A DNA stretch of 38,842 nucleotides from Thauera phenylacetica B4P. Lineage in GTDB: Bacteria > Pseudomonadota > Gammaproteobacteria > Burkholderiales > Rhodocyclaceae. The notes under the pieces were generated by a model. That model was not told where the DNA came from and did not search any database. It saw nothing but the letters and a program-made list of their open reading frames with translations. The stretch lies in NCBI RefSeq assembly GCF_000310225.1, contig NZ_AMXF01000017.1, forward strand, positions 1-38,842. Direction: 5' to 3'. Shown one piece after another: positions 1 to 38,842 of this stretch. The position numbers and the translations under genes are program-made. Position 1 is the stretch's first letter; every line of letters begins with the position of its first letter.

Positions 1-1
1 C

Positions 2-205
2 CTCGCGCTCGCCGACGAGACCGAGCGCCGCCTCGGCGAGATCGCCGCCGGCAACGAGGCGGCGCTGACTGCGCTCGACCACGTCGCGGTCGCGGTGGCG
101 CGCATCGACACCGGCCGCGGCCAGCCCGCCGGCGCCACCGAACAGGCCCTGCAGGAGCTGCGCCGCTTCGCCGAGCGCGCCGGCCTCTACGGCCGCCAGC
201 AATGA
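2..205 (+). CDS. C-terminal end of an unidentified protein (5' truncated by the window edge)
   Basis: An open frame enters from the left edge and stops at TGA 203-205, giving 67 residues. The visible part is Ala/Glu/Arg-rich and probably helical, ending in GLYGRQQ. It has no motif I can assign. It lies 16 bp before the TelA-family gene on the same strand and is probably co-transcribed with it. TelA-family genes are often preceded by an XpaC-like gene, so that is a possible identity, but nothing in these 67 residues proves it. Confidence 0.6.
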   Translation, partial: LALADETERRLGEIAAGNEAALTALDHVAVAVARIDTGRGQPAGATEQALQELRRFAERAGLYGRQQ

Positions 206-221
206 ACCGAGGATGCCCCCG

Positions 222-1469
222 ATGAGCCTGCCGCTGCGATCCCTTCTCCGTATCCTTCCCCACGCCCCCGAGGGTGACCTGGGCGGAGGCGGGCGCCCGC
301 GCTCGGGCCTGTCGCTGCCGCCGATCGAGGACATCGCGCGCGAGACCCTGCCGCCGCAGGACGCCGAGCCGGCCGAGGACGCCGAGCTCGCCCCGCTCGC
401 CGACGCCTTCGTGCGCGACGCGCTCGCCGCCGGCGAGGAGGCGCTGCAGCGCCAGCGCGAGGCGGTCGACACCATGGGCATCGAGCTGCAGCGCCAGGCC
501 GCGTGGCGCAGCGAGATGCTGCAGGCGCCGATCCGCAAGCTCGCCCACCAGGGCGACGAAGGCGGCCCGGTGGCGCAGGCGCTCATCGCACTGCGCGACA
601 AGATGCAGGACCTCGACCCCGCCCGCCAGAAGCTGAGCGGCGAAGGTCTGTCGCGCGCGCTGTCCTTCATCCCCGGCGTCGGCAAGCCGATGCAGCGCTA
701 CTTCCAGAAGTACGAGAAGGCGCAGGACGCGCTCGACGCCATCATCGGCGACCTGCAGGGTGGCGCCGACATGCTGCGCCGCGACAACCTCACCCTCGCC
801 GACGACCAGCAATCCCTGCGCGCCATCCTCGCCCAACTCGAACGCCAGGTCGAACTCGGTCGCATGATCGACCGCCGCCTCGCCCGAGAGGCCGCCTCTG
901 CCAGCCTGCCCGCGCCGCGCCGCGCCTTCGTCGAGGAGGAACTCCTCTTCCCGCTGCGCCAGCGCATCGTCGACCTGCAGCAGCAGGTGGCGGTGAGCCA
1001 GCAGGGCGTGCTCGCGCTCGAGGTCGTCATCCGCAACAACCGCGAGCTGGTGCGCGGCGTGGACCGCGCGATCAACGTCACGGTGTCGGCGCTCAACGTC
1101 GCCGTCACCGTGGCGCTCGGCCTGGCCAACCAGCGCCTGGTGCTCGACCGCGTCGCCGCGCTCAACCAGACCACCTCCGCGCTCATCGCCGGCACCGCGC
1201 AGGCGCTGCGCACCCAGGGCGTGGACATCCAGACCCGCGCGTCCTCGTCCATGCTCGACATGGGCCAGCTCGAACAGGCCTTCGGCGATGTGCTCGGCGC
1301 CATCGACGACCTCTCGCGCTACCGCCGCGAGGCCCTGCCCAAGCTCGACGCCCAGATCGACCGCCTCGCCGGCCTCGCCCACCAGGGCCAGGAGGCGATC
1401 CGGCGCATGGACGAGGGCCGACGGGCGGATGGCGAAACGCCGCTCGGCGAGGCGCAAGGCCGGCGCTGA
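222..1469 (+). CDS. TelA-family toxic anion resistance protein
   Basis: The product (415 aa) matches the TelA/KlaA family (PF05816), linked to tellurite and other toxic-anion or antimicrobial tolerance. The mechanism is poorly defined and the protein is cytoplasmic. Recognisable family signatures are IPGVGKPMQRYFQKYEKAQ and the following LDAIIGDLQGGADMLRRDN, then long amphipathic helices with a conserved NQTTSALI-like stretch near the C-terminus. It has no signal peptide. An ATG at 213 abuts GAGG (209-212), which is too close for use. The ATG at 222 has the same GAGG nine bases upstream, so 222 is preferred; the longer form would add MPP. It sits 16 bp after the preceding partial gene, probably in one operon. 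Confidence 0.85.
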   Translation: MSLPLRSLLRILPHAPEGDLGGGGRPRSGLSLPPIEDIARETLPPQDAEPAEDAELAPLADAFVRDALAAGEEALQRQREAVDTMGIELQRQAAWRSEMLQAPIRKLAHQGDEGGPVAQALIALRDKMQDLDPARQKLSGEGLSRALSFIPGVGKPMQRYFQKYEKAQDALDAIIGDLQGGADMLRRDNLTLADDQQSLRAILAQLERQVELGRMIDRRLAREAASASLPAPRRAFVEEELLFPLRQRIVDLQQQVAVSQQGVLALEVVIRNNRELVRGVDRAINVTVSALNVAVTVALGLANQRLVLDRVAALNQTTSALIAGTAQALRTQGVDIQTRASSSMLDMGQLEQAFGDVLGAIDDLSRYRREALPKLDAQIDRLAGLAHQGQEAIRRMDEGRRADGETPLGEAQGRR

Positions 1470-1471
1470 GA

Positions 1472-1505
1472 CCGCTGCGGCGGCGGCGTGCCTGCGCCGC
1501 AGCGG
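1472..1505 (+). terminator. Perfect 11-bp hairpin after the TelA gene, terminator-like
   Basis: CCGCTGCGGCG (1472-1482) and CGCCGCAGCGG (1495-1505) pair perfectly with a 12-nt loop, beginning three bases after the TelA-family stop codon. No U-tract follows, so this may be a weak or Rho-assisted terminator, or an mRNA 3'-end stabiliser. The rest of the gap to 1709 shows no gene. Confidence 0.45.
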
Positions 1506-1709
1506 CCGGAAACCCTGATGGCGAGGACGGCCGGGCGGTATTACGATCGGCTGGTCTGGACTTCCTCTTTTCATGGAGAGGGCTCCCGTTCGACATGAAC
1601 GGGGCCGGTCCCGACCTATACAACATCGAAGCCCGCCCCCGGTCGCCGCGACCCCCGTCCGGCCGTAACCGGCGCGGCGGGCGCAATCCAGCCGCTCAAG
1701 GAGTCCTTT

Positions 1710-2945
1710 TTGAACAACCCCACCCTCACCGCCCTGGCCGCGGCGCTCGTCGCGTGTCTCTCCGTCCCCGCCCAGGCCGCACCGCCGCTGCCCGTCACCG
1801 GGCTGGACACCGCCAGCACCGCCTACCAGACCGCCAACGCCTGGATCGAGATCGACCAGGCCGCCTTCGATCACAACATCCGCACCCTGCAGGCGCTGCT
1901 CGACGGCAAGTCGCAGATCTGCGCGATCATGAAGGCCGACGCCTACGGCCACGGCATCGCCAACCTCATGCCCTCGGTGATCGCCGCGGGCATCCCCTGC
2001 GTCGGCATCACCAGCAACGAGGAAGCCCGCGTGGTGCGCGCGAGCGGCTACAAGGGCCGCATCATGCGCGTGCGCAGCGCCACCCTCGTCGAGGTGCGCG
2101 ACGGCTTCCAGCACGACATGGAGGAGCTCTTCGGCGACGTCGAGGCCGCCCGCCTCGCCGCGGAGGCCGCCCGCGCCGAGGGTCGCACCCTGCGCTACCA
2201 CCTCGGCCTCAACGCCGGCGGCATGAGCCGCAACGGCCTTGAGGTGGCGACCGACGAGGGCCGTGTCGAGGCGCGCGCGCTGCTGACCCTGCAGGGCCTG
2301 CAGCTCGTCGGCATCATGACCCACTTCGCGCACGAAGACGCCGACGAGATGCGCAAGGACCTCGCCGAGTTCAACAAGCAGGCGGCGTGGCTGATCGACG
2401 AAGGCAAGCTCGATCGCAGCAAGCTGATCCTGCACGCGGCCAACTCCTTCGCCACGCTCGAAGTGCCGGAGAGCCGGCTCGACATGGTGCGACCGGGCGG
2501 GATCATTTACGGGGACACCATCCCCAGCTACACCGAGTACAAGAAGGTGATGTCCTTCCGCACGCGTGTCGCCTCGGTCAACAACTACCCGGCCGGCAAC
2601 CAGGTGGGCTACGACGCCACCTACACCCTGGAGCGCGACTCCCTGCTCGCCAACCTGCCGATGGGCTATTCCGACGGCTACCGCCGCGTGTTCACCAACA
2701 AGGCGCACGTGGTGGTCAATGGCCGGCGCGCGCCGGTGGTGGGCAAGGTGTCGATGAACACCACGATGATCGACGTCACCGACATCCCCGGCGTCAAGCC
2801 GGGTGACGAGGTGGTGCTGTTCGGCCGCCAGGGCGAGGCGGAGGTCACGCAGGGCGAGCTGGAAGACGCCAACGGCGCGCTGCTGGCCGACCTCTACACC
2901 GTGTGGGGCAACTCCAACCCCAAGATCGTCAAGCGCGCGCGCTGA
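1710..2945 (+). CDS. Exported alanine / broad-specificity amino-acid racemase (Alr/Bsr type)
   Basis: This is a PLP-dependent racemase of the alanine racemase fold (411 aa). The N-terminal barrel carries the PLP lysine in MKADAYGHG (K75). The C-terminal domain includes GYSDGYRR and GKVSMNTTMIDVTD. A signal peptide (about residues 1-23, AQAA cleavage) places it in the periplasm, unlike the housekeeping cytoplasmic Alr. That fits the broad-spectrum racemases (BsrV-like) that make non-canonical D-amino acids. The start is TTG at 1710, set by a strong AAGGAG (1698-1703) six bases upstream; no in-frame ATG would keep the signal peptide. It appears to be a single gene. Family assignment is firm; the substrate range is inferred from export. 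Confidence 0.88.
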   Translation: MNNPTLTALAAALVACLSVPAQAAPPLPVTGLDTASTAYQTANAWIEIDQAAFDHNIRTLQALLDGKSQICAIMKADAYGHGIANLMPSVIAAGIPCVGITSNEEARVVRASGYKGRIMRVRSATLVEVRDGFQHDMEELFGDVEAARLAAEAARAEGRTLRYHLGLNAGGMSRNGLEVATDEGRVEARALLTLQGLQLVGIMTHFAHEDADEMRKDLAEFNKQAAWLIDEGKLDRSKLILHAANSFATLEVPESRLDMVRPGGIIYGDTIPSYTEYKKVMSFRTRVASVNNYPAGNQVGYDATYTLERDSLLANLPMGYSDGYRRVFTNKAHVVVNGRRAPVVGKVSMNTTMIDVTDIPGVKPGDEVVLFGRQGEAEVTQGELEDANGALLADLYTVWGNSNPKIVKRAR

Positions 2946-3004
2946 GCACGGACAAGCGGCGGACCGATGCGGTCCGCCGTGACCTGCGCGCCGCCGTTTC
3001 GGTC

Positions 3005-3052
3005 GTGCAGGAACCCCTGCAGCAGCTCGTTCAGGAAGCGCCGCCCCTGCAG
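3005..3052 (-). pseudogene. 48-bp duplicate of the hemW 3' end
   Basis: Read on the minus strand, this encodes LQGRRFLNELLQGFLHD. The extreme C-terminus of the HemW in this window (gene end near 29130) is LQGRRFLNELLQVFLRD. At DNA level 40 of 48 positions match bases 29136-29183. No other hemW sequence surrounds it, so it is a fragment. It directly abuts the left 27-bp repeat (3052-3078), suggesting it was carried in or captured with the cassette. Confidence 0.6.
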
Positions 3053-3078
3053 GAAATCGGGGTCTGTCCTTTATTTCC
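3052..3078. repeat. Left 27-bp direct repeat flanking the lipoprotein cassette
   Basis: This copy matches 3724-3750 at 23 of 27 positions; the shared core is GGTCTGTCC followed by TATTTCC. Its ends GGAAAT and ATTTCC are inverted copies of each other. The two copies bracket a single gene (3117-3689), like the ends of a small mobile or REP-like cassette. No transposase is present. Confidence 0.6.
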
Positions 3079-3116
3079 TTGCGAGTAAGTTCGTCCCACA
3101 CAATAGGAGGAGTGTC

Positions 3117-3689
3117 ATGCTCTCGAATGTCTCGCCCATCTCCGCGGCCCTGATCGTCTCTGCCCTGCCGTTGATTGCCGGATGCGTATCGGGTGGCGGC
3201 TACAAGCCGATATCGGAGCGCCTGCCCGCACTGGAAGTGAGCTTTGCCGACCCTGCGTGGACCGGAAACACCATCCCGGCCGGACAGCATTGCCAGATGT
3301 TCGGCGGTAAAGGGCAAACGCCCGCGCTGAAAGTCGGGAAGATCCCTGGGGGCGCAAACGCGATCATCGTGGAATTCAACGACCTCAGTTTCGGTCCGCT
3401 GTCCTCGGGAGGTGGCCACGGCAAGATCGGCTACTGGATCAAGGGAGCAGGTAGCGCAGTCCTGCCTTCCGTACCGGGCGAAACGGCCGATCTGGGCGTC
3501 CAGGGCAGCTTCATCGAAGCGAAAGCACGTTCAACCGGGCAATATGCCTCACCGGGCTACCTTCCCCCGTGTTCTGGCGGGCGCGGCAACACTTACGTGG
3601 CGGATGTGAAGGCTGTGTACAAGGCGACCAAGGAAGGCGAGGAGAGCCTGCTGCTTGCCGAGCAGAGGATCAAGCTGGGCACGTATTGA
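3117..3689 (+). CDS. PEBP/YbhB-like lipoprotein
   Basis: The 190-residue product begins with a lipoprotein signal peptide whose lipobox LIAGC puts the lipidated Cys at about residue 24. The body resembles the phosphatidylethanolamine-binding (YbhB/Raf-kinase-inhibitor-like) fold. TPALKVGKIPGGANAIIVEFND corresponds to the first ligand-pocket strand, GGGHGKIGYWI to the GxHW region, and GYLPPCSGGRGNTYVADVKAVY to the C-terminal PPCPPGG-type segment. The canonical Asp and His pocket residues are altered, so ligand binding is uncertain. AGGAGG (3105-3110) six bases before ATG 3117 fixes the start and rejects the longer upstream frame. The gene lies alone between two direct repeats. Codon use looks less GC-rich than in the flanking genes, which suggests transfer. 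Confidence 0.6.
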   Translation: MLSNVSPISAALIVSALPLIAGCVSGGGYKPISERLPALEVSFADPAWTGNTIPAGQHCQMFGGKGQTPALKVGKIPGGANAIIVEFNDLSFGPLSSGGGHGKIGYWIKGAGSAVLPSVPGETADLGVQGSFIEAKARSTGQYASPGYLPPCSGGRGNTYVADVKAVYKATKEGEESLLLAEQRIKLGTY

Positions 3690-3723
3690 TAACGACTCCA
3701 GCCACCCGGCCATCAGGCTGACA

Positions 3724-3750
3724 GAAAATCGCGGTCTGTCCCCTATTTCC
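3724..3750. repeat. Right 27-bp direct repeat flanking the lipoprotein cassette
   Basis: This is the second copy of the 3052-3078 repeat, differing at positions 2, 9, 19 and 20. It lies 34 bp after the lipoprotein stop codon and 12 bp from the 3' end of the minus-strand metallopeptidase gene. Confidence 0.6.
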
Positions 3751-3762
3751 CAGGCCGCCGTG

Positions 3763-4413
3763 CTACACCGCGGCGCCGCCGGGCGGCCAGTCGGGCAGGG
3801 CGGCGGGCAGCAGCCCGCGCAGGCGGTGGGTGAGCGTGCCCGCACGCTCGAGTTCGCCCGCTACACGCTCGACCGCGGCCCATACATCCGGCCGCTGCAA
3901 GGTGCGCACCGTCAGCGCCGCTGCGTGTTGAAACGCGTCGCGCGCCGGCAGCAGCCAGGACAGATCCTCCGCCTGCCGCACTTCATCGAACTCGCCCGCC
4001 GGGTACAGGTGCACCGCCTCGCCCGTGAAGATTTGCTCGGCCGCCGGCCCGGCCATCAGGCCCACCATCTGCGCGCGGATCTCGCGCTGCAGCCGCGCGC
4101 TGAAGCCTTCCACCTGCGCCCGCCCCTCGGGGCGCTGCAGTAACTGAGGGTGGCCCCGGCCGTCCGGGTGCAGGCAGCCCTCGTTCATCAGCCAGCGCAG
4201 GAATTGCCGCGGCAGCACCAGGTCCGCCTTCTCGCACAGTCCCCACAGGCCGGTGCACATGCGTCCGTTGCGGATGTCGGTGCGCCAGGCCTCGGCGCCT
4301 TCGTCGGCGACCGCCAGCCGATGGACCGATACGCCGCCGAGCGCGAACGCCACCGCATGGCCGGCTTCGTGGATGCAGGTGGTGCGGCGCTGGGCGTGGG
4401 TCAGTGTGGTCAT
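3763..4413 (-). CDS. Orphan M41-like (FtsH peptidase-domain) zinc metallopeptidase
   Basis: The 216-residue product begins with a peptidase motif, CIHEAGHAVAFALGG, giving the zinc site HExxH at H15/E16/H19. The later segment AGPAAEQIFTGEAVHLYPAGEFDEV resembles the FtsH G-AAE-----G----GA-xD region that supplies the third, acidic zinc ligand. No AAA ATPase domain, membrane segment or signal peptide is present, so it is only a peptidase-domain relative. The start ATG (4411-4413 on the plus strand) is the first codon ahead of the HExxH motif. An in-frame extension to about 4989 runs antisense through the neighbouring NYN gene and is not credible. It is divergent from that gene across 138 bp. Substrate and partner are unknown. 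Confidence 0.68.
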   Translation of the reverse strand: MTTLTHAQRRTTCIHEAGHAVAFALGGVSVHRLAVADEGAEAWRTDIRNGRMCTGLWGLCEKADLVLPRQFLRWLMNEGCLHPDGRGHPQLLQRPEGRAQVEGFSARLQREIRAQMVGLMAGPAAEQIFTGEAVHLYPAGEFDEVRQAEDLSWLLPARDAFQHAAALTVRTLQRPDVWAAVERVAGELERAGTLTHRLRGLLPAALPDWPPGGAAV

Positions 4414-4515
4414 GCTTGCGGTCCATGCGGGATTCCGGGGCGCCGCCAGAGAATCGCGGCGGTAGGGCGAAGCTTTGCACATCGAGGGGGTGCCCGGAAG
4501 CAGGCGTGCGCCGTC

Positions 4516-4521
4516 TATACT
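4516..4521 (+). promoter_or_regulatory. Candidate -10 element of the NYN gene
   Basis: TATACT lies 30 bp upstream of the ATG at 4552, in the divergent gap. No good -35 stands 16-18 bp upstream, so the promoter is weak or activator-dependent. The ribosome-binding site is AGGTGA (4543-4548). Confidence 0.35.
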
Positions 4522-4551
4522 CGGCGCATAGTCGAATTCGATAGGTGATCC

Positions 4552-5367
4552 ATGCAGCCGAAAACAGTCGTCCGGGTCGAGGCCGAAGAACCCGCCAAAC
4601 GTCTCGCCGTCCTCATCGACGCGGATAACGCGCAGGCCGGGGTCATCGAGGGCCTGCTCGAGGAGGTCGCGCGTTTCGGCGAAGCCACGGTCCGGCGGAT
4701 CTACGGCGACTTCACCTCGCCCACCAGCGCATCGTGGAAGAAGGTCCTGAATCGCTACTCGATCAAGCCCGTCCAGCAGTTCGCCTACACGACGGGCAAG
4801 AACGCGACCGACAGCACCATGATCATCGACGCGATGGATCTGCTGTACACACGCCGCTTCGATGGCTACTGCCTGGTGACCAGCGACAGCGACTTCACCG
4901 GCCTGGCCGTGCGTCTGCGGGAAGAAGGCCTGCTGGTCTATGGATTCGGCGAGCAGAAAACGCCCGAGGCATTCCGCAACGCCTGCCACAAGTTCATCTT
5001 CACCGAAGTGCTGCGCAAGCCGGCTGCTGCGGCTGAAGCCACTGCGTCGGCGAACGGATCATCGCCCGCGGTCGAGGCCCCCGAGGCGACCCCGGCGTCG
5101 GCTAGCGCGCTCGCGCGCCCGGCTTTTCCGACCGACTTTCTGATGGAAGCGCTCGAGAAATCGGCAGACGATTCCGGATGGGCTCACCTCGGGACATTCG
5201 GCAGCTATCTGCAGAAAATCCAGCCGGATTTCGATTCGCGGCTTCACGGGTACAAGAAGCTGTCTGATCTGGTACGAGGGCGGGAGGATCTGTTCGTGAC
5301 CGAAGAGCGGGGCGCGCCGGGTGGGACGAGCAAGGTGCTTTATATTCGGGCGAAGAACAAACGGTAG
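4552..5367 (+). CDS. NYN-domain (LabA/DUF88-like) putative RNase with C-terminal OST-HTH/LOTUS domain
   Basis: The 271-residue cytoplasmic protein has an N-terminal NYN/PIN-like nuclease domain (about residues 16-155). Expected acidic metal ligands are visible: LIDADN (D23, D25), KNATDSTMIIDAMDLL and VTSDSDFTGLA. After an Ala/Pro linker (about 160-195), a C-terminal OST-HTH/LOTUS domain follows (about 198-268, FLMEALEKSADDSGWAHLG through LFVTE), which in other proteins binds RNA. This is the usual architecture of bacterial LabA-like proteins. The predicted role is RNA cleavage or processing; the target is unknown. The start ATG 4552 has a suitable RBS. It is divergent from the metallopeptidase gene and followed by a 183-bp gap with no gene. 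Confidence 0.85.
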   Translation: MQPKTVVRVEAEEPAKRLAVLIDADNAQAGVIEGLLEEVARFGEATVRRIYGDFTSPTSASWKKVLNRYSIKPVQQFAYTTGKNATDSTMIIDAMDLLYTRRFDGYCLVTSDSDFTGLAVRLREEGLLVYGFGEQKTPEAFRNACHKFIFTEVLRKPAAAAEATASANGSSPAVEAPEATPASASALARPAFPTDFLMEALEKSADDSGWAHLGTFGSYLQKIQPDFDSRLHGYKKLSDLVRGREDLFVTEERGAPGGTSKVLYIRAKNKR

Positions 5368-5550
5368 AGGGTGGAGGTGTTCAACGCGGACTCACACATT
5401 CGGCCATTTGCTGCCACACATGGTAGTAGCAGAGTCGTCATTCGAGCGACCGGTGAGATCCGAAACCAGCCCTAGAGCGAGCTGAGGCCAGCGTGGTTCG
5501 TAAATCGGCCGGCACTGCGCTCATAAAGTCGATACTCACCAGCTCTGCCG
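5368..5550. other. Gap at the left edge of the copper island
   Basis: The 183 bp between the convergent NYN and DUF411 genes contain no supported gene, RNA or clear terminator. It marks the transition into the copper genes. Confidence 0.4.
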
Positions 5551-5994
5551 TCAGTGTCGGGCAAAAACCCTCGCGCTTCCGTCAAGCCCGACCAGAAGCG
5601 TCTCATAGGGTTGCGGGGTCGAGGTCTCCATGCCGGGCGACCCCTGCGGCATGCCTGGCGTAGCCAGTCCGATTGCCTTTGGGGACTCGGCGAGAAGCCG
5701 GCGGATGTCGTCCGCAGGGACGTGCCCCTCGACGGAGTAGGAACCTACCTTGGCCGTGTGACACGAGCCGTATTGGTCCGGCATGCCCAGTGCCTTGCGG
5801 GCTGCGGGGACATCATCGACGTCTTTCGTCACGACATCGAAGCCGTTCTTTCTCAGGTGCTCGACCCATTTCCCGCAGCACCCGCAATAAGCGCTCTTGT
5901 AGACCTCTACGCGTACGGGCCCCTGCGCAAACGCTGCGCCGCTCACGATCATCAGGCTTGCCACGAGCCCGCCGAGCAAAGTTTTCGTCTTCAT
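5551..5994 (-). CDS. Exported DUF411 metal-binding protein
   Basis: The 147-residue product has a signal peptide (MKTKTLLGG to AAFAQ, about 23 residues) followed by a DUF411 domain. Family signatures are YKSAYCGCCGKWVEHL, GSCHTAKVGSYSVEGHVPADDI and a C-terminal region ending near the stop. The Cys and His residues of CGCC, SCHTA and EGHVP form a likely metal site. DUF411 proteins commonly occur in copper and silver resistance clusters, but the biochemical role is unsettled. The start is ATG at 5994 with GGAAG upstream; an in-frame extension to 6063 would bury the signal peptide and run past the promoter. It has its own CopR-type operator at 6054-6080. Confidence 0.85.
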   Translation of the reverse strand: MKTKTLLGGLVASLMIVSGAAFAQGPVRVEVYKSAYCGCCGKWVEHLRKNGFDVVTKDVDDVPAARKALGMPDQYGSCHTAKVGSYSVEGHVPADDIRRLLAESPKAIGLATPGMPQGSPGMETSTPQPYETLLVGLDGSARVFARH

Positions 5995-6025
5995 GTTCGT
6001 CTTCCGGTTGATGGCGTCGAGGCAT

Positions 6026-6080
6026 AGTTTGGCACTTTGAGCCCAACGGGAAGCTGACCTCAAAATTACATTTCCGTCAG
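6026..6080 (-). promoter_or_regulatory. CopR-type operator A with promoter (drives the DUF411 gene)
   Basis: On the minus strand the 27-bp box (6080 to 6054) reads CTGAC-N5-TGTAAT-N6-GTCAG. A -10-like CAAACT lies at 6031-6026, exactly 22 bp past the box, the same spacing as in the other four sites. The box stands where a -35 would be, as expected for an activator such as CopR/CusR. The DUF411 ATG is 31 bp downstream of the -10. Confidence 0.75.
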
Positions 6081-6110
6081 ACAGCCGGGACCCCGGTCGA
6101 CTTTGCAGGA

Positions 6111-7514
6111 TCAGGAAGGCGATGAGGCTTCATTGCGAGGCAAGGTTATCGTGAAGCAGGTGACACCTTCAGCGGAGCGCGCAGTGATGTGACCCCCGTG
6201 GGCCTGGACGATGGAACGCGTGATCGCGAGTCCGAGCCCTGCGCCTTCACCGCGAGATTCGCGCTGGGCGCTACCGCGATGGAAGCGTTCGAAGATCCGT
6301 TCGATCTGATCGGCGGGTATCGGGTCGCCGACATTAGAGACGGCGAGACGGACGCCGGCTGCGTCCGCGTCAATCCTGATCGTGATCTGCCCCTCTTTCG
6401 GTGTGTGACGAAGCGCATTCGAGATCAGGTTCGACAGCGCGCGCCGCAGCATCAGGCGATCACCCTGAACGCTCGCTTGGCCCTGGCGCACGATGCGGAC
6501 CTGGCGCTCGTCGGCCAGCGCCTCGTAGAAGTCGATCAGTGCGTCTGCCTCGCGGGCCAGGTCGATCGCCTCGCCCGCGTGCGCGAGGGTGTTCTCGTCG
6601 GCCTTGGCGAGGAACAGCATGTCGCTGACCATGCGCGCGATGCGCTCGTATTCCTCGAGGTTCGAGGCCAGGATGTCCTGGTATTCGTCGAGCGTGCGCG
6701 GCCGCGACAGCGCGACCTGGGTCTGGGTCATCAGGTTCGAGATCGGCGTACGCAGTTCGTGGGCTATATCCGCCGAATAATCGCCGAGCCGCTGGAAAGC
6801 GGCTTCGAGCCGAGCGAGCATGCCATTGAAGGCTTCGACGTGGTCGCGCACTTCCAGCGGCGCATCATCGATGGCGAGACGCTGGCCGAGTTGCCTTGCC
6901 GACAGCCGACGGGCAGTTTCGGTGACCCGACGCAGGGGGGCGAGGCCCCGGTGCGCAGCAAACCAGCCGAATAGCGCCGCCGCCAAGGCAGCGACGAAGA
7001 CGCCCGCCCAAGTTGCATGACGTACCGACGCGAGGAAGTGGACGTGATGCGACAGATCCACTGCGACCAGCGCCTCGATCGTCTGCTCCTTCGCCCCAAG
7101 GCTCGGTAGCGCGATGCTGACCTCGAGCCCTCGATGGGGGCGCTCATCCACGGTCCAGTCGGTTAACGCGCGTGAAAGGGGTTCGCCTGCCCGCTGGGAG
7201 GCGGTGAAATGCTCGGGATGGATGATGTACAGGACGCGTCCCTCGACGTCGCGAACCAGGACACCGACACTTTCATGTCCAACGAAGGAGCGTTCGAGCG
7301 CCTCAATGCGTTCCGATCGCCCCCCAGTCGCATCAACACTTTGCAGCGCGTTGCGGATGAGCGTGACCTTGCCCTGCAACTCGTGCATGTCCAGCTCCTG
7401 GAAATGCATGTCCAACATGCGCCCAAAGAGCATCGCTGCCAGCACAAGCAGGCTCGCAGCGAGGACGGCAAATAGTGTTGCCAGTCTCGCCGTCAGCGAG
7501 TGAATGCGGATCAT
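6111..7514 (-). CDS. Heavy-metal sensor histidine kinase (CopS/CusS type)
   Basis: The 467-residue inner-membrane kinase has TM1 (about residues 10-30), a periplasmic sensor region (about 32-165) with several His and Met, TM2 (about 168-187), HAMP (about 188-240), and a HisKA domain with the phospho-acceptor in DIAHELRTPISN (H252). The HATPase_c domain shows NLISNALRHTPKEG (N box), VSNVGDPIP (G1) and GEGAGLGLAI (G2). It is predicted to sense periplasmic Cu(I)/Ag(I) and phosphorylate the response regulator encoded just upstream. The ATG at 7514 follows the regulator stop by two bases, so the genes are translationally coupled. Naming as CopS/CusS rests on family resemblance and context. Confidence 0.9.
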   Translation of the reverse strand: MIRIHSLTARLATLFAVLAASLLVLAAMLFGRMLDMHFQELDMHELQGKVTLIRNALQSVDATGGRSERIEALERSFVGHESVGVLVRDVEGRVLYIIHPEHFTASQRAGEPLSRALTDWTVDERPHRGLEVSIALPSLGAKEQTIEALVAVDLSHHVHFLASVRHATWAGVFVAALAAALFGWFAAHRGLAPLRRVTETARRLSARQLGQRLAIDDAPLEVRDHVEAFNGMLARLEAAFQRLGDYSADIAHELRTPISNLMTQTQVALSRPRTLDEYQDILASNLEEYERIARMVSDMLFLAKADENTLAHAGEAIDLAREADALIDFYEALADERQVRIVRQGQASVQGDRLMLRRALSNLISNALRHTPKEGQITIRIDADAAGVRLAVSNVGDPIPADQIERIFERFHRGSAQRESRGEGAGLGLAITRSIVQAHGGHITARSAEGVTCFTITLPRNEASSPS

Positions 7515-7516
7515 CG

Positions 7517-8197
7517 TCAGATCGGCTCCATCGCCTCAAGCACGTAGCCCATACCCCGCACGGTGTGGATCAGCTTCGGCTCAAAGGGGTCGTCGACCTT
7601 TACGCGCAACCTGCGTACGGCAACTTCGATCACGTTCGTGTCGCTGTCGAAGTTCATGTCCCACACCTGCGAAGCGATGAGTGAGCGGGGCAATACTTCA
7701 CCCTTGCGTCGCAGGAGCAGTTCAAGCAAGGCAAACTCCTTGGCGGTCAGATCGATGCGCTGCCCGCATCGGTTCACCCGGCGGCGAAGCAAATCGAGCT
7801 CCAGGTTCGCTGAGCGCAGGGTCTCCGGTTCGTGGTTTCTTCCCCTGCGCAGCAGCGTGCGAACGCGCGCGAGAAACTCGGAAAACGCGAAGGGCTTGAC
7901 CAGGTAATCGTCGGCGCCGAGCTCAAGACCACGGACCCGATCCTCAACTTGGTCACGGGCAGTCAGGAACAACACGGGGGTCTCACGACTGCTGCGACGC
8001 AGTGTTTGCAGGATGCCCCAGCCGTCCAGCCTTGGCAGCATCACGTCGAGCACGACCAGGTCGTAGTCACCGTTAAGGGCGAGGTGGAGCCCATCGAGGC
8101 CATCTCTTGCAAGGTCGACGACGAACCCGGCTTCGGTGAGCCCCTGGCGGAGGTAGTCGCCGGTCTTCACTTCGTCTTCGACGATCAGAATTTTCAT
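7517..8197 (-). CDS. copR: Heavy-metal response regulator (CopR/CusR type, OmpR family)
   Basis: The 226-residue regulator has a receiver domain (about 1-115, phospho-acceptor D51 in [13 protein letters not shown], switch Thr in FLTARD, Lys in VKPFAF). A winged-helix DNA-binding domain (about 127-222) includes [25 protein letters not shown] and [16 protein letters not shown]. The sequence fits the CopR/CusR/PcoR group. TAGGAG with a suitable spacer precedes ATG 8197. It is the first gene of the copRS operon and divergent from the Met-rich protein gene across operator B. It is the obvious candidate to bind the five repeated operators in the island; this is inference from family and site pattern. 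Confidence 0.92.
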
Positions 8198-8267
8198 TGT
8201 TTTGCTCCTACGCGCTTCGTGCGGCCTGTGACCGATTTTGCTCCCGGGGTGCTGGATAACGCCCGGG

Positions 8268-8322
8268 CTTACAGAAATGTAATTTCCGGGTCAGGCCGAC
8301 GACAGGCAAGCGGGCGCAAGAT
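8268..8322 (+). promoter_or_regulatory. CopR-type operator B with promoter (copRS / Met-rich operon intergenic region)
   Basis: The box at 8268-8294 reads CTTAC-N5-TGTAAT-N6-GTCAG, one mismatch from the consensus. It is followed after exactly 22 bp by a -10-like CAAGAT (8317-8322) directed at the gene starting 8384. It also lies 70 bp upstream of copR on the other strand, so it may autoregulate copRS; no matching -10 was identified in that direction. Confidence 0.75.
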
Positions 8323-8383
8323 GCTCTGCGTGGCACAGCGTTCCGTACCGCGACGGAACCCCGCAAACAATGGGAGATCGATC

Positions 8384-8833
8384 ATGAAACTGCGTTTGTA
8401 CCGTCTCGCCGGGCTCATGCCCGTCGTCGCTCTGGCTGCAGCCCTGCATGGCAGCCCGGTCGTCGCTCAGACGACCGATCCGGCGCAGGCCTGGCCGCCC
8501 GCAGCGAGTGTCCCCGCGCTTCAGGAACGTATGAAGTCGATCCGTGCCGAGACCAACCCGGAACGTCGCATGGCCCTGATGGAAGAGCAGGTCAAGGCCC
8601 TGGAGGCTGCATCGCAGGGCACCCCCGCTGGTTGCCCGATGATGGGGGGGCAGGTGGGGGCTGGTCCGATGATGAAGGGTAGTGGCCCTGGACCCGGGGC
8701 TGGACCCATGGGCGGCATGATGATGGATCCCAAGCTCATGCAGGAGCACATGAAGATGATGCAAGAGCACATGGGCATGATGCAGAACATGATGAAGATG
8801 CACCCGGCCGCCAAGCCGGCGATGCCCAACTGA
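8384..8833 (+). CDS. Met-rich exported protein, putative periplasmic copper binder
   Basis: The 149-residue product has a signal peptide (to about residue 28, VVAQ). A central helical segment (SVPALQERMKSIRAETNPERRMALMEEQVKALE) is followed by a Gly/Met-rich tail with repeated MMGG, MGGMMMDP, HMKMM and HMGMM motifs. Met and His clusters of this kind bind Cu(I)/Ag(I) in periplasmic proteins such as CopA/PcoE, but this is not a named family I can identify. It is the first gene after operator B, with GGGAG upstream of ATG 8384. It heads the operon with the 102-residue protein, efflux lipoprotein, multicopper oxidase and cupredoxin. Copper binding is inferred from composition and context. Confidence 0.75.
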   Translation: MKLRLYRLAGLMPVVALAAALHGSPVVAQTTDPAQAWPPAASVPALQERMKSIRAETNPERRMALMEEQVKALEAASQGTPAGCPMMGGQVGAGPMMKGSGPGPGAGPMGGMMMDPKLMQEHMKMMQEHMGMMQNMMKMHPAAKPAMPN

Positions 8834-8840
8834 GCATTGA

Positions 8841-8876
8841 GACGCGGAGCGGCGAGTTCGTCGGTCGCTCTGCGTC
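8841..8876 (+). other. Intergenic hairpin after the Met-rich protein gene
   Basis: GACGCGGAGCG (8841-8851) and CGCTCTGCGTC (8866-8876) form an 11-bp stem with one G-U pair and a 14-nt loop, just after the stop codon. No U-tract follows. It could reduce readthrough or protect the 5' part of the operon mRNA, giving more of the Met-rich protein than of downstream products. Confidence 0.4.
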
Positions 8877-8911
8877 CGGTTCAACACAAGACCAACAAAG
8901 AGACATTCCCC

Positions 8912-9220
8912 ATGCAGAGACGAATCATCCACCTCGGTGGAGGATTGGCCGTCGCCGTGGCGCTCGTGTCGGGCGCGCAGGCCGAGTCCTCCTCGCCATC
9001 AAGCCCCGCTGACCCCGCGCTCGGCGCGACCCAGACTGCCCCAGCGAGTGAGCAACCCAAGCCTCAGCCCCTTCCGGTCTATCGCTCGCCCCTGAACGAA
9101 TATCGGCCCTACCGTGTCGATGAGCCCCTGCGGTCGTGGAAGGATGCCAACGACGAGGCCAGACGCCTGGGCGGGCACATGGGCCACCTCGCGCCGTCGT
9201 CGAAAGGGGGCGAGCGATGA
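8912..9220 (+). CDS. Small exported protein of unknown function in the copper operon
   Basis: The 102-residue product has a signal peptide (MQRRIIHLGGGLAVAVALVS, cleavage near AQAES), then a Ser/Pro/Ala-rich low-complexity stretch. A conserved-looking segment (LPVYRSPLNEYRPYRVDEPLRSWKDANDEARRLGGHMGHLA) follows, ending with a short GGHMGH motif that could bind metal. I do not recognise a named family. The last codon overlaps the start of the efflux lipoprotein gene (ATGA at 9217-9220), so the two are translationally coupled. The function is probably tied to the efflux or copper-handling proteins of the operon. Confidence 0.72.
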   Translation: MQRRIIHLGGGLAVAVALVSGAQAESSSPSSPADPALGATQTAPASEQPKPQPLPVYRSPLNEYRPYRVDEPLRSWKDANDEARRLGGHMGHLAPSSKGGER

Positions 9221-10629
9221 GAGGCAGTCTCCCCATATCCTTGCTGGCTGCTACCGTGCTGACCGGGTGTGCCAGCGTTGCGATCGATGAGAACTTCGCC
9301 GAGGTTGAGCGCTTTGCGCGCGAGCAGACGGGCAGCGAGGTGCGCTGGCTGCGCTCGGACCCCGAGCGCGAGGCGATGCGCACCGAGGTCGATCGGCTGC
9401 TGGCCCAGCCGCTCGCAATTGACGACGCGGTGCGCATCGCGCTCGGCTACAGCCCGGCCTTCCAGTCCCTGCTGGCGGAAGCCGCCGTGGCCTCGGCGGA
9501 TGCGACCGGTTCCGCTCGCATCGGCAATCCGGTGTTCACCTTCGAGCGGTTGTTTCGCTCGGGCGCCGAGGGGCGCGAACTCGACATCGGCCGTTCGCTC
9601 GGCATCTCGCTGTTCGACCTGCTGTTCCTGCCTGCACGGCTGGAGCAGGCCGAGTTCCGCCAGCAGCAGACCCGGCTGCAGTCTTCGATTGCGCTGTTGA
9701 GCACCGTCACGGAGGTGCGCCAGGCCTGGGTCGATGCGGTCGCGGCGCGACAGGTCGCGCACTACCGGGAGGAAGTGGCCACGGCCGCTGGTACCGCTGC
9801 CGAACTCGCGCGTCGGATGCAGGCCACGGGCAACTTCAGCCGCCTGCAGCGCGCCCGCGAGCAGGCGCTGGCCGCCGAGGAGACGGCCAACCTGATCCGC
9901 GCCCGTCAGAACGCCACCGCCGCGCGCGAGGCGCTGATCCAGCGCTTGGGGCTGACCCCGAGCCAGGCGCAGGCGCTACGCCTACCGGATCAGTTGCCGG
10001 CCTTGCCCGAGGCGCCGATCGATGAAGCGACCGCCGGCGCGGCGCTGCTCGACAACCGGCTCGATGTGCGCATCGCCCGTACCGACCTCGAGCGTACGGC
10101 GAAGAGCCTGGGCCTCACGCAGGTGACCAGCGTGGTCAACGGCCTGCATGTGGCCGGCGTGCGCAACAGCGAGACCGGCGAGTCGTCGCAGCGCGGCTTC
10201 GAAGTCGAACTGCCGCTGCCCCTGTTCGACTTCGGCGATGCGGCCCGCGCCGGCAGTGAGGCCCGCTATCTCTCGGCCTTCAACCGCACCCTCGAGGTTG
10301 CCAATAACGCCAGCTCCCAGGTCCGCGTGGCCTACGAGGGCTACCGCAGTGCATACGACCTCGCGCGCCACTACCGCAGCGAGGTGGTTCCACTGCGTCA
10401 GAACATTACCGAAGAGTCGGTGCTCCAGTACAACGGGATGCTGATCGGTGTGTTCGAGCTGCTTGCCGCTGCCCGCGCTCAGTCGGCCAGCGTGGTGCAG
10501 GCGATCGAAGCCGAACGCGACTTCTGGCGCGCCGAGGCCGCGCTCAAGGCCAGCCTGCTCGGCCAGCCGATCGCACCGATCAGCCTTCAATCAAGCGCAT
10601 CGCCGGCAGAAGCCGGCGCTGGCCACTGA
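9217..10629 (+). CDS. TolC-family outer-membrane efflux lipoprotein
   Basis: The 470-residue product has a lipoprotein signal (lipobox VLTGC, Cys at about 17) followed by two outer-membrane efflux protein repeats (PF02321). The helical coiled-coil segments are about residues 60-250 and 275-460, with the FGDAARAGSEARYL and LQYNGMLIGVFELLAAAR regions typical of the second repeat. It would form a trimeric outer-membrane channel. The start overlaps the preceding stop codon. No inner-membrane pump or adaptor is encoded in this operon; the pump at 13.2-19.3 kb has its own outer-membrane component. It may therefore work with a pump elsewhere or in a copper-specific role with the adjacent oxidase. 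Confidence 0.85.
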   Translation: MRGSLPISLLAATVLTGCASVAIDENFAEVERFAREQTGSEVRWLRSDPEREAMRTEVDRLLAQPLAIDDAVRIALGYSPAFQSLLAEAAVASADATGSARIGNPVFTFERLFRSGAEGRELDIGRSLGISLFDLLFLPARLEQAEFRQQQTRLQSSIALLSTVTEVRQAWVDAVAARQVAHYREEVATAAGTAAELARRMQATGNFSRLQRAREQALAAEETANLIRARQNATAAREALIQRLGLTPSQAQALRLPDQLPALPEAPIDEATAGAALLDNRLDVRIARTDLERTAKSLGLTQVTSVVNGLHVAGVRNSETGESSQRGFEVELPLPLFDFGDAARAGSEARYLSAFNRTLEVANNASSQVRVAYEGYRSAYDLARHYRSEVVPLRQNITEESVLQYNGMLIGVFELLAAARAQSASVVQAIEAERDFWRAEAALKASLLGQPIAPISLQSSASPAEAGAGH

Positions 10630-10646
10630 CCTGTCCGGAGACGATC

Positions 10647-12050
10647 ATGACCACCCGACGCAGCTTTCTCGCCGGGGCAGGCCTGCTGGCCGCTGCCGGA
10701 ACCGTCAACCGCGCCGCGCTCGCTGCGCTGCCCGAGCCCGTAATTCAGACCAGCGCAGCCACGGCGGCCCCGCTGACCCCGCCCACAGGCCGCCCGTACG
10801 ACCCGGTCGTCACGCTCAACGGCTGGACGGCGCCCTGGCGCATGAACGCTGGGGTGAAGGAGTTCCACCTCGTCGCCGAACCCGTCGAGCGCGAGATCGC
10901 CCCCGGCATGGTGGCGCGGCTCTGGGGCTATAACGGCCAGTCGCCCGGGCCGACGATCGAGGTCGTCGAGGGCGACCGCGTGCGCATCTTCGTCACCAAC
11001 CGTCTGCCCGAGCACACCACCATCCACTGGCATGGCCAGCGCCTGCCCAACGGCATGGACGGGGTGGGCGGCCTCAACCAGCCGCAGATCCCGCCGGGCA
11101 AGACCTTCGTCTACGAATTCATCGCCCGCCGCCCCGGCACCTTCATGTACCACCCGCACGCCGACGAGATGGTGCAGATGGCGATGGGCATGATGGGCTT
11201 CTGGGTCACGCACCCGCGCGAACCACATCCGCACATCGCGCGCGTGGATCGCGACTTTTGCTTCCTGCTCAACGCCTACGACATCGAGCCGGGCAGCTAC
11301 GTGCCCAAGATCAACACCATGCTCGAGTTCAACCTGTGGACCTGGAACAGCCGCGCCTTCCCCGGCATCGATTCGCTCAACGTCAGGAAGGGCGACCGCG
11401 TGCGGGTGCGCATCGGCAACCTGACCATGACCAACCACCCGATCCACATCCACGGCCACGAATTCCAGGTGACCGGCACCGACGGCGGCCCGACGCGCCC
11501 CGAGTCGCGCTGGCCCGAGGTCACCACCGACGTGGCCGTCGGTCAGATGCGCCAGATCGAGTTCATCGCCGACGAGGAGGGCGACTGGGCGATGCACTGC
11601 CACAAGTCGCACCACACGATGAACGCGATGGGGCACGACGTGCCGACCATGATCGGCGTCGATCATCGCGGCCTGGTCGAGGACATCCAGAAGCTGGTGC
11701 CCGACTACATGCTGATGGGCGAGCGCGGCATGGCCGACATGGGCGAGATGGAGATGCCGCTGCCCGACAACACGCTGCCGATGATGACCGGCCAGGGCCC
11801 GTTCGGCGCGGTGGAGATGGGCGGCATGTTCACCGTGCTCAAGGTGCGCCGCGAGCAGAAGCCGGGCGACTACCGCGACCCGGGCTGGTTCAGGCATCCC
11901 AAGGGGACGGTGGCCTACGAGTGGGCGGGCGCAGCGCTGCCTGAACCCGCTCGCGGCGACGCGGCGGGCGCCTCGAGCATGCCGCGTACAGCGGGCGGAC
12001 CGCCTGTCGAGATGGCCGTACGCAAACCCACTCGCCATCAAGGTCATTGA
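10647..12050 (+). CDS. Tat-exported multicopper oxidase (CopA/CueO-type)
   Basis: The 467-residue product begins with a Tat signal (TTRRSFLAG). All four copper-ligand motifs are visible: HWHGQ (H127, H129), HPHAD (H169, H171), HPIHIHGH (H264, H267, H269) and HCHKSHHTMNAMGH (near 317-330, with type-1 Cys and His). A Met-rich stretch near 360-395 (GMADMGEMEMP, LPMMTG) may bind Cu(I). It is expected to oxidise periplasmic Cu(I) to Cu(II) with oxygen. It is shorter than PcoA/CopA of about 600 residues. CCGGAG precedes ATG 10647, 17 bp after the efflux gene. Activity is inferred from intact ligands. Confidence 0.92.
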   Translation: MTTRRSFLAGAGLLAAAGTVNRAALAALPEPVIQTSAATAAPLTPPTGRPYDPVVTLNGWTAPWRMNAGVKEFHLVAEPVEREIAPGMVARLWGYNGQSPGPTIEVVEGDRVRIFVTNRLPEHTTIHWHGQRLPNGMDGVGGLNQPQIPPGKTFVYEFIARRPGTFMYHPHADEMVQMAMGMMGFWVTHPREPHPHIARVDRDFCFLLNAYDIEPGSYVPKINTMLEFNLWTWNSRAFPGIDSLNVRKGDRVRVRIGNLTMTNHPIHIHGHEFQVTGTDGGPTRPESRWPEVTTDVAVGQMRQIEFIADEEGDWAMHCHKSHHTMNAMGHDVPTMIGVDHRGLVEDIQKLVPDYMLMGERGMADMGEMEMPLPDNTLPMMTGQGPFGAVEMGGMFTVLKVRREQKPGDYRDPGWFRHPKGTVAYEWAGAALPEPARGDAAGASSMPRTAGGPPVEMAVRKPTRHQGH

Positions 12051-12123
12051 GGTCGAACGCCGTGCAATCGGCGCAAACCCCGGCACAAATGAAGCCTCAC
12101 CCAACAGAGAGATGGAGATCCCC

Positions 12124-12624
12124 ATGAAAAGTCGTCGTCGATTTCTGGCCACCAGCCTTGCCGCCGGTGTGCTTGCCGTTCACCGCAGCACGTTCGCCCA
12201 TGGCAATGCCGAACATGCCGACAAAGCAGCGTCCGATACCCCCAAGGAGCAGCAGCAATGGGGGATTGCGGGGGACGCGAAAGCCGTCTCGCGCGCGATC
12301 GCCATCGTGATGACCGATGAGATGCGCTTCGTTCCGGACCGCATCGAGGTGCGTCTGGGCGAGACGATCCGATTCACCCACGAAAATCGAGGCGCGGTGA
12401 TGCACGAGATGGTGGTCGGTACGCCCAAGACGCTTGCCGAGCACGCGGAGATGATGCAGCGCTTCCCGGAGATGGAACATGACGAACCGTGGATGTCGCA
12501 TGTCGCGCCAGGTGGGCGCGGAGAAATGATCTGGCACTTCAACCGTGCGGGGGACTTCCAGTTCGCCTGCCTGATTCCCGGCCACTTCCAGGCCGGCATG
12601 ATCGGCACGATCAAGGTCGGCTGA
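12124..12624 (+). CDS. Tat-exported cupredoxin
   Basis: The 166-residue product has a Tat signal (SRRRFLATS) and one cupredoxin domain (about 55-166). Type-1 copper ligands appear intact: H94 (VMHEM), C149, H154 and M159 in FACLIPGHFQAGM. The domain resembles the plastocyanin-like copper-resistance proteins found beside multicopper oxidases. It could accept or donate electrons to the oxidase or carry copper. The ATG at 12112 lies inside the better RBS GGAG (12114-12117), so ATG 12124 is chosen. It is the last gene of the operon; its stop codon lies inside operator C. Confidence 0.88.
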   Translation: MKSRRRFLATSLAAGVLAVHRSTFAHGNAEHADKAASDTPKEQQQWGIAGDAKAVSRAIAIVMTDEMRFVPDRIEVRLGETIRFTHENRGAVMHEMVVGTPKTLAEHAEMMQRFPEMEHDEPWMSHVAPGGRGEMIWHFNRAGDFQFACLIPGHFQAGMIGTIKVG

Positions 12625-12675
12625 CAGAAATGTAATCCGTGCGTCAGCGTCCCGTTGGTGAGCGCTTCGCATAAT
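12621..12675 (+). promoter_or_regulatory. CopR-type operator C with promoter (drives cusF-cusCBA)
   Basis: The box at 12621-12647 reads CTGAC-N5-TGTAAT-N6-GTCAG and is the best match of the five. It is followed after 22 bp by CATAAT (12670-12675), a good -10. The box overlaps the stop codon of the cupredoxin gene and sits where a -35 would be. The cusF-like ATG is 51 bp past the -10. Confidence 0.8.
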
Positions 12676-12726
12676 CGTGCTCACTCTCGAACTCACACAG
12701 AATTTGAACCCTTGGAGAAGCCCATC

Positions 12727-13074
12727 ATGAAAAAGACCCTCATCACCACTGCGCTCCTGGCCTTGCTCGGCGGCGGCGCCCCGCTTGCGTTCGCACAGGC
12801 CGATCACGATGCACATCACGGCGGGGCGAGTGCCCCGGCCGAAGCCAACGCCAAGCTGGCCGAGGGCACGGTCAAGAAGATCGACAAGTCGGCTGGCAAG
12901 CTGACCATTGCCCATGGCCCCCTGGAGTCGCTCGGCATGCCGGCGATGACCATGGTGTTCCGCGCGGCCGAGCCGGGCATGCTTGATCAGGTCAAGGCGG
13001 GCGACAAGATCCGGTTCGCGGTCGAGAAGGTCGGCGGTGCGCTGACCGTGACGTCTCTCGAGCCCGCCCAGTGA
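12727..13074 (+). CDS. CusF-like periplasmic copper chaperone
   Basis: The 115-residue product has a signal peptide (about 1-23, AFAQ), a His-rich stretch (ADHDAHHGG), and a CusF/CopZ-like OB-fold domain (PF11604, about 45-112). The metal motif is HGPLESLGMPAMTMVF. His and the two Met of AMTM match CusF H36/M47/M49, but the Trp of CusF (WPAMTM) is Met here. CusF delivers Cu(I)/Ag(I) to the CusCBA pump. Its place as first gene under operator C, directly before the pump genes, supports that role. GGAG precedes ATG 12727. Confidence 0.87.
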   Translation: MKKTLITTALLALLGGGAPLAFAQADHDAHHGGASAPAEANAKLAEGTVKKIDKSAGKLTIAHGPLESLGMPAMTMVFRAAEPGMLDQVKAGDKIRFAVEKVGGALTVTSLEPAQ

Positions 13075-13114
13075 CGCCTATCCCGCAGGTGCGTCGCGTT
13101 CCACTCTGACCGGC

Positions 13115-13139
13115 CAGCCGTGGGGATGCCCCACTGAGT
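13115..13139 (+). other. Hairpin between the cusF-like and TolC-family genes
   Basis: GTGGGG (13120-13125) and CCCCAC (13129-13134) form a tight stem-loop with an ATG loop; CAGCC and GGCTG outside can extend it imperfectly. It may lower expression of the pump genes relative to the chaperone or separate the two. No U-tract follows. Confidence 0.35.
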
Positions 13140-13208
13140 GGCTGAACGACGAGGCGGGTGGCGAAGGGCCTGCGCATGCACTTCACCGCCTGCCGGAATC
13201 GTTTCTCG

Positions 13209-14516
13209 ATGAAATCCCCGTTCGCAGTACCCTCATCTCACCTGCTACGTCCTGCAGCGCTTGCACTGGTGGTCGCGCTCACGCTGGGAAGTGGCAGTGC
13301 CTGGACACAGGGTTCGCCCGACACTCCAACGCTCGGCTCGAGCCCCCAGGCGCTGATTGAATATGCGCGCCACAGCAACCCCGGCTTTGCCGCTGCCCGC
13401 GCGGAAGCGTCCGCAGCGCAGGAGCGCGTGACGCCCGCCGGTGCGCTGCCCGACCCGACGTTCGAGGTCGAGCTGATGGACGCCACCAACACCATGAGCG
13501 GGCGCTCGGCGTCGTTGCTGCCCGGCCAGGTGGGCGAGACCCGCTACCGCATCACCCAGCCGCTACCCGGGTGGGGCAAGCGCGAGCTGGCGGTGAAGGC
13601 CGCCGAAGCCCAGGCGACCCAGGCTGATGCGATGCGCGATACCTCCTGGGCTGAGCTCGCGGCAAAGATCGAGACGCTGTGGTTGCGCTACTACGCCGCC
13701 GACCGCGAACTCGTCCTCAACCGCGAGGGCTTGACCTTGCTGAAAAGCCTGGAGGAACTCAGCCTGGCCCGTTACGAGTTGGGTCTGCTGCCGCAGCAGG
13801 CGGTGCTGCGCATGCAGCGCGAAATCACTGCCCAGCGCCTCGCGCTCGTGGAGGTCGAACAGCGGCGCAAGGGCCTGGCAGCGGGGCTCAACGGCCTGCT
13901 CGGCCGGGCGCATGATGCGCCGCTCGCCGCACCCGCAGATCCAGCCCCCTTGCCCGAGCAGCTGGAGGCGGGCGCCCTTTTTGAGGCGGCGGCCAGTGCC
14001 AACCCGGACGTGAATGCCGCCGCCTACGGCATCGACGTGGCACGTGCCGAGCGCGAACGAACGTATCAGGACCGCTTGCCGGACTTCGCCGTTGGCGTGC
14101 GCAACAACCGCCCGGATGAAGGCAAGGCGTCCTGGGACGTGATGTTCGAGGTGATGATCCCGCTGCAGCAGTCCAGCCGTCGCGCCAGGGAGCGCGAAGC
14201 CGAGTACATGCTGATGGCGGCCGAGGCGCGGCGGGAGGACGCCCGCGCGCGCGCGACCGGCGAGCTCGGTATTGCCTGGTCGATGTATGCGCAAGGCCGC
14301 GAGACCTTGCGCCTGCTCGAACATGCGTTGCTGCCGCAGGCCCAGGCCACCCGGGATGCAAGTCAGGCCGCGCTCAGCAGCGGCACGGTCGACTTCGACA
14401 GCGTGATCGAAGCCGAGCGCCAGCTCATCGACATCCGGACTCAACGCTTGAAGACCGAGCTCGACACGCGCCTGGCGCTGACAGAAATCAAGAAACTGAC
14501 AGGGGATCTGAAGTGA
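13209..14516 (+). CDS. CusC/CzcC-like outer-membrane efflux channel
   Basis: The product (435 aa) has a signal peptide (about residues 1-34) and two PF02321 efflux repeats typical of the TolC family. These include YRITQPLPGWGKRELAVKA in the first and VGVRNNRPDEGKASWDVMFEVMIPL in the second. It is the outer-membrane channel of the tripartite pump. The start is uncertain: GTG 13158 and ATG 13176 are in frame, and 13176 has a better RBS (AAGGG), but ATG 13209 gives the most ordinary signal peptide. The stop overlaps the GTG start of the adaptor gene by three bases, a sign of coupled translation. Confidence 0.85.
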   Translation: MKSPFAVPSSHLLRPAALALVVALTLGSGSAWTQGSPDTPTLGSSPQALIEYARHSNPGFAAARAEASAAQERVTPAGALPDPTFEVELMDATNTMSGRSASLLPGQVGETRYRITQPLPGWGKRELAVKAAEAQATQADAMRDTSWAELAAKIETLWLRYYAADRELVLNREGLTLLKSLEELSLARYELGLLPQQAVLRMQREITAQRLALVEVEQRRKGLAAGLNGLLGRAHDAPLAAPADPAPLPEQLEAGALFEAAASANPDVNAAAYGIDVARAERERTYQDRLPDFAVGVRNNRPDEGKASWDVMFEVMIPLQQSSRRAREREAEYMLMAAEARREDARARATGELGIAWSMYAQGRETLRLLEHALLPQAQATRDASQAALSSGTVDFDSVIEAERQLIDIRTQRLKTELDTRLALTEIKKLTGDLK

Positions 14517-16069
14517 GCTCAGCCGTTCGAATGACGGCGATCGCTGTGGGCGTGGCGATTGCCATAGGTGCGGGGTACTGGATTGCGCACCTGCAAAATG
14601 CTGGAAATCCAGTTCCGCTGATCACCGAAAGCCAGGCGCAAAGCGATAGCGCAGCCCCGGCCGACGGCGAACGCAAGATCCTCTACTACCGCAACCCGAT
14701 GGGCCTGCCCGACACCTCGCCCGTGCCGAAGAAGGATTCGATGGGCATGGACTACATCCCCGTCTATGCCGACGACAAGCCGGACGACAGTGGCGCAGTG
14801 GTGGTCAGCCCCGCGCGCATCCAGACCCTGGGGGTGAAGACTGCCGAGGTTGAAGTGCGCGCCGTGGATTCGGCGGTGCGCGCGAGCGGCCGGATTGAGC
14901 TCGACGAGCGCAGGCAGGTGGTGGTGGCACCGCGCTTCGAGGGCTGGATCGAGCGCCTGCATGTGAATGCCGTGGGCGACGTGGTGAAGAAGGGCCAGCC
15001 GCTGTTCACCGCCTACAGCCCCGAGTTGCAATCGACCGGCGAGGAGCTGCGCATCGCCGAGCGCCTGGCCAGCCAGAGCGCGGCCCATGATGCGCTGGCG
15101 AGCGAATCCGCCCGCCGCCTGGCCGAGGCGACGCGCGCGCGCCTGCGCAACCTGCAGGTCGCCGGCCAGGCCGGTGCGCGCCAGGTCTTCCACGCCCCGG
15201 CGAGCGGCGTCGTGTTGGAGAAGATGGCGGTCGAAGGCGGGCGCTTCATGCCGGGCGAGGCGCTGTTCCGCATCGCGGACCTGTCCCGGGTGTGGATCAT
15301 CGCCGACGTCTATGAGCAGGACCTCGCCCGCGTGCAGGTTGGCCAGGGTGCGCAGATCACGCTCGACGCCTGGCCCGGGCGCAGCTTCGCGGCGCGCGTC
15401 GACTACCTGTATCCCACGCTCGACCCGGCCACGCGCAGCACCCGGGTGCGCCTGGAACTGGACAACGCGCAAGGCCTGCTGCGCCCCGGGATGTTTGCTC
15501 AGGTCTCGCTCGCGGCGGGCGACGCCAGCCCGAGGACGGTGGTGCCGAGCTCGGCGATCATCGACGATGGCGAACGGCGGGTCGTGCTGATTGCGCTCGG
15601 CGAAGGGCGCTTCAAGCCGCAGCCGGTGAAGCTGGGCGAGCGCGGCCGCGAGGTGGTCGAGGTGCTCGAAGGCGTGGCGACGGGCGATCGCGTCGTGGTG
15701 TCAGCCAACTTCCTGATCGACTCGGAAAGCCAGCTCAAGGCGGCACTCTCCAACTTGGTCGAGCCCGATGCCGGCGATCAGTCCCAAGCGAGCCCGACCC
15801 GTTACGAAGCGCAAGGGACGTTCGATGCACTCGACGCCGAAGGCGGCAGCGTGACGATGACGCATGGCGAGATCCCGGCCCTCCAGTGGCCGGCGATGAC
15901 CATGGACTTCATGATTGCCGATCCGGCGCTGGTGAAGAGCATCGCCCCAGGCTCGCCGGTGCGGTTCGTCTTCGAGGCGGGTGAGCCAGGCGAGTACATC
16001 ATCACCGGGATCGAGCCGGTTGCAGGCACTGCGCCTGCACCGAGCGCCGGCGGTCACGGGGGGCACTGA
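14513..16069 (+). CDS. cusB: CusB-like RND adaptor with N-terminal heavy-metal-binding domain and C-terminal CusF-like domain
   Basis: The 518-residue periplasmic adaptor has an N-terminal membrane anchor (about 7-25) and a heavy-metal-binding segment (about 55-85, ILYYRNPMGLPDTSPVPKKDSMGMDYIPVY) like those of CusB/CzcB relatives. The central membrane-fusion region spans about 95-420 (FEGWIERLHVNAVGDVVKKGQPLF, HAPASGVVLEKMAVEGG). A fused CusF-like domain follows (about 430-505), whose metal site ALQWPAMTMDF retains the CusF Trp and Met pair. A His-rich tail (GGHGGH) ends it. GTG 14513 overlaps the previous TGA, with AGGGG upstream. The fusion would keep a metal donor on the pump. Confidence 0.9.
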   Translation: MSSAVRMTAIAVGVAIAIGAGYWIAHLQNAGNPVPLITESQAQSDSAAPADGERKILYYRNPMGLPDTSPVPKKDSMGMDYIPVYADDKPDDSGAVVVSPARIQTLGVKTAEVEVRAVDSAVRASGRIELDERRQVVVAPRFEGWIERLHVNAVGDVVKKGQPLFTAYSPELQSTGEELRIAERLASQSAAHDALASESARRLAEATRARLRNLQVAGQAGARQVFHAPASGVVLEKMAVEGGRFMPGEALFRIADLSRVWIIADVYEQDLARVQVGQGAQITLDAWPGRSFAARVDYLYPTLDPATRSTRVRLELDNAQGLLRPGMFAQVSLAAGDASPRTVVPSSAIIDDGERRVVLIALGEGRFKPQPVKLGERGREVVEVLEGVATGDRVVVSANFLIDSESQLKAALSNLVEPDAGDQSQASPTRYEAQGTFDALDAEGGSVTMTHGEIPALQWPAMTMDFMIADPALVKSIAPGSPVRFVFEAGEPGEYIITGIEPVAGTAPAPSAGGHGGH

Positions 16070-16070
16070 G

Positions 16071-19000
16071 ATGCATGCCCCTGTGACAGACTCTTCGAAC
16101 GTCGTGCCAACCGACGCGGCAGCCAGACCGGCAGCACCCGGCCTGCTCGACCGCGTCATCGACTGGTCGGCGCGCAACGTCTTCCTGGTACTGCTGGCCA
16201 CGCTGTTCCTGATCGGGGGTGGCGTGTATGCGGTCAAGCACACGCCGCTCGACGCGCTGCCCGACCTGTCCGACGTGCAGGTGATCGTCTACACCGACTA
16301 CCCCGGGCAGGCGCCGCAGGTGGTCGAGGACCAGGTCACCTATCCGCTCACCACCTCGATGCTGGCGGTGCCGCGCGCGAAGGTGGTGCGCGGCTTCTCG
16401 ATGTTCGGCGCGTCCTATGTGTACGTGATCTTCGAGGACGGCACCGACATCTACTGGGCACGTTCGCGCGTGCTCGAGTACCTGAGCACCGCCGCCAGCC
16501 GCCTGCCGCAGGGCGTGGCGCCGCAGATCGGGCCGGACGCGACCGGCGTGGGCTGGGTCTATCAATACGCGGTGCTGGGCAAGGACATGAGCCTCGCCGA
16601 CACCCGCAGCCTGCAGGACTGGTACGTGCGCTACCAGCTCACCAAGGCGCAGGGCGTGTCCGAGGTGGCGAGCCTGGGCGGCTTCGTGCGCGAGTACCAG
16701 GTCACCGTCGATCCGCTGCGCCTCGCCGGCTACGGCATCACGCTCGACCAGGTCACGCAGGCGATCCGCGCCTCCAACCGCGACGTCGGCGGCCGGGTGG
16801 TGGAGCTCGCCGAGAAGGAATACATGGTGCGCGGCCGGGGTTACCTGCAAAGCGTGCAGGACATCGCCGACATCGTGCTCAAGGCCGAGCGCGGCACGCC
16901 GGTGCGCGTAGGCGACGTGGCCCGCGTCGAGCTGGTGCCGGCCGAGCGGCGCGGCATTGCCGAGCTGAACGGCGAGGGCGAGGTGGCCTCGGGCATCGTG
17001 ATGGCGCGCTTCGGCCAGAACGCACTCGACGTGATCGCCAACGTCAAGGCCAAGATCGCCGAGATCACGCCCGGCCTGCCGGCAGGCGCCGAGATCGTGC
17101 CGGTGTACGACCGCTCCGAACTGATCGAGCGCGCGATCGGCAACCTGAAATGGACGCTGCTCGAGGAGAGCCTGATCGTCGCCGCGGTGTGCGTGATCTT
17201 CCTGCTCCATGTGAGGAGCGCGCTGGTGGCCATCATCACGCTGCCGCTCGGCATCCTGTTCGCCTTCATCGCCATGGGCTCGCTCGGCCTGGGCTCGAAC
17301 ATCATGAGCCTGGGCGGCATCGCGATCGCGATCGGGGCGATGGTCGATGCCGCGATCGTGATGATCGAGAACGCGCACAAGCACATCGAGCGGCTGCCCG
17401 CAGGGGCGGACCAGAAGGCGCGCGGCGCCGCGATCGTGCTCGCGTGCAAGGAGGTCGGGCCGGCGCTGTTCTTCTCGCTGCTGATCATCACCGTGTCCTT
17501 CCTGCCGGTGTTCGCACTCGAAGGCCAGGAGGGCCGGCTGTTCTCGCCGCTCGCCTTCACCAAGACCTTCGCCATGGCCGGCGCCGCGCTGCTGTCGGTG
17601 ACCCTGGTGCCGGTGCTGATGCTGTTCTTCGTGCGCGGGCGCATCCTGCCCGAGGCGAAGAACCCGGTGAACCGGCTGCTGATCTGGCTCTACCGGCCGA
17701 TCATCCAGGGCGTGCTGCGCTTCAAGCTGGTGACGCTGCTGCTCGCGGTGCTGGCGATGGCCGCCACCATCGTACCGGCGCGCCAGATCGGCTCGGAGTT
17801 CATGCCGACGCTCAACGAAGGCACGCTGTTCTACATGCCGGCGGCGCTGCCGGGCATGTCGGTGACCGAGGCCGGGCGCCTGCTCGCGACCACCAACCGC
17901 ATCATCAAGACCTTCCCCGAGGTGGCGTCGGTCTATGGCAAGGCCGGCCGCGCCAACACCGCGACCGACCCGGCGCCGCTCGAGATGTTCGAGACCGTCA
18001 TCAACCTCAAGCCCCAGGACCAGTGGCGCCCGGGCATGACCACCGACAAGCTCATTGCCGAGATGGACGCCGCGCTCAAGTTCCCCGGCCTCGCCAACTC
18101 GTGGACGATGCCGATCAAGGCGCGCATCGACATGCTCAGCACCGGCATTCGCACCCCGGTGGGGGTCAAGGTGTTCGGCAAGGACCTGGAGACGCTGGAG
18201 AAGGTGGCGCAGGCGGTGGAAGCTGCCGTGCGCAAGGTACCCGGCGCGAGCAGCGCCTACGCCGAGCGCGTGGCGGGCGGCTACTACGTGGACATCGTGC
18301 CGCGCCGCGACCAGCTCGCGCGCTACGGACTCACCATCGACATGCTGCAGGACGTGATCGCCACCGCGCTCGGCGGCGAGATGGTGACGACCACGGTCGA
18401 GGGCCTGGAGCGCTACGGCGTGTCGGTGCGCTACGCGCGCGGCCTGCGCGACGACCCGGTGCGGCTCGCCTCCGACGTCTTCGTGCCGACCATGAACGGC
18501 CCGATCCCGCTCGGCCAGGTGGCCGAGGTGAAGCTGACGCGCGGCGCGCCCGCCATCCGCACCGAGAACGCGCTGCTGGCGGCCTATGTGTATGTCGACA
18601 CGCGCGAAGCCGACCTCGGCGCCTTCGTCAAACGCGCGCAGCAGGCGGTGGCCGAGGAAGTCGAGTTCCCGCAGGGCTACTACGCCACTTGGAGCGGCCA
18701 GTTCGAGAACATGGAGCGCGCCAAGGAGAAGATGAAGATCGTGGTGCCGGTGACGCTGGCGCTCATCTTCGTGCTGCTCTACCTGAACTTCCGGCGCCTG
18801 ACCGAGACCCTGATCGTGATGCTGTCGGTGCCCTTCGCGCTGGTCGGCGGGGTGTGGCTGATGTGGTGGCTGGGCTACCAGATGAGCGTGGCGGTGGCGG
18901 TGGGCTTCATCGCCTTGGCAGGGGTGGCGGCGGAGACGGGCGTGATCATGCTGATCTACCTCGACCACGCCTGGCGCGAGGTGCAGGTGCGCTGCCAGGG

Positions 19001-19310
19001 TGAAGGCCGCGAGGCCGGCGTCGCCGATCTGTACGAGGCGATCATGGAAGGCGCAGTCGAGCGTGTGCGCCCGAAGATGATGACCGTGGTCGCGATCATG
19101 GCCGGCCTGTTGCCGATCATGTGGAGCACCGGTACCGGCGCCGAGGTCATGAGCCGCATCGCCGCGCCGATGGTCGGCGGCATGGTGTCCTCGACGGTGC
19201 TGACGTTGGCGGTGATTCCAGCGCTGTATGCGCTGGTCAAGCAGTGGGAGTTGCGCCGCAGCGCCAAGACAGCACCCGCGCAGGCGCTGGTCACGGTGTC
19301 GAATTTGTAA
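16071..19310 (+). CDS. cusA: CusA-like RND heavy-metal efflux pump
   Basis: The 1079-residue inner-membrane transporter belongs to the HME-RND group (Cu(I)/Ag(I) type). The sequence shows TM1 after an N-terminal cytoplasmic segment, then HTPLDALPDLSDVQVIVYTDYPGQAPQVVEDQVTYP, the family hallmark. TM4 carries GGIAIAIGAMVDAAIVMIEN with acidic residues for proton relay. Two large periplasmic loops and an ordinary C-terminal TM bundle complete it. It would take Cu(I) from the periplasm through the CusB adaptor to the CusC channel, driven by the proton gradient. The start ATG 16071 directly follows the adaptor stop codon. Operator E overlaps the 3' end of this gene. Metal preference is inferred from family and context. 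Confidence 0.93.
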   Translation: MHAPVTDSSNVVPTDAAARPAAPGLLDRVIDWSARNVFLVLLATLFLIGGGVYAVKHTPLDALPDLSDVQVIVYTDYPGQAPQVVEDQVTYPLTTSMLAVPRAKVVRGFSMFGASYVYVIFEDGTDIYWARSRVLEYLSTAASRLPQGVAPQIGPDATGVGWVYQYAVLGKDMSLADTRSLQDWYVRYQLTKAQGVSEVASLGGFVREYQVTVDPLRLAGYGITLDQVTQAIRASNRDVGGRVVELAEKEYMVRGRGYLQSVQDIADIVLKAERGTPVRVGDVARVELVPAERRGIAELNGEGEVASGIVMARFGQNALDVIANVKAKIAEITPGLPAGAEIVPVYDRSELIERAIGNLKWTLLEESLIVAAVCVIFLLHVRSALVAIITLPLGILFAFIAMGSLGLGSNIMSLGGIAIAIGAMVDAAIVMIENAHKHIERLPAGADQKARGAAIVLACKEVGPALFFSLLIITVSFLPVFALEGQEGRLFSPLAFTKTFAMAGAALLSVTLVPVLMLFFVRGRILPEAKNPVNRLLIWLYRPIIQGVLRFKLVTLLLAVLAMAATIVPARQIGSEFMPTLNEGTLFYMPAALPGMSVTEAGRLLATTNRIIKTFPEVASVYGKAGRANTATDPAPLEMFETVINLKPQDQWRPGMTTDKLIAEMDAALKFPGLANSWTMPIKARIDMLSTGIRTPVGVKVFGKDLETLEKVAQAVEAAVRKVPGASSAYAERVAGGYYVDIVPRRDQLARYGLTIDMLQDVIATALGGEMVTTTVEGLERYGVSVRYARGLRDDPVRLASDVFVPTMNGPIPLGQVAEVKLTRGAPAIRTENALLAAYVYVDTREADLGAFVKRAQQAVAEEVEFPQGYYATWSGQFENMERAKEKMKIVVPVTLALIFVLLYLNFRRLTETLIVMLSVPFALVGGVWLMWWLGYQMSVAVAVGFIALAGVAAETGVIMLIYLDHAWREVQVRCQGEGREAGVADLYEAIMEGAVERVRPKMMTVVAIMAGLLPIMWSTGTGAEVMSRIAAPMVGGMVSSTVLTLAVIPALYALVKQWELRRSAKTAPAQALVTVSNL

Positions 19311-19350
19311 TGCACCGGTCAGCGGCGCGACAGCATCGGGGGCGTAGCCT
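19296..19350 (+). promoter_or_regulatory. CopR-type operator E with promoter (overlaps the end of cusA)
   Basis: The box at 19296-19322 matches the right half well (TGTAAT at box positions 11-16, GTCAG at 23-27) and the left half less well (GTGTC). A -10-like TAGCCT (19345-19350) follows after exactly 22 bp. The box spans the cusA stop codon (19308-19310). It would start a separate transcript for the 47-residue gene, DUF2933 protein, cytochrome and ATPase. It is the weakest of the five by left-half match, but the spacing supports it. Confidence 0.65.
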
Positions 19351-19404
19351 GTTTCCAAGGCCCCGTTCCCGAGGCTGCCGCTGAACGTGACGAGGAGCAG
19401 TGCG

Positions 19405-19548
19405 ATGCTTGCGTGGCTGAAATCCCTCTGGCAATCCTTCAGGAATTGGTGTCGCGAGAACGAGCGAGCCCACCGGGATGCCCCGCTCTCGCCGTGCTGC
19501 TCGAAGCCGCCCGCAGCCGTTCGCCATTCGCCGACCCGCAAGGTATGA
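19405..19548 (+). CDS. 47-residue Cys-Cys microprotein, unknown function
   Basis: A short open frame from ATG 19405 to TGA 19546-19548 encodes 47 residues: an N-terminal amphipathic, Trp-rich segment (MLAWLKSLWQSFRNWC) and a C-terminal basic tail with a Cys-Cys pair (SPCCSKPP). A strong GAGGAG (19392-19397) sits seven bases before the ATG. The frame is the first after operator E, and its stop precedes the DUF2933 ATG by four bases. I know of no named family. The three Cys residues and the position suggest a membrane-associated metal-binding role, but that is inference. Confidence 0.55.
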   Translation: MLAWLKSLWQSFRNWCRENERAHRDAPLSPCCSKPPAAVRHSPTRKV

Positions 19549-19552
19549 AGCC

Positions 19553-19801
19553 ATGAACACAAAGCCTGCTCATGATCCTGGACTCCCTCGATCTGTCGCC
19601 TGGTATCGCTCCCCCGGCGTCATCGCCGGCCTGATGCTGGCGGCGATCGCACTGTTCTTCCTGTTGCGCGAACACTGGGCGCATGTGTCGGGCAACTGGG
19701 TGTATCTGATCCTGTTGCTGTGTCCCCTGATGCACCTGTTTGGCCATGGAGGACATCACGGCGGGCACCGCAGCAACGACACCGATTCGGAGAAGCGCTG
19801 A
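19553..19801 (+). CDS. DUF2933 membrane protein (first copy)
   Basis: The 82-residue product carries the DUF2933 pattern: two membrane segments (about 22-38 and 50-62), a REHWAHVSGNWVY connection, CPLMHLFGHGG at the C-terminal side, and a His/Gly-rich tail (HGGHHGGH). DUF2933 genes are common in copper and heavy-metal clusters but have no established function. The CPLMH and His-rich residues could bind metal. A second copy is at 22692. It is in an operon with the microprotein upstream and the cytochrome one base downstream. Confidence 0.8.
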   Translation: MNTKPAHDPGLPRSVAWYRSPGVIAGLMLAAIALFFLLREHWAHVSGNWVYLILLLCPLMHLFGHGGHHGGHRSNDTDSEKR

Positions 19802-19802
19802 G

Positions 19803-20201
19803 ATGTCGATGACAGGGGCGTGCCTTGGCCGTGGCGTCGTCATCGCGGCGCTTTCGGGCGTCTTGATTTCGAGCGCAGCGGCGCAAGGCTGGAAGATCCC
19901 GCAGCCCTCTCCGGGGCTGATGCCCAATCCGGCGCAAGGAAAGGGACTCTACGCACAGCACTGTGCCGCTTGCCATGGGACCGACCTCAAGGGCTCGGAC
20001 AAGGGGCCGCCCATGCTCCATAAGGTCTACGAACCCAGTCATCACGCCGATATCGCCTTTCAGTTGGCGGTAGCGAACGGTGTGCGCGCCCACCACTGGC
20101 AGTTCGGCGACATGGCACCTGTTCCCGGCCTGACGTCGGACGAGGTCGCTCATGTCACGGCATTCATCCGTGGTGAACAGCGCAAGGTCGGCATTCGATA
20201 A
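19803..20201 (+). CDS. Periplasmic c-type cytochrome
   Basis: The 132-residue product has a signal peptide (about 1-27, SSAAAQ) and one cytochrome c domain. The heme-binding CAACH is at residues 54-58, with a likely axial Met at FGDMAP (M104). The domain begins GKGLYAQHCAACHGTDLKGSDKGPPML, as in small soluble cytochromes c. It may carry electrons between periplasmic copper or oxidase proteins and the respiratory chain; the partner is not shown. ATG 19803 follows the DUF2933 stop by one base; ATG 19809 is an alternative. It sits directly before the ATPase gene. Confidence 0.85.
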   Translation: MSMTGACLGRGVVIAALSGVLISSAAAQGWKIPQPSPGLMPNPAQGKGLYAQHCAACHGTDLKGSDKGPPMLHKVYEPSHHADIAFQLAVANGVRAHHWQFGDMAPVPGLTSDEVAHVTAFIRGEQRKVGIR

Positions 20202-20225
20202 CAACAAACGCCGGGGAGAAGCATC

Positions 20226-22574
<2,349 letters not shown>

Positions 22575-22691
22575 TCGACCTCAATCCGCCCGCACGGAAA
22601 GCTGGGCAGACGAACTGCGTGACGGGTACTTCGTTCGTTGGGAGGCATGCCGGCGTCAGCGTGTCGATGTTTGCGCACAAGGAGCTGTCTC

Positions 22692-22946
22692 ATGAAAGCC
22701 GAGACTGAAGCCGAGCCCCGTCCATCCGGTCGGGCTGAATCGAACTTAAGGGTTCGCCGCGTATTTCTGGTCTTCGTCGTACTGGCGGCCGTTCTCCTTA
22801 TCGCCGAGCACCGGCTCCATGTGCTCGGCTACCTACCGTGGCTCATCTTGCTTGCGTGCCCCCTGATGCACGTCTTCATGCATCGCGGTCACGGCCACAA
22901 GAGAAAACGAACGCCGGCTGAAGACCAAGGTAACCATGATGCGTGA
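22692..22946 (+). CDS. DUF2933 membrane protein (second copy)
   Basis: The 84-residue product resembles the protein at 19553: two membrane segments, the REHW-like AEHRLHVLGYLPWLI, then CPLMHVFMHRGHGHKRKR. A charged N-terminal tail precedes the first segment. GGAG (22681-22684) lies seven bases upstream of ATG 22692. It follows the ATPase gene by 117 bp and precedes the ICMT-like gene. A duplicate within one island suggests the two proteins have related but separate partners. Confidence 0.78.
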   Translation: MKAETEAEPRPSGRAESNLRVRRVFLVFVVLAAVLLIAEHRLHVLGYLPWLILLACPLMHVFMHRGHGHKRKRTPAEDQGNHDA

Positions 22947-22963
22947 TGCCACGGGAGATCGAG

Positions 22964-23593
22964 ATGAGTGAGACGTCGAGTTACGGCTTGTGGTCACTGG
23001 TTATCATCAACTCGCTGTTCTTCATCGCCTTCGCATTCAGCTTCACGCGTCCCCGCACAAGCCAGGACTGGCGATCCTTGGGCGCTTACTCGGCCTTCAT
23101 CCTCGCGCTCTTCACCGAGATGTACGGCTTTCCGTTGACGATCTACCTGCTCTCGGGGTGGCTGTCTTCGAAATTTCCGGGAATCGATTTTTTTGCCCAC
23201 GACTCGGGGCACCTCTTGGAGGTGATGTTCGGATGGAGCAGTAACCCGCACTTCGGCCCGTTTCACCTCTTGAGCACGGTGTTCATCGTCGGTGGCTTCT
23301 GGCTCTTGGCAAAGGCCTGGCCCGTACTCCTCGAGGCTCAGCGCACCCGCCGCGTCGCCGACAGTGGCCCGTACGCACGCATTCGACACCCGCAATACGT
23401 CGCTTTCGTTCTGGTCATGTTCGGCTTTTTGCTGCAATGGCCGACCTTGATCACGCTGATCATGTTCCCGGTTCTGTTGATCGTGTACGCCAGGCTCGCC
23501 CGCCGGGAAGAACTCGATGCGATCGAGGCATTCGGTGATGCCTATCGCTCATACCGCGACCGCACGCCGGCGTTCATTCCTCGCCTGCGGTAG
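22964..23593 (+). CDS. ICMT-like membrane methyltransferase
   Basis: The 209-residue integral membrane protein has about five hydrophobic segments and the isoprenylcysteine carboxylmethyltransferase-family signature GPYARIRHPQYVAFVL, with a following RREELDAIEAFGDAYRSY. These residues bind S-adenosylmethionine in ICMT relatives. The substrate here is unknown; bacteria lack prenylated-Cys proteins of the eukaryotic type. Homologues often neighbour heavy-metal efflux genes. The start ATG 22964 has GGGAG six bases ahead; an in-frame GTG 22943 would overlap the preceding gene and lacks an RBS. It is the last plus-strand gene of the island. Confidence 0.75.
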   Translation: MSETSSYGLWSLVIINSLFFIAFAFSFTRPRTSQDWRSLGAYSAFILALFTEMYGFPLTIYLLSGWLSSKFPGIDFFAHDSGHLLEVMFGWSSNPHFGPFHLLSTVFIVGGFWLLAKAWPVLLEAQRTRRVADSGPYARIRHPQYVAFVLVMFGFLLQWPTLITLIMFPVLLIVYARLARREELDAIEAFGDAYRSYRDRTPAFIPRLR

Positions 23594-23723
23594 TTCGACG
23601 GATCGTTTGGTCCAGAGCGCCGCTTGCGAAGTAGAGGGAGATGCCGACGCGCAGATTCCTCATTGCCTGCAAGCAAGGCGCCTTTGAGTTTGGGGCACCA
23701 TGCATGCGCGCGGGGCAGAGTGA

Positions 23724-23739
23724 GTTTGATCAATCAAAC
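23724..23739. repeat. 16-bp palindrome GTTTGAT-CA-ATCAAAC
   Basis: GTTTGAT (23724-23730) and ATCAAAC (23733-23739) are exact inverted repeats separated by CA, in the gap between the convergent ICMT and copK genes. It could be a weak hairpin terminator or a protein site. No supported gene lies around it (23594-23816). Confidence 0.3.
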
Positions 23740-23765
23740 CCGCCGATCCTGAAAAAGGTCGACAG

Positions 23766-23793
23766 AAAAGCCCCCGGGATCGACACCGAGGGC
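23766..23793 (-). terminator. Rho-independent terminator of the czcE-copK unit
   Basis: On the minus strand GCCCTCGG and CCGGGGGC pair over 8 bp with one G-U pair and an 8-nt loop (arms at 23786-23793 and 23770-23777), followed by UUUU (23769-23766). It lies 23 bp after the copK stop codon, where a terminator is expected. Confidence 0.65.
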
Positions 23794-23816
23794 AAGTTCA
23801 TCCTGAAACGTGCGAA

Positions 23817-24095
23817 TCAGTTACGGGTGTCGTGGCGAAGGATGCTGTCGAGACGCATGACCTCGTCGCCGTGCATCATGATCTTCTGTCCATCCTTGGT
23901 CTCCATCACTTCGCCGTGTTTCATCCTCACCGCACGGCCCATCTTGTCCTCCATGCCCATTTTCCCATCCTTGAAGATGTAGACCGTCGAGCCATCCTTC
24001 ATGGGGATGGACTTTTCGACCCGCTCGACATCGACCGCGAAGGCCGATGTGGTGGCAATCCCAAGTGCCGCGACCATCAGTGCTTTCTTCAACAT
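23817..24095 (-). CDS. copK: CopK-like periplasmic copper-binding protein
   Basis: The 92-residue product has a signal peptide (residues 1-20, SAFA cleavage) and a mature domain of about 72 residues. It closely follows CopK of Cupriavidus metallidurans: start VDVERVEK, then the IFKDGKMGMEDK, VMETKDGQKIMM and EVMRLDSILR segments. Several Met residues known as Cu(I) ligands in CopK have equivalents here. CopK binds Cu(I) and Cu(II) cooperatively in the periplasm. AAGGAG precedes ATG 24095. It lies 112 bp downstream of the czcE-like gene on the same strand and is probably co-transcribed from operator D. Family identity is by remembered sequence pattern; a database check would confirm it. Confidence 0.85.
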   Translation of the reverse strand: MLKKALMVAALGIATTSAFAVDVERVEKSIPMKDGSTVYIFKDGKMGMEDKMGRAVRMKHGEVMETKDGQKIMMHGDEVMRLDSILRHDTRN

Positions 24096-24207
24096 GCTCG
24101 TCTCCTTGAATCAACTACAAATAGTTGCTGAACATTGCATCAGGCCTCTTCCATAGAAGATTGCCCGATGCCTTACCCGCCTTGGTTCCTGGGGAAGCTT
24201 GGTGCTA

Positions 24208-24603
24208 TCAGGAGCCGCTGCGGTAAAGGGGGCTTTCTTCGAGATAGACAGTCACCTTGTCGCCCCCTTGGACCACCTTCGAAAGCGGAAAGCTGTTTGT
24301 GCCGAGGGTGTCGAAGGTCCAGTTGACCGTCTTGTCACCGACCTTCAGGGCAACCGTCTCGAGCCGCGTGACGTTGATGTAGCGCGTGTCCGCATTGACG
24401 ATCACGGTGCGGGAGGGCGTGGCGTTGCTCGCGTAGCCATATGTGGCCAGCTCTCGCTCAGTCGGGCTCGAAGCGCGTGCCTGGACATGCTCGAGCCAGT
24501 GCAGCGCACCGCCCTCGGAATAGTCTTCGTGTGCGAACGCAGCGGAAGATCCAAGGGTGCTGATGGCCGAGACGGCGAGAACGGCGATGATCGACTTTTT
24601 CAT
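24208..24603 (-). CDS. CzcE-like periplasmic metal-binding protein
   Basis: The 131-residue product has a signal peptide (to about residue 24, AAFA). The mature protein resembles CzcE of C. metallidurans, which binds Cu(II): YGYASNATPSRTVIVNADTRYINVTRLETVALKVGDKTVNWTFDTLG and the C-terminal VTVYLEESPLYRSG. The His residues in AHEDYSEGGALHWLEH may add to metal binding. GGAGCCC precedes ATG 24603. It is the first gene after operator D, followed by copK. In its namesake it sits in a czc cluster; here it is paired with copper genes only. Confidence 0.82.
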   Translation of the reverse strand: MKKSIIAVLAVSAISTLGSSAAFAHEDYSEGGALHWLEHVQARASSPTERELATYGYASNATPSRTVIVNADTRYINVTRLETVALKVGDKTVNWTFDTLGTNSFPLSKVVQGGDKVTVYLEESPLYRSGS

Positions 24604-24655
24604 GATGGGCTCCTTGTCCAGATTGGCTGCTCATGCTTGAGCAACCATGGACTCG

Positions 24656-24710
24656 ATCATAGGAGCCAGCGACTGACAGGGCAGTGACCCTGCAATTACG
24701 TTTAAGTCAT
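24656..24710 (-). promoter_or_regulatory. CopR-type operator D with promoter (drives czcE-copK)
   Basis: On the minus strand the box (24710 to 24684) reads ATGAC-N5-CGTAAT-N6-GTCAC, with two changed outer bases and C in place of T at box position 11. After exactly 22 bp comes TATGAT (24661-24656), one mismatch from TATAAT. The -10 is 52 bp before the czcE-like ATG at 24603. Confidence 0.72.
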
Positions 24711-25020
24711 AAGAATGAAAGGGTACGGTCAGGGTTGGCGGGCCGGGTTTCGTCAGTCCAAGGCCTTGACCGAACGGCAGACGCGTGAACGAAGCACCAA
24801 TTTCACGTCCCCCAACATGTCATGCGAGGTGACGGCTTCACTCGGTTACTTGCCGTTCGCACCACGAAGAGCCCGACGGCTGGATTGGGTCGTCAGCCGC
24901 CAGAACAGATCCCGAAGCACCTTGCCGCTGTCGACATCCATGCCGCACTCGTCTGCCCAGTGGCCGACCCGGTTCCCTACCAACCGTTCCCCTCACTGCC
25001 CCATAAGGAAGCGCATCAGC
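24711..25020. other. 310-bp gap between operator D and the DUF2703 gene
   Basis: No plausible gene with a start site fills this stretch, although a reading frame runs in from 24715 in phase with the DUF2703 gene; its upstream residues lack coding character. On the minus strand a short open segment (24846-24992) looks like the end of a degraded gene (separate entry). No promoter for the DUF2703 gene was found. Confidence 0.4.
24846..24992 (-). pseudogene. Possible 3' remnant of an unidentified gene
   Basis: On the minus strand, between a TGA (24995-24993) and TAA (24848-24846), a frame encodes about 48 residues including GHWADECGMDVDSGKVLRDLFWRLT and a basic end. The residue pattern looks protein-like rather than random, but there is no start site and I do not recognise the family. 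It may be the C-terminal scrap of a gene lost when the island formed. Confidence 0.25.
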
Positions 25021-25470
25021 ATGAAGACCCTGAATATCCTGTGGCAGCGACTCGTCACGCCCGAGGGGGCGACCTGCGAGCGGTGTGGCGGCACACAAGC
25101 GGCCATCGCCCGGGTGATCCCGAAGCTTCAGGAAGCGCTGCGCCCGCTTGGCATCGAGCCGGTTCTGGAAGCGCGGGAGATCGCACTCGACGCCTTCAAG
25201 GGCATGCCCTCGGAGTCGAATCGCATCTGGATCGGCGGCCGCTCGATCGAGGACTGGCTCAGCGCGAGCGTTGGCACAAGCACCTGCTGCTCGGCCTGCG
25301 GCGGCGCGGCGTGCCGGACACTGGAAGTGGGAGCGGAAACCTTCGAGGCGATTCCGGAAGCGCTGATCCTCAAGGCCGCGCTGCTTGCCGCGTCCGCGTC
25401 CCTGAGCCCTCTCACTGACGCAGCGCCCGCGCCGCGTGTGCGGAAACCGGGGTGCTGTGGCGATGCCTGA
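25021..25470 (+). CDS. DUF2703 Cys-rich protein
   Basis: The 149-residue cytoplasmic protein matches DUF2703, a thioredoxin-like family. It begins MKTLNILWQRLVTPEGATCERCGGTQAAI with a CxxC, continues through IALDAFKGMPSESNRIWIGGRSIEDWL, and has TCCSACGGAACRTL and a C-terminal PGCCGDA. The Cys pairs could bind metal or act in redox. AAGGA (25005-25009) is 11 bases upstream of ATG 25021, a long spacer. The longer in-frame reading lacks family similarity. The stop overlaps the following membrane protein gene by eight bases. DUF2703 genes occur in mercury, arsenic and copper clusters. Confidence 0.78.
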   Translation: MKTLNILWQRLVTPEGATCERCGGTQAAIARVIPKLQEALRPLGIEPVLEAREIALDAFKGMPSESNRIWIGGRSIEDWLSASVGTSTCCSACGGAACRTLEVGAETFEAIPEALILKAALLAASASLSPLTDAAPAPRVRKPGCCGDA

Positions 25471-25783
25471 TCGGCAGACGCCCGGCAAGCAACGGCCGGA
25501 TCCGGTCGCCCGCTTTCTCTTTGCCCTCATCAGCCTGACGGTCGTGGCCCTGGGAGTGCTGGCGGTCGTCACGGAGTTTGCGCCGGCGCGTTCGACGCGC
25601 TTCGGCATGGCCGGGCCGCTGTTCGACGGCGATGCGGTGCACTTTGGCGTGACGATGATCTTCGTCGGGCTCGCGCCGCTCGGGTTCTTCGCCAGGACGG
25701 CGCGGGGCGCGGGCTGGTGGGCGGGGGGCTGCATGGCGCTGGCCCTGCTCACCCTGTTCGTCGGCCTGAGGCTCGTGCCCTGA
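25463..25783 (+). CDS. Small three-helix membrane protein, unknown function
   Basis: The 106-residue product has three hydrophobic segments (about residues 19-37, 54-70 and 77-101) joined by short charged loops. It has no recognised family motif. ATG 25463 lies within the last codons of the DUF2703 gene and overlaps it by eight bases, so expression is coupled. A partner role for the Cys-rich protein, for example as its membrane anchor or transporter, is possible but unproven. Confidence 0.7.
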   Translation: MPDRQTPGKQRPDPVARFLFALISLTVVALGVLAVVTEFAPARSTRFGMAGPLFDGDAVHFGVTMIFVGLAPLGFFARTARGAGWWAGGCMALALLTLFVGLRLVP

Positions 25784-25815
25784 GCCTGCGGCGCCGGACC
25801 GTCTTGATCAGCGTC

Positions 25816-25835
25816 AACGAGAATTGCTTTCGTTT
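25816..25835 (+). promoter_or_regulatory. Fur-box-like sequence upstream of the SDR gene
   Basis: AACGAGAATTGCTTTCGTTT matches the 20-base idealised AATGAGAATCATTCTCATTT at 14 positions, including an intact GAGAAT half. It lies 49 bp before the SDR start codon. The second half is degenerate, so Fur binding is only possible. Confidence 0.3.
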
Positions 25836-25884
25836 CAAACACGCTTCCACGACCCCGGGCTCGGGATCATTTCAGGAGCGAGAC

Positions 25885-26637
25885 ATGGCACGAAAGCTTG
25901 AAGGCAAGGTCGCAGTCGTTACCGGCGCCAGCAGCGGGATCGGAAAATCGATCGTCGACAAGTACGTGGAAGAAGGCGCTCGGGTCGTCGCGTTTGCGCG
26001 CAATCTCGACGCCCTGAAGGCGCTGGAGGCGAGCTTTCCCGGGCAGGTCAAGGCCGTGGCGGGCGATGTCACCAAACCCGAAGACCTGAAGCGCCTGGTC
26101 GATGAAGCAGTCCGCGCCCATGGCGGCGTGGATATCGTCGTTCCGAACGCCGGCATTGCGCGCGTCGTGTCGTTCGAGGACAGCACCGCCGAAGCCTTCA
26201 ACACCCAGTTCTCGGTCAATTTCTTTGGCGCGGCGGAAACCGCGCGCCTGTTCGTTCCCCACATCCGCAAGGGTGGATCGATCCAGTTCATCACCACCTT
26301 CCTCACCCAGGTCGGCTTCCCCGGCCTGGCCATCTACAGTGCCAGCAAGGCGGCGCTGAAATCCCTTTCCCAGACCCTGGCCGCAGAGCTCGCGCCCCAG
26401 GGCATCCGGGTCAATTCCATCGCACCGGGCCCGATCGGCACGCCGCTGTGGGGAACAGTCGGATTGCCGCCCGAGGTCCTGGGTGCGGTCGCGGAGAAGA
26501 TCAATTCCCGGCTCATGCCCGGCGCGTTCGGCCAGCCCGAGGATATCGCGGAGCTCTCGGTATTCCTGGCCTCCGATGCTGCCAAGAACATCTTCGGGCA
26601 GGAGATCGTCGTGGATGGTGGCTATACCGTCGGCTGA
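25885..26637 (+). CDS. Short-chain dehydrogenase/reductase with Thr at the catalytic Ser position
   Basis: The 250-residue enzyme is a classical SDR. The cofactor motif TGASSGIG is at 13-20, with NAG (88-90), N112 and catalytic YSASK (Y151, K155). The usual catalytic Ser at 13 residues before the Tyr is Thr (T138, in FITTFLTQ), which may alter or slow catalysis. The C-terminal GQEIVVDGGYTVG is typical. Cofactor choice (Arg39 after the second strand) suggests NADP(H), by inference. AGGAG (25874-25878) precedes ATG 25885. It appears to be a single gene outside the copper operons. The substrate is unknown. Confidence 0.9.
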   Translation: MARKLEGKVAVVTGASSGIGKSIVDKYVEEGARVVAFARNLDALKALEASFPGQVKAVAGDVTKPEDLKRLVDEAVRAHGGVDIVVPNAGIARVVSFEDSTAEAFNTQFSVNFFGAAETARLFVPHIRKGGSIQFITTFLTQVGFPGLAIYSASKAALKSLSQTLAAELAPQGIRVNSIAPGPIGTPLWGTVGLPPEVLGAVAEKINSRLMPGAFGQPEDIAELSVFLASDAAKNIFGQEIVVDGGYTVG

Positions 26638-26713
26638 GTTTTGTTGTGAATGACGAGGCGGGCGACGCCGTTGGGAAGCAGTCGGGGTGCGGTTCCAGGG
26701 GTTGAACGATCGA

Positions 26714-26746
26714 GACGCTGCCCGGCAGCAAGGTCGCGGCAGCGTC
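26714..26746 (+). terminator. Hairpin after the SDR gene
   Basis: GACGCTGC (26714-26721) and GCAGCGTC (26739-26746) form a perfect 8-bp stem with a 17-nt loop, 76 bp after the SDR stop codon. Only UGUU follows, so termination would be weak. Confidence 0.35.
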
Positions 26747-26756
26747 TGTTGGGCAC

Positions 26757-26782
26757 AAAAAAGGCCGGGCATGCCCGGCCTT
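26757..26782 (-). terminator. Strong terminator of the OmpA-like gene
   Basis: AAGGCCGGGC-AT-GCCCGGCCTT is a perfect 10-bp inverted repeat with a 2-nt spacer (26761-26782). On the minus strand it is followed by an unbroken U-tract (bases down to 26757). It lies 28 bp after the OmpA-like stop codon. It may also stop readthrough from the SDR gene in the other direction. Confidence 0.8.
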
Positions 26783-26810
26783 CGATTCAATTCGCCCTGT
26801 TGCGGCGAAC

Positions 26811-27305
26811 TTATTGCACGCGCACCTCGACCCGACGCGCCTCGGCGGCATCCGTACCGCCCAGGGTGACGGCGGGACGCCGCATCAGCACGCGCTCGGA
26901 CGGGACGCCAGCGGCGATCAGCGCCTGGCGCACCGACAGCGCACGGTTCTTCGCCACTTCGGCATTGACCGCGGCACCGCCGGTCTCGTCGTGGAAGCCG
27001 GACAGCAGCGCGCTGGCCTGCGGCGCGGCGGCGAGCGCGGTGACGACGGTGGCGATCTGCGCGGGCGCGGCCGCCGACAGCGCGGTCTGGCCGACGTCGA
27101 AATGGATCTTCACCAGCGGTTCGCCCACTTCGGCGACGTCAACGAACGCGACCTCGCCTGCACCGGTCGCTGCCACCGCCGGCGCGGCCTGCTTTCCGCC
27201 CAGTTGGTTGGCGGCCAGGCCGATGACGAAGGCGATGACCAGCGCGATGATGCCGAACACCACGCCCATCACGACGTTGAGTTCGCTGTCTTCCTGATCG
27301 AACAT
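26811..27305 (-). CDS. OmpA-family peptidoglycan-binding-type protein
   Basis: The 164-residue product has an N-terminal membrane segment (about 10-33) and a C-terminal OmpA-like domain (about 62-163). Family markers are KIHFDVGQTALS near the start, the NRALSVRQALIAAGVPSERV helix, and the terminal RRVEVRV. The GFHDETGGAAVN loop carries the Asp of the peptidoglycan contact. It is anchored in the inner membrane rather than being a porin. Inner-membrane OmpA-like proteins often stabilise envelope contacts. It is single, with a strong terminator downstream. Confidence 0.85.
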   Translation of the reverse strand: MFDQEDSELNVVMGVVFGIIALVIAFVIGLAANQLGGKQAAPAVAATGAGEVAFVDVAEVGEPLVKIHFDVGQTALSAAAPAQIATVVTALAAAPQASALLSGFHDETGGAAVNAEVAKNRALSVRQALIAAGVPSERVLMRRPAVTLGGTDAAEARRVEVRVQ

Positions 27306-27429
27306 GTGCTGAATTCTCCTGTGGATGCACGACCCGACGGTTCGGGCGACGTGGGCAGGATTCTAACGGAATGAGATTGCTGCGGCGCCAGCTCGGCACT
27401 TTCCGGCGTATGACGAAGTCCAGGTGCGG

Positions 27430-27458
27430 TTTACAACATGGTCAACGCGAGCCAGAAT
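27430..27458 (+). promoter_or_regulatory. Sigma-70-type promoter of the vapBC-like operon
   Basis: TTTACA (27430-27435) and CAGAAT (27453-27458) are spaced by 17 bp and lie 35 bp before the antitoxin ATG. The operator arms flank the -10, so repressor binding would block it. Confidence 0.5.
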
Positions 27459-27478
27459 CACGCTGTAGTTGACCATGT
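27436..27478. promoter_or_regulatory. Perfect 11-bp inverted repeat operator of the toxin-antitoxin operon
   Basis: ACATGGTCAAC (27436-27446) and GTTGACCATGT (27468-27478) are exact inverted copies separated by 21 bp and centred on the promoter. Toxin-antitoxin operons are usually repressed by their own antitoxin or complex bound at such a site. That regulation is inference; the repeat is seen directly. Confidence 0.65.
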
Positions 27479-27493
27479 AAGGATGGTGCGAAC

Positions 27494-27721
27494 ATGAAAA
27501 CCGCTTCTGTCGCCGAGACCAAGTCCCACCTGTCCAGCCTCATCGCCGACGTCGAAGCCGGCAATGACGTGCTGATCACCCGCCGCGGCCAGGCGGTTGC
27601 GCGCCTGGTGGCCGAACCCGGCGCGGGTGGCTACGGCTGGGCCGCGCTGCGCGCCTGGATCGAAGCGGAGCCAACCAACGGCCCCACCGTTGCCCAGATG
27701 CGCGAGGACGACCTGCTGTGA
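27494..27721 (+). CDS. Phd/YefM-type antitoxin
   Basis: The 75-residue protein has the prevent-host-death N-terminus (VAETKSHLSSLIADVEAGNDVLITRRGQAVARLV), which dimerises and binds DNA. A short C-terminal tail (EAEPTNGPTVAQMREDDLL) would wrap the toxin. GGAUGGUG precedes ATG 27494. Its stop overlaps the toxin start (GTGA at 27718-27721), so the pair is translationally coupled. It would neutralise the PIN toxin and repress the operon. Confidence 0.88.
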   Translation: MKTASVAETKSHLSSLIADVEAGNDVLITRRGQAVARLVAEPGAGGYGWAALRAWIEAEPTNGPTVAQMREDDLL

Positions 27722-28143
27722 TCTACCTCGACACCTCGGTCGTCGGCGCGCTGTTCTTTCGCGAACCGGGCGCGGCGCGCGTCTTCGATCGTCTGGAGCC
27801 CCTGCGTCGCGAGGGCCTGGTGATCTCGGCGTGGACGCTCACCGAAATGGCCAGCGTCGGCGGCATCAAGCAACGTACCGGCGCCATCGACGCAGCTACG
27901 CGGCAGCAGGCGCTGGCGCACTTCCAGCGTTTCGTCTCGGCCGAATTGCGCACCGTCGAGGTCGAGCCGGCCGATTTCCGCACCGCGGCCGTGTTCATCG
28001 ACGCGCCGCTGGCGCTGCGCGCGGGGGATGCGCTGCACCTGGCGATCGCACACCGGCTCGGCGCCCGGCTGGCCAGTCTCGACCGCCGGCTGAACGAGGC
28101 TGCCGTCTTTCACCATATCGCTTGCGAGGACGTGCTCGGCTGA
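27718..28143 (+). CDS. PIN-domain toxin (VapC-like)
   Basis: The 141-residue protein is a PIN-domain ribonuclease with all four acidic catalytic residues in place: D5 (YLDTS), E43 (LTEMASV), D104 (AGDALHLA) and D122 (SLDRRL). It is expected to cut RNA until bound by the antitoxin. The start is GTG 27718, overlapping the antitoxin stop; this fits type II toxin-antitoxin operons. The target RNA is unknown. Confidence 0.88.
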   Translation: MIYLDTSVVGALFFREPGAARVFDRLEPLRREGLVISAWTLTEMASVGGIKQRTGAIDAATRQQALAHFQRFVSAELRTVEVEPADFRTAAVFIDAPLALRAGDALHLAIAHRLGARLASLDRRLNEAAVFHHIACEDVLG

Positions 28144-28278
28144 GCCTGCAGTGCACCGCCGCCGTCCCGCCCGCACCAACCTGTTGGTGAGTCGCCGGCG
28201 CGGCTGCGCGGCTACAAGATCCTTGCGCTGTACTTCACCTAAGGCATGCTGCGCGACGTTGGCGTGACCCGCCATGCC

Positions 28279-28665
28279 TCAGTCAATCTCGAACGTCGTG
28301 CCCATCGCGCTCACAAACTGACTCGCCTGCTCAACAGCCCATTCTGCAAAGCTGTGATCGAGCGGCTCTCCCTTGTAATCGGAGATCAGGCGCAAGTCTT
28401 CGACCTTGTTGAGCGACTTGCCCAACTCGACGGGCACACGCCCGGTCTTTACCAGATGAAGGCTGAACGCAGAAATGAGTCCGTTGTGAGTCCTTGCAAG
28501 CTCGGCCACCACCGGCGCTCCCGATGCAATGAGGGCCGCGCGGGCGGCGTCGAACATTGCGTAGTAGGCGCGATTGCAGGCGCCGTCCGCATCGCCTGCA
28601 TCCAGCAGCACCTTGGCCGACAAGACCGCACGGCGTGCTTTGGCCATCAGTTCGGCTTGATTCAC
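28279..28665 (-). CDS. HEPN-domain protein (UPF0332-like), putative toxin
   Basis: The 128-residue protein is a four-helix HEPN protein of the UPF0332 type: ACNRAYYAMFDAARAALI in helix 2, ARTHNGLISAFSLHLVKTGRVP, and LGKSLNKVEDLRLISDYKG. The usual HEPN ribonuclease motif R-X4-6-H is not visible (R58 and H60 are too close), so nuclease activity is doubtful. It starts at GTG 28665 and overlaps the stop of the nucleotidyltransferase gene by three bases. MNT/HEPN pairs act as toxin-antitoxin systems in which the MNT partner modifies the HEPN toxin. Confidence 0.82.
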   Translation of the reverse strand: MNQAELMAKARRAVLSAKVLLDAGDADGACNRAYYAMFDAARAALIASGAPVVAELARTHNGLISAFSLHLVKTGRVPVELGKSLNKVEDLRLISDYKGEPLDHSFAEWAVEQASQFVSAMGTTFEID

Positions 28666-29009
28666 AGGCGCACCCCTTCACGTGCGATGTTCTGCAATAG
28701 CCGGGGGTTCGAGTAGCGCTCGGGGTGCGCCCACTCTTCTTCCCAGACCGGCAGGGGCTGGACACGGATGCCAGTCTCGAGCAGGACATCGTAGGCAATG
28801 TCGTCCATCGCGAGCTTCGTGCCGACAAACTGCGCCGGCATGCCACGCAGCAGGACGGCGACATCGGCGTCGCTGTCTGTACGGTGGGTCTTCCGCGCGC
28901 GGCTGCCGAACAGGAATGCGCCGGCGTAGTCGTAACTGCGCGAGATCCGCTCGAGGAAGAGGCGGCTCGCGGCAAGGGTCGCGCTGTCGATGTCTGCGGG
29001 CGTGGTCAT
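28662..29009 (-). CDS. MNT-type nucleotidyltransferase, putative antitoxin of the HEPN protein
   Basis: The 115-residue protein is a minimal nucleotidyltransferase. The motif FGSRARKTHRTDSDADVAVLL fits GS-X10-DxD, with the metal-binding Asp residues in SDADVAV. A third acidic residue is likely in DIAYDVLL. MntA-type antitoxins add AMP to the HEPN toxin, and the intact motif makes that plausible here. It is the first gene of the pair (ATG 29009); no promoter repeat was found upstream. Confidence 0.85.
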   Translation of the reverse strand: MTTPADIDSATLAASRLFLERISRSYDYAGAFLFGSRARKTHRTDSDADVAVLLRGMPAQFVGTKLAMDDIAYDVLLETGIRVQPLPVWEEEWAHPERYSNPRLLQNIAREGVRL

Positions 29010-29129
29010 GCAAGGATCTTAGGCAGAGGCCGCACTCGGGTCAAACTCGACGGTGAGGGCCAGGGGCTGTGCCTGGGCCTGGATGTGGGATGGCGGTGGC
29101 GCTGCCACCCAGACCCAGCCTGCAGGACC

Positions 29130-30353
29130 TCAGTCCCGCAAGAACACCTGCAGCAACTCGTTCAGGAACCGCCTTCCCTGCAGCGTCGGCCGCAATTGCC
29201 CCTCCGCCATCTCCAGCAGCCCGCGTTCGCGCGCCCGCGCCAGCTCGTCGGTGATGGCCTCGAGCGGTACCCCGGTGCGCGCCGCGAACAGCTTGGCCGG
29301 CACGCCGTCGGTGAGGCGCAGGGCATTCATCATGAACTCGAAGGGCAACTCGGCTACCGACACCTCGCGCGCTTCCTGGATGAAATCCCCGCGCGCCGCG
29401 CCTTCGAGGTAGCGCCCGGGGTGCTTGTGGCGCATCTCGCGGCGGATGCCTTCATGGCTGGAGAGCTTGCCGTGGGCGCCGGGGCCGAGGCCGAGGTAGT
29501 CGCCGAAGGTCCAGTAGTTGAGGTTGTGGCGGCTCTGCTCGTGCGGGCGGGCGAAGGCGGAGGTCTCGTAGTGGGCGAAGCCGGCTGCGGCCAGGCGGGC
29601 CTCGATGGCCTCCTGCATGTCGGCGGCGGTGTCGTCGTCGGGCAGCGCTGGCGGGTTGTGCGCGAAGGGGGTGTTGGGCTCGAGCGTGAGGTGGTAGCAC
29701 GACAGGTGCTGCACGCCGAAGCCGATCGCGGTGTCCAGGTCGGCGAGCGCCATGTCCAGGGTCTGGCCGGGCAGGGCGTACATCAGGTCGAGGTTCACGC
29801 GCTCGAAGTGGGTGCGCGCGGCGTCGATCGCGCGCCGGGCCTCGTCGCCGCCGTGGATGCGGCCGATCTTCGCCAGCATGGCGTCGTCGAAGCTCTGGAT
29901 GCCGAGCGAGAGGCGATTGACGCCGGCAGCGCGGTAGTCGCGGAAGCGTTCGGCCTCGACCGTGCCCGGGTTGGCTTCGAGCGTGACCTCGGCGAGCGGG
30001 TCGAGCGGCAGCAGCATGCGGAGGCCGGTGAGCAGGCCGTCGAGCGTGGCTGCCGACATCAGGCTGGGCGTGCCGCCGCCGATGAACACGCTATGCACCC
30101 GCCGGCCCCAGACCTGGGGCAGGGCGTGCTGCAGGTCGGCGAGCACGGCGTCCAGCCAGGCCTGCTCGGGGATGCCGCCCTCGCGCGGGGCGTGGGAGTT
30201 GAAGTCGCAGTAGGGGCACTTCTTCACGCACCACGGGAAGTGCACGTACACCGACAGCGGCGGCGGGGCCTCGAGCTGCGGGCGCTCGGGCAGCGGCAGG
30301 GCGCGCGCCGGCGTGGCGGCGGGGGCGAGGGGGATGATGCGGCGGGTGGTCAC
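29130..30353 (-). CDS. hemW: HemW-like radical SAM heme chaperone
   Basis: The 407-residue protein has the radical SAM 4Fe-4S motif CVKKCPYC (C42, C46, C49) and the HemW signature CDFNSH. The barrel continues with VFIGGGTPSL, NPGTVE, NRLSLGIQSFDD and YALPGQT. A C-terminal winged-helix extension ends LQGRRFLNELLQVFLRD. HemW binds heme and delivers it to target proteins; it was formerly called a coproporphyrinogen oxidase. GTG 30353 is used; no clear RBS is seen. A 48-bp copy of its 3' end occurs at 3005-3052. Confidence 0.9.
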   Translation of the reverse strand: MTTRRIIPLAPAATPARALPLPERPQLEAPPPLSVYVHFPWCVKKCPYCDFNSHAPREGGIPEQAWLDAVLADLQHALPQVWGRRVHSVFIGGGTPSLMSAATLDGLLTGLRMLLPLDPLAEVTLEANPGTVEAERFRDYRAAGVNRLSLGIQSFDDAMLAKIGRIHGGDEARRAIDAARTHFERVNLDLMYALPGQTLDMALADLDTAIGFGVQHLSCYHLTLEPNTPFAHNPPALPDDDTAADMQEAIEARLAAAGFAHYETSAFARPHEQSRHNLNYWTFGDYLGLGPGAHGKLSSHEGIRREMRHKHPGRYLEGAARGDFIQEAREVSVAELPFEFMMNALRLTDGVPAKLFAARTGVPLEAITDELARARERGLLEMAEGQLRPTLQGRRFLNELLQVFLRD

Positions 30354-30411
30354 GAGGGGCGGTGGTCCGGTGCGGGCTATCCGTGCTGGCTCGGTCGCGG
30401 TGAGCGCGGGG

Positions 30412-31017
30412 TCAGAGCGGATGTTCGGCGAGGCGGTCGAGCAGGTGGCGCATCGCCGCGCCGCGGTGGCTGAGGGTGTTCTTGAGCGCGGGTTCGAGCT
30501 CGGCGGCGGTCTGCTCCAGCTCGGGCAGCCAGAACAGCGGGTCGTAGCCGAAGCCGCCCTCGCCGCGCGCGGCGGGCAGGATCTCGCCGTGCCATTCGCC
30601 GTCGGCGATCAGCGGGCGCGGGTCTTCGGCGTGGCGCACCAGCACCACGGCGGAATAGAAATAGGCGCGACGCTGGGCGGGCTCGGTCAGATGCGCGAGC
30701 TTTTCCAGCAGCAGGGCGTTGTTGCGCGCATCCGACCTGGGCTCGCCGGCGAAGCGGGCGGAGAGGACGCCCGGCGCGCCGCCGAGCGCCTCGACGCACA
30801 GGCCCGAGTCGTCGGCCACCGTGGGCAGCCCGGTGGCGGCCGCGGCGTGGCGGGCCTTGGCGAGCGCGTTCTCGACGAAGCTCGGGTGTGGCTCTTCGGC
30901 CTCGCCGACGCCGAACACCGATTGCGGGATGACCTCGATGCCGAGCGGGGCGAGCAGGGCCTGCATCTCGGCGGCCTTCTTGGCGTTGTTGCTGGCGAGG
31001 ACGAGTCGTTTGCTCAT
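30412..31017 (-). CDS. rdgB: XTP/dITP diphosphatase (RdgB/HAM1)
   Basis: The 201-residue enzyme removes non-canonical purine nucleoside triphosphates such as dITP and XTP. Signatures are LASNNAKKAAEM (substrate binding), FVENALAKARHAA, TVADDSGLCVEAL (metal-binding acidic pair), FGYDPLFW and LSHRGAAM. Length and motifs fit bacterial RdgB. It sits between rph and hemW, as in related betaproteobacteria. Confidence 0.95.
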   Translation of the reverse strand: MSKRLVLASNNAKKAAEMQALLAPLGIEVIPQSVFGVGEAEEPHPSFVENALAKARHAAAATGLPTVADDSGLCVEALGGAPGVLSARFAGEPRSDARNNALLLEKLAHLTEPAQRRAYFYSAVVLVRHAEDPRPLIADGEWHGEILPAARGEGGFGYDPLFWLPELEQTAAELEPALKNTLSHRGAAMRHLLDRLAEHPL

Positions 31018-31044
31018 GGTGCGGGGGCTCCTGGCGGACGGGCT

Positions 31045-31776
<732 letters not shown>

Positions 31777-31785
31777 CGTGAGGTC

Positions 31786-32709
31786 CTAGGAGCGGGAGTC
31801 GAATTTCTGGATGGCGGCGTTGATCTCGCGGATGGCGCGCTCGATCTCGTCCTCGTCGAGCTCGGCGGTAGCGCCCGGGGCGGTGCCGGAGAGGTCGAGG
31901 CGGGACTCGAAGCCGTCGAGCTCCATGGTGCGGGTGGAGATCGACTCGACGGTCGCGGCGCCGACGGCGTTCTCGTCGTGCCAGCACATCGCCACCATCG
32001 ACAGGTTGTCGGCGGTGGAGCCGGCCTTGCGCTCCGAGACGTCCAGCAGCCGCGGCACCGCCTGGCTGAGCACCCCTGCGGTGAGATTCACCACCAGGCC
32101 GTCGTCGTCGATCGGGCCCCACACGCCGTCGGTGCATAGCGCGAGGAGGTCGCCGTCGCGCAGCGGGGTGCGCGGAGAATACTCCACCTGCGGGTTGTAG
32201 TTGCCGCCGAGGCAGGAATAGATGCGGTTGCGCCCGGGGTGGAGGTGGGCCTCCTCCGCCTTGATCAGGCCCTGGTCGATCATCAGCTGCGTGCGCGAAT
32301 GGTCGCGGGTGCGCGTCACCAGGTGGCCGCGGCGCAGCAGGTAGAGGCGCGAGTCGCCGGCGTGCGCCCAGAAGGCGGCGCCGCGCTGGATCACGCAGGC
32401 GACCAGGGTGGTGCGTGGCGCGTCGGGCAGCTGGCGGTCGAGCGCGTGGTCGAGGATGGACTGGTGGGCGTGCTCGATCGCGCGCGCCAGGAAGAGCTGC
32501 GGGTCGGGCAGCAGCGGCCGCGCCTCGGCCTGGAAGCGTTCCGCGATGCGCTGCACCGCGATCTGCGCCGCCACCTCGCCGTGCAGGTGGCCGCCCATGC
32601 CGTCGGCGACCAGCATCAGCAGCGCGTCACGCGAATAGCAGTGGGCGATGCGGTCCTGGTTGTCGCGTCGCTTGCCGGGGCGGCTTTCCTGGTAGATGGT
32701 GAAGCGCAT
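31786..32709 (-). CDS. PP2C-family Ser/Thr phosphatase
   Basis: The 307-residue PPM/PP2C phosphatase has the metal-binding RRDNQDR (D16) and VADGMGGHLHGE (D36, G37). AHAGDSRLYLLR, TRDHS and LLALCTDGVWG follow, with a later DNLSMVA. A C-terminal tail of about 60 residues is acidic and disordered. It lies nine bases downstream of the adjacent Ser/Thr kinase gene (32719-33666), so it probably reverses that kinase's phosphorylation. Substrates are unknown. Confidence 0.92.
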   Translation of the reverse strand: MRFTIYQESRPGKRRDNQDRIAHCYSRDALLMLVADGMGGHLHGEVAAQIAVQRIAERFQAEARPLLPDPQLFLARAIEHAHQSILDHALDRQLPDAPRTTLVACVIQRGAAFWAHAGDSRLYLLRRGHLVTRTRDHSRTQLMIDQGLIKAEEAHLHPGRNRIYSCLGGNYNPQVEYSPRTPLRDGDLLALCTDGVWGPIDDDGLVVNLTAGVLSQAVPRLLDVSERKAGSTADNLSMVAMCWHDENAVGAATVESISTRTMELDGFESRLDLSGTAPGATAELDEDEIERAIREINAAIQKFDSRS

Positions 32710-32718
32710 GGCGGGTCC

Positions 32719-33666
32719 TCAGCTGCGGCCGATGAAGGAGCGCAGCCGGCTGCCCAGGTCCGAGAACCAGTGTTCCGGACGCTCGGGGGCGTTGTCTTGG
32801 TGGATCAGCGCCTTCTGCAGCGCATACACGCTGGGCGGGCGTTGCTGGGGGTCGAGGTGCAGGCACCAGTCGGTGAGCTCGAGCAGCTGCCGGCTGTAGC
32901 GCCCCGCCTGCGTCTTCACCACGGGCTGCAGGGTGTCCTGCTGCGTGCGTTCGTCGGCGCGTGGGGGCGGGCTGCCGACGATGCAGGCGTGCAGGCCGGC
33001 GCCCACGCTGTAGATGTCGGTCCACGGGCCGAGCTGGGCGCCCTTCTCGTACTGCTCGGGCGCGGCGTAGCCGGGCGTGTACATCGGCTTGAGCACCGGC
33101 TGGTCGCTCATCAGCGTCTGGCGCGCGGCGCCGAAGTCGAGCAGCACCGGGGTGCCGTCGTTGCGCAGGTAGATGTTGGAGGGCTTGATGTCGAGGTGCA
33201 TGAGCTTGTGCGCATGCACCTCGCGCAGGCCGTTGAGCATGCGCGCGAACACCGCGCGGATCAGCATCTCCTTGACCTCGCCGCGGTGCTTGCGGATGTA
33301 GTCGTGCAGGGTGCGGCCGCGCTCGAACTGCATGACCATGTAGACCGTGCCGTTGGCGCGGAAGAAGTTGAGCACGCGCACCACGTTCGGGTGCATCAGC
33401 TTGGCGAGCGAGCGGCCTTCCTCGAAGAAGCACTTCATGCCGTAGCGGAAGGCGAGGCGGTGCTCCTCGCTGACCTGCGGCTCGGTCTCGCCTTCCTTGC
33501 GCAGGGCGAGCGAGTTGGGCAGGTATTCCTTGATCGCGACGGCCATGCCATGCGCGTCGCGGGCGAGGTAGACGATCGAGAAGCCGCCGAGCGACAGTTG
33601 CCGCTCGATGCGGTACTGGTCGAGCTGAAACCCCGGTGGCAGCGCGCAGTTGGCTTGAGACGGCAT
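32719..33666 (-). CDS. Ser/Thr protein kinase
   Basis: The 315-residue kinase has an unusual Gly-rich loop (LSLGGFSIVYLAR), the ATP-binding Lys in VAIKEYLP (K46), the catalytic HLDIKPSN (D159, with L in place of R, a non-RD kinase) and LLDFGAAR (D177). YAAPEQY follows in the activation segment. No membrane helix follows, so it appears soluble. ATG 33666 is chosen because the segment upstream is not kinase-like and would overlap the divergent yicC promoter. It is co-transcribed with the PP2C gene. Confidence 0.9.
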   Translation of the reverse strand: MPSQANCALPPGFQLDQYRIERQLSLGGFSIVYLARDAHGMAVAIKEYLPNSLALRKEGETEPQVSEEHRLAFRYGMKCFFEEGRSLAKLMHPNVVRVLNFFRANGTVYMVMQFERGRTLHDYIRKHRGEVKEMLIRAVFARMLNGLREVHAHKLMHLDIKPSNIYLRNDGTPVLLDFGAARQTLMSDQPVLKPMYTPGYAAPEQYEKGAQLGPWTDIYSVGAGLHACIVGSPPPRADERTQQDTLQPVVKTQAGRYSRQLLELTDWCLHLDPQQRPPSVYALQKALIHQDNAPERPEHWFSDLGSRLRSFIGRS

Positions 33667-33684
33667 CTTCGTGAGCGCTAGAAT
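33655..33684 (+). promoter_or_regulatory. Candidate promoter of the yicC-gmk-rpoZ-spoT operon
   Basis: TTGAGA (33655-33660) and TAGAAT (33679-33684) are spaced by 18 bp and point toward yicC, whose ATG is 73 bp downstream. It overlaps the start of the divergent kinase gene. Sigma-70-type, inferred from sequence only. Confidence 0.5.
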
Positions 33685-33757
33685 CGCTGTTTTCGCGGTT
33701 TCATTCCTGATCCAGGCGCCCAGTTTATCCGATCGGGCGCGGCCCCCGGAGCGCCCC

Positions 33758-34624
33758 ATGGTCCAAAGCATGACAGGTTTCGCGGTTCAGACGCGAGACC
33801 TGGGTAGTGTCAGCCTTCATCTCGAGCTGCGCAGCGTCAATTCGCGCTACCTCGATCTCGGCTTCCGCATCGTCGACGACCTGCGCGCGGCCGAGCCCGC
33901 GATCCGCGAGCGTCTCTCCGCGCGCCTCGGCCGCGGCAAGGTCGAATGCCGCCTCAACCTGCAGGCCGGCCACGCCGCGCCGCGCAGCATGGCCCTCAAC
34001 GGCGCGCTGCTCGACCAGCTCGGCGATGCGCAGGATGCCTTGCGTGGGCGTTTCCCCGATGCCGCGCCGCTGTCGGTCAACGAGCTGCTGCGCTGGCCTG
34101 GCATGCTGGCCGACGACAGCCTCGGCTTCGACGAGATGCTGCCGGCGATCGTCGCGCTCGTGGACACCGCGCTCGAAGAGCTCGTGGCCACCCGTCAGCG
34201 CGAGGGCGACAAGCTCGCCGACATGATCCGCGAGCGCGTCGCGCGCATGCGCGAGCTCGTCGCCCAGGCCGCCCCGCGCATGCCGGCGGTGGTGCTCGAG
34301 TACCAGGAGCGCCTCACCGCCAAGCTGCGCGACGCGGTCGCCAGCCTGGACGAGGACCGCATCCGCCAGGAGGTCGCGCTCTACGCCCAGCGCATCGACG
34401 TGGACGAGGAGCTCACCCGCCTGTCCACCCACCTCGACGAGGTCGAGCGCATCCTCAAGAGCGCCGGCGCCGCCGGCAAGCGGCTGGACTTCCTGATGCA
34501 GGAGCTCAACCGCGAGGCCAACACCCTGGCCTCCAAGTCGCCCGCCACCGACATCACCGCGATCGCGATGGAGATGAAGGTGCTGATCGAGCAGATGCGA
34601 GAGCAGGTGCAGAACCTGGAGTGA
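33758..34624 (+). CDS. yicC: YicC-family endoribonuclease
   Basis: The 288-residue protein begins MVQSMTGFA and has the N-terminal YicC domain ([14 protein letters not shown]) and C-terminal DUF1732 domain ([42 protein letters not shown]). YicC proteins have recently been shown to be RNases; earlier entries call them stress-induced proteins. CCGGAG precedes ATG 33758. It is first in the operon with gmk, rpoZ and spoT. Confidence 0.93.
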
Positions 34625-34674
34625 GCCGCGCGGCGCCGCGCGCGCCCGCGATTCCCCGAACACGAGGACGCCCC

Positions 34675-35289
34675 ATGGCCGGAACCCTATTCATCGTCAC
34701 CGCGCCCTCGGGCGCCGGCAAGACCACCCTGGTGCGCGGCCTGTTGCAGCGCGACCCGCGCGTGCAGCTGTCGATCTCCTACACCACGCGCGCGCCGCGC
34801 CCCGGCGAGCAGGACGGGCGCGAGTACAACTTCGTCGACGTGCCCACCTTCCGCGCGCTGCGCGACCGTGGCGAGTTCCTAGAGTGGGCCGAGGTGCACG
34901 GCAACTACTACGCCACCTCGCGCGTTTGGCTCAAGCAGCAGGTCGAGGCCGGGCGCGACACCCTGCTCGAGATCGACTGGCAGGGCGCGCAGCAGGTGCG
35001 CAAGCACTTCCCGGACGCGGTCGGCGTCTTCATCCTGCCGCCCTCGATGGACGAACTCGAGGCCCGCCTGCGTGGTCGCAATACCGACAGCGACGAGGTC
35101 ATCAGCCGCCGCCTGCTCGGCGCACGCGGGGAAATGCGCCATGTCGCGGAATTCGACTACGTTATAATCAACGACGAGATCGATGCCGCGCTCGACGACC
35201 TGGTCGCCGTAGTGCGTGCTGCGCGTTTGCGCTGCACCAAGCAGCACCAGCGGCATCCCGAATACTTCGCCTTCCTCGAACAGGATTGA
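34675..35289 (+). CDS. gmk: Guanylate kinase
   Basis: The 204-residue enzyme converts GMP to GDP with ATP. The P-loop is [10 protein letters not shown], followed by [22 protein letters not shown] (GMP binding), the [14 protein letters not shown] segment, and the LID region with [15 protein letters not shown]. Length is normal. It is in the operon order yicC-gmk-rpoZ-spoT, and the rpoZ start codon follows its stop by two bases. Confidence 0.97.
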
Positions 35290-35291
35290 AC

Positions 35292-35507
35292 ATGGCCCGC
35301 ATCACCGTAGAAGACTGCCTGAAAAGGATCCCGAACCGCTTCCAGCTCACCCTGGCGGCGACCTATCGCGCCCGCCAGCTCACCGCCGGCGGCACGCCGC
35401 AGATCGACGTCGACCCGCTCGACCGCGACAAGCCGACCGTGATCGCGCTGCGCGAGATCGAGGCGGGCAAGGTCGGCCTCGAGATGCTCAACCGCGGCCA
35501 GGCCTGA
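35292..35507 (+). CDS. rpoZ: RNA polymerase omega subunit
   Basis: The 71-residue protein is the omega subunit: [30 protein letters not shown], then [13 protein letters not shown]. It aids assembly of RNA polymerase and contributes to ppGpp binding in many proteobacteria. It is followed 17 bp later by spoT, the usual arrangement. Confidence 0.96.
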
Positions 35508-35524
35508 AAACGCCCGGGGGTTGC

Positions 35525-37732
35525 ATGAAAGCCGCAGAAGCAGGCCCAGCCCCCCAAATCTTCCGCCCGCCGGTGTCGAGCGTGCTCGCGCTCGACTTCC
35601 AGCAGCTCAAGGCGAAGCTGCAGACCTACCTCAAGCCCGAGGACGTGGGCCGCGTCGAGGCGGCCTACCACTTCTCGGCGGATGCCCACGCCGGGCAGTT
35701 CCGCGTCAGCGGCGAGCCCTACGTCAGCCACCCGGTGGCGGTGTGCTCGCTGGTCGCCGACTGGCACCTCGACCCGCAGGCGCTGATCGCCGCGCTCCTC
35801 CACGACGTGATGGAGGACACCCACATCACCAAGGCGGAGATCGCCGAACGCTTCGGCAAGGTCTCCGCCGAGCTGGTCGATGGCCTGTCCAAGCTCGACA
35901 AGATCGAGTTCCGCTCGCAGGAAGAGGCCCAGGCCGAGAACTTCCGCAAGATGCTGCTGGCGATGGCGAGCGACCTGCGCGTCATCCTCATCAAGCTCGC
36001 CGACCGCCTGCACAACATGCGCACGCTGGACCACATGCGTCCGGCCAAGCGCCGCCGCATCGCCAACGAGACGCTCGAGATCTACGCGCCGATCGCGAAC
36101 CGGCTCGGCCTCAACGACCTCTTCCGCGAGCTGCAGGAGCTGTCCTTCCGCAACAAGTACCCGCTGCGCTTCGAGGTGCTCGCCAAGGCGATCCGCAGCG
36201 CGCGCGGCAATCGCCGCGAGGTCGTCGGCAAGATCCTCGCCAGCATCGAGGAGCGCCTGCCGCAGTGGGGCATCGCCGCCGAGGTGCAGGGGCGCGAGAA
36301 GCACCTCTACGGCATCTACCGCAAGATGGCGGAGAAGCGCCTGTCCTTCTCGCAGGTGCTCGACATCTACGGCTTCCGCGTCATCGTCAAAGACGTGCCG
36401 AGCTGCTACCTCGCGCTCGGCGCGCTGCACTCGATGTACAAGCCGGTGCCGGGCAAGTTCAAGGACTACCTCGCGATCCCCAAGGCCAACGGCTACCAGA
36501 GCCTGCACACCACGCTGATCGGCCCCTTCGGCATGCCGGTCGAGGTGCAGATCCGCACCCGCGAGATGCACCACATCGCCGAGACCGGCGTGGCCTCGCA
36601 CTGGCTGTACAAGGAAGACGAGAAGACGCTGACCGAGCTGCAGCAGAAGACGCACTCCTGGCTGCAGTCCCTGCTCGAGCTGCAGTCGGCCTCGGGCGAG
36701 GCCACCGAGTTCCTCGAGCACGTCAAGATCGACCTCTTCCCGGGCGAGGTCTATGTGTTCTCGCCGAAGGGCAAGATCTTCTCCATGCCCAAGGGCTCGA
36801 CCCCGGTCGACTTCGCCTACGCGGTGCACACCGACGTCGGCAACCGCTGCGTGGCCTGCCGCATCAACGGCGACCTGATGCCGCTGCGCAGCGAACTGCG
36901 CAACGGCGACCAGGTCGAGATCATCACCGCCGCGCAGGCCAACCCCAACCCGGCCTGGCTGTCCTATGCGCGCACCGGCAAGGCGCGCGCGCAGATCCGC
37001 CACTTCATGAAGAACGCCCAGCAGGACGAGTCGGTCACGCTCGGCGAGCGCCTGCTCAACCAGGCGCTGCGCCCGCACGGGCTCACCCTCGGGCAGATCT
37101 CCAGCTTCGCGTGGGACCGCTTCCTGCGCGACCGCGGCGTGCGCCACAAGAAAGAGGTCTTCTCCGACCTCGGCCTCGGCAAGCGCCTGCCGGTCATCGT
37201 CGCGCGCCGCCTCGCCGAGGCGCAGGACCTCGAGTCCGGACGCCCGGACGTGGTCAAGCCCAAGCCCGCGGGGGCGATCAGCATCCGCGGCTCGGAAGGC
37301 GTCGCGGTGCAGCTCGCGCGCTGCTGCCATCCCATCCCGGGCGACCCGATCATCGGCACCCTGCGCAAGGGCCAGGGCCTCGAGGTGCACACCCACGACT
37401 GCCCCAACGTGGCCAAGCTGCGCGGCGACCGCGGGCGCTGGGTCGATGTGGAGTGGGAGCACATGGTCGACGACCGCCTCTTCGACGTCGGCATCCGCGT
37501 GCTCAGCCACAACGCGCGCGGCGTGCTGGCGCGGGTGGCGAGCGCGATCGCCGAGGAAGACAGCAACATCCAGAGCGTCAGCATGGACGGCGGGCAGGGC
37601 GAGTACACCGCGCTCAACTTCACCGTGCAGGTGCGCGACCGCATGCACCTCGCGCGCGTGATGCGCGGCGTGCGCCGGGTGCAGGAGGTCGTGCGCATCG
37701 GCCGCGTCAAGGCCGACGGCCGCGTCGGCTGA
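35525..37732 (+). CDS. spoT: Bifunctional (p)ppGpp synthetase/hydrolase (RSH family)
   Basis: The 735-residue RSH protein has an N-terminal HD hydrolase domain with HDVMEDT (H93, D94) and an intact catalytic site. The synthetase domain includes IYGFRVIVKD and GKFKDYLAIPKANGYQSLHTTLIG, the TGS domain begins near VYVFSPKGKIFSMPKGSTPVDFAYAVHT, and a C-terminal ACT domain ends the protein. It makes and degrades the alarmone (p)ppGpp. Hydrolase residues are intact; synthetase activity is inferred. GGGGG lies close to ATG 35525. Confidence 0.94.
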   Translation: MKAAEAGPAPQIFRPPVSSVLALDFQQLKAKLQTYLKPEDVGRVEAAYHFSADAHAGQFRVSGEPYVSHPVAVCSLVADWHLDPQALIAALLHDVMEDTHITKAEIAERFGKVSAELVDGLSKLDKIEFRSQEEAQAENFRKMLLAMASDLRVILIKLADRLHNMRTLDHMRPAKRRRIANETLEIYAPIANRLGLNDLFRELQELSFRNKYPLRFEVLAKAIRSARGNRREVVGKILASIEERLPQWGIAAEVQGREKHLYGIYRKMAEKRLSFSQVLDIYGFRVIVKDVPSCYLALGALHSMYKPVPGKFKDYLAIPKANGYQSLHTTLIGPFGMPVEVQIRTREMHHIAETGVASHWLYKEDEKTLTELQQKTHSWLQSLLELQSASGEATEFLEHVKIDLFPGEVYVFSPKGKIFSMPKGSTPVDFAYAVHTDVGNRCVACRINGDLMPLRSELRNGDQVEIITAAQANPNPAWLSYARTGKARAQIRHFMKNAQQDESVTLGERLLNQALRPHGLTLGQISSFAWDRFLRDRGVRHKKEVFSDLGLGKRLPVIVARRLAEAQDLESGRPDVVKPKPAGAISIRGSEGVAVQLARCCHPIPGDPIIGTLRKGQGLEVHTHDCPNVAKLRGDRGRWVDVEWEHMVDDRLFDVGIRVLSHNARGVLARVASAIAEEDSNIQSVSMDGGQGEYTALNFTVQVRDRMHLARVMRGVRRVQEVVRIGRVKADGRVG

Positions 37733-37819
37733 GGGCCCCGCGGCGCGCCGACGCTGCTAGAATGCGCGCCGACCGCGACGCTTCTGTGGCGTCGCACGCG
37801 AACCCACCGGGGACCCGAC

Positions 37820-38008
37820 ATGGCGATGTACGAATCCGATCACACCAAGTTCATGCGCGAGTGGATGGAGAAGCATCCGGAGCAGCGCGACGAGCAGAAG
37901 AAGGGCCGCGCCCTGTGGTGGGACAAGCCGCAGAGCGTCGAGGAGCAGAAGCGCGTCGCCGCCGTCCGCGTGCCGGTCAAACCCTACTACTACGACATCA
38001 ACAACTGA
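37820..38008 (+). CDS. DUF3460 small protein
   Basis: The 62-residue soluble protein matches DUF3460: MYESDHTKFMREWMEKHPEQRDEQKKGRALWWDKP, then VPVKPYYYDINN. The family is confined mainly to betaproteobacteria and has no known function. It follows spoT by 87 bp; a TAGAAT at 37758-37763 could be a weak -10, but no -35 is seen. It is followed by a hairpin. Confidence 0.85.
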   Translation: MAMYESDHTKFMREWMEKHPEQRDEQKKGRALWWDKPQSVEEQKRVAAVRVPVKPYYYDINN

Positions 38009-38027
38009 TCCGGCGCACCGCGCCGGA
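38009..38027 (+). terminator. Hairpin after the DUF3460 gene
   Basis: TCCGGCGC (38009-38016) and GCGCCGGA (38020-38027) pair perfectly over 8 bp with a 3-nt loop, starting at the base after the stop codon TGA (ends 38008). No U-tract follows, so it may only stabilise the RNA. Confidence 0.4.
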
Positions 38028-38115
38028 GCCGGCGCGGCCGTCCCTGCCGCCCGTTCCGGCTGCGGCGCCGCGTGCATCCGTTGAAACCTCGCCTCCGGCA
38101 TCGCGGTAGGCCAGC

Positions 38116-38842
38116 ATGAGCCTGCCGAGTCGTCTCGCCTTCATCGATGTCGAGAGCACCGGCGCGCATCCGGTGCGCGACCGCATCACCGAGATCGCCA
38201 TCCTGCGCGTCGAGGACGGCGAGGTCGTCGCACGCTGGGAGAGCCTGGTCGCCCCCGGCCAGCCCATCCCGCCGCTGATCGAGGAGGTCACCGGCATCTC
38301 CGACGCCATGGTGGCCGACGCGCCCGCCTTCGAGGCGCTGGCCGACACGGTCGCCGCGCTGCTCGAGGGCTGCGTCTTCGTCGCCCACAGCGCGCGCTTC
38401 GACTACGGCTTCATCCGCAACGCCTTCACCCGCATCGGGCGCGGGTTCGAGGCGCCGGTGCTGTGCACCGTCAAGCTGTCGCGCGCGCTTTATCCGGAAC
38501 ACCACCGCCACGGCCTCGATGCCTTGATCGAGCGCCACGGCCTGGTGTGCTCCGCGCGCCACCGCGCGATGGGCGACGTCGAGGTCCTGTGGCAGTTCGT
38601 GCGCGGGCTGGAGGCGGGCTTCGAGCCCGAGGTGCTGGCGCGCGCCGCCGCACGCGCGATGAAGGCGCCGGCGCAGCCGCCCGGGCTGCCCGAAGGCCTG
38701 CTCGAGGCGCTGCCCGATGCCCCCGGGCTGTATCTCTTCCACGCCCAGCCCGAGCCGCCGCCCCTGGGCGCGCGCGACCCGGCGCTCTTCGTCGGGCGCG
38801 CGCAGAGCCTGCGCGCGCGGGTGCGCGAGCACTTCGGCGCGG
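38116..38842 (+). CDS. DnaQ-like 3'-5' exonuclease with possible GIY-YIG domain, 3' truncated by the window edge
   Basis: Translation from ATG 38116 stays open to the right edge (242 residues). The N-terminal DnaQ-type exonuclease domain carries the DEDD residues in FIDVESTG (D11, E13), VFVAHSARFDYGFI (with the third acidic residue) and a fourth in RHRAMGDVEVLW. After a linker the sequence GLYLFHAQ...ALFVGRAQSLRARVREHF resembles the GIY-YIG nuclease start found in UvrC/Cho. Such exo-GIY-YIG fusion proteins occur in betaproteobacteria. The function is nucleic-acid trimming or repair; the substrate is not shown. The missing end prevents a full call. Confidence 0.85.
   Translation, partial: MSLPSRLAFIDVESTGAHPVRDRITEIAILRVEDGEVVARWESLVAPGQPIPPLIEEVTGISDAMVADAPAFEALADTVAALLEGCVFVAHSARFDYGFIRNAFTRIGRGFEAPVLCTVKLSRALYPEHHRHGLDALIERHGLVCSARHRAMGDVEVLWQFVRGLEAGFEPEVLARAAARAMKAPAQPPGLPEGLLEALPDAPGLYLFHAQPEPPPLGARDPALFVGRAQSLRARVREHFGA

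What the first reader, a model, noticed from the sequence alone, without database searches (positions are those of the whole stretch)
6026..24710. Five copies of one CopR-type operator with a fixed 22-bp spacing to the -10
Each transcription unit of the copper island begins with a 27-bp box, CTGAC-N5-TGTAAT-N6-GTCAG, at 6054-6080 (minus), 8268-8294, 12621-12647, 19296-19322 (plus) and 24684-24710 (minus). In all five a -10-like hexamer (CAAACT, CAAGAT, CATAAT, TAGCCT, TATGAT) begins exactly 23 bases after the box end, in the direction of the downstream gene. The box contains the known CopR pattern CTGACA-N5-GTAAT, and the local two-component regulator is CopR-like. The outer GTCAG, mirrored with CTGAC, extends the known half-site pattern. 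A single regulon can be read off the sequence, with two strong, two moderate and one weaker member.
Basis: partly seen in the sequence, partly recalled or inferred. Interest (0 to 1): 0.85.

Follow-up and report, generated by a model that had tools for sequence, protein, structure and literature searches.

The report
Four-part copper switch with fixed spacing
The reported copper-regulator boxes are real, and each is part of a larger, rigidly spaced DNA switch of up to four parts that appears to fire copper-defence genes one way and, where the regulator gene lies on the other side, that gene the other way; it is a new variant of a known kind of switch and suggests where the promoter lies in genes for which a recent study saw none of the usual signals.

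Summary
All five boxes are at the stated places, and a -10-like hexamer starts 23 bases after each box (0 of 20,000 shuffles reach the observed score at any common offset). A sixth box elsewhere in the genome, between a second copR and a cusF-like gene, keeps the spacing.

The interpretation needs extending. GTCAG is better read as a direct repeat, 11 bp on, of the TGTAAT half-site than as a mirror of CTGAC. The unit is CTGACA-N4-TGTAAT-N6-GTCAG-N6-GWYRG-N11-[C/T]AnnnT. In 28 same-genus genomes searched with the 15-bp core alone, GTCA follows at exactly +6 in 69 of 122 unique sites; of those, 69 have G-W-Y and 61 the hexamer at offset 23. In 113 sites of other species, 98 have the hexamer there.

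Read backwards toward copR, the palindrome has another -10 at offset 16-18.

The core, one in-phase repeat and class II activation were published for AgrR (2020). The fourth half-site, rigid spacing and two-sided asymmetry I did not find in the papers searched. They offer a -10 where a 2025 P. putida paper saw none, though two of its four mapped starts do not fit.

The parts
6054..6080 (-). 27-bp box CTGACG-GAAA-TGTAAT-TTTGA-GGTCAG upstream of the DUF411 gene
6043..6047 (-). fourth half-site GTTGG
   Evidence: conserved in relatives
6026..6031 (-). -10-like CAAACT; predicted start near 6019
5551..5994 (-). DUF411 gene of the copper island (ATG 5994)
6111..7514 (-). copS-type sensor kinase (TIGR01386)
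7517..8197 (-). copR-type response regulator (TIGR01387)
8235..8240 (-). copR-side -10-like CAAAAT at offset 17 from the same palindrome read backwards; predicted copR start near 8228
   Evidence: rule
8268..8294 (+). 27-bp box CTTACA-GAAA-TGTAAT-TTCCG-GGTCAG, apparently shared by copRS (left) and the copper operon (right)
8301..8305 (+). fourth half-site GACAG
   Evidence: conserved in relatives
8317..8322 (+). -10-like CAAGAT; predicted start near 8329; first ORF ATG 8384
12621..12647 (+). 27-bp box CTGACA-GAAA-TGTAAT-CCGTG-CGTCAG before cusF-cusCBA
12654..12658 (+). fourth half-site GTTGG
   Evidence: conserved in relatives
12670..12675 (+). -10-like CATAAT; predicted start near 12682; cusF ATG 12727
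19296..19322 (+). box GTGTCG-AATT-TGTAAT-GCACC-GGTCAG overlapping the 3' end of cusA; upstream half-site degenerate
19329..19333 (+). fourth half-site GACAG
19345..19350 (+). -10-like TAGCCT; predicted start near 19357; before DUF2933, cytochrome c and copper P-type ATPase genes
24684..24710 (-). box ATGACT-TAAA-CGTAAT-TGCAG-GGTCAC before the CzcE-like gene
24673..24677 (-). fourth half-site GTCAG
24656..24661 (-). -10-like TATGAT; predicted start near 24649; CzcE-like ATG 24603

Best explanation
These are CopR-dependent class II promoters with no sigma-70 -35 element. CopS senses periplasmic copper and activates CopR (inferred from the family). One CopR dimer binds the inverted core CTGACA-N4-TGTAAT. 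Two more CopR subunits line up head-to-tail on the in-phase direct half-sites GTCAG and GWYRG, filling the place of the -35 up to 11 bp before the -10, as PhoB and PmrA do on tandem repeats, and hold RNA polymerase on a weak [C/T]AnnnT -10. The same palindrome read the other way, without the extra half-sites and with the -10 about 5-7 bp nearer, fires copR itself. Shown here: the sequence anatomy, its rigid spacing, its conservation over divergent promoters and its link to copper genes. Inferred: binding, occupancy of the fourth half-site, sigma-70 use, and that the two sides differ in strength.
For: Six of six sites in the genome share the spacing. Core-only search in 28 same-genus genomes: 141 core matches against 6 for the reversed control (flanks of all of them fetched). 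Of 122 unique sites, 69 have GTCA exactly 6 bases after TGTAAT (no other offset above 2). Of those 69: G at offset 7 in 69, A/T at 8 in 69, C/T at 9 in 69, G at 11 in 61.A...T at offset 23 in 61 (no other offset above 15). After reduction to 18 sites under 50% alike in the linkers: hexamer 15 of 18 (best other offset 2), G34 18, Y36 18, G38 13. 27-bp box in other species: hexamer at offset 23 in 98 of 113 sites, 25 of 36 after reduction (best other offset 7). Of 32 downstream proteins scanned (chosen by me from 80 loci), the most frequent families are copper ones: Cupredoxin_1 17, CusF 6, DUF411 3, CzcE 3. copR side: best -10 at offset 16-18 in 27 of 31 reduced sites, and at 16-17 in 9 of 11 in the genus. 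pMOL30 copA-copR has TACTCT at 23 one way and TAGACT at 17 the other. Published: AgrR needs both the inverted core and the promoter-proximal direct repeat, is proposed to act as type II activator with no or poor -35, and its copA2-copR2 footprint edges put the two starts 100 bp apart (my arithmetic); this geometry gives 101. P. putida KT2440 footprints for copA1 (47 bp) and copR2 (39 bp) fit a 38-bp operator, and the copR2 start, 23 bp before its codon, fits the 24 counted on strain 31753. The DNA-binding half, including the stretch [15 protein letters not shown], is closely alike in the window CopR, pMOL30 CopR and P. putida CopR-type proteins.
Against: No expression or binding data exist for this organism. 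In KT2440 the published starts of copR1 (13 bp) and copA2 (27 bp before the codon) lie about 100 bases or more past their footprints and do not fit; the copR1 and copA2 footprints were not matched to a site here, and the possible copR1 counterpart L194 predicts about -101 to -65 against the published -144 to -110. The copA1 start (20 bp) is 6 nt later than predicted (26 bp, strain 31753, not KT2440). The authors found no typical -10/-35. Three window hexamers match TATAAT at only 3 of 6 bases. The 19296 site has no clear upstream half-site. In the genus 53 of 122 core matches have no GTCA (many are the backward reading of the same palindrome), and 8 of 69 GTCA sites have no hexamer at 23, five of them with the same box CTGACAGGAATGTAAT. 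Before reduction another offset (35) reaches 42 of 113 in other species. On pMOL30 the two proximal half-sites are only GTAAG and GTAGC. In 36 core matches from more distant relatives only 6 have GTCA, 4 of these with the hexamer.
Confidence: 0.8

Rival explanations
1. Only the classical box plus one direct repeat matters (the AgrR arrangement); the GWYRG block is a DNA-shape or polymerase-contact element, not a CopR half-site.
For: AgrR's description in the passages read has one extra repeat up and/or downstream. GWYRG is less like TGTAAT than GTCAG is; its last G is kept in only 13 of 18 reduced genus sites.
Against: Exact 11-bp phase with the two half-sites before it; G34 and Y36 in 18 of 18 reduced genus sites; in other species it is mostly GnCAG, nearly the letters of GTCAG; the KT2440 copA1 footprint reaches past its place (place counted on strain 31753).
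Confidence: 0.25
2. The promoters are read by an alternative (for instance extracytoplasmic-function) sigma factor, with GTCAG or GWYRG as its -35.
For: The KT2440 authors saw no typical boxes of the major sigma factors and suggested unidentified sigma factors or mechanisms.
Against: The spacers would be 22 or 11 bases, outside the usual 16-18 (recalled). The hexamer conservation is A at position 2 and T at position 6, as in sigma-70 -10s (the comparison is recalled).
Confidence: 0.07
3. The shared spacing is only common descent: a few promoter copies duplicated with the island, not selection.
For: Several relatives carry nearly identical islands, so identical copies say little; before reduction other linker positions are partly conserved too.
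Against: After reduction to sites under 50% alike in the linkers the half-sites and hexamer stay while most linker positions carry little information. In one P. putida genome 11 of 20 box matches (up to 3 mismatches) have [C/T]AnnnT at 23, at different places.
Confidence: 0.05
4. Another metal regulator of the same family (CzcR-like) owns some of the weaker sites (19296, 24684).
For: CzcR binds GAAACn6GTAAT and shares targets with CopR and CusR in Pseudomonas. The 24684 gene is CzcE-like.
Against: Both weak sites keep the GTCAG/GTCAC + GWYRG + hexamer geometry and lie in the copper island beside the local copRS.
Confidence: 0.2

Closest known systems
AgrR box of Cupriavidus metallidurans (PMC7380067; abstract and passages read)
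   Same: 6-4-6 inverted core ATTACA-N4-TGTAAT; in-phase promoter-proximal direct repeat needed for activation; proposed type II activation; reasonably good -10, no or poor -35; one footprint between copA2 and copR2
   Different: No fourth half-site or fixed spacing rule was stated in the passages read; in the agrR promoter the core is centred at -43.5, here at about -53.5 on the effector side and about -47 on the copR side (predicted starts)
CopR box of Pseudomonas (consensus CTGACAn5GTAAT, as cited in PMC11195947, passages; P. syringae cop box of Mills 1994 known from reference lists only)
   Same: Same core, same regulator family, copper genes
   Different: The cited consensus covers only the core; here it is the distal third of a 55-bp promoter unit
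P. putida KT2440 cop promoters (PMC12428095; abstract and passages read)
   Same: Footprints of 27 to 47 bp with several TGACA-like motifs; copA1 and copR2 footprints fit
   Different: Paper reports no typical -10/-35; two of four starts do not fit this geometry and one is 6 nt off
PhoB / PmrA tandem-repeat promoters
   Same: Head-to-tail half-sites at the -35 place; PhoB touches sigma region 4 there (as described in the PmrA paper PMC4660055, passages)
   Different: Here a tandem pair is joined to an inverted pair, and the inverted pair appears also to drive the opposite promoter

Membership tests
CopR/AgrR-type operator | Inverted core WTKACA-N4-TGTAAT | tested here: met
   Imperfect but recognisable in five of six sites (four in the window plus C332); 19296 has only the proximal half
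CopR/AgrR-type operator | Promoter-proximal in-phase direct repeat (described for some AgrR operators) | tested here: met
   GTCAG/GTCAC in all six; 69 of 122 core-only sites in the genus
CopR/AgrR-type operator | Cognate CopR-type regulator encoded nearby | tested here: met
   copRS at 6111-8197; second response regulator beside the C332 site
CopR/AgrR-type operator | Regulator binds the box | not testable with these tools
   No binding data for this organism
Class II sigma-70 activator promoter without -35 | -10 hexamer at fixed distance and no -35 consensus | tested here: met
   the printed consensus at the -35 place is not TTGACA-like (read by eye)
Class II sigma-70 activator promoter without -35 | Transcription start about 7 nt after the hexamer | tested here: inconclusive
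   Published KT2440 starts against strain 31753: copR2 within 1 nt, copA1 6 nt off, copR1 and copA2 do not fit
PhoB-box-like tandem operator | Direct half-sites repeated every 11 bp ending about 10-11 bp before the -10 (PhoB spacing recalled) | tested here: met
   TGTAAT/GTCAG/GWYRG at 11-bp steps, 11-bp gap to the hexamer; regulator contact not tested
MerR-type (CueR) copper promoter | Palindrome inside a 19-20 bp -35/-10 spacer | tested here: not met
   Palindrome lies upstream of the -35 place

The most novel reading that the evidence does not exclude
CopR-type metal regulators use a compound operator: a symmetric dimer site fused to a PhoB-like tandem dimer site. One palindrome thereby drives two promoters of built-in unequal geometry: a rigid, four-half-site effector promoter and a looser, two-half-site regulator promoter, which would give autoregulation and defence genes different copper thresholds. 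The rule would let CopR promoters and their starts be read off genome sequence in many gamma- and betaproteobacteria.
Probability: 0.4. Interest if true: 0.7.

Novelty: new variant of a known kind. Interest (0 to 1): 0.55.

Why it matters
It turns a short binding consensus into a fuller promoter grammar that predicts which genes CopR activates, in which direction and from about which base. It offers a concrete -10 for copper promoters in which a 2025 study found none and suggested unidentified sigma factors, so that question can be tested with point changes. It also shows how one palindrome could drive regulator and effector at unequal settings.

Tried and rejected
An ECF or other sigma with GTCAG/GWYRG as -35: spacers of 22 or 11 do not suit. 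MerR-type promoter: palindrome is in the wrong place. Plain mirror reading CTGAC...GTCAG: GTCAG keeps 11-bp phase with TGTAAT and is followed by a third repeat, and the 19296 site has GTCAG with no CTGAC. More distant relatives: of its many matches only 30 loci were returned (L161-L190); they hold 36 readable core matches, 6 with GTCA at +6 and 4 of these with the hexamer at 23, so I moved to the same-genus set for the main count. The plasmid tblastn listed mostly enterobacterial pco/sil records and was not used; pMOL30 was taken by accession. A loose scan of 45 kb of pMOL30 for the whole unit found one place, inside or near a CzcE-family and a hypothetical gene, with TAAGCT at offset 23, and did not pick out the copA site. 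Paper search for CTGACA+CopR with match anywhere returned noise. The statement that the fourth half-site, spacing and asymmetry were not found in print rests on searches of open-licence papers, of which I saw listings, and on passages of five papers; the 1994 cop-box paper and most subscription papers were not readable. KT2440 itself was not read; P. putida strain 31753 (named record behind L068) stood in for it. The genus is inferred: contigs of same-genus genomes have the same lengths (5252, 4367 and 22993 bp) as named Thauera records (L034, L046, L103), and L034 holds the same letters as the window at the cusF site.


Full report
What was checked. The five boxes are at the stated coordinates with 0, 1, 0, 2 and 3 mismatches to CTGAC-N5-TGTAAT-N6-GTCAG. 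In 100 shuffles of the window the exact pattern has a mean of 0.00 matches. The hexamers do start 23 bases after each box. A sixth box turned up on contig C332 of the same genome when only the core or the box was searched. It has GATACT at the same spacing and lies between a second CopR-type regulator gene and a CusF-like gene (read by eye). With the six sites together, the -10 score has a single peak at offset 23, and 0 of 20,000 shuffles and 0 of 20,000 cyclic shifts match it.

Anatomy. Aligning the six sites shows CTGACA-N4-TGTAAT-N5-.GTCAG-N5-.GWYRG-N11-hexamer. TGTAAT, GTCAG and GWYRG step by 11 bp in the same orientation. The fourth element reads GTTGG, GACAG, GTTGG, GACAG, GTCAG and GTCGG. 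The two window sites with the most mismatches in the box (19296, 24684) have GACAG and GTCAG there. A loose score of the whole unit gives the five window sites 19 or 20 of 20 and nothing else above 15; 20 shuffled windows gave one hit at 17 or more (the score was built from these sites among others).

Independent tests. In the 80 printed ones, 78 unique sites had enough sequence.A...T at offset 23 in 66 of 78 and TA...T in 51 of 78, where no other offset exceeds 29 and 4; G7, C9, A10, G11 after the box in 72, 65, 61, 69 of 78. Over all 120 loci, 113 unique sites: hexamer 98 of 113, best other offset 42; reduced to 36 sites less than 50% alike in linkers: 25 of 36, best other 7; G34 29, Y36 32, G38 26 of 36. 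(b) A search with the core alone, TKACR-N4-TGTAAT, in 28 genomes of the same genus gave 141 matches against 6 for the reversed pattern (flanks of all taken). Of 122 unique sites 69 have GTCA at exactly +6 and no other offset has more than 2; of those 69, offset 7 is G in 69, offset 8 A or T in 69, offset 9 C or T in 69, offset 11 G in 61, and .A...T at 23 in 61. Eight of 69 lack the hexamer, five of them with the box CTGACAGGAATGTAAT. Reduced to 18 sites: hexamer 15 of 18, best other 2; G34 18, Y36 18, G38 13. (c) In one P. putida genome (behind L068), 20 places match the box at up to 3 mismatches (reversed control 7); 11 of 20 have [C/T]A...T at offset 23 (9 of 14 on the plus strand; 2 of 6 on the minus strand). 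(d) The full pattern with at most one mismatch hits the window's genome six times, control 0. In 299 Pseudomonadota genomes, own included, it hits 15 without mismatch, 14 of them in the same class, with 3 control hits, so most genomes of the phylum do not show it in this strict form. (e) In more distant relatives (30 loci) 6 of 36 core matches have GTCA and 4 of these the hexamer.

The copR side. In the window the 8268 box read backwards has CAAAAT at offset 17 (8240-8235, minus), upstream of the copR ATG at 8197. In the genus 18 of 20 sites with a regulator start codon downstream had a -10-like hexamer at offset 16 or 17. Of 117 boxes in other species with enough sequence, 87 have a response-regulator start codon within 130 bases on the far side; reduced to 31, the best-scoring hexamer is at 16-18 in 27; in the genus 9 of 11 at 16-17. 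On pMOL30 of C. metallidurans CH34 the copA side has TACTCT at 23 and the copR side TAGACT at 17, although the proximal half-sites there are only GTAAG and GTAGC. So one palindrome appears to serve two promoters with unequal geometry.

Published anchors. PMC7380067 (abstract and passages): AgrR core ATKACANNNNTGTMAT, in-phase direct repeat on one or both sides at some operators, mutation of the promoter-proximal repeat largely affects activation, proposed type II activation with no or poor -35. Its copA2-copR2 footprint is -74 to -40 from one start and -60 to -26 from the other, which puts the starts 100 bp apart; positions 62 and -39 in the present scheme give 101. PMC12428095 (abstract, outline and passages): KT2440 footprints -89 to -43 (copA1) and -96 to -58 (copR2) from the codon. 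On strain 31753 the four half-sites span -87 to -50 (L143) and about -101 to -64 (L192) (and my arithmetic). Starts: copR2 23 observed, 24 predicted; copA1 20 observed, 26 predicted; copR1 and copA2 do not fit. That L192 is the copR2 counterpart is my inference from its copper-gene neighbourhood. The authors saw no typical -10/-35 boxes. PMC11195947 (passages) cites CTGACAn5GTAAT and reports CopR, CusR and CzcR acting at one site. PMC4660055 (passages) describes PhoB and PmrA head-to-tail half-sites with the -35 element there.

Regulator. The window CopR DNA-binding half is 87 of 98 identical to the C332 regulator, 74 of 98 to pMOL30 CopR, 74 of 98 to P. putida L192 and 78 of 98 to L194; the stretch [15 protein letters not shown] (recognition-helix region, recalled) is nearly unchanged. 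Solved relatives found by sequence include the PcoR DNA-binding domain 2jzy.

Mechanism. Copper-activated CopR dimer on the inverted core, two more subunits head-to-tail on GTCAG and GWYRG replacing the -35, polymerase held on a weak -10; toward copR only the core is used and the -10 is nearer. The anatomy and its conservation are shown; binding, stoichiometry, sigma-70 and unequal strength are inferred.

Novelty. The core, one direct repeat and class II activation are known. A fourth half-site, the rigid 33-base core-to-hexamer spacing and the 23/17 asymmetry were not found in the papers searched. This is a new variant of a known kind.

Noticed in passing
G000 contig C332, 1553-1579 (L017): Sixth operator between a second CopR-type regulator (minus) and a CusF-like gene (plus), outside the window.
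   Followed up: yes
window 3655-28665: Most copper-island genes have lower third-position G+C (about 0.73-0.87; multicopper oxidase 0.91, cusA 0.94) than the flanking genes (0.94-0.95 at 213-2945, mostly above 0.9 beyond 29130); five same-genus genomes carry three cores at nearly the same spacing, G026 twice. Suggests horizontal transfer.
   Followed up: partly
L326, L327, L328, L331, L332: Sites TGTAAT-N6-GTCAC with the same -10 spacing but a fourth block GATAG/GCTAG/GATAA/GTTAT, all in one family of the class; possibly CzcR-type operators using the same geometry.
   Followed up: no
L021-L100, 33-36 bases after the box: A partly conserved C-C/A-C/A-A block lies where the transcription start should be in mostly Pseudomonas promoters; it may be the CGCACA-like motif that the KT2440 authors placed near -10.
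   Followed up: partly
G005, G008, G012, G022, G024: The core look-alike TGACGCGGCTGTAAT recurs up to four times per genome without GTCA at +6 in the copies seen; probably a repeated coding element.
   Followed up: no
window 19478-19801 and 22638-22946: Two DUF2933 small proteins flank the cytochrome c and copper P-type ATPase genes.
   Followed up: no
window 33883-33975 (-): tRNA-Gly (gcc) about 5 kb beyond the island.
   Followed up: no
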